DNA from: Henricia sp. BOLD:AAB3569
Lineage: Eukaryota; Echinodermata; Asteroidea; Spinulosida; Echinasteridae
Assembly: GCA_037783545.1 (NCBI GenBank)
Contig: JBBELK010000687.1
Coordinates: forward strand, 1-64,000
Direction: 5' to 3'
Length of the DNA: 64,000 nucleotides
Position numbers and translations under genes: made by a program. Of the stretch, positions 1 to 64,000 are shown piece by piece. Below the pieces are notes generated by a model. The model was given only the letters and a program-made list of their open reading frames with translations, ran no database searches and had not been told where the DNA came from. Each line of letters starts with the position of its first letter. Position 1 is the stretch's first letter.

Positions 1-570
1 GCAAATTTGGAGGTCCAAAAATATTCCGACGAACTTCAAATTTTGCATGCTCCAAACACTCTATATTGCGCACTTGTCCTAAAAAAATTGACAGACTTTC
101 GCCGGGAAATGGCAGAGAAATTTCAGAGTTTAGAAAAAAAAGGGGTTGGCGCTTCCTGGATGCTCCCGCAACCTGTGGCTGTCTGTACACACCTCTTTGG
201 TGTATTCCTGACTCGTGCGCATGCTCAGTCCTTCGGACTGTCGTTGACACGGCCCAGTTTGGGACGGGATTTTGGTCAAAGTGTGGTCCAAACGTCGGCA
301 AATTTGGAGGTCAAAAAATATTCCGACGAACTTCAAATTTTGCATGCTCCAAACACTCTATATTGCGCACTTGTCCTAAAAAAATTGACAGACTTTCGCC
401 GGGAAATGGCAGAGAAATTTCAGAGTTTAGAAAAAAAAGGGGTTGGCGCTTCCTGGATGCTCCCGCAACCTGTGGCTGTCTGTACACACCTCTTTGGTGT
501 ATTCCTGACTCGTGCGCATGCTCAGTCCTTCGGACTGTCGTTGACGCGGCCCAGTTTGGGACGGGATTTT

Positions 571-3500
571 TGTCAAAGTGTGGTCCAAACGTCGGCAAAT
601 TTGGAGGTCAAAAAATATTCCGACGAACTTCAAATTTTGCATGCTCCAAACACTCTATATTGCGCACTTGTCCTAAAAAATTGACAGACTTTCGCCGGGA
701 AATGGCAGAGAAATTTCAGAGTTTAGAAAAAAAAGGGGTTGGCGCTTCCTGGATGCTCCCGCAACCTGTGGCTGTCTGTACACACCTCTTTGGTGTATTC
801 CTGACTGGTGCGCATGCTCAGTCCTTCGGACTGTCGTTGACACGGCCCAGTTTGGGACGGGATTTTGGTCAAAGTGTGGTCCAAACGTCGGCAAATTTGG
901 AGGTCAAAAAATATTCCGACGAACTTCAAATTTTGCATGCTCCAAACACTCTATATTGCGCACTTGTCCTAAAAAATGACAGACTTTCGCCGGGAAATTG
1001 CAGAGAAATTTCAGAGTTTAGAAAAAAAAGGGGGTTGGCGCTTCCTGGATGCTCCCGCAACCTGTGGCTGTCTGTACACACCTCTTTGGTGTATTCCTGA
1101 CTGGTGCGCATGCTCAGTCCTTCGGACTGTCGTTGACGCGGCCCAGTTTGGGACGGGATTTTGGTCAAAGTGTGGTCCAAACGTCGGCAAATTTGGAGGT
1201 CAAAAAATATTCCGACGAACTTCAAATTTTGCATGCTCCAAACACTCTATATTGCGCACTTGTCCTAAAAAAATTGACAGACTTTCGCCGGGAAATGGCA
1301 GAGAAATTTCAGAGTTTAGAAAAAAAAGGGGTTGGCGCTTCCTGGATGCTCCCGCAACCTGTGGCTGTCTGTACACACCTCTTTGGTGTATTCCTGACTC
1401 GTGCGCATGCTCAGTCCTTCGGACTGTCGTTGACGCGGCCCAGTTTGGGACGGGATTTTGGTCAAAGTGTGGTCCAAACGTCGGCAAATTTGGAGGTCAA
1501 AAAATATTCCGACGAACTTCAAATTTTGCATGCTCCAAACACTCTATATTGCGCACTTGTCCTAAAAAATTGACAGACTTTCGCCGGAAATGGCAAAGAA
1601 ATTTCAGAGTTTAGAAAAAAAAGGGGGTTGGCGCTTCCTGGATGCTCCCGCAACCTGTGGCTGTCTGTACACACCTCTTTGGTGTATTCCTGACTCGTGC
1701 GCATGCTCAGTCCTTCGGACTGTCGTTGACGCGGCCCAGTTTGGGACGGGATTTTGGTCAAAGTGTGGTCCAAACGTCGGCAAATTTGGAGGTCAAAAAA
1801 TATTCCGACGAACTTCAAATTTTGCATGCTCCAAACATATATTGCGCACTTGTCCTAAAAAATTGACAGACTTTCGCCTGGAAATGGCAGAGAAATTTCA
1901 GAGTCTTAGAAAAAAAAGGGGTTGGCGCTTCCTGGAATGCTCCCGCAACCTGTGGCTGTCTGTACACACCTCTTTGGTGTATTCCTGACTCGTGCGCATG
2001 CTCAGTCCTTCGGACTGTCGTTGACGCGGCCCAGTTTGGGACGGGATTTTGGTCAAAGTGTGGTCCAAACGTCGGCAAATTTTGGAGGTCAAAAAATATT
2101 CCGACGAACTTCAAATTTTGCATGCTCCAAACACTCTGTATTGCGCACTTGTCCTAACAAATTGACAGACTTTCGCCGGGAAATGGCAGAGAAATGTCAG
2201 AGTTTAGAAAAAAAAGGGGTTGGCGCTTCCTGGATGCTCCCGCAACCTGTGGCTGTCTGTACACACCTCTTTGGTGTATTCCTGACTCGTGCGCATGCTC
2301 AGTCCTTCGGACTGTCGTTGACACGGCCCAGTTTGGGACGGGATTTTGGTCAAAGTGTGGTCCAAACGTCGGCAAATTTGGAGGTCAAAAAATATTCCGA
2401 CGAACTTCAAATTTTGCATGCTCCAAACACTCTATATTGCGCACTTGTCCTAAAAAATTGACAGACTTTCGCCGGGAAATGGCAGAGAAATTTCAGAGTT
2501 TAGAAAAAAAAGGGGTTGGCGCTTCCTGGATGCTCCCGCAACCTGTGGCTGTCTGTACACACCTCTTTGGTGTATTCCTGACTCGTGCGCATGCTCAGTC
2601 CTTCGGACTGTCGTTGACACGGCCCAGTTTGGGACGGGATTTTGGTCAAAGTGTGGTCCAAACGTCGGCAAATTTGGAGGTCAAAAAATATTCCGACGAA
2701 CTTCAAATTTTGCATGCTCCAAACACTCTATATTGCGCACTTGTCCTAAAAAATTGACAGACTTTCGCCGGGAAATGGCAGAGAAATTTCAGAGTTTAGA
2801 AAAAAAAAGGGGTTGGCGCTTCCTGGATGCTCCCGCAACCTGTGGCTGTCTGTACACACCTCTTTGGTGTATTCCTGACTCGTGCGCATGCTCAGTTCTT
2901 CGGACTGTCGTTGACGCGGCCCAGTTTGGGACGGGATTTTGGTCAAAGTGTGGTCCAAACGTCGGCAAATTTGGAGGTCAAAAAATATTCCGACGAACTT
3001 CAAATTGTGCATGCTCCAAACACTCTATATTGCGCACTTGTCCTAAAAAATTGACAGACTTTCGCCGGGAAATGGCAGAGAAATTTCAGAGTTTAGAAAA
3101 AAAAAGGGGGTTGGCGCTTCCTGGATGCTCCCGCAACCTGTGGCTGTCTGTACACACCTCTTTGGTGTATTCCTGACTCGTGCGCATGCTCAGTCCTTCG
3201 GACTGTCGTTGACGCGGCCCAGTTTGGGACGGGATTTTGGTCAAAGTGTGGTCCAAACGTCGGCAAATTTGGAGGTCAAAAAATATTCCGACGAACTTCA
3301 AATTTTGCATGCTCCAAACACTCTATATTGCGCACTTGTCCTAAAAAATTGACAGACTTTCGCCGGGAAATGGCAGAGAAATTTCAGAGTTTAGAAAAAA
3401 AAGGGGTTGGCGCTTCCTGGATGCTCCCGCAACCTGTGGCTGTCTGTACACACCTCTTTGGTGTATTCCTGACTCGTGCGCATGCTCAGTCCTTCGGACT

Positions 3501-6500
3501 GTCGTTGACGCGGCCCAGTTTGGGACGGGATTTTGGCCAAAGTGTGGTCCAAACGTCGGCAAATTTGGAGGTAAAAAAATATTCCGACGAACTTCAAATT
3601 TTGCATGCTCCAAACACTCTATATTGCGCACTTGTCCTAAAAAATTGACAGACTTTCGCCGGGAAATGGCAGAGAAATTTCAGAGTTTAGAAAAAAAAGG
3701 GGTTGGCGCTTCCTGGATGCTCCCGCAACCTGTGGCTGTCTGTACACACCTCTTTGGTGTATTCCTGTCTCGTGCGCATGCTCAGTCCTTCGGACTGTCG
3801 TTGACGCGGCCCAGTTTGGGACGGGATTTTGGTCAAAGTGTGGTCCAAACGTCGGCAAATTTGAAGGTCAAAAAAAATTCCGACGAACTTCAAATTTTGC
3901 ATGCTCCAAACACTCTATATTGCGCACTTGTCCTAAAAAATTGACAGACTTTCGCCGAGAAATGGCAGAGAAATTTCAGAGTTTAGAAAAAAAAGCGGTT
4001 GGCGCTTCCTGGATGCTCCCGCAACCTGTGGCTGTCTGTACACACCTCTTTGGTGTATTCCTGACTCGTGCGCATGCTCAGTCCTTCGGACTGTCGTTGA
4101 CACGGCCCAGTTTGGGACGGGATTTTGGTCAAAGTGTGGTCCAAACGTCGGCAAATTTGGAGGTCAAAAAATATTCCGACGAACTTCAAATTTTGCATGC
4201 TCCAAACACTCTATATTGCGCACTTGTCCTAAAAAATTGACAGACTTTCGCCGGGAAATGGCAGAGAAATTTCAGAGTTTAGAAAAAAAAGGGGTTGGCG
4301 CTTCCTGGATGCTCCCGCAACCTGTGGCTGTCTGTACACACCTCTTTGGTGTATTCCTGACTCGTGCGCATGCTCAGTCCTTCGGACTGTCGTTGACACG
4401 GCCCAGTTTGGGACGGGATTTTGGTCAAAGTGTGGTCCAAACGTCGGCAAATTTGGAGGTCAAAAAATATTCCGACGAACTTCAAATTTTGCATGCTCCA
4501 AACACTCTATATTGCGCACTTGTCCTAAAAAATTGACAGACTTTCGCCGGGAAATGGCAGAGAAATTTCAGAGTTTAGAAAAAAAAGGGGTTGGCGCTTC
4601 CTGGATGCTCCCGCAACCTGTGGCTGTCTGTACACACCTCTTTGGTGTATTCCTGACTCGTGCGCATGCTCAGTTCTTCGGACTGTCGTTGACGCGGCCC
4701 AGTTTGGGACGGGATTTTGGTCAAAGTGTGGTCCAAACGTCGGCAAATTTGGAGGTCAAAAAATATTCCGACGAACTTCAAATTGTGCATGCTCCAAACA
4801 CTCTATATTGCGCACTTGTCCTAAAAAATTGACAGACTTTCGCCGGGAAATGGCAGAGAAATTTCAGAGTTTAGAAAAAAAAAGGGGGTTGGCGCTTCCT
4901 GGATGCTCCCGCAACCTGTGGCTGTCTGTACACACCTCTTTGGTGTATTCCTGACTCGTGCGCATGCTCAGTCCTTCGGACTGTCGTTGACGCGGCCCAG
5001 TTTGGGACGGGATTTTGGTCAAAGTGTGGTCCAAACGTCGGCAAATTTGGAGGTCAACAAATATTCCGACGAACTTCAAATTTTGCATGCTCCAAACACT
5101 CTATATTGCGCACTTGTCCTAAAAAATTGACAGACTTTCGCCGGGAAATGGCAGAGAAATTTCAGAGTTTAGAAAAAAAAGGGGTTGGCGCTTCCTGGAT
5201 GCTCCCGCAACCTGTGGCTGTCTGTACACACCTCTTTGGTGTATTCCTGACTCGTGCGCATGCTCAGTCCTTCGGACTGTCGTTGACGCGGCCCAGTTTG
5301 GGACGGGATTTTGGCCAAAGTGTGGTCCAAACGTCGGCAAATTTGGAGGTAAAAAAATATTCCGACGAACTTCAAATTTTGCATGCTCCAAACACTCTAT
5401 ATTGCGCACTTGTCCTAAAAAAATGACAGACTTTCGCCGGGAAATGGCAGAGAAATTTCAGAGTTTAGAAAAAAAAGGGGTTGGCGCTTCCTGGATGCTC
5501 CCGCAACCTGTGGCTGTCTGTACACACCTCTTTGGTGTATTCCTGTCTCGTGCGCATGCTCAGTCCTTCGGACTGTCGTTGACGCGGCCCAGTTTGGGAC
5601 GGGATTTTGGTCAAAGTGTGGTCCAAACGTCGGCAAATTTGAAGGTCAAAAAAAATTCCGACGAACTTCAAATTTTGCATGCTCCAAACACTCTATATTG
5701 CGCACTTGTCCTAAAAAATTGACAGACTTTCGCCGGGAAATGGCAGAGAAATTTCAGAGTTTAGAAAAAAAAGCGGTTGGCGCTTCCTGGATGCTCCCGC
5801 AACCTGTGGCTGTCTGTACACACCTCTTTGGTGTATTCCTGACTCGTGCGCATGCTCAGTCCTTCGGACTGTCGTTGACGCGGCCCAGTTTGGGACGGGA
5901 TTTTGGTCAAAGTGTGGTCCAAACGTCGGCAAATTTGGAGGTCAAAAAATATTCCGACGAACTTCAAATTGTGCATGCTCCAAACACTCTATATTGCGCA
6001 CTTGTCCTAAAAAATTGACAGACTTTCGCCGGGAAATGGCAGAGAAATTTCAGAGTTTAGAAAAAAAAAGGGGGTTGGCGCTTCCTGGATGCTCCCGCAA
6101 CCTGTGGCTGTCTGTACACACCTCTTTGGTGTATTCCTGACTCGTGCGCATGCTCAGTCCTTCGGACTGTCGTTGACGCGGCCCAGTTTGGGACGGGATT
6201 TTGGTCAAAGTGTGGTCCAAACGTCGGCAAATTTGGAGGTCAAAAAATATTCCGACGAACTTCAAATTTTGCATGCTCCAAACACTCTATATTGCGCACT
6301 TGTCCTAAAAAATTGACAGACTTTCGCCGGGAAATGGCAGAGAAATTTCAGAGTTTAGAAAAAAAAGGGGTTGGCGCTTCCTGGATGCTCCCGCAACCTG
6401 TGGCTGTCTGTACACACCTCTTTGGTGTATTCCTGACTCGTGCGCATGCTCAGTCCTTCGGACTGTCGTTGACGCGGCCCAGTTTGGGACGGGATTTTGG

Positions 6501-9500
6501 CCAAAGTGTGGTCCAAACGTCGGCAAATTTGGAGGTAAAAAAATATTCCGACGAACTTCAAATTTTGCATGCTCCAAACACTCTATATTGCGCACTTGTC
6601 CTAAAAAATTGACAGACTTTCGCCGGGAAATGGCAGAGAAATTTCAGAGTTTAGAAAAAAAAGGGGTTGGCGCTTCCTGGATGCTCCCGCAACCTGTGGC
6701 TGTCTGTACACACCTCTTTGGTGTATTCCTGTCTCGTGCGCATGCTCAGTCCTTCGGACTGTCGTTGACGCGGCCCAGTTTGGGACGGGATTTTGGTCAA
6801 AGTGTGGTCCAAACGTCGGCAAATTTGAAGGTCAAAAAAAATTCCGACGAACTTCAAATTTTGCATGCTCCAAACACTCTATATTGCGCACTTGTCCTAA
6901 AAAATTGACAGACTTTCGCCGGGAAATGGCAGAGAAATTTCAGAGTTTAGAAAAAAAAGCGGTTGGCGCTTCCTGGATGCTCCCGCAACCTGTGGCTGTC
7001 TGTACACACCTCTTTGGTGTATTCCTGACTCGTGCGCATGCTCAGTCCTTCGGACTGTCGTTGACGCGGCCCAGTTTGGGACGGGATTTTGGTCAAAGTG
7101 TGGTCCAAACGTCGGCAAATTTGGAGGTCAAAAAATATTCCGACGAACTTCAAATTTTGCATGCTCCAAACACTCTATATTGCGCACTTGTCCTAAAAAA
7201 TTGACAGACTTTCGCCGGGAAATGGCAGAGAAATTTCAGAGTTTAGAAAAAAAAGGGGTTGGCGCTTCCTGGATGCTCCCGCAACCTGTGGCTGTCTGTA
7301 CACACCTCTTTGGTGTATTCCTGACTCGTGCGCATGCTCAGTCCTTCGGACTGTCGTTGACGCAGCCCAGTTTGGGACGGGATTTTGGTCAAAGTGTGGT
7401 CCAAACGTCGGCAAATTTGGAGGTCAAAAAATATTCCGACGAACTTCAAATTTTGCATGCTCCAAACACTCTATATTGCGCACTTGTCCTAAAAAATTGA
7501 CAGACTTTCGCCGGGAAATGGCAGAGAAATTTCAGAGTTTAGAAAAAAAAGGGGTTGGCGCTTCCTGGATGCTCCGCAACCTGTGGCTGTCTGTACACAC
7601 CTCTTTGGTGTATTCCTGACTCGTGCGCATGCTCAGTCCTTTGGAATGGCGTTGACACGGCCCAGTTCGGGACGGGATTTTGGTCAAAGTGTGGTCCAAA
7701 CGTCGGCAAATTTGGAGGTCAAAAAATATTCCGACGAACTTCAAATTTTGCATGCTCCAAACACTCTATATTGCGCACTTGTCCTAAAAAATTGACAGAC
7801 TTTCGCCGGGAAATGGCAGAGAAATTTCAGAGTTTAGAAAAAAAAGGGGTTGGCGCTTCCTGGATGCTCCCGCAACCTGTGGCTGTCTGTACACACCTCT
7901 TTGGTGTATTCCTGACTCGTGCGCATGCTCAGTCCTTCGGACTGTCGTTGACGCGGCCCAGTTTGGGACGGGATTTTGGTCAAAGTGTGGTCCAAACGTC
8001 GGCAAATTTGGAGGTCAAAAAATATTCCGACGAACTTTAAATTTTGCATGCTCCAAACACTCTATATTGCGCACTTGTCCTAAAAAATTGACAGACTTTC
8101 GCCGGGAAATGGCAGAGAAATTTCAGAGTTTAGAAAAAAAAAGGGGTTGGCGCTTCCTGGATGCTCCCGCAACCTGTGGCTGTCTGTACACACCTCTTTG
8201 GTGTATTCCTGACTCGTGCGCATGCTCAGTCCTTCGGACTGTCGTTGACGCGGCCCAGTTTGGGACGGGATTTTGGTCAAAGTGTGGTCCAAACGTCGGC
8301 AAATTTGGAGGTCAAAAAATATTCCGACGAACTTCAAATTTTGCATGCTCCAAACACTCTATATTGCGCACTTGTCCTAAAAAATTGACAGACTTTCGCC
8401 GGGAAATGGCAGAGAAATTTCAGAGTTTAGAAAAAAAAGGGGTTGGCGCTTCCTGGATGCTCCCGCAACCTGTGGCTGTCTGTACACACCTCTTTGGTGT
8501 ATTCCTGACTGGTGCGCATGCTCAGTCCTTCGGACTGTCGTTGACACGGCCCAGTTTGGGACGGGATTTTGGTCAAAGTGTGGTCCAAACGTCGGCAAAT
8601 TTGGAGGTCCAAAAATATTCCGACGAACTTCAAATTTTGCATGCTCCAAACACTCTATATTGCGCACTTGTCCTAAAAAATTGACAGACTTTCGCCGGGA
8701 AATGGCAGAGAAATTTCAGAGTTTAGAAAAAAAAGGGGTTGGCGCTTCCTGGATGCTCCGCAACCTGTGGCTGTCTGTACACACCTCTTTGGTGTATTCC
8801 TGACTCGTGCGCATGCTCAGTCCTTTGGAATGGCGTTGACACGGCCCAGTTTGGGACGGGATTTTGGTCAAAGTGTGGTCCAAACGTCGGCAAATTTGGA
8901 GGTCAAAAAATATTCCGACGAACTTCAAATTTTGCATGCTCCAAACACTCTATATTGCGCACTTGTCCTAAAAAAATTGACAGACTTTCGCCGGGAAATG
9001 GCAGAGAAATTTCAGAGTTTAGAAAAAAAAGGGGTTGGCGCTTCCTGGATGCTCCCGCAACCTGTGGCTGTCTGTACACACCTCTTTGGTGTATTCCTGA
9101 CTCGTGCGCATGCTCAGTCCTTCGGACTGTCGTTGACGCGGCCCAGTTTGGGACGGGATTTTGGTCAAAGTGTGGTCCAAACGTCGGCAAATTTGGAGGT
9201 CAAAAAATATTCCGACGAACTTCAAATTTTGCATGCTCCAAACACTCTATATTGCGCACTTGTCCTAAAAAATTGACAGACTTTCGCCGGGAAATGGCAG
9301 AGAAATTTCAGAGTTTAGAAAAAAAAGGGGTTGGCGCTTCCTGGATGCTCCTGCAACCTGTGGCTGTCTGTACACACCTCTTTGGTGTATTCCTGACTGG
9401 TGCGCATGCTCAGTCCTTCGGACTGTCGTTGACACGGCCCAGTTTGGGACGGGATTTTGGTCAAAGTGTGGTCCAAACGTCGGCAAATTTGGAGGTCCAA

Positions 9501-9652
9501 AAATATTCCGACGAACTTCAAATTTTGCATGCTCCAAACACTCTATATTGCGCACTTGTCCTAAAAAATTGACAGACTTTCGCCGGGAAATGGCAGAGAA
9601 ATTTCAGAGTTTAGAAAAAAAAGGGGTTGGCGCTTCCTGGATGCTCCCGCAT
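571..9652 (+). repeat. Left arm of a long inverted duplication
   Basis: Rare point variants here recur in reverse order and reverse complement in 10745-24026. Matched pairs are 571 with 24026 (G to T in GATTTTGGTC), 2196 with 22400 (T to G in GAAATTTCAG), 3768 with 20532 (A to T in CCTGACTCG), 7364 with 12144 (CGCGG to CGCAG), 7642 with 11866 (CTTCGG to CTTTGG), 9399 with 10998 (ACTCG to ACTGG), and 9652 with 10745 (CAACC to CATCC). Distances within matched blocks agree: 1625 against 1626 bp for the first two pairs, and 278 against 278 bp for 7364-7642. Between blocks the offset changes by about whole monomers. Outer limits are set only by the last shared variant seen. Confidence 0.75.
3391..7458 (+). 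repeat. Higher-order repeat block, units of 4-6 monomers
   Basis: Three monomer types recur in fixed order: one with GGTAAAAAAAT and GGCCAAAG, one with CCTGTCTCG and GAAGGTCAAAAAAAATT, and one with AAAGCGG in place of AAAGGGG. The trio starts near 3391, 5169 and 6355, giving repeat lengths of 1778 and 1186 bp (six and four monomers). This points to unequal exchange of whole blocks. The same trio elements reappear, inverted, around 18361-20900. Confidence 0.7.
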
Positions 9653-10383
9653 CCTGTGGCTGTCTCTACACACCTCTTTGGTGTATTCCTGACTCGTGCG
9701 CATGCTCAGTCCTTCGGACTGTCGTTGACACGGCCCAGTTTGGGACGGGATTTTGGTCAAAGTGTGGTCCAAACGTCGGCAAATTTGGAGGTCAAAAAAT
9801 ATTCCGACGAACTTCAAATTTTGCATGCTCCAAACACTCTATATTGCGCACTTGTCCTAAAAAATTGACAGACTTTCGCCGGGAAATGGCAGAGAAATTT
9901 CAGAGTTTAGAAAAAAAAGGGGTTGGCGCTTCCTGGATGCTCCCGCAACCTGTGGCTGTCTGTACACACCTCTTTGGTGTATTCCTGACTCGTGCGCATG
10001 CTCAGTCCTTCGGAATGGCGTTGACACGGCCCAGTTTGGGACGGGATTTTGGTCAAAGTGTGGTCCAAACGTCGGCAAATTTGGAGGTCCAAAAATATTC
10101 CGACGAACTTCAAATTTTGCATGCTCCAAACACTCTATATTGCGCACTTGTCCTAAAAAATTGACAGACTTTCGCCGGGAAATGGCAGAGAAATTTCAGA
10201 GTTTAGAAAAAAAAGGGGTTGGCGCTTCCTGGATGCTCCCGCAACCTGTGGCTGTCTGTACACACCTCTTTGGTGTATTCCTGACTCGTGCGCATGCTCA
10301 GTCCTTCGGACTGTCGTTGACACGGCCCAGTTTGGGACGGGATTTTGGTCAAAGTGTGGTCCAAACGTCGGCAAATTTGGAGG

Positions 10384-10440
10384 TCCGACGAACTTCAAAT
10401 TTTGCATGCTCCAAACACTCTATATTGCGTGTGTACAGAC
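10384..10440. other. Satellite orientation switch (inversion breakpoint) with adjacent 11-bp deletion
   Basis: F-orientation monomer sequence runs to CTATATTGCG (ending at 10429). The next bases, TGTGTACAGACAGCC, are R-orientation sequence from a different point in the monomer. There is no more than about one base of shared sequence at the joint. About 43 bp upstream, at 10386, the usual GGTCCAAAAATATTCCGACG is shortened to GGTCCGACG, an 11-bp loss between two TCC triplets. The two breaks so close together suggest a single repair event. An assembly join is the main alternative. Confidence 0.85.
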
Positions 10441-11458
10441 AGCCACAGGTTGCGGGAGCATCCAGGAAGCGCCAACCCCTTTTTTTCTAAACTCTGAAAT
10501 TTCTCTGCCATTTCCCGGCGAAAGTCTGTCAATTTTTTAGGACAAGTGCGCAATATAGAGTGTTTGGAGCATGCAAAATTTAAAGTTCATCGGAATATTT
10601 TTTGACCTCCAAATTTGCCGACGTTTGGACCACACTTTGACCAAAATCCCGTCCCAAACTGGGCCGTGTCAACGACAGTCCGAAGGACTGAGCATGCGCA
10701 CGAGTCAGGAATACACCAAAGAGGTGTGTACAGACAGCCACAGGATTCGGGAGCATACAGGAAGCGCCAACCCCTTTTTTGTCTAAACTCTGAAATTTCT
10801 CTGCCATTTCCCGGCGAAAGTCTGTCAATTTTTTAGGACAAGTGCGCAATATAGAGTGTTTGGAGCATGCAAAATTTGAAGTTCGTCGGAATATTTTTGG
10901 ACCTCCAAATTTGCCGACGTTTGGACCACACTTTGACCAAAATCCCGTCCCAAACTGGGCCGTGTCAACGACAGTCCGAAGGACTGAGCATGCGCACCAG
11001 TCAGAAATACACCAAAGAGGTGTGTACAGACAGCCACAGGTTGCGGGAGCATCCAGGAAGCGCCAACCCCTTTTTTTTCTAAACTCTGAAATTTCTCTGC
11101 CATTTCCCGGCGAAAGTCTGTCAATTTTTTAGGACAAGTGCGCAATATAGAGTGTTTGGAGCATGCAAAATTTGAAGTTCGTCGGAAAATTTTTTGACCT
11201 CCAAATTTTCCGACGTTTGGACCACACTTTGACCAAAATCCCGTCCCAAACTGGGCCGCGTCAACGACAGTCCGAAGGACTGAGCATGCGCACGAGTCAG
11301 GAATACACCAAAGAGGTGTGTACAGACAGCCACAGGTTGCGGGAGCATCCAGGAAGCGCCAACCCCTTTTTTTTCTAAACTCTGAAATTTCTCTGCCATT
11401 TCCCGGCGAAAGTCTGTCAATTTTTTAGGACAAGTGCGCAATATAGAGTGTTTGGAGC

Positions 11459-11754
11459 ATGCAAAATTTGAAGTTCGTCGGAATATTTTTTGACCTCCAA
11501 ATTTGCCGACGTTTGGACCACACTTTGACCAAAATCCCGTCCCAAACTGGGCCGCGTCAACGACAGTCCGAAGGACTGAGCATGCGCACGAGTCAGGAAT
11601 ACACCAAAGAGGTGTGTACAGACAGCCACAGGTTGCGGGAGCATCCAGGAAGCGCCAACCCCTTTTTTTTCTAAACTCTGAAATTTCTCTGCCATTTCCC
11701 GGCGAAAGTCTGTCAATTTTTTAGGACAAGTGCGCAATATAGAGTGTTTGGAGC
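11459..11754 (-). repeat. Representative 296-bp satellite monomer
   Basis: This consensus-like copy shows the internal structure in R orientation. A spaced inverted repeat CGTCGG/CCGACG lies at 11476-11481 and 11506-11511. A perfect hairpin CAGTCC-GAA-GGACTG lies at 11564-11578, and a second, ACACC-AAAGA-GGTGT, at 11601-11615. A CCCC plus T-tract of about 8 bases lies near 11660, and its length accounts for most 296/297 differences between copies. GAGCATGC occurs twice per monomer. The length of 296 is close to two nucleosome cores (2 x 147), which could favour a phased dinucleosome, but that is inference. No tRNA-like or 5S-like promoter boxes were recognised. Confidence 0.9.
11564..11578. 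other. Perfect 6-bp-stem hairpin of the monomer (example copy)
   Basis: CAGTCC and GGACTG flank a 3-base loop. The loop is GAA in most copies and GGA in a large subfamily common from about 34 kb onward, giving a TCCGGA site. Some subfamilies break the stem (CCATTCC, or GAAGAACTG), so strict constraint on the hairpin is not shown. Confidence 0.6.
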
Positions 11755-12354
11755 ATGCAAAATTTGAAGTTCGTCGGAATATTTTTTGACCTCCAAATTT
11801 GCCGACGTTTGGACCACACTTTGACCAAAATCCCGTCCCAAACTGGGCCGTGTCAACGCCATTCCAAAGGACTGAGCATGCGCACGAATCAGGAATACAC
11901 CAAAGAGGTGTGTACAGACAGCCACAGGTTGCGGAGCATCCAGGAAGCGCCAACCCCTTTTTTTTCTAAACTCTGAAATTTCTCTGCCATTTCCCGGCGA
12001 AAGTCTGTCAATTTTTTAGGACAAGTGCGCAATATAGAGTGTTTGGAGCATGCAAAATTTGAAGTTCGTCGGAATTTTTTTTGACCTCCAAATTTGCCGA
12101 CGTTTGGACCACACTTTGACCAAAATCCCGTCCCAAACTGGGCTGCGTCAACGACAGTCCGAAGGATTGAGCATGCGCACGAGTCAGGAATACACCAAAG
12201 AGGTGTGTACAGACAGCCACAGGTTGCGGGAGCATCCAGGAAGCGCCAACCGCTTTTTTTTCTAAACTCTGAAATTTCTCTGCCATTTTCCGGCGAAAGT
12301 CTGTCAATTTTTTAGGACAAGTGCGCAATATAGAGTGTTTGGAGCATGCAAAAT

Positions 12355-12428
12355 CCCCCAATTAAACGAGAGAAATGAAGTTTAATTGGGATTCTGCCGA
12401 ACCATTACCGAAATGAGGAATCACGTGA
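12355..12428 (-). repeat. DIRS 3' outer end, exactly complementary to the internal complementary region
   Basis: These 74 bp are a perfect inverted copy of 12617-12690. The outermost part (12357-12390) is itself a perfect hairpin, with CCCAATTAAAC pairing with GTTTAATTGGG around a 12-base loop. The next 30 bp (12391-12420) resemble the other outer end imperfectly, sharing ATTCT and CCATTACC. It overlaps the terminal repeat at the palindrome TCACGTGA (12421-12428). Confidence 0.92.
12357..12390. other. Terminal hairpin of the DIRS element
   Basis: Arms 12357-12367 and 12380-12390 are 11-bp perfect complements. The same hairpin recurs inverted in the internal complementary region (about 12655-12688) and is absent from the right end. 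Because it lies within a few bases of the insertion joint, it could be a recombinase-binding site or a replication structure. That role is inferred. Confidence 0.6.
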
Positions 12429-12535
12429 GATTGTATTGTTCAGTAGGCTAGGTATGCCACTCATTCAAAGAAAGGAATGCCAGTCCTGCCAGTCAGCCCC
12501 TATATAAAGGCACCCTCACCGGACGCTCACCAGTG
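12421..12535 (+). repeat. DIRS inverted terminal repeat, left copy (115 bp)
   Basis: By eye it is identical over all 115 bases to the reverse complement of 15335-15449. It starts with the palindrome TCACGTGA and ends with GGACGCTCACCAGTG. It contains TATATAAAGG. Perfect identity implies recent synthesis, or that both repeats were copied from one template during the last transposition. Confidence 0.95.
12501..12509 (+). promoter_or_regulatory. TATA-like box in the left terminal repeat, pointing into the element
   Basis: TATATAAAG lies within the terminal repeat. As the repeat is inverted, this copy faces rightward, antisense to gag and pol. Whether it fires is unknown. Confidence 0.4.
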
Positions 12536-12616
12536 ATTTAAAGTAGTAATTACACTGGCCCATCACGTAAAACGGGCGGGCAAAACAGCTGTATGCTTTT
12601 GAAAAATGGGAGGGTG
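12536..12616. other. Short spacer between left terminal repeat and internal complementary region
   Basis: No ORF, repeat or recognisable site was found in this 81-bp stretch of mixed composition. Confidence 0.6.
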
Positions 12617-12729
12617 TCACGTGATTCCTCATTTCGGTAATGGTTCGGCAGAATCCCAATTAAACTTCATTTCTCTCGTTTAATTGGGGGATTCTACCTC
12701 ACCATTACCTCCATTCGGATCACGTGAGA
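12617..12729 (-). repeat. DIRS internal complementary region
   Basis: 12617-12690 (74 bp) is the exact reverse complement of the left outer end 12355-12428. 12691-12729 (39 bp) is the exact reverse complement of the right outer end 15440-15478. The two abut with no gap, so the region is an inverted copy of the two element ends joined (GTAGAAT next to CCCCC), as in a circular intermediate. In the accepted DIRS model this region templates completion of the ends and circle formation. It begins with TCACGTGA (12617-12624) and carries a second TCACGTGA at 12720-12727. Confidence 0.95.
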
Positions 12730-13129
12730 CTTCAAAGCGGGACAGTGTAATGCATATACAAGTCCCTTGGAAAAAATAATGCAATCAATGGCAAATCCTG
12801 ACAGGAAAAGGTATAACATTCTACATAATGAAATACCATGGAAAAATTGAAATATATATACAATATGACAATTTTAATCGATTTCTTTTAACTTGTGAGT
12901 CTACTTTCTCACTTAAACCTTACTGGTAAACATTGTACATGTACGTTTTGTACAAAGTCACAAACTTATGTGGTCTTATATAGCGTGCACTTGGACGCTC
13001 TATTATCAATGCAAATGGATGGAAAATAAGACAATCACTAAAATTAATCATTTGCTTCCTTAATACTTGTACTTTGTGTTGGCACTTTTCATATAGGCTT
13101 TTGAGGCCGATTAATTGCCAGCAATACGA
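12730..13129. other. AT-rich non-coding segment downstream of the recombinase ORF
   Basis: This 400-bp stretch has frequent stops in all frames and no recognisable domain or repeat. It lies between the recombinase stop codon and the internal complementary region, so it is probably the element's 3' untranslated part. No clear polyadenylation signal or site could be assigned. Confidence 0.6.
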
Positions 13130-13393
13130 TTATTTCTTACTCAACACAGACTCAGCAAAAACCGTTTGAGGAGTCTGAATATTATCATTTCTTTTGTAAA
13201 ATTTGGCAAATGTTGCTGAATTGGTCCATCCAGCTGTTTGCAAAATTGTGTCTATTGAAACACCTTTACTTGCTGCTGCTGAAGTTGATGCAGCTCGAAA
13301 ACTGTGCGACTTAAAAGTTGTTACGTCTACACCAGACTCGAGTAAACACTGCTTGAGCCATCTAGATATAGTGGATGTGCTTATTTCCTTATG
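13130..13393 (-). pseudogene. Tyrosine recombinase, C-terminal 87 codons only (DIRS YR)
   Basis: The minus strand encodes 87 residues ending in TAA at 13130-13132. Visible catalytic parts are the HxxR box (HSFR, Arg codon 13295-13297), the AGWTN segment that follows a SIDTILQ helix, and the nucleophile Tyr in AKFYK (codon 13196-13198). The surrounding FKSHSFRAASTSAA and FAKFYK patterns are typical of DIRS-family recombinases, which join the circular DNA copy to the target. The N-terminal part, including the first catalytic Arg, is missing. The frame opens directly after the RT fragment in another frame (overlap 13389-13393), with no start codon. It cannot make an active enzyme alone, and full-length copies elsewhere would be needed. 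Confidence 0.9.
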
Positions 13394-13979
13394 CGTCCTT
13401 TAGATCTATAGATGCCATGCAACAGCCAGGACGAATAAGTGTTAGTGCATATTCCAGTGTCTCCATTTTGAAATGGTGATAAGAGACAAATTTGTTCAGT
13501 GCTTTTAAATTAATGATTAGGCGCATTGAGCCATTCTTCTTAGGACGAAGAAAAATGTTTGAAACAAACTGCCCCCGACAGGGTGCTACTCGAACTATGG
13601 CCCCTTTACACTGTAGGATCTGGATTTCGTTATCAATCAATTCACACTGGGAATTGTTGAACAGTATAGGTGGAGGGTAAATTGTTTGGACAGGTGAATT
13701 ATCAAACTCAATATGACAATGTGCAATGGTATCTAAAATCCATTGGTCAGAAGTGATATTTTCCCACGCGGCAACAAACTGACCCAATCTCCCTGCTATT
13801 ATTATAATTTCAGAGGTACAGGAAAAATTCGAGGTCTTGCACTTACTTACTAGATTGGCGACTTGAGTTTGTGCACGATTTAAGCACTCTGCCGGTTCTA
13901 ATTCACCGGTTTCCTGGCTGTTATGCCAGTGGGTTGTTGTTGCTGATGGTACAACTGTTGGTTGTACATGGTGCGATAA
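13389..13979 (-). pseudogene. Reverse transcriptase (DIRS pol), N-terminal fragment truncated in motif A
   Basis: The frame is open from about 13979, overlapping the 3' end of gag in the -1 frame, to a TAA at 13389-13391. No ATG is placed to start it, so the N-terminus is undefined; translation through the gag overlap is possible but unproven. Recognisable parts are the pre-RT segment IAGRLGQFVAAWENIT, the fingers motifs GQFVSNIFLRPKKNGSMRL and INLKALNKFV, and motif A SIDLKDA, whose first Asp (13404-13406) is the metal ligand. Translation stops right after DA. Motif B, the YxDD box, the connection and RNase H are all absent, so this is non-functional. The motif spacing and context match DIRS rather than LINE elements. 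Confidence 0.88.
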
Positions 13980-15214
13980 TAACCGCGACCTCGACCTCGG
14001 CGGTAGGGCGCCCTCTGTTGGCGACCATAGTAAGCCTGTCTGGGAAATCCCCGAGATCGAAAATCCCCCGATCGTCGGGAGGACTGACCGGCCCGACGGT
14101 TGTTATAACTTTCAGGGCCAAGGATTTTCGAGCCAATTTTGCTGGTCTCTTGGATCATTTTGCAAGATTGCACCAAGTCGTCCCCAAATAAATGATCTGT
14201 ACAGGGCACCTGCGAGGAGCAAAGTGGCGCATACTTGGCGCTTAGATCTGGCCGAATATTATCTCGTCTCCGCAGATTTAACTGCGAGTTTCCTGCGCCA
14301 AGAATGGCGACCGCATCAACGAGCATTCGAATGAGTTGAGCGGTGTCCAGGCCAGTGTCACTATTGTTACGTGACTTTAACAATTGATCGGTAATAATTG
14401 AAATGGCAGTGGACGCTTTCACAAAAGCGTTCTGGATTTTCTGGAATTTGACGTCTTTTGTTCTGGTTGTGGGTTTGAGAATCGCCCAGATTTCAGAGTT
14501 CACTCTGGTGATACAGAGGTTTTTACAATTGCTTGGTTTGTCGTATTTTTTGATTTTCTCATCAAGCTTCTCGCTTTGTATTTTGCCTCGAGCCAGTGCA
14601 TTTATGGTCTTGGCCAACTGGTCATTAAGGGCCGGGCTTTCTTTGTCATCGCCCTCAATAAGCGCCGCCATTTCGGTCAGCAATTCGTCTTCAACCTTAT
14701 TTTGGTCATTGCCTAACAGGTTGTCTATGTCACCTTCGGTGAACGTGTCATCGCCCTTTTCAGGTGCGGTATTAATCATTTTTGTCTCGCCCTTTTCAGG
14801 TGCGAGTCCCGTTAAGACTGCATCAAGCTCGTCGTCATCGTCTATTATTTCGCCCTCGCTAGCTGCATAATCATTAGCGACAACATGGGTGTTCGCAAAT
14901 ACCGGCTGGTGGTTTTGGCGTGAAAATGCTTCGGTCAAAGAAGCTACGCTTTGTTGCAAGGAGACGACTATTTCCCGTAAATCGCAGTCATTTTTCTTAG
15001 CTTTACATGCCGCGGGTGTGCTCGCGTCTTGCCCTGTATTTTTACGCTTAGCAGTGCGCTTTTTTGCTGGTGTCGCAACTGGTTTGCTTGTACTCGGCGT
15101 TGCTGTACTAGCAGTAGCAGCCGGCCAGCCAGAAAGCTCGTTGTCTAATTGCTCAAAAAGCGCTTCATCTTCAGACGGATTGACCTGCAAAACTGACTCG
15201 GTGGTCTCGGCCAT
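13898..15214 (-). CDS. DIRS gag-like ORF1 protein, 438 aa, intact
   Basis: The start is the ATG at 15212-15214, which has G at -3 and G at +4. The frame is open 17 codons further, but only to a GTG. The product is presumably the nucleocapsid-like protein that packages element RNA. In order it shows an acidic N-terminus (residues 14-27), a Ser/Thr/Ala/Pro-rich linker, a basic nuclear-localisation-like patch KKRTAKRK (51-58), a short coiled-coil-like helix (79-98), and an acidic stretch (119-190) with a duplicated APEKG motif at 138-142 and 150-154. A conserved-looking globular core spans about 195-365, and an Arg/Gly/Tyr/Gln-rich tail about 371-428 probably binds RNA. There is no CCHC zinc knuckle, as is usual for DIRS ORF1. 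The stop overlaps the pol frame. The identification rests on composition and position, so exact family membership is uncertain. Confidence 0.82.
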   Translation of the reverse strand: MAETTESVLQVNPSEDEALFEQLDNELSGWPAATASTATPSTSKPVATPAKKRTAKRKNTGQDASTPAACKAKKNDCDLREIVVSLQQSVASLTEAFSRQNHQPVFANTHVVANDYAASEGEIIDDDDELDAVLTGLAPEKGETKMINTAPEKGDDTFTEGDIDNLLGNDQNKVEDELLTEMAALIEGDDKESPALNDQLAKTINALARGKIQSEKLDEKIKKYDKPSNCKNLCITRVNSEIWAILKPTTRTKDVKFQKIQNAFVKASTAISIITDQLLKSRNNSDTGLDTAQLIRMLVDAVAILGAGNSQLNLRRRDNIRPDLSAKYAPLCSSQVPCTDHLFGDDLVQSCKMIQETSKIGSKILGPESYNNRRAGQSSRRSGDFRSRGFPRQAYYGRQQRAPYRRGRGRGYYRTMYNQQLYHQQQQPTGITARKPVN

Positions 15215-15334
15215 AGCTATAGAAAACGTTACAGGCCACAGCGTGGTCCAAGCAAGGTGTGGCACGTATATACTGTACTTAGCGCAAAACGCGTACTAAG
15301 CTGCGATATGCTCACGCATGAGCCACTGAAAATA

Positions 15335-15449
15335 CACTGGTGAGCGTCCGGTGAGGGTGCCTTTATATAGGGGCTGACTGGCAGGACTGGCATTCCTTTC
15401 TTTGAATGAGTGGCATACCTAGCCTACTGAACAATACAATCTCACGTGA
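15335..15449 (-). repeat. DIRS inverted terminal repeat, right copy (115 bp, 5' end of the element)
   Basis: Reverse complement of 12421-12535, with no mismatch seen. It lies upstream of gag and carries the element promoter. A 120-bp leader (15215-15334) separates it from the gag ATG and has no other recognised site. Confidence 0.95.
15361..15369 (-). promoter_or_regulatory. TATA-like box upstream of gag
   Basis: On the minus strand this reads TATATAAAG, about 147 bp upstream of the gag ATG. It sits inside the 5' terminal repeat, the expected place for the element's RNA polymerase II promoter. Confidence 0.55.
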
Positions 15450-15478
15450 TCCGAATGGAGGTAATGGTGAGGTAGAAT
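15440..15478 (-). repeat. DIRS 5' outer end, exactly complementary to the internal complementary region
   Basis: Reverse complement of 12691-12729 over 39 bp. It is shorter than the left outer end and lacks its hairpin. It ends in GGTAGAAT, where AAT is shared with the satellite target. Confidence 0.92.
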
Positions 15479-15765
15479 TTGAAGTTCGTCGGAATATTTT
15501 TGGACCTCCAAATTTGCCGACGTTTGGACCACACTTTGACCAAAATCCCGTCCCAAACTGGGCCGTGTCAACGCCATTCCGAAGGACTGAGCATGCGCAC
15601 GAGTCAGGAATACACCAAAGAGGTGTGTACAGACAGCCACAGGTTGCGGGAGCATCCAGGAAGCGCCAACCCCTTTTTTTTCTAAACTCTGAAATTTCTC
15701 TGCCATTTCCCGGCGAAAGTCTGTCAATTTTTTAGGACAAGTGCGCAATATAGAGTGTTTGGAGC

Positions 15766-16026
15766 ATGCCAAATTTGCCGACGTTTGGACCACACTTTGA
15801 CCAAAATCCCGTCCCAAACTGGGCCGTGTCAACGACAGTCCGAAGGACTGAGCATGCGCACGAGTCAGGAATACACCAAAGAGGTGTGTACAGACAGCCA
15901 CAGGTTGCGGGAGCATCCAGGAAGCGTCAACCCCTTTTTTTTCTAAACTCTGAAATTTCTCTGCCATTTCCCGGCGAAAGTCTGTCAATTTTTTAGGACA
16001 AGTGCGCAATATAGAGTGTTTGGAGC
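15766..16026 (-). repeat. Truncated 261-bp monomer (35-bp deletion), copy 1
   Basis: GCATGC is joined directly to CAAATTTGCCGACG, removing 35 bp. The same deletion joint occurs at 17507 and 18952. Each follows a monomer with CGCCATTCCG, so all three descend from one event. Confidence 0.9.
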
Positions 16027-17506
16027 ATGCAAAATTTGAAGTTCGTCGGAATTTTTTTTGACCTTCAAATTTGCCGACGTTTGGACCACACTTTGACCAA
16101 AATCCCGTCCCAAACTGGGCCGCGTCAACGACAGTCCGAAGGACTGAGCATGCGCACGAGTCAGGAATACACCAAAGAGGTGTGTACAGACAGCCACAGG
16201 TTGCGGAGCATCCAGGAAGCGCCAACCCCTTTTTTTTCTAAACTCTGAAATTTCTCTGCCATTTCCCGGCGAAAGTCTGTCAATTTTTTAGGACAAGTGC
16301 GCAATATAGAGTGTTTGGAGCATGCAAAATTTGAAGTTCGTCGGAATATTTTTTGACCTCCAAATTTGCCGACGTTTGGACCACACTTTGACCAAAATCC
16401 CGTCCCAAACTGGGCAGCGTCAACGACAGTCCGAAGGACTGAGCATGCGCACGAGTCAGGAATACACCAAAGAGGTGTGTACAGACAGCCACAGGTTGCG
16501 GGAGCATCCAGGAAGCGCCAACCCCCTTTTTTTTCTAAACTCTGAAATTTCTCTGCCATTTCCCGGCGAAAGTCTGTCAATTTTTTAGGACCAGTGCGCA
16601 ATATAGAGTGTTTGGAGCATGCAAAATTTGAAGTTCGTCGGAATTTTTTTTGACCTCCAAATTTGCCGACGTTTGGACCACACTTTGACCAAAATCCCGT
16701 CCCAAACTGGGCTGCGTCAACGACAGTCCGAAGGACTGAGCATGCGCACGAGTCAGGAATACACCAAAGAGGTGTGTACAGACAGCCACAGGTTGCGGGA
16801 GCATCCAGGAAGCGCCAACCCCTTTTTTTTCTAAACTCTGAAATTTCTCTGCCATTTCCCGGCGAAAGTCTGTCAATTTTTTAGGACAAGTGCGCAATAT
16901 AGAGTGTTTGGAGCATGCAAAATTTGAAGTTCGTCGGAATATTTTTTGACCTCCAAATTTGCCGACGTTTGGACCACACTTTGACCAAAATCCCGTCCCA
17001 AACTGGGCCGCGTCAACGACAGTCCGAAGGACTGAGCATGCGCACGAGTCAGGAATACACCAAAGAGGTGTGTACAGACAGCCACAGGTTGCGGGAGCAT
17101 CCAGGAAGCGCCAACCGCTTTTTTTTCTAAACTCTGAAATTTCTCTGCCATTTCCCGGCGAAAGTCTGTCAATTTTTTAGGACAAGTGCGCAATATAGAG
17201 TGTTTGGAGCATGCAAAATTTGAAGTTCGTCGGAATATTTTTGGACCTCCAAATTTGCCGACGTTTGGACCACACTTTGACCAAAATCCCGTCCCAAACT
17301 GGGCCGTGTCAACGCCATTCCGAAGGACTGAGCATGCGCACGAGTCAGGAATACACCAAAGAGGTGTGTACAGACAGCCACAGGTTGCGGGAGCATCCAG
17401 GAAGCGCCAACCCCTTTTTTTTCTAAACTCTGAAATTTCTCTGCCATTTCCCGGCGAAAGTCTGTCAATTTTTTAGGACAAGTGCGCAATATAGAGTGTT
17501 TGGAGC

Positions 17507-17767
17507 ATGCCAAATTTGCCGACGTTTGGACCACACTTTGACCAAAATCCCGTCCCAAACTGGGCCGTGTCAACGACAGTCCGAAGGACTGAGCATGCGC
17601 ACGAGTCAGGAATACACCAAAGAGGTGTGTACAGACAGCCACAGGTTGCGGGAGCATCCAGGAAGCGCCAACCCCTTTTTTTTCTAAACTCTGAAATTTC
17701 TCTGCCATTTCCCGGCGAAAGTCTGTCAATTTTTTAGGACAAGTGCGCAATATAGAGTGTTTGGAGC
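17507..17767 (-). repeat. Truncated 261-bp monomer, copy 2
   Basis: Same 35-bp deletion joint as at 15766. It closes the first five-monomer unit. Confidence 0.9.
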
Positions 17768-18951
17768 ATGCAAAATTTGAAGTTCGTCGGAATATTTTTT
17801 GACCTCCAAATTTGCCGACGTTTGGACCACACTTTGACCAAAATCCCGTCCCAAACTGGGCAGCGTCAACGACAGTCCGAAGGACTGAGCATGCGCACGA
17901 GTCAGGAATACACCAAAGAGGTGTGTACAGACAGCCACAGGTTGCGGGAGCATCCAGGAAGCGCCAACCCCCTTTTTTTTCTAAACTCTGAAATTTCTCT
18001 GCCATTTCCCGGCGAAAGTCTGTCAATTTTTTAGGACCAGTGCGCAATATAGAGTGTTTGGAGCATGCAAAATTTGAAGTTCGTCGGAATTTTTTTTGAC
18101 CTCCAAATTTGCCGACGTTTGGACCACACTTTGACCAAAATCCCGTCCCAAACTGGGCTGCGTCAACGACAGTCCGAAGGACTGAGCATGCGCACGAGTC
18201 AGGAATACACCAAAGAGGTGTGTACAGACAGCCACAGGTTGCGGGAGCATCCAGGAAGCGCCAACCCCTTTTTTTTCTAAACTCTGAAATTTCTCTGCCA
18301 TTTCCCGGCGAAAGTCTGTCAATTTTTTAGGACAAGTGCGCAATATAGAGTGTTTGGAGCATGCAAAATTTGAAGTTCGTCGGAATATTTTTTGACCTCC
18401 AAATTTGCCGACGTTTGGACCACACTTTGACCAAAATCCCGTCCCAAACTGGGCCGCGTCAACGACAGTCCGAAGGACTGAGCATGCGCACGAGTCAGGA
18501 ATACACCAAAGAGGTGTGTACAGACAGCCACAGGTTGCGGGAGCATCCAGGAAGCGCCAACCGCTTTTTTTTCTAAACTCTGAAATTTCTCTGCCATTTC
18601 CCGGCGAAAGTCTGTCAATTTTTTAGGACAAGTGCGCAATATAGAGTGTTTGGAGCATGCAAAATTTGAAGTTCGTCGGAATATTTTTGGACCTCCAAAT
18701 TTGCCGACGTTTGGACCACACTTTGACCAAAATCCCGTCCCAAACTGGGCCGTGTCAACGCCATTCCGAAGGACTGAGCATGCGCACGAGTCAGGAATAC
18801 ACCAAAGAGGTGTGTACAGACAGCCACAGGTTGCGGGAGCATCCAGGAAGCGCCAACCCCTTTTTTTCTAAACTCTGAAATTTCTCTGCCATTTCCCGGC
18901 GAAAGTCTGTCAATTTTTTAGGACAAGTGCGCAATATAGAGTGTTTGGAGC

Positions 18952-19212
18952 ATGCCAAATTTGCCGACGTTTGGACCACACTTTGACCAAAATCCCGTCC
19001 CAAACTGGGCCGTGTCAACGACAGTCCGAAGGACTGAGCATGCGCACGAGTCAGGAATACACCAAAGAGGTGTGTACAGACAGCCACAGGTTGCGGGAGC
19101 ATCCAGGAAGCGCCAACCCCTTTTTTTTCTAAACTCTGAAATTTCTCTGCCATTTCCCGGCGAAAGTCTGTCAATTTTTTAGGACAAGTGCGCAATATAG
19201 AGTGTTTGGAGC
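18952..19212 (-). repeat. Truncated 261-bp monomer, copy 3
   Basis: Same 35-bp deletion joint. It closes the second five-monomer unit. Confidence 0.9.
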
Positions 19213-22200
19213 ATGCAAAATTTGAAGTTCGTCGGAATTTTTTTTGACCTTCAAATTTGCCGACGTTTGGACCACACTTTGACCAAAATCCCGTCCCAAA
19301 CTGGGCCGCGTCAACGACATTCCGAAGGACTGAGCATGCGCACGAGACAGGAATACACCAAAGAGGTGTGTACAGACAGCCACAGGTTGCGGGAGCATCC
19401 AGGAAGCGCCAACCCCTTTTTTTTCTAAACTCTGAAATTTCTCTGCCATTTCCCGGCGAAAGTCTGTCAATTTTTTAGGACAAGTGCGCAATATAGAGTG
19501 TTTGGAGCATGCAAAATTTGAAGTTCGTCGGAATATTTTTTTACCTCCAAATTTGCCGACGTTTGGACCACACTTTGGCCAAAATCCCGTCCCAAACTGG
19601 GCCGCGTCAACGACAGTCCGAAGGACTGAGCATGCGCACGAGTCAGGAATACACCAAAGAGGTGTGTACAGACAGCCACAGGTTGCGGGAGCATCCAGGA
19701 AGCGCCAACCCCTTTTTTTTCTAAACTCTGAAATTTCTCTGCCATTTCCCGGCGAAAGTATGTCAATTTTTTAGGACAAGTGCGCAATATAGAGTGTTTG
19801 GAGCATGCAAAATTTGAAGTTCGTCGGAATATTTTTTGACCTCCAAATTTGCCGACGTTTGGACCACACTTTGACCAAAATCCCGTCCCAAACTGGGCCG
19901 CGTCAACGACAGTCCGAAGGACTGAGCATGCGCACGAGTCAGGAATACACCAAAGAGGTGTGTACAGACAGCCACAGGTTGCGGGAGCATCCAGGAAGCG
20001 CCAACCCCCTTTTTTTTCTAAACTCTGAAATTTCTCTGCCATTTCCCGGCGAAAGTCTGTAAATTTTTTAGGACAAGTGCGCAATATAGAGTGTTTGGAG
20101 CATGCAAAATTTGAAGTTCGTCGGAATATTTTTTGACCTCCAAATTTGCCGACGTTTGGACCACACTTTGACCAAAATCCCGTCCCAAACTGGGCCGCGT
20201 CAACGACAGTCCGAAGAACTGAGCATGCGCACGAGTCAGGAATACACCAAAGAGGTGTGTACAGACAGCCACAGGTTGCGGGAGCATCCAGGAAGCGCCA
20301 ACCCCTTTTTTTTCTAAACTCTGAAATTTTTCTGCCATTTCCCGGCGAAAGTCTGTCAATTTTTTAGGACAAGTGCGCAATATAGAGTGTTTGGAGCATG
20401 CAAAATTTGAAGTTCGTCGGAATATTTTTTGACCTCCAAATTTGCCGACGTTTGGACCACACTTTGACCAAAATCCCGTCCCAAACTGGGCCGCGTCAAC
20501 GACAGTCCGAAGGACTGAGCATGCACACGAGACAGGAATACACCAAAGAGGTGTGTACAGACAGCCACAGGTTGCGGGAGCATCCAGGAAGCGCCAACCC
20601 CTTTTTTTTCTAAACTCTGAAATTTCTCTGCCATTTCCCGGCGAAAGTCTGTCAATTTTTTAGGACAAGTGCGCAATATACAGTGTTTGGAGCATGCAAA
20701 ATTTGAAGTTCGTCGGAATATTTTTTTACCTCCAAATTTGCCGACGTTTGGACCACACTTTGGCCAAAATCCCGTCCCAAACTGGGCCGCGTCAACGACA
20801 GTCCGAAGGACTGAGCATGCGCACGAGTCAGGAATACACCAAAGAGGTGTGTACAGACAGCCACAGGTTGCGGGAGCATCCAGGAAGCGCCAACCCCTTT
20901 TTTTTCTAAACTCTGAAATTTCTCTGCCATTTCCCGGCGAAAGTCTGTCAATTTTTTAGGACAAGTGCGCAATATAGAGTGTTTGGAGCATGCAAAATTT
21001 GAAGTTCGTCGGAATATTTTTTGACCTCCAAATTTGCCGACGTTTGGACCACACTTTGACCAAAATCCCGTCCCAAACTGGGCCGCGTCAACGACAGTCC
21101 GAAGGACTGAGCATGCGCACGAGTCAGGAATACACCAAAGAGGTGTGTACAGACAGCCACAGGTTGCGGGAGCATCCAGGAAGCGCCAACCCCTTTTTTT
21201 TTCTAAACTCTGAAATTTCTCTGCCATTTCCCGGCGAAAGTCTGTAAATTTTTTAGGACAAGTGCGCAATATAGAGTGTTTGGAGCATGCAAAATTTGAA
21301 GTTCGTCGGAATATTTTTTGACCTCCAAATTTGCCGACGTTTGGACCACACTTTGACCAAAATCCCGTCCCAAACTGGGCCGCGTCAACGACAGTCCGAA
21401 GGACTGAGCATGCGCACGAGTCAGGAATACACCAAAGAGGTGTGTACAGACAGCCACAGGTTGCGGGAGCATCCAGGAAGCGCCAACCCCCTTTTTTTTC
21501 TAAACTCTGAAATTTCTCTGCCATTTCCCGGCGAAAGTCTGTAAATTTTTTAGGACAAGTGCGCAATATAGAGTGTTTGGAGCATGCAAAATTTGAAGTT
21601 CGTCGGAATATTTTTTGACCTCCAAATTTGCCGACGTTTGGACCACACTTTGACCAAAATCCCGTCCCAAACTGGGCCGCGTCAACGACAGTCCGAAGAA
21701 CTGAGCATGCGCACGAGTCAGGAATACACCAAAGAGGTGTGTACAGACAGCCACAGGTTGCGGGAGCATCCAGGAAGCGCCAACCCCTTTTTTTTCTAAA
21801 CTCTGAAATTTCTCTGCCATTTCCCGGCGAAAGTCTGTCAATTTTTTAGGACAAGTGCGCAATATAGAGTGTTTGGAGCATGCAAAATTTGAAGTTCGTC
21901 GGAATATTTTTTGACCTCCAAATTTGCCGACGTTTGGACCACACTTTGACCAAAATCCCGTCCCAAACTGGGCCGTGTCAACGACAGTCCGAAGGACTGA
22001 GCATGCGCACGAGTCAGGAATACACCAAAGAGGTGTGTACAGACAGCCACAGGTTGCGGGAGCATCCAGGAAGCGCCAACCCCTTTTTTTTTCTAAACTC
22101 TGAAATTTCTCTGCCATTTCCCGGCGAAAGTCTGTCAATTTTTTAGGACAAGTGCGCAATATAGAGTGTTTGGAGCATGCAAAATTTGAAGTTCGTCGGA

Positions 22201-25200
22201 ATATTTTTTGACCTCCAAATTTGCCGACGTTTGGACCACACTTTGACCAAAATCCCGTCCCAAACTGGGCCGTGTCAACGACAGTCCGAAGGACTGAGCA
22301 TGCGCACGAGTCAGGAATACACCAAAGAGGTGTGTACAGACAGCCACAGGTTGCGGGAGCATCCAGGAAGCGCCAACCCCTTTTTTTTCTAAACTCTGAC
22401 ATTTCTCTGCCATTTCCCGGCGAAAGTCTGTCAATTTGTTAGGACAAGTGCGCAATATAGAGTGTTTGGAGCATGCAAAATTTGAAGTTCGTCGGAATAT
22501 TTTTTGACCTCCAAATTTGCCGACGTTTGGACCACACTTTGACCAAAATCCCGTCCCAAACTGGGCCGCGTCAACGACAGTCCGAAGGACTGAGCATGCG
22601 CACGAGTCAGGAATACACCAAAGAGGTGTGTACAGACAGCCACAGGTTGCGGGAGCATCCAGGAAGCGCCAACCCCTTTTTTTTCTAAACTCTGAAATTT
22701 CTCTGCCATTTCCCGGCGAAAGTCTGTCAATTTTTTAGGACAAGTGCGCAATATAGAGTGTTTGGAGCATGCAAAATTTGAAGTTCGTCGGAATATTTGT
22801 TGACCTCCAAATTTGCCGACGTTTGGACCACACTTTGACCAAAATCCCGTCCCAAACTGGGCCGCGTCAACGACAGTCCGAAGGACTGAGCATGCGCACG
22901 AGTCAGGAATACACCAAAGAGGTGTGTACAGACAGCCACAGGTTGCGGGAGCATCCAGGAAGCGCCAACCCCTTTTTTTTCTAAACTCTGAAATTTCTCT
23001 GCCATTTCCCGGCGAAAGTCTGTCAATTTGTTAGGACAAGTGCGCAATATAGAGTGTTTGGAGCATGCAAAATTTGAAGTTCGTCGGAATATTTTTGGAC
23101 CTCCAAATTTGCCGACGTTTGGACCACACTTTGACCAAAATCCCGTCCCAAACTGGGCCGTGTCAACGACAGTCCGGAGGACTGAGCATGCGCACGAGTC
23201 AGGAATACACCAAAGAGGTGTGTACAGACAGCCACAGGTTGCGGGAGCATCCAGGAAGCGCCAACCCCTTTTTTTTCTAAACTCTGAAATTTCTCTGCCA
23301 TTTCCCGGCGAAAGTCTGTCAATTTTTTAGGACAAGTGCGCAATATAGAGTGTTTGGAGCATGCAAAATTTGAAGTTCGTCGGAATATTTTTTGACCTCC
23401 AAATTTGCCGACGTTTGGACCACACTTTGACCAAAATCCCGTCCCAAACTGGGCCGCGTCAACGACAGTCCGAAGGACTGAGCATGCGCACCAGTCAGGA
23501 ATACACCAAAGAGGTGTGTACAGACAGCCACAGGTTGCGGGAGCATCCAGGAAGCGCCAACCCCCTTTTTTTTCTAAACTCTGAAATTTCTCTGCAATTT
23601 CCCGGCGAAAGTCTGTCAATTTTTTAGGACAAGTGCGCAATATAGAGTGTTTGGAGCATGCAAAATTTGAAGTTCGTCGGAATATTTTTTGACCTCCAAA
23701 TTTGCCGACGTTTGGACCACACTTTGACCAAAATCCCGTCCCAAACTGGGCCGCGTCAACGACAGTCCGAAGGACTGAGCATGCGCACCAGTCAGGAATA
23801 CACCAAAGAGGTGTGTACAGACAGCCACAGGTTGCGGGAGCATCCAGGAAGCGCCAACCCCCTTTTTTTTCTAAACTCTGAAATTTCTCTGCAATTTCCC
23901 GGCGAAAGTCTGTCAATTTTTTAGGACAAGTGCGCAATATAGAGTGTTTGGAGCATGCAAAATTTGAAGTTCGTCGGAATATTTTTTGACCTCCAAATTT
24001 GCCGACGTTTGGACCACACTTTGACAAAAATCCCGTCCCAAACTGGGCCGCGTCAACGACAGTCCGAAGGACTGAGCATGCGCACGAGTCAGGAATACAC
24101 CAAAGAGGTGTGTACAGACAGCCACAGGTTGCGGGAGCATCCAGGAAGCGCCAACCCCTTTTTTTTCTAAACTCTGAAATTTCTCTGCCATTTCCCGGCG
24201 AAAGTCTGTCAATTTTTTAGGACAAGTGCGCAATATAGAGTGTTTGGAGCATGCAAAATTTGAAGTTCGTCGGAATATTTTTTGACCTCCAAATTTGCCG
24301 ACGTTTGGACCACACTTTGACCAAAATCCCGTCCCAAACTGGGCCGCGTCAACGACAGTCCGAAGGACTGAGCATGCGCACGAGTCAGGAATACACCAAA
24401 GAGGTGTGTACAGACAGCCACAGGTTGCGGGAGCATCCAGGAAGCGCCAACCCCCTTTTTTTTCTAAACTCTGAAATTTCTCTGCCATTTCCCGGCGAAA
24501 GTCTGTAAATTTGTTAGGACAAGTGCGCAATATAGAGTGTTTGGAGCATGCAAAATTTGAAGTTCGTCGGAATATTTTTTGACCTCCAAATTTGCCGACG
24601 TTTGGACCACACTTTGACCAAAATCCCGTCCCAAACTGGGCCGCGTCAACGACAGTCCGAAGGACTGAGCATGCGCACCAGTCAGGAATACACCAAAGAG
24701 GTGTGTACAGACAGCCACAGGTTGCGGGAGCATCCAGGAAGCGCCAACCCCCTTTTTTTTCTAAACTCTGAAATTTCTCTGCAATTTCCCGGCGAAAGTC
24801 TGTCAATTTTTTAGGACAAGTGCGCAATATAGAGTGTTTGGAGCATGCAAAATTTGAAGTTCGTCGGAATATTTTTTGACCTCCAAATCTGCCGACGTTT
24901 GGACCACACTTTGACCAAAATCCCGTCCCAAACTGGGCCGCGTCAACGACAGTCCGAAGGACTGAGCATGCGCACCAGTCAGGAATACACCAAAGAGGTG
25001 TGTACAGACAGCCACAGGTTGCGGGAGCATCCAGGAAGCGCCAACCCCCTTTTTTTTCTAAACTCTGAAATTTCTCTGCAATTTCCCGGCGAAAGTCTGT
25101 CAATTTTTTAGGACAAGTGCGCAATATAGAGTGTTTGGAGCATGCAAAATTTGAAGTTCGTCGGAATATTTTTTGACCTCCAAATTTGCCGACGTTTGGA

Positions 25201-28200
25201 CCACACTTTGACAAAAATCCCGTCCCAAACTGGGCCGCGTCAACGACAGTCCGAAGGACTGAGCATGCGCACGAGTCAGGAATACACCAAAGAGGTGTGT
25301 ACAGACAGCCACAGGTTGCGGGAGCATCCAGGAAGCGCCAACCCCTTTTTTTTTCTAAACTCTGAAATTTCTCTGCCATTTCCCGGCGAAAGTCTGTCAA
25401 TTTTTTAGGACAAGTGCGCAATATAGAGTGTTTGGAGCATGCAAAATTTGAAGTTCGTCGGAATATTTTTTTACCTCCAAATTTGCCGACGTTTGGACCA
25501 CACTTTGGCCATAATCCCGTCCCAAACTGGGCCGCGTCAACGACAGTCCGAAGGACTGAGCATGCGCACGAGTCAGGAATACACCAAAGAGGTGTGTACA
25601 GACAGCCACAGGTTGCGGGAGCATCCAGGAAGCGCCAACCCCTTTTTTTTCTAAACTCTGAAATTTCTCTGCCATTTCCCGGCGAAAGTCTGTCAATTTT
25701 TTAGGACAAGTGCGCAATATAGAGTGTTTGGAGCATGCAAAATTTGAAGTTCGTCGGAATATTTTTTGACCTCCAAATTTGCCGACGTTTGGACCACACT
25801 TTGACCAAAATCCCGTCCCAAACTGGGCCGCGTCAACGACAGTCCGAAGGACTGAGCATGCGCACGAGTCAGGAATACACCAAAGAGGTGTGTACAGACA
25901 GCCACAGGTTGCGGGAGCATCCAGGAAGCGCCAACCCCCTTTTTTTTCTAAACTCTGAAATTTCTCTGCCATTTCCCGGCGAAAGTCTGTAAATTTGTTA
26001 GGACAAGTGCGCAATATAGAGTGTTTGGAGCATGCAAAATTTGAAGTTCGTCGGAATATTTTTTGACCTCCAAATTTGCCGACGTTTGGACCACACTTTG
26101 ACCAAAATCCCGTCCCAAACTGGGCCGCGTCAACGACAGTCCGAAGAACTGAGCATGCGCACGAGTCAGGAATACACCAAAGAGGTGTGTACAGACAGCC
26201 ACAGGTTGCGGGAGCATCCAGGAAGCGCCAACCCCTTTTTTTTCTAAACTTTGAAATTTCTCTGCCATTTCCCGGCGAAAGTCTGTCAATTTTTTAGGAC
26301 AAGTGCGCAATATAGAGTGTTTGGAGCACGCAAAATTTGAAGTTCGTCGGAATATTTTTTGACCTCCAAATTTGCCGACGTTTGGACCACACTTTGACCA
26401 AAATCCCGTCCCAAACTGGGCCGTGTCAACGACAGTCCGAAGGACTGAGCATGCGCACGAGTCAGGAATACACCAAAGAGGTGTGTACAGACAGCCACAG
26501 GTTGCGGGAGCATCCAGGAAGCGCCAACCCCTTTTTTTTCTAAACTCTGACATTTCTCTGCCATTTCCCGGCGAAAGTCTGTCAATTTGTTAGGACAAGT
26601 GCGCAATATAGAGTGTTTGGAGCATGCAAAATTTGAAGTTCGTCGGAATATTTTTTGACCTCCAAATTTGCCGACGTTTGGACCACACTTTGACCAAAAT
26701 CCCGTCCCAAACTGGGCCGCGTCAACGACAGTCCGAAGGACTGAGCATGCGCACGAGTCAGGAATACACCAAAGAGGTGTGTACAGACAGCCACAGGTTG
26801 CGGGAGCATCCAGGAAGCGCCAACCCCTTTTTTTTTCTAAACTCTGAAATTTCTCTGCCATTTCCCGGCGAAAGTCTGTCAATTTTTTAGGACAAGTGCG
26901 CAATATAGAGTGTTTGGAGCATGCAAAATTTGAAGTTCGTCGGAATATTTTTTGACCTCCAAATTTGCCGACGTTTGGACCACACTTTGACCAAAATCCC
27001 GTCCCAAACTGGGCCGCGTCAACGACAGTCCGAAGGACTGAGCATGCGCACCAGTCAGGAATACACCAAAGAGGTGTGTACAGACAGCCACAGGTTGCGG
27101 GAGCATCCAGGAAGCGCCAACCCCCTTTTTTTTCTAAACTCTGAAATTTCTCTGCAATTTCCCGGCGAAAGTCTGTCAATTTTTTAGGACAAGTGCGCAA
27201 TATAGAGTGTTTGGAGCATGCAAAATTTGAAGTTCGTCGGAATATTTTTTGACCTCCAAATTTGCCGACGTTTGGACCACACTTTGACCAAAATCCCGTC
27301 CCAAACTGGGCCGCGTCAACGACAGTCCGAAGGACTGAGCATGCGCACCAGTCAGGAATATACCAAAGAGGTGTGTACAGACAGCCACAGGTTGCGGGAG
27401 CATCCAGGAAGAGCCAACCCCCTTTTTTTTCTAAACTCTGAAATTTCTCTGCAATTTCCCGGCGAAAGTCTGTCAATTTTTTAGGACAAGTGCGCAATAT
27501 AGAGTGTTTGGAGCATGCAAAATTTGAAGTTCGTCGGAATATTTTTTGACCTCCAAATTTGCCGACGTTTGGACCACACTTTGACCAAAATCCCGTCCCA
27601 AACTGGGCCGCGTCAACGACAGTCCGAAGGACTGAGCATGCGCACGAGTCAGGAATACACCAAAGAGGTGTGTACAGACAGCCACAGGTTGCGGGAGCAT
27701 CTAGGAAGCGCCAACCCCTTTTTTTTTCTAAACTCTGAAATTTCTCTGCCATTTCCCGGCGAAAGTCTGTCAATTTTTTAGGACAAGTGCGCAATATAGA
27801 GTGTTTGGAGCATGCAAAATTTGAAGTTCGTCGGAATATTTTTTGACCTCCAAATTTGCCGACGTTTGGACCACACTTTGACCAAAATCCCGTCCCAAAC
27901 TGGGCCGCGTCAACGACAGTCCGAAGGACTGAGCATTCGCACGAGTCAGGAATACACCAAAGAGGTGTGTACAGACAGCCACAGGTTGCGGGAGCATCCA
28001 GGAAGCGCCAACCCCTTTTTTTTCTAAACTCTGAAATTTCTCTGCCATTTCCCGGCGAAAGTCTGTCAATTTTTTAGGACAAGTGCGCAATATAGAGTGT
28101 TTGGAGCATGCAAAATTTGAAGTTCGTCGGAATATTTTTTGACCTCCAAATTTGCCGACGTTTGGACCACACTTTGACCAAAATCCCGTCCCAAACTGGG

Positions 28201-28688
28201 CCGCGTCAACGACAGTCCGAAGGACTGAGCATGCGCACGAGTCAGGAATACACCAAAGAGGTGTGTACAGACAGCCACAGGTTGCGGGAGCATCCAGGAA
28301 GCGCCAACCCCTTTTTTTTCTAAACTCTGAAATTTCTCGGCGAAAGTCTGTCAATTTGTTAGGACAAGTGCGCAATATAGAGTGTTTGGAGCATGCAAAA
28401 TTTGAAGTTCGTCGGAATATTTTTGGACCTCCAAATTTGCCGACGTTTGGACCACACTTTGACCAAAATCCCGTCCCAAACTGGGCCGTGTCAACGACAG
28501 TCCGGAGGACTGAGCATGCGCACGAGTCAGGAATACACCAAAGAGGTGTGTACAGACAGCCACAGGTTGCGGGAGCATCCAGGAAGCGCCAACCCCTTTT
28601 TTTTCTAAACTCTGAAATTTCTCTGCCATTTCCCGGCGAAAGTCTGTCAATTTTTTAGGACAAGTGCGCAATATAGAGTGTTTGGAGC

Positions 28689-31600
28689 ATGCAAAATTTG
28701 AAGTTCGTCGGAATATTTTTTGACCTCCAAATTTGCCGACGTTTGGACCACACTTTGACCAAAATCCCGTCCCAAACTGGGCCGCGTCAACGACAGTCCG
28801 AAGGACTGAGCATGCGCACCAGTCAGGAATACACCAAAGAGGTGTGTACAGACAGCCACAGGTTGCGGGAGCATCCAGGAAGCGCCAACCCCCTTTTTTT
28901 TCTAAACTCTGAAATTTCTCTGCAATTTCCCGGCGAAAGTCTGTCAATTTTTTAGGACAAGTGCGCAATATAGAGTGTTTGGAGCATGCAAAATTTGAAG
29001 TTCGTCGGAATATTTTTTGACCTCCAAATTTGCCGACGTTTGGACCACACTTTGACCAAAATCCCGTCCCAAACTGGGCCGCGTCAACGACAGTCCGAAG
29101 GACTGAGCATGCGCACCAGTCAGGAATATACCAAAGAGGTGTGTACAGACAGCCACAGGTTGCGGGAGCATCCAGGAAGAGCCAACCCCCTTTTTTTTCT
29201 AAACTCTGAAATTTCTCTGCAATTTCCCGGCGAAAGTCTGTCAATTTTTTAGGACAAGTGCGCAATATAGAGTGTTTGGAGCATGCAAAATTTGAAGTTC
29301 GTCGGAATATTTTTTGACCTCCAAATTTGCCGACGTTTGGACCACACTTTGACCAAAATCCCGTCCCAAACTGGGCCGCGTCAACGACAGTCCGAAGGAC
29401 TGAGCATGCGCACGAGTCAGGAATACACCAAAGAGGTGTGTACAGACAGCCACAGGTTGCGGGAGCATCCAGGAAGCGCCAACCCCTTTTTTTTTCTAAA
29501 CTCTGAAATTTCTCTGCCATTTCCCGGCGAAAGTCTGTCAATTTTTTAGGACAAGTGCGCAATATAGAGTGTTTGGAGCATGCAAAATTTGAAGTTCGTC
29601 GGAATATTTTTTGACCTCCAAATTTGCCGACGTTTGGACCACACTTTGACCAAAATCCCGTCCCAAACTGGGCCGCGTCAACGACAGTCCGAAGGACTGA
29701 GCATTCGCACGAGTCAGGAATACACCAAAGAGGTGTGTACAGACAGCCACAGGTTGCGGGAGCATCCAGGAAGCGCCAACCCCTTTTTTTTCTAAACTCT
29801 GAAATTTCTCTGCCATTTCCCGGCGAAAGTCTGTCAATTTTTTAGGACAAGTGCGCAATATAGAGTGTTTGGAGCATGCAAAATTTGAAGTTCGTCGGAA
29901 TATTTTTTGACCTCCAAATTTGCCGACGTTTGGACCACACTTTGACCAAAATCCCGTCCCAAACTGGGCCGCGTCAACGACAGTCCGAAGGACTGAGCAT
30001 GCGCACCAGTCAGGAATACACCAAAGAGGTGTGTACAGACAGCCACAGGTTGCGGGAGCATCCAGGAAGCGCCAACCCCCTTTTTTTTCTAAACTCTGAA
30101 ATTTCTCTGCAATTTCCCGGCGAAAGTCTGTCAATTTTTTAGGACAAGTGCGCAATATAGAGTGTTTGGAGCATGCAAAATTTGAAGTTCGTCGGAATAT
30201 TTTTTGACCTCCAAATTTGCCGACGTTTGGACCACACTTTGACCAAAATCCCGTCCCAAACTGGGCCGCGTCAACGACAGTCCGAAGGACTGAGCATGCG
30301 CACCAGTCAGGAATATACCAAAGAGGTGTGTACAGACAGCCACAGGTTGCGGGAGCATCCAGGAAGAGCCAACCCCCTTTTTTTTCTAAACTCTGAAATT
30401 TCTCTGCAATTTCCCGGCGAAAGTCTGTCAATTTTTTAGGACAAGTGCGCAATATAGAGTGTTTGGAGCATGCAAAATTTGAAGTTCGTCGGAATATTTT
30501 TTGACCTCCAAATTTGCCGACGTTTGGACCACACTTTGACCAAAATCCCGTCCCAAACTGGGCCGCGTCAACGACAGTCCGAAGGACTGAGCATGCGCAC
30601 GAGTCAGGAATACACCAAAGAGGTGTGTACAGACAGCCACAGGTTGCGGGAGCATCCAGGAAGCGCCAACCCCTTTTTTTTTCTAAACTCTGAAATTTCT
30701 CTGCCATTTCCCGGCGAAAGTCTGTCAATTTTTTAGGACAAGTGCGCAATATAGAGTGTTTGGAGCATGCAAAATTTGAAGTTCGTCGGAATATTTTTTG
30801 ACCTCCAAATTTGCCGACGTTTGGACCACACTTTGACCAAAATCCCGTCCCAAACTGGGCCGCGTCAACGACAGTCCGAAGGACTGAGCATTCGCACGAG
30901 TCAGGAATACACCAAAGAGGTGTGTACAGACAGCCACAGGTTGCGGGAGCATCCAGGAAGCGCCAACCCCTTTTTTTTCTAAACTCTGAAATTTCTCTGC
31001 CATTTCCCGGCGAAAGTCTGTCAATTTTTTAGGACAAGTGCGCAATATAGAGTGTTTGGAGCATGCAAAATTTGAAGTTCGTCGGAATATTTTTTGACCT
31101 CCAAATTTGCCGACGTTTGGACCACACTTTGACCAAAATCCCGTCCCAAACTGGGCCGCGTCAACGACAGTCCGAAGGACTGAGCATGCGCACCAGTCAG
31201 GAATACACCAAAGAGGTGTGTACAGACAGCCACAGGTTGCGGGAGCATCCAGGAAGCGCCAACCCCCTTTTTTTTCTAAACTCTGAAATTTCTCTGCAAT
31301 TTCCCGGCGAAAGTCTGTCAATTTTTTAGGACAAGTGCGCAATATAGAGTGTTTGGAGCATGCAAAATTTGAAGTTCGTCGGAATATTTTTTGACCTCCA
31401 AATTTGCCGACGTTTGGACCACACTTTGACCAAAATCCCGTCCCAAACTGGGCCGCGTCAACGACAGTCCGAAGGACTGAGCATGCGCACCAGTCAGGAA
31501 TATACCAAAGAGGTGTGTACAGACAGCCACAGGTTGCGGGAGCATCTAGGAAGAGCCAACCCCCTTTTTTTTCTAAACTCTGAAATTTCTCTGCAATTTC

Positions 31601-33437
31601 CCGGCGAAAGTCTGTCAATTTTTTAGGACAAGTGCGCAATATAGAGTGTTTGGAGCATGCAAAATTTGAAGTTCGTCGGAATATTTTTTGACCTCCAAAT
31701 TTGCCGACGTTTGGACCACACTTTGACCAAAATCCCGTCCCAAACTGGGCCGCGTCAACGACAGTCCGAAGGACTGAGCATGCGCACGAGTCAGGAATAC
31801 ACCAAAGAGGTGTGTACAGACAGCCACAGGTTGCGGGAGCATCCAGGAAGCGCCAACCCCTTTTTTTTTCTAAACTCTGAAATTTCTCTGCCATTTCCCG
31901 GCGAAAGTCTGTCAATTTTTTAGGACAAGTGCGCAATATAGAGTGTTTGGAGCATGCAAAATTTGAAGTTCGTCGGAATATTTTTTGACCTCCAAATTTG
32001 CCGACGTTTGGACCACACTTTGACCAAAATCCCGTCCCAAACTGGGCCGCGTCAACGACAGTCCGAAGGACTGAGCATGCGCACGAGTCAGGAATACACC
32101 AAAGAGGTGTGTACAGACAGCCACAGGTTGCGGGAGCATCCAGGAAGCGCCAACCCCTTTTTTTTCTAAACTCTGAAATTTCTCTGCCATTTCCCGGCGA
32201 AAGTCTGTCAATTTTTTTAGGACAAGTGCGCAATATAGAGTGTTTGGAGCATGCAAAATTTGAAGTTCGTCGGAATATTTTTTGACCTCCAAATTTGCCG
32301 ACGTTTGGACCACACTTTGACCAAAATCCCGTCCCAAACTGGGCCGCGTCAACGACAGTCCGAAGGACTGAGCATTCGCACGAGTCAGGAATACACCAAA
32401 GAGGTGTGTACAGACAGCCACAGGTTGCGGGAGCATCCAGGAAGCGCCAACCCCTTTTTTTTCTAAACTCTGAAATTTCTCTGCCATTTCCCGGCGAAAG
32501 TCTGTCAATTTTTTAGGACAAGTGCGCAATATAGAGTGTTTGGAGCATGCAAAATTTGAAGTTCGTCGGAATATTTTTTGACCTCCAAATTTGCCGACGT
32601 TTGGACCACACTTTGACCAAAATCCCGTCCCAAACTGGGCCGCGTCAACGACAGTCCGAAGGACTGAGCATGCGCACCAGTCAGGAATACACCAAAGAGG
32701 TGTGTACAGACAGCCACAGGTTGCGGGAGCATCCAGGAAGCGCCAACCCCCTTTTTTTTCTAAACTCTGAAATTTCTCTGCAATTTCCCGGCGAAAGTCT
32801 GTCAATTTTTTAGGACAAGTGCGCAATATAGAGTGTTTGGAGCATGCAAAATTTGAAGTTCGTCGGAATATTTTTTGACCTCCAAATTTGCCGACGTTTG
32901 GACCACACTTTGACCAAAATCCCGTCCCAAACTGGGCCGCGTCAACGACAGTCCGAAGGACTGAGCATGCGCACCAGTCAGGAATATACCAAAGAGGTGT
33001 GTACAGACAGCCACAGGTTGCGGGAGCATCCAGGAAGAGCCAACCCCCTTTTTTTTCTAAACTCTGAAATTTCTCTGCAATTTCCCGGCGAAAGTCTGTC
33101 AATTTTTTAGGACAAGTGCGCAATATAGAGTGTTTGGAGCATGCAAAATTTGAAGTTCGTCGGAATATTTTTTGACCTCCAAATTTGCCGACGTTTGGAC
33201 CACACTTTGACCAAAATCCCGTCCCAAACTGGGCCGCGTCAACGACAGTCCGAAGGACTGAGCATGCGCACGAGTCAGGAATACACCAAAGAGGTGTGTA
33301 CAGACAGCCACAGGTTGCGGGAGCATCCAGGAAGCGCCAACCCCTTTTTTTTTCTAAACTCTGAAATTTCTCTGCCATTTCCCGGCGAAAGTCTGTCAAT
33401 TTTTTAGGACAAGTGCGCAATATAGAGTGTTTGGAGC
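28689..33437 (-). repeat. Four-monomer higher-order repeat (1187 bp), three full copies plus a partial
   Basis: Unit types are A (GAGCATTCGCACG), B (CACCAGTCAGG with GCAATTTCCC), C (AATATACCAAAG with GAAGAGCC) and D (nine-T tract). Full A-B-C-D units are 29580-30766, 30767-31953 and 32251-33437. A B-C-D partial precedes at 28689-29579, and one ordinary monomer (31954-32250) separates units 2 and 3. B, C and D are 297 bp, which keeps one reading frame open across the unit and explains the longest spurious ORFs. Confidence 0.9.
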
Positions 33438-33733
33438 ATGCAAAATTTGAAGTTCGTCGGAATATTTTTTGACCTCCAAATTTGCCGACGTTTGGACCAC
33501 ACTTTGACCAAAATCCCGTCCCAAACTGGGCCGTGTCAACGACAGTCCGAAGGACTGAGCATGCGCACGAGTCAGGAATACACCAAAGAGGTGTGTACAG
33601 ACAGCCACAGGTTGCGGGAGCATCCAGGAAGCGCCAACCCCTTTTTTTTCTAAACTCTGACATTTTTCTGCCATTTCCCGGCGAAAGTCTGTCAATTTTT
33701 TAGGACAAGTGCGCAATATAGAGTGTTTGGAGC

Positions 33734-36393
33734 ATGCAAAATTTGAAGTTCGTCGGAATATTTTTTTACCTCCAAATTTGCCGACGTTTGGACCACACTT
33801 TGACCAAAATCCCGTCCCAAACTGGGCCGCGTCAACGACAGTCCGAAGGACTGAGCATGCGCACGAGTCAGGAATACACCAAAGAGGTGTGTACAGACAG
33901 CCACAGGTTGCGGGAGCATCCAGGAAGCGCCAACCCCTTTTTTTTCTAAACTCTGAAATTTCTCTGCCATTTCCCGGCGAAAGTCTGTCAATTTTTTAGG
34001 ACAAGTGCGCAATATAGAGTGTTTGGAGCATGCACAATTTGAAGTTCGTTGGAATATTTTTTGACCTCCAAATTTGCCGACGTTTGGACCACACTTTGAC
34101 CAAAATCCCGTCCCAAACTGGGCCGCGTCAACGACAGTCCGAAGGACTGAGCATGCGCACGAGTCAGGAATACACCAAAGAGGTGTGTACAGACAGCCAC
34201 AGGTTGCGGGAGCATCCAGGAAGCGCCAACCCCTTTTTTTCTAAACTCTGAAATTTCTCTGCCATTTCCCGGCGAAAGTCTGTCAATTTTTTAGGACAAG
34301 TGCGCAATATAGAGTGTTTGGAGCATGCAAAATTTGAAGTTCGTCGGAATATTTTTGGACCTCCAAATTTGCCGACGTTTGGACCACACTTTGACCCAAA
34401 TCCCGTCCCAAACTGGGCCGTGTCAACGACAGTCCGGAGGACTGAGCATGCGCACGAGTCAGGAATACACCAAAGAGGTGTGTACAGACAGCCACAGGTT
34501 GCGGGAGCATCCAGGAAGCGCCAACCCTTTTTTTTTCTAAACTCTGAAATTTCTCTGCCATTTCCCGGCGAAAGTCTGTCAATTTTTTAGGACAAGTGCG
34601 CAATATAGAGTGTTTGGAGCATGCAAAATTTGAAGTTCGTCGGAATATTTTTTGACCTCCAAATTTGCCGACGTTTGGACCACACTTTGACCAAAATCCC
34701 GTCCCAAACTGGGCCGTATCAACGACAGTCCGGAGGACTGAGCATGCGCACGAGTCAGGAATACACCAAAGAGGTGTGTACAGACAGCCACAGGTTGCGG
34801 GAGCATCCAGGAAGCGCCAACCCCTTTTTTTTCTAAACTCTGACATTTTTCTGCCATTTCCCGGCGAAAGTCTGTCAATTTTTTAGGACAAGTGCGCAAT
34901 ATAGAGTGTTTGGAGCATGCAAAATTTGAAGTTCGTCGGAATATTTTTTTACCTCCAAATTTGCCGACGTTTGGACCACACTTTGACCAAAATCCCGTCC
35001 CAAACTGGGCCGCGTCAACGACAGTCCGAAGGACTGAGCATGCGCACGAGTCAGGAATACACCAAAGAGGTGTGTACAGACAGCCACAGGTTGCGGGAGC
35101 ATCCAGGAAGCGCCAACCCCTTTTTTTTCTAAACTCTGAAATTTCTCTGCCATTTCCCGGCGAAAGTCTGTCAATTTTTTAGGACAAGTGCGCAATATAG
35201 AGTGTTTGGAGCATGCACAATTTGAAGTTCGTTGGAATATTTTTTGACCTCCAAATTTGCCGACGTTTGGACCACACTTTGACCAAAATCCCGTCCCAAA
35301 CTGGGCCGCGTCAACGACAGTCCGAAGGACTGAGCATGCGCACGAGTCAGGAATACACCAAAGAGGTGTGTACAGACAGCCACAGGTTGCGGGAGCATCC
35401 AGGAAGCGCCAACCCCTTTTTTTCTAAACTCTGAAATTTCTCTGCCATTTCCCGGCGAAAGTCTGTCAATTTTTTAGGACAAGTGCGCAATATAGAGTGT
35501 TTGGAGCATGCAAAATTTGAAGTTCGTCGGAATATTTTTTGACCTCCAAATTTGCCGACGTTTGGACCACACTTTGACCAAAATCCCGTCCCAAACTGGG
35601 CCGCGTCAACGACAGTCCGAAGGACTGAGCATGCGCACGAGTCAGGAATACACCAAAGAGGTGTGTACAGACAGCCACAGGTTGCGGGAGCATCCAGGAA
35701 GCGCCAACCCCTTTTTTTCTAAACTCTGAAATTTCTCTGCCATTTCCCGGCGAAAGTCTGTCAATTTTTTAGGACAAGTGCGCAATATAGAGTGTTTGGA
35801 GCATGCAAAATTTGAAGTTCGTCGGAATATTTTTGGACCTCCAAATTTGCCGACGTTTGGACCACACTTTGACCCAAATCCCGTCCCAAACTGGGCCGTG
35901 TCAACGACAGTCCGGAGGACTGAGCATGCGCACGAGTCAGGAATACACCAAAGAGGTGTGTACAGACAGCCACAGGTTGCGGGAGCATCCAGGAAGCGCC
36001 AACCCTTTTTTTTTCTAAACTCTGAAATTTCTCTGCCATTTCCCGGCGAAAGTCTGTCAATTTTTTAGGACAAGTGCGCAATATAGAGTGTTTGGAGCAT
36101 GCAAAATTTGAAGTTCGTCGGAATATTTTTTGACCTCCAAATTTGCCGACGTTTGGACCACACTTTGACCAAAATCCCGTCCCAAACTGGGCCGTATCAA
36201 CGACAGTCCGGAGGACTGAGCATGCGCACGAGTCAGGAATACACCAAAAGGTGTGTACAGACAGCCACAGGTTGCGGGAGCATCCAGGAAGCGCCAACCC
36301 CTTTTTTTTCTAAACTCTGAAATTTCTCTGCCATTTCCCGGCGAAAGTCTGTCAATTTTTTAGGACAAGTGCGCAATATAGAGTGTTTGGAGC
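33734..36393 (-). repeat. Four-monomer higher-order repeat (about 1183 bp), two copies, the second with one extra monomer
   Basis: Types in order: a TTTTTTTACCTCC copy, a GCACAATTTG with GTTCGTTGG copy, an ATTTTTGGACC with GCCAACCCTTTTT copy, and a GGCCGTATC copy. They start at 33734, 34030, 34325, 34621 and again at 34917, 35213, 35803, 36099. The additional ordinary monomer begins at 35508. Confidence 0.8.
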
Positions 36394-39300
36394 ATGCAAA
36401 ATTTGAAGTTCGTCGGAATATTTTTTGACCTCCAAATTTGCCGACGTTTGGACCACACTTTGACCAAAATCCCGTCCCAAACTGGGCCGCGTCAACGACA
36501 GTCCGAAGGACTGAGCATGCGCACGAGTCAGGAATACACCAAAGAGGTGTGTACAGACAGCCACAGGTTGCGGGAGCATCCAGGAAACGCCAACCCCTTT
36601 TTTTTCTAAACTCTGAAATTTCTCTGCCATTTCCCGGCGAAAGTCTGTCAATTTTTTAGGACAAGTGCGCAATATAGAGTGTTTGGAGCATGCAAAATTT
36701 GAAGTTCGTCGGAATATTTTTGGACCTCCAAATTTGCCGACGTTTGGACCACACTTTGACCCAAATCCTGTCCCAAACTGGGCCGTGTCAACGACAGTCC
36801 GGAGGACTGAGCATGCGCACGAGTCAGGAATACACCAAAGAGGTGTGTACAGACAGCCACAGGTTGCGGGAGCATCCAGGAAGCGCCAACCCCTTTTTTT
36901 TCTAAACTCTGAAATTTCTCTGCCATTTCCCGGCGAAAGTCTGTCAATTTTTTAGGACAAGTGCGCAATATAGAGTGTTTGGAGCATGCAAAATTTGAAG
37001 TTCGTCGGAATATTTTTTGACCTCCAAATTTGCCGACGTTTGGACCACACTTTGAACAAAATCCCGTCCCAAACTGGGCCGCGTCAACGACAGTCCGAAG
37101 GACTGAGCATGCGCACGAGTCAGGAATACACCAAAGAGGTGTGTACAGACAGCCACAGGTTGCGGGAGCATCCAGGAAACGCCAACCCCCTTTTTTTTTC
37201 TAAACTCTGAAATTTCTCTGCCATTTCCCGGCGAAAGTCTGTCAATTTTTTAGGACAAGTGCGCAATATAGAGTGTTTGGAGCATGCAAAATTTGAAGTT
37301 CGTCGGAATATTTTTGGACCTCCAAATTTGCCGACGTTTGGACCACACTTTGACCCAAATCCCGTCCCAAACTGGGCCGTGTCAACGACAGTCCGGAGGA
37401 CTGAGCATGCGCACGAGTCAGGAATACACCAAAGAGGTGTGTACAGACAGCCACAGGTTGCGGGAGCATCCAGGAAGCGCCAACCCCTTTTTTTTCTAAA
37501 CTCTGAAATTTCTCTGCCATTTCCGGGCGAAAGTCTGTCAATTTTTTAGGACAAGTGCGCAATATAGAGTGTTTGGAGCATGCAAAATTTGAAGTTCGTC
37601 GGAATATTTTTTGACCTCCAAATTTGCCGACGTTTGGACCACACTTTGACCAAAATCCCGTCCCAAACTGGGCCGTGTCAACGACAGTCCGGAGGACTGA
37701 GCATGCGCACGAGTCAGGAATACACCAAAGAGGTGTGTACAGACAGCCACAGGTTGCGGGAGCATCCAGGAAGCGCCAACCCCTTTTTTTTCTAAACTCT
37801 GAAATTTCTCTGCCATTTCCCGGCGAAAGTCTGTCAATTTTTTAGGACAAGTGCGCAATATAGAGTGTTTGGAGCATGCAAAATTTGAAGTTCGTCGGAA
37901 TATTTTTTGACCTCCAAATTTGCCGACGTTTGGACCACACTTTGAACAAAATCCCGTCCCAAACTGGGCCGCGTCAACGACAGTCCGAAGGACTGAGCAT
38001 GCGCACGAGTCAGGAATACACCAAAGAGGTGTGTACAGACAGCCACAGGTTGCGGGAGCATCCAGGAAACGCCAACCCCTTTTTTTTCTAAACTCTGAAA
38101 TTTCTCTGCCATTTCCCGGCGAAAGTCTGTCAATTTTTTAGGACAAGTGCGCAATATAGAGTGTTTGGAGCATGCAAAATTTGAAGTTCGTCGGAATATT
38201 TTTGGACCTCCAAATTTGCCGACGTTTGGACCACACTTTGACCCAAATCCCGTCCCAAACTGGGCCGTGTCAACGACAGTCCGGAGGACTGAGCATGCGC
38301 ACGAGTCAGGAATACACCAAAGAGGTGTGTACAGACAGCCACAGGTTGCGGGAGCATCCAGGAAGTGCCAACCCCTTTTTTTTCTAAACTCTGAAATTTC
38401 TCTGCCATTTCCCGGCGAAAGTCTGTCAATTTTTTAGGACAAGTGCGCAATATAGAGTGTTTGGAGCATGCAAAATTTGAAGTTCGTCGGAATATTTTTT
38501 GACCTCCAAATTTGCCGACGTTTGGACCACACTTTGAACAAAATCCCGTCCCAAACTGGGCCGCGTCAACGACAGTCCGAAGGACTGAGCATGCGCACGA
38601 GTCAGGAATACACCAAAGAGGTGTGTACAGACAGCCACAGGTTGCGGGAGCATCCAGGAAACGCCAACCCCTTTTTTTTCTAAACTCTGAAATTTCTCTG
38701 CCATTTCCCGGCGAAAGTCTGTCAATTTTTTAGGACAAGTGCGCAATATAGAGTGTTTGGAGCATGCAAAATTTGAAGTTCGTCGGAATATTTTTGGACC
38801 TCCAAATTTGCCGACGTTTGGACCACACTTTGACCCAAATCCCGTCCCAAACTGGGCCGTGTCAACGACAGTCCGGAGGACTGAGCATGCGCACGAGTCA
38901 GGAATACACCAAAGAGGTGTGTACAGACAGCCACAGGTTGCGGGAGCATCCAGGAAGCGCCAACCCCTTTTTTTTCTAAACTCTGAAATTTCTCTGCCAT
39001 TTCCCGGCGAAAGTCTGTCAATTTTTTAGGACAAGTGCGCAATATAGAGTGTTTGGAGCATGCAAAATTTGAAGTTCGTCGGAATATTTTTTGACCTCCA
39101 AATTTGCCGACGTTTGGACCACATTTTGACCAAAATCCCGTCCCAAACTGGGCCGTGTCAACGACAGTCCGGAGGACTGAGCATGCGCACGAGTCAGGAA
39201 TACACCAAAGAGGTGTGTACAGACAGCCACAGGTTGCGGGAGCATCCAGGAAGCGCCAACCCCTTTTTTTTCTAAACCCTGAAATTTCTCTGCCATTTCC

Positions 39301-39651
39301 CGGCGAAAGTCTGTCAATTTTTTAGGACAAGTGCGCAATATAGAGTGTTTGGAGCATGCAAAATTTGAAGTTCGTCGGAATATTTTTTGACCTCCAAATT
39401 TGCCGACGTTTGGACCACACTTTGACCAAAATCCCGTCCCAAACTGGGCCGCGTCAACGACAGTCCGGAGGACTGAGCATGCGGACGAGTCAGGAATACA
39501 CCAAAGAGGTGTGTACAGACAGCCACAGGTTGCGGGAGCATCCAGGAAGCGCCAACCCCTTTTTTTTCTAAACTCTGAAATTTCTCTGCCATTTCCCGGC
39601 GAAAGTCTGTCAATTTTTTAGGACAAGGGCGCAATATAGAGTGTTTGGAGC

Positions 39652-41731
39652 ATGCAAAATTTGAAGTTCGTCGGAATATTTTTTGACCTCCAAATTTGCC
39701 GACGTTTGGACCACACTTTGACCAAAATCCCGTCCCAAACTGGGCCGTGTCAACGACAGTCCGGAGGACTGAGCATGCGCACGAGTCAGGAATACACCAA
39801 AGAGGTGTGTACAGACAGCCACAGGTTGCGGGAGCATCCAGGAAGCGCCAACCTCTTTTTTTTCTAAACTCTGAAATTTCTCTGCCATTTCCCGGCGAAA
39901 GTCTGTCAATTTTTTAGGACAAGTGCGCAATATAGAGTGTTTGGAGCATGCAAAATTTGAAGTTCGTTGGAATATTTTTTGACCTCCAAATTTGCCGACG
40001 TTTGGACCACACTTTGACCAAAATCCCGTCCCAAACTGGGCCGCGTCAACGACAGTCCGAAGGACTGAGCATGCGCACGAGTCAGGAATACACAAAAGAG
40101 GTGTGTACAGACAGCCACAGGTTGCGGGAGCATCCAGGAAGCGCCAACCCCTTTTTTTTCTAAACTCTGAAATTTCTCTGCCATTTCCCGGCGAAAGTCT
40201 GTCCATTTTTTAGGACAAGTGCGCAATATAGAGTGTTTGGAGCATGCAAAATTTGAAGTTCGTCGGAATATTTTTGGACCTCCAAATTTACCGACGTTTG
40301 GACCACACTTTGACCAAAATCCCGTCCCAAACTGGGCCGCGTCAACGACAGTCCGAAGGACTGAGCATGCGCACGAGTCAGGAATACACCAAAGAGGTGT
40401 GTACAGACAGCCACAGGTTGCGGGAGCATCCAGGAAGCGACAACCCCCTTTTTTTTTTACTAAACTTTGAAATTTCTCTGCCATTTCCCGGCGAAAGTCT
40501 GTCAATTTTGTAGGACAAGTGCGCAATATAGAGTGTTTGGAGCATGCAAAATTTGAAGTTCGTCGGAATATTTTTGGACCTCCAAATTTGCCGACGTTTG
40601 GACCACACTTTGACCCAAATCCCGTCCCAAACTGGGCCGTGTCAACGACAGTCCGGAGGACTGAGCATGCGCACGAGTCAGGAATACACCAAAGAGGTGT
40701 GTACAGACAGCCACAGGTTGCGGGAGCATCCAGGAAGCGCCAACCCCTTTTTTTTCTAAACTCTGAAATTTCTCTGCCATTTCCCGGCGAAAGTCTGTCA
40801 ATTTTTTAGGACAAGGGCGCAATATAGAGTGTTTGGAGCATGCAAAATTTGAAGTTCGTCGGAATATTTTTTGACCTCCAAATTTGCCGACGTTTGGACC
40901 ACACTTTGACCAAAATCCCGTCCCAAACTGGGCCGTGTCAACGACAGTCCGGAGGACTGAGCATGCGCACGAGTCAGGAATACACCAAAGAGGTGTGTAC
41001 AGACAGCCACAGGTTGCGGGAGCATCCAGGAAGCGCCAACCTCTTTTTTTTCTAAACTCTGAAATTTCTCTGCCATTTCCCGGCGAAAGTCTGTCAATTT
41101 TTTAGGACAAGTGCGCAATATAGAGTGTTTGGAGCATGCAAAATTTGAAGTTCGTCGGAATATTTTTTGACCTCCAAATTTGCCGACGTTTGGACCACAC
41201 TTTGACCAAAATCCCGTCCCAAACTGGGCCGCGTCAACGACAGTCCGAAGGACTGAGCATGCGCACGAGTCAGGAATACACAAAAGAGGTGTGTACAGAC
41301 AGCCACAGGTTGCGGGAGCATCCAGGAAGCGCCAACCCCTTTTTTTTCTAAACTCTGAAATTTCTCTGCCATTTCCCGGCGAAAGTCTGTCCATTTTTTA
41401 GGACAAGTGCGCAATATAGAGTGTTTGGAGCATGCAAAATTTGAAGTTCGTCGGAATATTTTTGGACCTCCAAATTTACCGACGTTTGGACCACACTTTG
41501 ACCAAAATCCCGTCCCAAACTGGGCCGCGTCAACGACAGTCCGAAGGACTGAGCATGCGCACGAGTCAGGAATACACCAAAGAGGTGTGTACAGACAGCC
41601 ACAGGTTGCGGGAGCATCCAGGAAGCGACAACCCCCTTTTTTGTTTACTAAACTCTGAAATTTCTCTGCCATTTCCCGGCGAAAGTCTGTCAATTTTGTA
41701 GGACAAGTGCGCAATATAGAGTGTTTGGAGC
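39652..41731 (-). repeat. Higher-order repeat of 1188 bp; three monomers duplicated
   Basis: Monomers marked CAACCTCTTTT, CACAAAAGAGG and AATTTACCGACG start at 39652, 39948, 40244 and again at 40840, 41136, 41432. Both copies are preceded by the rare ACAAGGGCGC. The fourth monomer differs between copies. Confidence 0.75.
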
Positions 41732-44700
41732 ATGCAAAATTTGAAGTTCGTCGGAATATTTTTTGACCTCCAAATTTGCCGACGTTTGGACCACACTTTG
41801 ACCAAAATCCCGTCCCAAACTGGGCCGCGTCAACGACAGTCCGAAGGACTGAGCATGCGCACGAGTCAGGAATACACCAAAGAGGTGTGTACAGACAGCC
41901 ACAGGTTGCGGGAGCATCCAGGAAACGCCAACCCCTTTTTTTTCTAAACTCTGAAATTTCTCTGCCATTTCCCGGCGAAAGTCTGTCAATTTTTTAGGAC
42001 AAGTGCGCAATATAGAGTGTTTGGAGCATGCAAAATTTGAAGTTCGTCGGAATATTTTTGGACCTCCAAATTTGCCGACGTTTGGACCACACTTTGACCC
42101 AAATCCCGTCCCAAACTGGGCCGTGTCAACGACAGTCCGGAGGACTGAGCATGCGCACGAGTCAGGAATACACCAAAGAGGTGTGTACAGACAGCCACAG
42201 GTTGCGGGAGCATCCAGGAAGCGCCAACCCCTTTTTTTTCTAAACTCTGAAATTTCTCTGCCATTTCCCGGCGAAAGTCTGTCAATTTTTTAGGACAAGT
42301 GCGCAATATAGAGTGTTTGGAGCATGCAAAATTTGAAGTTCGTCGGAATATTTTTTGACCTCCAAATTTGCCGACGTTTGGACCACACTTTGACCAAAAT
42401 CCCGTCCCAAACTGGGCCGCGTCAACGACAGTCCGAAGGACTGAGCATGCGCACGAGTCAGGAATACACCAAAGAGGTGTGTACAGACAGCCACAGGTTG
42501 CGGAAGCATCCAAGAAACGCCAACCCCTTTTTTTTCTAAACTCTGAAATTTCTCTGCCATTTCCCGGCGAAAGTCTGTCAATTTTTTAGGACAAGTGCGC
42601 AATATAGAGTGTTTGGAGCATGCAAAATTTGAAGTTCGTCGGAATATTTTTTGACCTCCAAATTTGCCGACGTTTGGACCACACTTTGACCAAAATCCCG
42701 TCCCAAACTGGGCCGTGTCAACGACAGTCCGGAGGACTGAGCATGCGCACGAGTCAGGAATACACCAAAGAGGTGTGTACAGACAGCCACAGGTTGCGGG
42801 AGCATCCAGGAAGCGCCAACCTCTTTTTTTTCTAAACTCTGAAATTTCTCTGCCATTTCCCGGCGAAAGTCTGTCAATTTTTTAGGACAAGTGCGCAATA
42901 TAGAGTGTTTGGAGCATGCAAAATTTGAAGTTCGTTGGAATATTTTTTGACCTCCAAATTTGCCGACGTTTGGACCACACTTTGACCAAAATCCCGTCCC
43001 AAACTGGGCCGCGTCAACGACAGTCCGAAGGACTGAGCATGCGCACGAGTCAGGAATACACAAAAGAGGTGTGTACAGACAGCCACAGGTTGCGGGAGCA
43101 TCCAGGAAGCGCCAACCCCTTTTTTTTCTAAACTCTGAAATTTCTCTGCCATTTCCCGGCGAAAGTCTGTCCATTTTTTAGGACAAGTGCGCAATATAGA
43201 GTGTTTGGAGCATGCAAAATTTGAAGTTCGTCGGAATATTTTTTGACCTCCAAATTTGCCGACGTTTGGACCACACTTTGACCAAAATCCCGTCCCAAAC
43301 TGGGCCGCGTCAACGACAGTCCGAAGGACTGAGCATGCGCACGAGTCAGGAATACACCAAAGAGGTGTGTACAGACAGCCACAGGTTGCGGAAGCATCCA
43401 GGAAACGCCAACCCCTTTTTTTTCTAAACTCTGAAATTTCTCTGCCATTTCCCGGCGAAAGTCTGTCAATTTTTTAGGACAAGTGCGCAATATAGAGTGT
43501 TTGGAGCATGCAAAATTTGAAGTTCGTTGGAATATTTTTTGACCTCCAAATTTGCCGACGTTTGGACCACACTTTGACCAAAATCCCGTCCCAAACTGGG
43601 CCGCGTCAACGACAGTCCGAAGGACTGAGCATGCGCACGAGTCAGGAATACACAAAAGAGGTGTGTACAGACAGCCACAGGTTGCGGGAGCATCCAGGAA
43701 GCGCCAACCCCTTTTTTTTCTAAACTCTGAAATTTCTCTGCCATTTCCCGGCGAAAGTCTGTCCATTTTTTAGGACAAGTGCGCAATATAGAGTGTTTGG
43801 AGCATGCAAAATTTGAAGTTCGTCGGAATATTTTTGGACCTCCAAATTTACCGACGTTTGGACCACACTTTGACCAAAATCCCGTCCCAAACTGGGCCGC
43901 GTCAACGACAGTCCGAAGGACTGAGCATGCGCACGAGTCAGGAATACACCAAAGAGGTGTGTACAGACAGCCACAGGTTGCGGGAGCATCCAGGAAGCGA
44001 CAACCCCCTTTTTTTTTACTAAACTCTGAAATTTCTCTGCCATTTCCCGGCGAAAGTCTGTCAATTTTGTAGGACAAGTGCGCAATATAGAGTGTTTGGA
44101 GCATGCAAAATTTGAAGTTCGTCGGAATATTTTTTGACCTCCAAATTTGCCGACGTTTGGACCACACTTTGACCCAAATCCCGTCCCAAACTGGGCCGTG
44201 TCAACGACAGTCCGGAGGACTGAGCATGCGCACGAGTCAGGAATACACCAAAGAGGTGTGTACAGACAGCCACAGGTTGCGGGAGCATCCAGGAAGCGCC
44301 AACCCCTTTTTTTTCTAAACTCTGAAATTTCTCTGCCATTTCCCGGCGAAAGTCTGTCAATTTTTTAGGACAAGGGCGCAATATAGAGTGTTTGGAGCAT
44401 GCAAAATTTGAAGTTCGTCGGAATATTTTTTGACCTCCAAATTTGCCGACGTTTGGACCACACTTTGACCAAAATCCCGTCCCAAACTGGGCCGTGTCAA
44501 CGACAGTCCGGAGGACTGAGCATGCGCACGAGTCAGGAATACACCAAAGAGGTGTGTACAGACAGCCACAGGTTGCGGGAGCATCCAGGAAGCGCCAACC
44601 TCTTTTTTTTCTAAACTCTGAAATTTCTCTGCCATTTCCCGGCGAAAGTCTGTAAATTTTTTAGGACAAGTGCGCAATATAGAGTGTTTGGAGCATGCAA

Positions 44701-46179
44701 AATTTGAAGTTCGTCGGAATATTTTTTGACCTCCAAATTTGCCGACGTTTGGACCACACTTTGACCAAAATCCCGTCCCAAACTGGGCCGCGTCAACGAC
44801 AGTCCGAAGGACTGAGCATGCGCACGAGTCAGGAATACACAAAAGAGGTGTGTACAGACAGCCACAGGTTGCGGGAGCATCCAGGAAGCGCCAACCCCTT
44901 TTTTTTCTAAACTCTGAAATTTCTCTGCCATTTCCCGGCGAAAGTCTGTCCATTTTTTAGGACAAGTGCGCAATATAGAGTGTTTGGAGCATGCAAAATT
45001 TGAAGTTCGTCGGAATATTTTTGGACCTCCAAATTTACCGACGTTTGGACCACACTTTGACCAAAATCCCGTCCCAAACTGGGCCGCGTCAACGACAGTC
45101 CGAAGGACTGAGCATGCGCACGAGTCAGGAATACACCAAAGAGGTGTGTACAGACAGCCACAGGTTGCGGGAGCATCCAGGAAGCGACAACCCCCTTTTT
45201 TTTTTACTAAACTCTGAAATTTCTCTGCCATTTCCCGGCGAAAGTCTGTCAATTTTGTAGGACAAGTGCGCAATATAGAGTGTTTGGAGCATGCAAAATT
45301 TGAAGTTCGTCGGAATATTTTTTGACCTCCAAATTTGCCGACGTTTGGACCACACTTTGACCAAAATCCCGTCCCAAACTGGGCCGCGTCAACGACAGTC
45401 CGAAGGACTGAGCATGCGCACGAGTCAGGAATACACCAAAGAGGTGTGTACAGACAGCCACAGGTTGCGGGAGCATCCAGGAAACGCCAACCCCTTTTTT
45501 TTCTAAACTCTGAAATTTCTCTGCCATTTCCCGGCGAAAGTCTGTCAATTTTTTAGGACAAGTGCGCAATATAGAGTGTTTGGAGCATGCAAAATTTGAA
45601 GTTCGTCGGAATATTTTTGGACCTCCAAATTTGCCGACGTTTGGACCACACTTTGACCCAAATCCCGTCCCAAACTGGGCCGTGTCAACGACAGTCCGGA
45701 GGACTGAGCATGCGCACGAGTCAGGAATACACCAAAGAGGTGTGTACAGACAGCCACAGGTTGCGGGAGCATCCAGGAAGCGCCAACCCCTTTTTTTTTC
45801 TAAACTCTGAAATTTCTCTGCCATTTCCCGGCGAAAGTCTGTCAATTTTTTAGGACAAGGGCGCAATATAGAGTGTTTGGAGCATGCAAAATTTGAAGTT
45901 CGTCGGAATATTTTTTGACCTCCAAATTTGCCGACGTTTGGACCACACTTTGACCAAAATCCCGTCCCAAACTGGGCCGTGTCAACGACAGTCCGGAGGA
46001 CTGAGCATGCGCACGAGTCAGGAATACACCAAAGAGGTGTGTACAGACAGCCACAGGTTGCGGGAGCATCCAGGAAGCGCCAACCCCTTTTTTTTCTAAA
46101 CTCTGAAATTTCTCTGCCATTTCCCGGCGAAAGTCTGTCAATTTTTTAGGACAAGTGCGCAATATAGAGTGTTTGGAGC

Positions 46180-47363
46180 ATGCAAAATTTAAAGTTCGTC
46201 GGAATATTTTTTGACCTCCAAATTTGCCGACGTTTGGACCACACTTTGACCAAAATCCCGTCCCAAACTGGGCCGCGTCAACGACAGTCCGAAGGACTGA
46301 GCATGCGCACGAGTCAGGAATACACAAAAGAGGTGTGTACAGACAGCCACAGGTTGCGGGAGCATCCAGGAAGCGCCAACCCCTTTTTTTTCTAAACTCT
46401 GAAATTTCTCTGCCATTTCCCGGCGAAAGTCTGTCCATTTTTTAGGACAAGTGCGCAATATAGAGTGTTTGGAGCATGCAAAATTTGAAGTTCGTCGGAA
46501 TATTTTTGGACCTCCAAATTTACCGACGTTTGGACCACACTTTGACCAAAATCCCGTCCCAAACTGGGCCGCGTCAACGACAGTCCGAAGGACTGAGCAT
46601 GCGCACGAGTCAGGAATACACCAAAGAGGTGTGTACAGACAGCCACAGGTTGCGGGAGCATCCAGGAAGCGCCAACCCCTTTTTTTTCTAAACTCTGAAA
46701 TTTCTCTGCCATTTCCCGGCGAAAGTCTGTCAATTTTTTAGGACAAGTGCGCAATATAGAGTGTTTGGAGCATGCAAAATTTAAAGTTCGTCGGAATATT
46801 TTTTGACCTCCAAATTTGCCGACGTTTGGACCACACTTTGACCAAAATCCCGTCCCAAACTGGGCCGCGTCAACGACAGTCCGAAGGACTGAGCATGCGC
46901 ACGAGTCAGGAATACACAAAAGAGGTGTGTACAGACAGCCACAGGTTGCGGGAGCATCCAGGAAGCGCCAACCCCTTTTTTTTCTAAACTCTGAAATTTC
47001 TCTGCCATTTCCCGGCGAAAGTCTGTCCATTTTTTAGGACAAGTGCGCAATATAGAGTGTTTGGAGCATGCAAAATTTGAAGTTCGTCGGAATATTTTTG
47101 GACCTCCAAATTTACCGACGTTTGGACCACACTTTGACCAAAATCCCGTCCCAAACTGGGCCGCGTCAACGACAGTCCGAAGGACTGAGCATGCGCACGA
47201 GTCAGGAATACACCAAAGAGGTGTGTACAGACAGCCACAGGTTGCGGGAGCATCCAGGAAGCGACAACCCCCTTTTTTTTATACTAAACTCTGAAATTTC
47301 TCTGCCATTTCCCGGCGAAAGTCTGTCAATTTTGTAGGACAAGTGCGCAATATAGAGTGTTTG
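46180..47363 (-). repeat. Dimeric higher-order repeat (592 bp), two tandem copies
   Basis: A monomer with AATTTAAAGTTCG and CACAAAAGAGG alternates with one carrying AATTTACCGACG, at 46180/46476 and 46772/47068. The same pair recurs at 48260/48556. Confidence 0.8.
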
Positions 47364-50300
47364 GAGCATGCACAATTTGAAGTTCGTTGGAATATTTTTT
47401 GACCTCCAAATTTGCCGACGTTTGGACCACACTTTGACCAAAATCCCGTCCCAAACTGGGCCGCGTCAACGACAGTCCGAAGGACTGAGCATGCGCACGA
47501 GTCAGGAATACACCAAAGAGGTGTGTACAGACAGCCACAGGTTGCGGGAGCATCCAGGAAGCGCCAACCCCTTTTTTTTCTAAACTCTGAAATTTCTCTG
47601 CCATTTCCCGGCGAAAGTCTGTCCATTTTTTAGGACAAGTGCGCAATATAGAGTGGTTGGAGCATGCAAAATTTGAAGTTCGTCGGAATATTTTTGGACC
47701 TCCAAATTTACCGACGTTTGGACCACACTTTGACCAAAATCCCGTCCCAAACTGGGCCGCGTCAACGACAGTCCGAAGGACTGAGCATGCGCACGAGTCA
47801 GGAATACACCAAAGAGGTGTGTACAGACAGCCACAGGTTGCGGGAGCATCCAGGAAGCGACAACCCCCTTTATTTTTTACTAAACTCTGAAATTTCTCTG
47901 CCATTTCCCGGCGAAAGTCTGTCAATTTTGTAGGACAAGTGCGCAATATAGAGTGTTTGGAGCATGCAAAATTTGAAGTTCGTCGGAATATTTTTGGACC
48001 TCCAAATTTGCCGACGTTTGGACCACACTTTGACCCAAATCCCGTCCCAAACTGGGCCGTGTCAACGACAGTCCGGAGGACTGAGCATGCGCACGAGTCA
48101 GGAATACACCAAAGAGGTGTGTACAGACAGCCACAGGTTGCGGGAGCATCCAGGAAGCGCCAACCCCTTTTTTTTCTAAACTCTGAAATTTCTCTGCCAT
48201 TTCCCGGCGAAAGTCTGTCAATTTTTTAGGACAAGTGCGCAATATAGAGTGTTTGGAGCATGCAAAATTTAAAGTTCGTCGGAATATTTTTTGACCTCCA
48301 AATTTGCCGACGTTTGGACCACACTTTGACCAAAATCCCGTCCCAAACTGGGCCGCGTCAACGACAGTCCGAAGGACTAAGCATGCGCACGAGTCAGGAA
48401 TACACAAAAGAGGTGTGTACAGACAGCCACAGGTTGCGGGAGCATCCAGGAAGCGCCAACCCCTTTTTTTTCTAAACTCTGAAATTTCTCTGCCATTTCC
48501 CGGCGAAAGTCTGTCCATTTTTTAGGACAAGTGCGCAATATAGAGTGTTTGGAGCATGCAAAATTTGAAGTTCGTCGGAATATTTTTGGACCTCCAAATT
48601 TACCGACGTTTGGACCACACTTTGACCAAAATCCCGTCCCAAACTGGGCCGCGTCAACGACAGTCCGAAGGACTGAGCATGCGCACGAGTCAGGAATACA
48701 CCAAAGATGTGTGTACAGACAGCCACAGGTTGCGGGAGCATCCAGGAAGCGACAACCCCCTTTTTTTTTTTACTAAACTCTGAAATTTCTCTGCCATTTC
48801 CCGGCGAAAGTCTGTCAATTTTGTAGGACAAGTGCGCAATATAGAGTGTTTGGAGCATGCACAATTTGAAGTTCGTTGGAATATTTTTTGACCTCCAAAT
48901 TTGCCGACGTTTGGACCACACTTTGACCAAAATCCCGTCCCAAACTGGGCCGCGTCAACGACAGTCCGAAGGACTGAGCATGCGCACGAGTCAGGAATAC
49001 ACCAAAGAGGTGTGTACAGACAGCCACAGGTTGCGGGAGCATCCAGGAAGCGACAACCCCCTTTTTTTTTTTACTAAACTCTGAAATTTCTCTGCCATTT
49101 CCCGGCGAAAGTCTGTCAATTTTGTAGGACAAGTGCGCAATATAGAGTGTTTGGAGCATGCAAAATTTGAAGTTCGTCGGAATATTTTTTGACCTCCAAA
49201 TTTGCCGACGTTTGGACCACACTTTGACCAAAATCCCGTCCCAAACTGGGCCGCGTCAACGACAGTCCGAAGGACTGAGCATGCGCACGAGTCAGGAATA
49301 CACCAAAGAGGTGTGTACAGACAGCCACAGGTTGCGGGAGAATCCAGGAAGCGACAACCCCCCTTTTTTTTTCACTAAACTCTGAAATTTCTCTGCCATT
49401 TCCCGGCGAAAGTCTGTCAATTTTGTAGGACAAGTGCGCAATATAGAGTGTTTGGAGCATGCAAAATTTGAAGTTCGTCGGAATATTTTTTGACCTCCAA
49501 ATTTGCCGACGTTTGGACCACACTTTGACCAAAATCCCGTCCCAAACTGGGCCGCGTCAACGACAGTCCGAAGGACTGAGCATGCGCACGAGTCAGGAAT
49601 ACACCAAAGAGGTGTGTACAGACAGCCACAGGTTGCGGGAGCATCCAGGAAGCGCCAACCCCTTTTTTTTCTAAACTCTGAAATTTCTCTGCCATTTCCC
49701 GGCGAAAGTCTGTCAATTTTTTAGGACAAGTGCGCAATATAGAGTGTTTGGAGCATGCACAATTTGAAGTTCGTTGGAATATTTTTTGACCTCCAAATTT
49801 GCCGACGTTTGGACCACACTTTGACCAAAATCCCGTCCCAAACTGGGCCGCGTCAACGACAGTCCGAAGGACTGAGCATGCGCACGAGTCAGGAATACAC
49901 CAAAGAGGTGTGTACAGACAGCCACAGGTTGCGGGAGCATCCAGGAAGCGCCAACCCCTTTTTTTTCTAAACTCTGAAATTTCTCTGCCATTTCCCGGCG
50001 AAAGTCTGTCAATTTTTTAGGACAAGTGCGCAATATAGAGTGTTTGGAGCATGCAAAATTTGAAGTTCGTCGGAATATTTTTGGACCTCCAAATTTACCG
50101 ACGTTTGGACCACACTTTGACCAAAATCCCGTCCCAAACTGGGCCGCGTCAACGACAGTCCGAAGGACTGAGCATGCGCACGAGTCAGGAATACACCAAA
50201 GAGGTGTGTACAGACAGCCACAGGTTGCGGGAGCATCCAGGAAGCGACAACCCCCTTTTTTTTTTACTAAACTCTGAAATTTCTCTGCCATTTCCCGGCG

Positions 50301-52129
50301 AAAGTCTGTCAATTTTGTAGGACAAGTGCGCAATATAGAGTGTTTGGAGCATGCACAATTTGAAGTTCGTTGGAATATTTTTTGACCTCCAAATTTGCCG
50401 ACGTTTGGACCACACTTTGACCAAAATCCCGTCCCAAACTGGGCCGCGTCAACGACAGTCCGAAGGACTGAGCATGCGCACGAGTCAGGAATACACCAAA
50501 GAGGTGTGTACAGACAGCCACAGGTTGCGGGAGCATCCAGGAAGCGACAACCCCCTTTTTTTTTTACTAAACTCTGAAATTTCTCTGCCATTTCCCGGCG
50601 AAAGTCTGTCAATTTTGTAGGACAAGTGCGCAATATAGAGTGTTTGGAGCATGCAAAATTTGAAGTTCGTCGGAATATTTTTTGACCTCCAAATTTGCCG
50701 ACGTTTGGACCACACTTTGACCAAAATCCCGTCCCAAACTGGGCCGCGTCAACGACAGTCCGAAGGACTGAGCATGCGCACGAGTCAGGAATACACCAAA
50801 GAGGTGTGTACAGACAGCCACAGGTTGCGGGAGCATCCAGGAAGCGCCAACCCCTTTTTTTTCTAAACTCTGAAATTTCTCTGCCATTTCCCGGCGAAAG
50901 TCTGTCAATTTTTTAGGACAAGTGCGCAATATAGAGTGTTTGGAGCATGCACAATTTGAAGTTCGTTGGAATATTTTTTGACCTCCAAATTTGCCGACGT
51001 TTGGACCACACTTTGACCAAAATCCCGTCCCAAACTGGGCCGCGTCAACGACAGTCCGAAGGACTGAGCATGCGCACGAGTCAGGAATACACCAAAGAGG
51101 TGTGTACAGACAGCCACAGGTTGCGGGAGCATCCAGGAAGCGCCAACCCCTTTTTTGTCTAAACTCTGAAATTTCTCTGCCATTTCCCGGCGAAAGTCTG
51201 TCAATTTTTTAGGACAAGTGCGCAATATAGAGTGTTTGGAGCATGCAAAATTTGAAGTTCGTCGGAATATTTTTGGACCTCCAAATTTGCCGACGTTTGG
51301 ACCACACTTTGACCCAAATCCCGTCCCAAACTGGGCCTTGTCAACGACAGTCCGGAGGACTGAGCATGCGCACGAGTCAGGAATACACCAAAGAGGTGTG
51401 TACAGACAGCCACAGGTTGCGGAAGCATCCAGGAAGCGCCAACCCCTTTTTTTCTAAACTCTGAAATTTCTCTGCCATTTCCCGGCGAAAGTCTGTCAAT
51501 TTTTTAGGACAAGTGCGCAATATAGAGTGTTTGGAGCATGCAAAATTTGAAGTTCGTCGGAATATTTTTGGACCTCCAAATTTGCCGACGTTTGGACCAC
51601 ACTTTGACCCAAATCCCGTCCCAAACTGGGCCGTGTCAACGACAGTCCGGAGGACTGAGCATGCGCACGAGTCAGGAATACACCAAAGAGGTGTGTACAG
51701 ACAGCCACAGGTTGCGGGAGCATCCAGGAAGCGCCAACCCCTTTTTTTTCTAAACTCTGAAATTTCTCTGCCATTTCCCGGCGAAAGTCTGTCAATTTTT
51801 TAGGACAAGTGCGCAATATAGAGTGTTTGGAGCATGCAAAATTTGAAGTTCGTCGGAATATTTTTTGACCTCCAAATTTGCCGACGTTTGGACCACACTT
51901 TGACCAAAATCCCGTCCCAAACTGGGCCGTGTCAACGACAGTCCGGAGGACTGAGCATGCGCACGAGTCAGGAATACACCAAAGAGGTGTGTACAGACAG
52001 CCACAGGTTGCGGGAGCATCCAGGAAGCGCCAACCCCTTTTTTTTCTAAACTCTGAAATTTCTCTGCCATTTCCCGGCGAAAGTCTGTCAATTTTTTAGG
52101 ACAAGTGCGCAATATAGAGTGTTTGGAGC

Positions 52130-53617
52130 ATGCAAAATTTGAAGTTCGTCGGAATATTTTTTGACCTCCAAATTTGCCGACGTTTGGACCACACTTTGAC
52201 CAAAATCCCGTCCCAAACTGGGCCGCGTCAACGACAGTCCGAAGGACTGAGCATGCGCACGAGTCAGGAATACACCAAAGAGGTGTGTACAGACAGCCAC
52301 AGGTTGCGGGAGCATCCAGGAAGCGCCAACCCCTTTTTTTTCTAAACTCTTAAATTTCTCTGCCATTTCCCGGCGAAAGTCTGTCAATTTTTTAGGACAA
52401 GTGCGCAATATAGAGTGTTTGGAGCATGCACAATTTGAAGTTCGTTGGAATATTTTTTGACCTCCAAATTTGCCGACGTTTGGACCACACTTTGACCAAA
52501 ATCCCGTCCCAAACTGGGCCGCGTCAACGACAGTCCGAAGGACTGAGCATGCGCACGAGTCAGGAATACACCAAAGAGGTGTGTACAGACAGCCACAGGT
52601 TGCGGGAGCATCCAGGAAGCGACAACCCCCTTTTTTTTTTACTAAACTCTGAAATTTCTCTGCCATTTCCCGGCGAAAGTCTGTCAATTTTGTAGGACAA
52701 GTGCGCAATATAGAGTGTTTGGAGCATGCAAAATTTGAAGTTCGTCGGAATATTTTTTGACCTCCAAATTTGCCGACGTTTGGACCACACTTTGACCAAA
52801 ATCCCGTCCCAAACTGGGCCGTGTCAACGACAGTCCGGAGGACTGAGCATGCGCACGAGTCAGGAATACACCAAAGAGGTGTGTACAGACAGCCACAGGT
52901 TGCGGGAGCATCCAGGAAGCGCCAACCCCTTTTTTTTCTAAACTCTGAAATTTCTCTGCCATTTCCCGGCGAAAGTCTGTCAATTTTTTAGGACAAGTGC
53001 GCAATATAGAGTGTTTGGAGCATGCAAAATTTGAAGTTCGTCGGAATATTTTTTGACCTCCAAATTTGCCGACGTTTGGACCACACTTTGACCAAAATCC
53101 CGTCCCAAACTGGGCCGCGTCAACGACAGTCCGAAGGACTGAGCATGCGCACGAGTCAGGAATACACCAAAGAGGTGTGTACAGACAGCCACAGGTTGCG
53201 GGAGCATCCAGGAAGCGCCAACCCCTTTTTTTTCTAAACTCTTAAATTTCTCTGCCATTTCCCGGCGAAAGTCTGTCAATTTTTTAGGACAAGTGCGCAA
53301 TATAGAGTGTTTGGAGCATGCACAATTTGAAGTTCGTTGGAATATTTTTTGACCTCCAAATTTGCCGACGTTTGGACCACACTTTGACCAAAATCCCGTC
53401 CCAAACTGGGCCGCGTCAACGACAGTCCGAAGGACTGAGCATGCGCACGAGTCAGGAATACACCAAAGAGGTGTGTACAGACAGCCACAGGTTGCGGGAG
53501 CATCCAGGAAGCGACAACCCCCTTTTTTTTTTACTAAACTCTGAAATTTCTCTGCCATTTCCCGGCGAAAGTCTGTCAATTTTGTAGGACAAGTGCGCAA
53601 TATAGAGTGTTTGGAGC
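52130..53617 (-). repeat. Three-monomer higher-order repeat (892 bp), one full and one partial copy
   Basis: A monomer with AACTCTTAAATTT and one with GCACAATTTG plus GCGACAACCCCC start at 52130 and 52426, and again at 53022 and 53318. The third position differs (52726 against 53618). Confidence 0.75.
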
Positions 53618-55095
53618 ATGCAAAATTTGAAGTTCGTCGGAATATTTTTTGACCTCCAAATTTGCCGACGTTTGGACCACACTTTGACCAAAATCCCGTC
53701 CCAAACTGGGCCGCGTCAACGACAGTCCGAAGGACTGAGCATGCGCACGAGTCAGGAATACACCAAAGAGGTGTGTACAGACAGCCACAGGTTGCGGGAG
53801 CATCCAGGAAGCGCCAACCCCTTTTTTTTCTAAACTCTGAAATTTCTCTGCCATTTCCCGGCGAAAGTCTGTCAATTTTTTAGGACAAGTGCGCAATATA
53901 GAGTGTTTGGAGCATGCACAATTTGAAGTTCGTTGGAATATTTTTTGACCTCCAAATTTGCCGACGTTTGGACCACACTTTGACCAAAATCCCGTCCCAA
54001 ACTGGGCCGCGTCAACGACAGTCCGAAGGACTGAGTATGCGCACGAGTCAGGAATACACCAAAGAGGTGTGTACAGACAGCCACAGGTTGCGGGAGCATC
54101 CAGGAAGCGCCAACCCCTTTTTTTTCTAAACTCTGAAATTTCTCTGCCATTTCCCGGCGAAAGTCTGTCAATTTTTTAGGACAAGTGCGCAATATAGAGT
54201 GTTTGGAGCATGCAAAATTTGAAGTTCGTCGGAATATTTTTGGACCTCCAAATTTGCCGACGTTTGGACCACACTTTGACCCAAATCCCGTCCCAAACTG
54301 GGCCGTGTCAACGACAGTCCGGAGGACTGAGCATGCGCACGAGTCAGGAATACACCAAAGAGGTGTGTACAGACAGCCACAGGTTGCGGGAGCATCCAGG
54401 AAGCGCCAACCCCTTTTTTTCTAAACTCTGAAATTTCTCTGCCATTTCCCGGCGAAAGTCTGTCAATTTTTTAGGACAAGTGCGCAATATAGAGTGTTTG
54501 GAGCATGCAAAATTTGAAGTTCGTCGGAATATTTTTGGACCTCCAAATTTGCCGACGTTTGGACCACACTTTGACCCAAATCCCGTCCCAAACTGGGCCG
54601 TGTCAACGACAGTCCGGAGGACTGAGCATGCGCACGAGTCAGGAATACACCAAAGAGGTGTGTACAGACAGCCACAGGTTGCGGGAGCATCCAGGAAGCG
54701 CCAACCCCTTTTTTTCTAAACTCTGAAATTTCTCTGCCATTTCCCGGCGAAAGTCTGTCAATTTTGTAGGACAAGTGCGCAATATAGAGTGTTTGGAGCA
54801 TGCAAAATTTGAAGTTCGTCGGAATATTTTTTGACCTCCAAATTTGCCGACGTTTGGACCACACTTTGACCAAAATCCCGTCCCAAACTGGGCCGTGTCA
54901 ACGACAGTCCGGAGGACTGAGCATGCGCACGAGTCAGGAATACACCAAAGAGGTGTGTACAGACAGCCACAGGTTGCGGGAGCATCCAGGAAGCGCCAAC
55001 CCCTTTTTTTTCTAAACTCTGAAATTTCTCTGCCATTTCCCGGCGAAAGTCTGTCAATTTTTTAGGACAAGTGCGCAATATAGAGTGTTTGGAGC

Positions 55096-58000
55096 ATGCA
55101 AAATTTGAAGTTCGTCGGAATATTTTTTGACCTCCAAATTTGCCGACGTTTGGACCACACTTTGACCAAAATCCCGTCCCAAACTGGGCCGCGTCAACGA
55201 CAGTCCGAAGGACTGAGCATGCGCACGAGTCAGGAATACACCAAAGAGGTGTGTACAGACAGCCACAGGTTGCGGGAGCATCCAGGAAACGCCAACCCCT
55301 TTTTTTTCTAAACTCTGAAATTTCTCTGCCATTTCCCGGCGAAAGTCTGTCAATTTTTGAGGACAAGTGCGCAATATAGAGTGTTTGGAGCATGCAAAAT
55401 TTGAAGTTCGTCGGAATATTTTGGACTTCCAAATTTGCCGACGTTTGGACCACACTTTGACCCAAATCCCGTCCCAAACTGGGCCGTGTCAACGACAGTC
55501 CGGAGGACTGAGCATGCGCACGAGTCAGGAATACACCAAAGAGGTGTGTACAGACAGCCACAGGTTGCGGGAGCATCCAGGAAGCGCCAACCCCTTTTTT
55601 TTTCTAAACTCTGAAATTTCTCTGCCATTTCCCGGCGAAAGTCTGTCAATTTTTTAGGACAAGTGCGCAATATAGAGTGTTTGGAGCATGCAAAATTTGA
55701 AGTTCGTCGGAATATTTTTTGACCTCCAAATTTGCCGACGTTTGGACCACACTTTGAACAAAATCCCGTCCCAAACTGGGCCGCGTCAACGACAGTCCGA
55801 AGGACTGAGCATGCGCACGAGTCAGGAATACACCAAAGAGGTGTGTACAGACAGCCACAGGTTGCGGGAGCATCCAGGAAATGCCAACCCCTTTTTTTTC
55901 TAAACTCTGAAATTTCTCTGCCATTTCCCGGCGAAAGTCTGTCAATTTTTTAGGACAAGTGCGCAATATAGAGTGTTTGGAGCATGCAAAATTTGAAGTT
56001 CGTCGGAATATTTTTGGACCTCCAAATTTGCCGACGTTTGGACCACACTTTGACCCAAATCCCGTCCCAAACTGGGCCGTGTCAACGACAGTCCGGAGGA
56101 CTGAGCATGCGCACGAGTCAGGAATACACCAAAGAGGTGTGTACAGACAGCCACAGGTTGCGGGAGCATCCAGGAAGCGCCAACCCCTTTTTTTTCTAAA
56201 CTCTGAAATTTCTCTGCCATTTCCCGGCGAAAGTCTGTCAATTTTTTAGGACAAGTGCGCAATATAGAGTGTTTGGAGCATGCAAAATTTGAAGTTCGTC
56301 GGAATATTTTTTGACCTCCAAATTTGCCGACGTTTGGACCACACTTTGACCCAAATCCCGTCCCAAACTGGGCCGCGTCAACGACAGTCCGAAGGACTGA
56401 GCATGCGCACGAGTCAGGAATACACCAAAGAGGTGTGTACAGACAGCCACAGGTTGCGGGAGCATCCAGGAAACGCCAACCCCTTTTTTTTCTAAACTCT
56501 GAAATTTCTCTGCCATTTCCCGGCGAAAGTCTGTCAATTTTTTAGGACAAGTGCGCAATATAGAGTGTTTGGAGCATGCAAAATTTGAAGTTCGTCGGAA
56601 TATTTTTGGACCTCCAAATTTGCCGACGTTTGGACCACACTTTGACCCAAATCCCGTCCCAAACTGGGCCGTGTAAACGACAGTCCGGAGGACTGAGCAT
56701 GCGCACGAGTCAGGAATACACCAAAGAGGTGTGTACAGACAGCCACAGGTTGCGGGAGCATCCAGGAAGCGCCAACCCCTTTTTTTTCTAAACTCTGAAA
56801 TTTCTCTGCCATTTCCCGGCGAAAGTCTGTCAATTTTTTAGGACAAGTGCGCAATATAGAGTGTTTGGAGCATGCAAAATTTGAAGTTCGTCGGAATATT
56901 TTTTGACCTCCAAATTTGCCGACGTTTGGACCACACTTTGACCAAAATCCCGTCCCAAACTGGGCCGCGTCAACGACAGTCCGAAGGACTGAGCATGCGC
57001 ACGAGTCAGGAATACACCAAAGAGGTGTGTACAGACAGCCACAGGTTGCGGGAGCATCCAGGAAACGCCAACCCCTTTTTTTTCTAAACTCTGAAATTTC
57101 TCTGCCATTTCCCGGCGAAAGTCTGTCAATTTTTGAGGACAAGTGCGCAATATAGAGTGTTTGGAGCATGCAAAATTTGAAGTTCGTCGGAATATTTTGG
57201 ACTTCCAAATTTGCCGACGTTTGGACCACACTTTGACCCAAATCCCGTCCCAAACTGGGCCGTGTCAACGACAGTCCGGAGGACTGAGCATGCGCACGAG
57301 TCAGGAATACACCAAAGAGGTGTGTACAGACAGCCACAGGTTGCGGGAGCATCCAGGAAGCGCCAACCCTTTTTTTTTCTAAACTCTGAAATTTCTCTGC
57401 CATTTCCCGGCGAAAGTCTGTCAATTTTTTAGGACAAGTGCGCAATATAGAGTGTTTGGAGCATGCAAAATTTGAAGTTCGTCGGAATATTTTTTGACCT
57501 CCAAATTTGCCGACGTTTGGACCACACTTTGAACAAAATCCCGTCCCAAACTGGGCCGCGTCAACGACAGTCCGAAGGACTGAGCATGCGCACGAGTCAG
57601 GAATACACCAAAGAGGTGTGTACAGACAGCCACAGGTTGCGGGAGCATCCAGGAAATGCCAACCCCTTTTTTTTCTAAACTCTGAAATTTCTCTGCCATT
57701 TCCCGGCGAAAGTCTGTCAATTTTTTAGGACAAGTGCGCAATATAGAGTGTTTGGAGCATGCAAAATTTGAAGTTCGTCGGAATATTTTTGGACCTCCAA
57801 ATTTGCCGACGTTTGGACCACACTTTGACCCAAATCCCGTCCCAAACTGGGCCGTGTCAACGACAGTCCGGAGGACTGAGCATGCGCACGAGTCAGGAAT
57901 ACACCAAAGAGGTGTGTACAGACAGCCACAGGTTGCGGGAGCATCCAGGAAGCGCCAACCCCTTTTTTTTCTAAACTCTGAAATTTCTCTGCCATTTCCC

Positions 58001-58646
58001 GGCGAAAGTCTGTCAATTTTTTAGGACAAGTGCGCAATATAGAGTGTTTGGAGCATGCAAAATTTGAAGTTCGTCGGAATATTTTTTGACCTCCAAATTT
58101 GCCGACGTTTGGACCACACTTTGACCCAAATCCCGTCCCAAACTGGGCCGCGTCAACGACAGTCCGAAGGACTGAGCATGCGCACGAGTCAGGAATACAC
58201 CAAAGAGGTGTGTACAGACAGCCACAGGTTGCGGGAGCATCCAGGAAACGCCAACCCCTTTTTTTTCTAAACTCTGAAATTTCTCTGCCATTTCCCGGCG
58301 AAAGTCTGTCAATTTTTTAGGACAAGTGCGCAATATAGAGTGTTTGGAGCATGCAAAATTTGAAGTTCGTCGGAATATTTTTGGACCTCCAAATTTGCCG
58401 ACGTTTGGACCACACTTTGACCCAAATCCCGTCCCAAACTGGGCCGTGTAAACGACAGTCCGGAGGACTGAGCATGCGCACGAGTCAGGAATACACCAAA
58501 GAGGTGTGTACAGACAGCCACAGGTTGCGGGAGCATCCAGGAAGCGCCAACCCCTTTTTTTTCTAAACTCTGAAATTTCTCTGCCATTTCCCGGCGAAAG
58601 TCTGTCAATTTTTTAGGACAAGTGCGCAATATAGAGTGTTTGGAGC
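55096..58646 (-). repeat. Six-monomer higher-order repeat (1776 and 1775 bp), two tandem copies
   Basis: Units are 55096-56871 and 56872-58646. Shared private variants in matching positions are GTCAATTTTTGAGG, ATATTTTGGACTTCC, GAACAAAATCC with GGAAATGCC, and GTGTAAACGACAG. Unit 2 differs at a few T-tract bases, so the duplication looks recent. Confidence 0.88.
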
Positions 58647-61600
58647 ATGCAAAATTTGAAGTTCGTCGGAATATTTTTTGACCTCCAAATTTGCCGACGT
58701 TTGGACCACACTTTGACCAAAATCCCGTCCCAAACTGGGCCGTGTCAACGACAGTCCGGAGGACTGAGCATGCGCACGAGTCAGGAATACACCAAAGAGG
58801 TGTGTACAGACAGCCACAGGTTGCGGGAGCATCCAGGAAGCGCCAACCCCTTTTTTTTCTAAACTCTGAAATTTCTCTGCCATTTCCCGGCGAAAGTCTG
58901 TCAATTTTTTAGGACAAGTGCGCAATATAGAGTGTTTGGAGCATGCAAAATTTGAAGTTCGTCGGAATATTTTTTGACCTCCAAATTTGCCGACGTTTGG
59001 ACCACACTTTGACCAAAATCCCGTCCCAAACTGGGCCGCGTCAACGACAGTCCGAAGGACTGAGCATGCGCACGAGTCAGGAATACACCAAAGAGGTGTG
59101 TACAGACAGCCACAGGTTGCGGGAGCATCCAGGAAGCGCCAACCCCTTTTTTTCTAAACTCTGAAATTTCTCTGCCATTTCCCAGCGAAAGTCTGTCAAT
59201 TTTTTAGGACAAGTGCGCAATATAGAGTGTTTGGAGCATGCAAAATTTGAAGTTCGTCGGAATATTTTTTGACCTCCAAATTTGCCGACGTTTGGACCAC
59301 ACTTTGAACAAAATCCCGTCCCAAACTGGGCCGCGTCAACGACAGTCCGAAGGACTGAGCATGCGCACGAGTCAGGAATACACCAAAGAGGTGTGTACAG
59401 ACAGCCACAGGTTGCGGGAGCATCCAGGAAACGCCAACCCCTTTTTTTTCTAAACTCTGAAATTTCTCTGCCATTTCCCGGCGAAAGTCTGTCAATTTTT
59501 TAGGACAAGTGCGCAATATAGAGTGTTTGGAGCATGCAAAATTTGAAGTTCGTCGGAATATTTTTGGACCTCCAAATTTGCCGACGTTTGGACCACACTT
59601 TGACCCAAATCCCGTCCCAAACTGGGCCGTGTCAACGACAGTCCGGAGGACTGAGCATGCGCACGAGTCAGGAATACACCAAAGAGGTGTGTACAGACAG
59701 CCACAGGTTGCGGGAGCATCCAGGAAGCGCCAACCCCTTTTTTTTCTAAACTCTGAAATTTCTCTGCCATTTCCCGGCGAAAGTCTGTCAATTTTTTAGG
59801 ACAAGTGCGCAATATAGAGTGTTTGGAGCATGCAAAATTTGAAGATCGTCGGAATATTTTTTGACCTCCAAATTTGCCGACGTTTGGACCACACTTTGAA
59901 CAAAATCCCGTCCCAAACTGGGCCGCGTCAACGACAGTCCGAAGGACTGAGCATGCGCACAAGTCAGGAATACACCAAAGAGGTGTGTACAGACAGCCAC
60001 AGGTTGCGGGAGCATCCAGGAAACGCCAACCCCCTTTTTTTTCTAAACTCTGAAATTTCTCTGCCATATCCCGGCGAAAGTCTGTCAATTTTTTAGGACA
60101 AGTGCGCAATATAGAGTGTTTGGAGCATGCAAAATTTGAAGTTCGTCGGAATATTTTTGGACCTCCAAATTTGCCGACGTTTGGACCACACTTTGACCCA
60201 AATCCCGTCCCAAACTGGGCCGTGTCAACGACAGTCCGGAGGACTGAGCATGCGCACGAGTCAGGAATACACCAAAGAGGTGTGTACAGACAGCCACAGG
60301 TTGCGGGAGCATCCAGGAAGCGCCAATCCCTTTTTTTTCTAAACTCTGAAATTTCTCTGCCATTTCCCGGCGAAAGTCTGTCCATTTTTTAGGACAAGTG
60401 CGCAATATAGAGTGTTTGGAGCATGCAAAATTTGAAGTTCGTCGGAATATTTTTGGACCTCCAAATTTACCGACGTTTGGACCACACTTTGACCAAAATC
60501 CCGTCCCAAACTGGGCCGCGTCAACGACAGTCCGAAGGACTGAGCATGCGCACGAGTCAGGAATACACCAAAGAGGTGTGTACAGACAGCCACAGGTTGC
60601 GGGAGCATCCAGGAAGCGCCAACCCCCTTTTTTTTTTACTAAACTCTGAAATTTCTCTGCCATTTCCCGGCGAAAGTCTGTCAATTTTTTAGGACAAGTG
60701 CGCAATATAGAGTGTTTGGAGCATGCAAAATTTGAAGTTCGTCGGAATATTTTTTGACCTCCAAATTTGCCGACGTTTGGACCACACTTTGACCAAAATC
60801 CCGTCCCAAACTGGGCCGCGTCAACGACAGTCCGAAGGACTGAGCATGCGCACGAGTCAGGAATACACCAAAGAGGTGTGTACAGACAGCCACAGGTTGC
60901 GGGAGCATCCAGGAAGCGCCAACCCCTTTTTTTTCTAAACTCTGAAATTTCTCTGCATTTCCCGGCGAAAGTCTGTCAATTTTTTAGGACAAGTGCGCAA
61001 TATAGAGTGTTTGGAGCATGCAAAATTTGAAGTTCGTCGGAATATTTTTTGACCTCCAAATTTGCCGACGTTTGGACCACACTTTGAACAAAATCCCGTC
61101 CCAAACTGGGCCGCGTCAACGACAGTCCGAAGGACTGAGCATGCGCACGAGTCAGGAATACACCAAAGAGGTGTGTACAGACAGCCACAGGTTGCGGGAG
61201 CATCCAGGAAACGCCAACCCCTTTTTTTTCTAAACTCTGAAATTTCTCTGCCATTTCCCGGCGAAAGTCTGTCAATTTTTTAGGACAAGTGCGCAATATA
61301 GAGTGTTTGGAGCATGCAAAATTTGAAGTTCGTCGGAATATTTTTTGACCTCCAAATTTGCCGACGTTTGGACCACACTTTGACCAAAATCCCGTCCCAA
61401 ACTGGGCCGTGTCAACGACGGTCCGAAGGACTGAGCATGCGCACGAGTCAGGAATACACCAAAGAGGTGTGTACAGACAGCCACAGGTTGCGGGAGCATC
61501 CAGGAAGCGCCAACCCCTTTTTTTTCTAAACTCTGAAATTTCTCTGCCATTTCCCGGCGAAAGTCTGTCAATTTTTTAGGACAAGTGCGCAATATAGAGT

Positions 61601-64000
61601 GTTTGGAGCATGCAAAATTTGAAGTTCGTCGGAATATTTTTGGACCTCCAAATTTGCCGACGTTTGGACCACACTTTGACCAAAATCCCGTCCCAAACTG
61701 GGCCGTGTCAACCACAGTCCGAAGGACTGAGCATGCGCACGAGTCAGGAATACACCAAAGAGGTGTGTACAGACAGCCACAGGTTGCGGGAGCATCCAGG
61801 AAGCGCCAACCCCTTTTTTTTCAAAACTCTGAAATTTCTCTGCCATTTCCCGGCGAAAGTCTGTCAATTTTTTAGGACAAGTGCGCAATATAGAGTGTTT
61901 GGAGCATGCAAAATTTGAAGTTCGTCGGAATATTTTTTGACCTCCAAATTTGCCGACGTTTGGACCACACTTTGACCAAAATCCCGTCCCAAACTGGGCC
62001 GTGTCAACGACGGTCCGAAGGACTGAGCATGCGCACGAGTCAGGAATACACCAAAGAGGTGTGTACAGACAGCCACAGGTTGCGGGAGCATCCAGGAAGC
62101 GCCAACCCCTTTTTTCCTAAACTCTGAAATTTCTCTGCCATTTCCCGGCGAAAGTCTGTCAATTTTTTAGGACAAGTGCGCAATATAGAGTGTTTGGAGC
62201 ATGCAAAATTTGAAGTTCGTCGGAATATTTTTTGACCTCCAAATTTGCCGACGTTTGGACCACACTTTGACCAAAATCCCGTCCCAAACTGGGCCGCGTC
62301 AACGACAGTCCGAAGGACTGAGCATGCGCACGAGTCAGGAATACACCAAAGAGGTGTGTACAGACAGCCACAGGTTGCGGGAGCATCCAGGAAACGCCAA
62401 CCCCTTTTTTTTCTAAACTCTGAAATTTCTCTGCCATTTCCCGGCGAAAGTCTGTCAATTTTTTAGGACAAGTGCGCAATATAGAGTGTTTGGAGCATGC
62501 AAAATTTGAAGTTCGTCGGAATATTTTTTGACCTCCAAATTTGCCGACGTTTGGACCACACTTTGACCAAAATCCCGTCCCAAACTGGGCCGCGTCAACG
62601 ACAGTCCGAAGGACTGAGCTTGCGCACGAGTCAGGAATACACAAAAGAGGTGTGTACAGACAGCCACAGGTTGCGGGAGCATCCAGGAAGCGCCAACCCC
62701 TTTTTTTTTCTAAACTCTAAAATTTCTCTGCCATTTCCCGGCGAAAGTCTGTCAATTTTTTAGGACAAGTGCGCAATATAGAGTGTTTGGAGCATGCAAA
62801 ATTTGAAGTTCGTCGGAATATTTTTGGACCTCCAAATTTGCCGACGTTTGGACCACACTTTGACCAAAATCCCGTCCCAAACTGGGCCGTGTCAACGCAT
62901 TCCGAAGGACTGAGCATGCGCACGAGTCAGGAATACACCAAAGATGTGTGTACAGACAGCCACAGGTTGCGGGAGCATCCAGGAAGCGCCAACCCCTTTT
63001 TTTTCTAAACTCTGAAATTTCTCTGCCATTTCCCGGCGAAAGTCTGTCAATTTTTTAGGACAAGTGCGCAATATAGAGTGTTTGGAGCATGCAAAATTTG
63101 AAGTTCGTCGGAATATTTTTTGACCTCCAAATTTGCCGACGTTTGGACCACACTTTGACCAAAATCCCGTCCCAAACTGGGCCGCGTCAACGACAGTCCG
63201 AAGGACTGAGCATGCGCACGAGTCAGGAATACACCAAAGAGGTGTGTACAGACAGCCACAGGTTGCGGGAGCATCCAGGAAACGCCAACCCCTTTTTTTT
63301 TCTAAACTCTGAAATTTCTCTGCCATTTCCCGGCGAAAGTCTGTCAATTTTTTAGGACAAGTGCGCAATATAGAGTGTTTGGAGCATGCAAAATTTGAAG
63401 TTCGTCGGAATATTTTTTGACCTCCAAATTTGCCGACGTTTGGACCACACTTTGACCAAAATCCCGTCCCAAACTGGGCCGCGTCAACGACAGTCCGAAG
63501 GACTGAGCATGCGCACGAGTCAGGAATACACAAAAGAGGTGTGTACAGACAGCCACAGGTTGCGGGAGCATCCAGGAAGCGCCAACCCCTTTTTTTTCTA
63601 AACTCTGAAATTTCTCTGCCATTTCCCGGCGAAAGTCTGTCAATTTTTTAGGACAAGTGCGCAATATAGAGTGTTTGGAGCATGCAAAATTTGAAGTTCG
63701 TCGGAATATTTTTGGACCTCCAAATTTGCCGACGTTTGGACCACACTTTGACCAAAATCCCGTCCCAAACTGGGCCGTGTCAACGCCATTCCGAAGGACT
63801 GAGCATGCGCACGAGTCAGGAATACACCAAAGAGGTGTGTACAGACAGCCACAGGTTGCGGGAGCATCCAGGAAGCGCCAACCCCTTTTTTCTAAACTCT
63901 GAAATTTCTCTGCCATTTCCCGGCGAAAGTCTGTCAATTTTTTAGGACAAGTGCGCAATATAGAGTGTTTGGAGCATGCAAAATTTGAAGTTCGTCGGAA

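Follow-up and report, generated by a model that had tools for sequence, protein, structure and literature searches.

Mirrored order of rare monomer variants about an orientation switch in a Henricia satellite array: a probable fold-back inverted duplication

The window, i.e., the whole stretch of 64,000 nucleotides analysed here, is the start of a 199-kb contig of Henricia sp. BOLD:AAB3569 (JBBELK010000687.1, hereafter C687) made of a 296-bp satellite, and a 52-base piece of this unit has 42,833 exact matches in the genome. As originally predicted, the array changes orientation at 10429/10430, with minus-strand monomers to the left (1-10429) and plus-strand monomers to the right (from 10430). 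The contig begins inside the array; the left arm is cut at base 1, and 10.4 kb of it is visible. With monomers of the left and right arms denoted L and R, the features are:

1..10429, minus strand: left arm, satellite monomers (36 blast pieces, of which 34 whole monomers were used)
9969..10429, minus strand: probable spacer of 461 bp (L0 and L1), unpaired provided that R0 is the partner of L2
10429..10430, no strand: joint; the left array ends at unit phase 120, counting phase from the right arm's first base
10430..12354, plus strand: inner part of the right arm (R0-R6), partners L2-L12, from monomer comparison
12355..15475, minus strand: internally deleted, presumably DIRS-like retroelement of 3.1 kb with inverted repeats, present in the right arm and not in the left
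13898-15265: presumed gag-like frame of the element
13389-13787: presumed reverse-transcriptase-like frame of the element, start only
15476..19070, plus strand: local amplification in the right arm (R7-R19), including three monomers with a 35-bp deletion, no left counterpart seen
19071..24108, plus strand: outer part of the right arm (R20-R36), partners L16-L33, from monomer comparison
24109..64000, plus strand: array continuing on the same strand, with no convincing mirror counterpart in the left arm

The element contains three perfectly complementary inverted pairs (116, 77 and 39 nt). Membership among DIRS-like elements is defined by split inverted repeats and a tyrosine recombinase that replaces the integrase; the element is a putative member of this family, and a recombinase-like tail is presumably the end of a tyrosine-recombinase-like frame. 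Pfam gave no match for the gag-like and reverse-transcriptase-like frames.

At the joint, L0 is a partial monomer with an 11-bp deletion. The spacer limits depend on the pairing of L2 with R0, which is supported by a single, common variant (246T); judged by shared variants, L3-R1 is the firmest inner pair. Allowing up to two mismatches, the joint sequence occurs once in the genome, in a single contig.

If the two arms arose as inverted copies of one another, rare monomer variants should recur in the same order when read outward from the switch. The original prediction was that at least seven private variants do so, from the switch out to positions 571 and 24026. We find 21 variants common to both arms, though they are rare (no more than 8 copies in the 34 + 34 monomers set against each other) rather than private, as they occur in other arrays as well; and the mirrored order does extend to 571/24026, in a softer form than was described. 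Over these 21 variants, rank order outward from the switch gives a Spearman correlation of 0.91, reached by none of 1000 shuffles and by 4 of 1000 shuffles of four-monomer blocks. Counts exclude partial monomers at contig and arm ends (among them L0, L35, and R0 as the right arm's first unit), the element-interrupted monomer (R6/R7) and units outside 220-330 bases; such intervals number 4 in C687 (the interrupted one included), 2 in contig C1880 and 4 in contig C75.

Alignment of the arms as series of monomers (numbered such that A0 = L1, B0-B4 = R1-R5, and B5 onward = R8 onward) points in the same direction. The collinearity score is 33.0, against 15.1 +/- 3.4 for shuffles (none of 1000 reaches it) and 11.2 for the opposite order; when compared with 170 right monomers the score is 47.2, reached by none of 300 shuffles and none of 300 four-monomer-block shuffles. 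With 60 right monomers, 14 of 1000 block shuffles reach the score, as do 2 of 300 at a lower gap cost and 41 of 300 at a higher one, at which the alignment falls to five pairs (A2-A9) and a plain shuffle, too, succeeds in 1 of 300 cases. Because block shuffles sometimes succeed, part of the signal reflects local higher-order structure. The middle slice of the left arm (A[10:29]) is weak by itself (32 of 300 shuffles reach its score), and the left monomers against B[35:170] score 11.6, matched by 19 of 300. An initial scoring scheme, under which 2 of 1000 shuffles matched the observed score, was dropped; it had mixed in contig-wide variants and over-penalised singletons.

The mirror diagonal is also apparent in variants with at most 8 copies among the 652 monomers of C687: the mean |i-j| of shared occurrences is 4.28, against a null of 10.29 +/- 1.67 (0 of 2000), while i+j is at its null level, such that sharing tracks the diagonal and not closeness to the joint. 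Eighteen of the 48 right-side copies of these variants fall within the first 34 of the 618 right monomers.

Mirrored order is not proof in itself: order is taken in the direction of each monomer's strand, so that a merely inverted segment of one higher-order array would show it too, and we therefore added same-strand and other controls. Same-strand neighbouring blocks give a mean rho of -0.33 and a maximum of 0.69 (20 testable of 56 overlapping blocks), and the orientation switch in C1880 gives -0.23. When the left arm was set against right-hand blocks (20 testable of 59), rho exceeded 0.73 solely in the two adjoining the joint (0.91 and 0.89), with two distant blocks reaching 0.71 and 0.73. 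The mirror pair has a z of 6.9, which one same-strand block pair surpasses (7.0); long main-diagonal paths are also seen for some same-strand pairs where the array is uniform (z of at most 3.3 among the pairs listed).

The correspondence is coarser at the level of single monomers and words. The span 20398-24026 was said to follow 3768-571 almost one for one: the pairing of 571 with 24026 is correct, but the partner of the variant at 3768 lies at 20532, not 20398, and near the joint the order is not one for one, given the amplification of R7-R19, the 3.1-kb right-arm element and a four-monomer block present in three copies on the left and about two on the right. The spacings of 1625/1626 (75A>C to 221C>A) and 278/278 (261G>A to 244C>T) are as reported; since each variant sits at a fixed phase of the 296-bp unit, equal spacing mostly means an equal number of monomers between, and we do not treat agreement to 1 bp as independent evidence. 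A dot plot of the arms, which had been suggested as a check, fails for unique short words: those occurring exactly once per arm are few and not aligned (rho 0.09 over 6 runs at k = 41 and -0.07 over 7 runs at k = 61); at longer lengths rho is 0.40 (k = 101, 4 runs) and 0.90 (k = 151, 5 runs).

The other suggested check, a monomer tree asking whether mirror partners are nearest neighbours, gave a divided answer. For L1-L33 and R0-R69 (without R6 and R7), 11 of 21 partners rank first of 35 and 2 rank second, but 8 rank 8th to 30th, including the inner pairs L2-R0, L3-R1 and L4-R2. The 20 or 21 mirror pairs used in the spacing comparison and the tree were picked by the analyst for likeness; without choosing partners, the 33 left monomers give a rho of 0.48, reached by 18 of 5000 shuffles.

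In our judgement, the pattern is probably explained by a fold-back inverted duplication within the long satellite array. A strand that broke or stalled in the left array would have folded back onto the complementary strand (or the sister) some 461 bp before its end and resumed copying outward, so that the two arms came to run in opposite orientations while sharing one non-periodic succession of monomer types. Point mutations and the gain or loss of entire monomers would then have separated the arms, each changing on its own, and the DIRS-like element would have inserted later, in the right arm only. Two inverted copies with the same internal order from the joint are indeed present, an observation weakened by the unaligned unique words and the mixed tree ranks; inverted microhomology of at least 2 bp, as would be looked for in a fold-back, is not seen at 10429/10430 (0-1 bp).

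The alternative that survives best, which we nevertheless consider unlikely, is an assembly artefact: a chimeric fold-back read might have bridged the right arm to an inverted copy from the other haplotype or a sister array, in which case the arms would be allelic and the joint absent in the animal. In the same assembly, the first 15,073 bases of C75 mirror the following sequence near-perfectly, with 32 pairs in the alignment and, by eye, a one-for-one match from E0/F0 to E40/F38 (two right-hand units lie within a dropped 593-bp interval); both its arms carry single-base indels like those of raw reads (0.65 and 0.73 singleton indels per monomer), and it looks like an uncorrected fold-back read. 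For this resemblance, and because its arms are not collinear with C687, we rejected C75 as a second copy of the C687 palindrome. An artefact would also suit the uniqueness of the C687 joint, its position 10 kb from the contig end, the noise in the outermost ~2 kb of the left arm (0.43 singleton indels per monomer) and noisy patches elsewhere in the contig (B180-219, B440-459, B540-559). However, singleton indels are absent from the 10 left and 5 right whole monomers nearest the joint, a count that skips the partial units L0 and R0, which carry the 11-bp and a 1-bp deletion. Moreover, differences between the arms persist as far as the joint (L3 and R1 are five substitutions apart, some monomers lack partners, and there is the probable spacer), where one folded molecule should be identical. 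Private substitutions are not significantly enriched beside the switch (6 in 12 monomers vs. 121 in 640, p = 0.065). Finally, contigs C1880 and C1882 share a switch whose junction is a different one, suggesting that the genome does contain real switches; in the comparison of these two around their common junction, a shifted control scored equally high. Switches lie near 54.08 kb in C1882 and between 0.4 and 7 kb in C335.

A plain inversion, or a join of two related arrays, with mirrored order coming solely from a shared higher-order repeat, seems decidedly unlikely. Related blocks of four to six monomers on both arms, the occasional success of block shuffles and the presence of the marker variants in sister arrays would all fit. 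Exact-word matches place 20T>A at 43 sites in the genome, of which C687 has one, in the left arm (R1, its partner on the right, has additional changes and is not matched); 254C/257T/261A at 10 (seven in C537, one in C2080 and two in C687, both in the left arm, with R4 opposite bearing an additional change); 182T/219G at 12 (five in C687, six in C2080, one in C537); and 175T/187T at 20 (five in C687, 13 in C75, two in C83). Yet if a segment had simply been inverted, far-left monomers would resemble near-right ones and the rank correlation would be negative, as among same-strand neighbours; the value observed on the diagonal outward from the joint is instead strongly positive, as an inverted duplication predicts. 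Sister arrays that share some rare types, moreover, show no collinearity with C687 in the parts examined (19 monomers of C2080, and C75). The right-arm type 41C>A+86C>A, used to look for sequence continuing the left arm, had five matches, all in C687, and C2080 was rejected as such a continuation when its 6-kb sample proved not collinear.

That an old palindrome is kept similar by gene conversion between mirror positions, so that their likeness would record ongoing exchange instead of how long ago the duplication took place, is highly improbable: sharing does follow mirror positions without concentrating near the joint, but frequent conversion should have erased or spread the whole-monomer gains and losses and the one-sided element.

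Under the fold-back reading, the locus bears on how satellites turn over, for an orientation switch is often stated without a mechanism. A mirrored order of rare variants can tell fold-back duplication from plain inversion from sequence alone, and mirrored arms allow turnover to be compared in two array copies that were identical at origin. The statistic, which correlates the ranks that shared rare variants take on the two sides of a switch, counted outward, and compares the result with same-strand neighbours, is applicable to any long satellite assembly. A broader conjecture, which we think quite unlikely, is that orientation switches arise by fold-back copying and then become fixed landmarks: impaired exchange would leave the arms to turn over separately, with mirrored order as a clock, and the 10 kb in view might be the surviving centre of a far longer palindrome. 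Such a palindrome could flag a chromosomal site, a centromere core for example, in an animal other than the beetles for which macro-dyad symmetry was reported.

The event in C687 is of a known kind. In human fold-back inverted duplications, as characterised in the relevant sections of PMC3907307, inverted copies are parted by a single-copy spacer, disomic and unpaired, which is the published mark of fold-back; C687 would share this arrangement if L2 does pair with R0. Those human cases are large duplications of mostly unique sequence in patients, whereas the copies in C687 are diverged satellite. Their spacers span 766-70,466 bp, with microhomology of 2-8 bp at 13 junctions (PMC3907307), so that the spacer of about 461 bp and the microhomology at the C687 joint both fall below the human minimum; among human junctions without interspersed-repeat homology, 5 of 18 have insertions in place of microhomology (PMC3907307). 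Primate alpha-satellite likewise changes orientation within higher-order arrays, but the examples given in the pertinent text of PMC11062924 are large inversion polymorphisms (e.g., 3.2 Mb in an orangutan centromere), there described without mirrored variant order. The closest published pattern among the accounts considered is that of the macro-dyad symmetries of Tribolium madens, T. freemani and T. castaneum (PMC13081366), documented only in Tribolium according to the T. madens authors; PMC13427858, the single further paper listed under the term, does no more than cite theirs. As in these beetles, a single abundant satellite in C687 forms sub-arrays of several kilobases that face opposite ways, a palindrome-like structure at the level of the array (PMC13081366). 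T. madens carries thousands of copies of two inversion types (2044 and 3486 sequences; PMC13081366), whereas the C687 joint was found once, the switch in the two other contigs having a different junction. The symmetry described for Tribolium is one of orientation and length (PMC13081366), whereas in C687 the order of monomer variants is mirrored; if reads confirm the joint, this echinoderm case would extend the range of macro-dyad symmetry beyond Tribolium.

The satellite changes orientation at 10429/10430 of the contig that begins with the window (C687, 199,101 bp; the window covers its first 64 kb). A single 296-bp satellite makes up this contig, the exceptions being one retroelement and, near 146-150 kb, three short interruptions of the match. 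Across the 740.7-Mb assembly (2104 contigs), a 52-base piece of the unit has 42,833 exact matches, which at 296 bp apiece amounts to about 12.7 Mb of satellite.

Features of C687
1-10429, minus strand: left arm, 296-bp satellite match
10430 to contig end, plus strand: right arm, 296-bp satellite match
12355-15475: internally deleted 3.1-kb retroelement, probably DIRS-like, within a right-arm satellite monomer, with inverted repeats and broken frames

At the joint, the left array ends at unit phase 120 (with the right arm's first base as origin), 0-1 bases are common to the two sides, and a genome search allowing up to two mismatches finds the joint sequence a single time. In human fold-back inverted duplications, 13 junctions have 2-8 bp of microhomology (PMC3907307). 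The retroelement, whose broken frames we take to be DIRS-like, carries three perfectly complementary inverted repeat pairs (116, 77 and 39 nt). It splits a right-arm monomer and has no copy in the left arm, implying either insertion after duplication or loss from the left. With monomers numbered outward from the switch (L0-L35, R0-R171), three right monomers between 12204 and 19070 (R8, R14 and R19) have a 35-bp deletion and lie in a local block that repeats from R6/R7, R13 and R18.

Since the order of monomers within a higher-order repeat follows the strand of the monomer itself, a segment of the same array would read as mirror order whenever it was inverted, and the criterion that discriminates between the models is the position of the similarity relative to the joint. 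If the array had simply been inverted, the outermost part of the left arm would once have adjoined the start of the right and should resemble it; an inverted duplication predicts likeness at equal distances from the joint. The two arms have a rank correlation of +0.91 (21 variants), a value reached by none of 1000 shuffles and by 4 of 1000 shuffles of four-monomer blocks. Adjacent blocks on the same strand average -0.33 (range -0.71 to 0.69; 20 of 56 overlapping pairs had enough common rare variants), and this negative value fits neighbours, as expected. In a comparison of the left arm with all 34-monomer blocks of the right (20 of 59 testable), the correlation was 0.91 and 0.89 for the two blocks beside the joint and -0.63 to 0.73 for the others. 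With scarcity counted over all 652 C687 monomers, the 35 sharing cells have a mean |i-j| of 4.28 vs 10.29 +/- 1.67 when shuffled (0/2000 as low). Their mean i+j (28.7) is at its null value (30.7 +/- 2.7), and therefore nearness to the joint does not explain the sharing.

Local alignment of monomer types gave a score of 33.0 in mirror order and 11.2 in the opposite order against 60 right monomers; shuffles scored 15.1 +/- 3.4, with none of 1000 matching 33.0 and 14 of 1000 block shuffles doing so. Against 170 right monomers the score rose to 47.2, equalled by none of 300 shuffles of either kind. The mirror order of variants around 10430 advanced in the original prediction is in part borne out by rank correlation and monomer-type alignment.

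The arms were split into monomers and aligned, and departures from consensus were tabulated for each monomer.

Mirror partners, paired by common rare variants
Inner: L3-R1, L9-R4, L10-R5, L12-R6/R9
Outer: L16 to L19-R20 to R23; L22 to L25-R24 to R28; L26/L27-R30/R29, L28-R31, L31 to L33-R34 to R36

Two spacings predicted to agree between the arms, 278/278 and 1625/1626, are correct, such equality following mainly from monomer number, which sets spacing in a tandem array. The variant at 3768 had been paired wrongly with 20398, its actual partner being 20532, and the marker variants, supposed to be private, are instead rare: the 20T>A word has 43 matches in the genome, and the remaining marker words are also present in four other contigs (C537, C2080, C75 and C83). 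Near the right end of its array, C537 has seven matches of the 254C/257T/261A word (193401-215053); where sampled, this array is minus-strand, and C537 could represent either a sister of the left arm or its other haplotype.

Chosen mirror pairs differ at 2.0 positions per monomer vs 4.9 over all pairs, although they were chosen for likeness. A monomer phylogeny gave 21 such partners a median rank of 1 out of 35: 11 ranked first and 2 second, but 8 ranked 8th-30th, and the L3-R1 pair came 11th. With no choice of partners, the index of a left monomer correlated at 0.48 with that of its closest counterpart on the right (18/5000 shuffles as high), and for 23 of 33 left monomers the nearest right monomer fell within R0-R36 rather than R37-R69.

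Several results run against the mirror. Short words unique in each arm did not line up (k=41, 6 runs, rho 0.09; k=61, 7 runs, -0.07); longer ones gave 0.40 at k=101 (4 runs) and 0.90 at k=151 (5 runs). The z-score of the mirror pair is equalled by one pair of same-strand blocks, and when the gap cost is raised the alignment score is matched by 41 block shuffles and 1 plain shuffle, out of 300 each. The middle slice of 19 left monomers is unconvincing alone (32/300 shuffles as high; inner 19, 2/300). The proposed origin by inverted duplication is favoured by mirror order from the joint outward and weakened by unique short words and the mixed tree ranks, and we regard it as reasonably probable that the switch is a diverged inverted duplication in the satellite array, most likely via fold-back copying.

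Alternatively, a wrong join that switched haplotype may have created the joint. The assembly seems to contain a fold-back artefact, on C75, where bases 1-15,073 mirror the following sequence and a monomer has on average 0.65 singleton indels in one arm and 0.73 in the other.

Palindrome elsewhere in the assembly
C75:1-27500, centre ~15073: near-perfect satellite palindrome with raw-read-like indels in both arms

This palindrome has the appearance of a fold-back read that escaped correction at the end of a contig. C687 is itself noisy in places: over the outermost 2 kb of the left arm singleton indels run at 0.43 per monomer, and there are noisy patches on the right at B180-219, B440-459 and B540-559 (right monomers as compared, B0-B4 being R1-R5 and B5 onward R8 onward). 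In the first two patches, which interrupt an otherwise clean array, singleton indels and substitutions are numerous, perhaps reflecting low read support. Against a wrong join, however, the whole monomers nearest the joint (ten left, five right) have 0.00 singleton indels each, and partners differ by substitutions and whole monomers right up to the joint itself. As a side observation on this assembly, one contig (C955) has three COX1 copies at 16,221-base spacing and is probably a concatenated mitochondrial genome; another (C2104) has one copy. Upstream of COX1 lie minus-strand Leu-TAA, Gly and Tyr, minus-strand Leu-TAG and Asn, then plus-strand Gln, an order known from sea stars, and the frame fits the echinoderm code, with AAA at sites of conserved asparagines.

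Besides the diverged inverted duplication favoured for C687, other switches occur: 2 of 18 sampled contigs (C1882 and C335) have opposite orientation at their two ends, a sampling that detects only odd numbers of switches.

Second switch junction
C1880 near 30770 (two copies in C1880) and C1882 near 54080: sequence match

Its two arms begin at one and the same unit phase (168) and flank a 45-base loop, and a genome search allowing up to three mismatches found it in these two contigs only. The C1880 switch lacks mirror order of monomers (rank correlation -0.23, 15 variants); hence a recognisable mirror is not kept at every switch here. Private substitutions are denser beside it (36 in 12 monomers vs 66 in 170, p = 0.009), though a single rearranged unit probably exaggerates this excess. 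Beside the C687 switch they are slightly but not significantly denser (6 in 12 vs 121 in 640, p = 0.065). The pattern is what one might see if switches behaved like the edges of an array. Close to the C1882 switch is an insertion of ~345 bp (about 54317-54662), by eye presumably SINE-like with a tRNA-like box.

A search of open-licence literature (titles and abstract beginnings) found no title on a sea-star satellite of this kind. The event at the C687 switch is of a known type, resolved here to single repeat variants, and the closest published pattern is the macro-dyad symmetry of Tribolium (PMC13081366).
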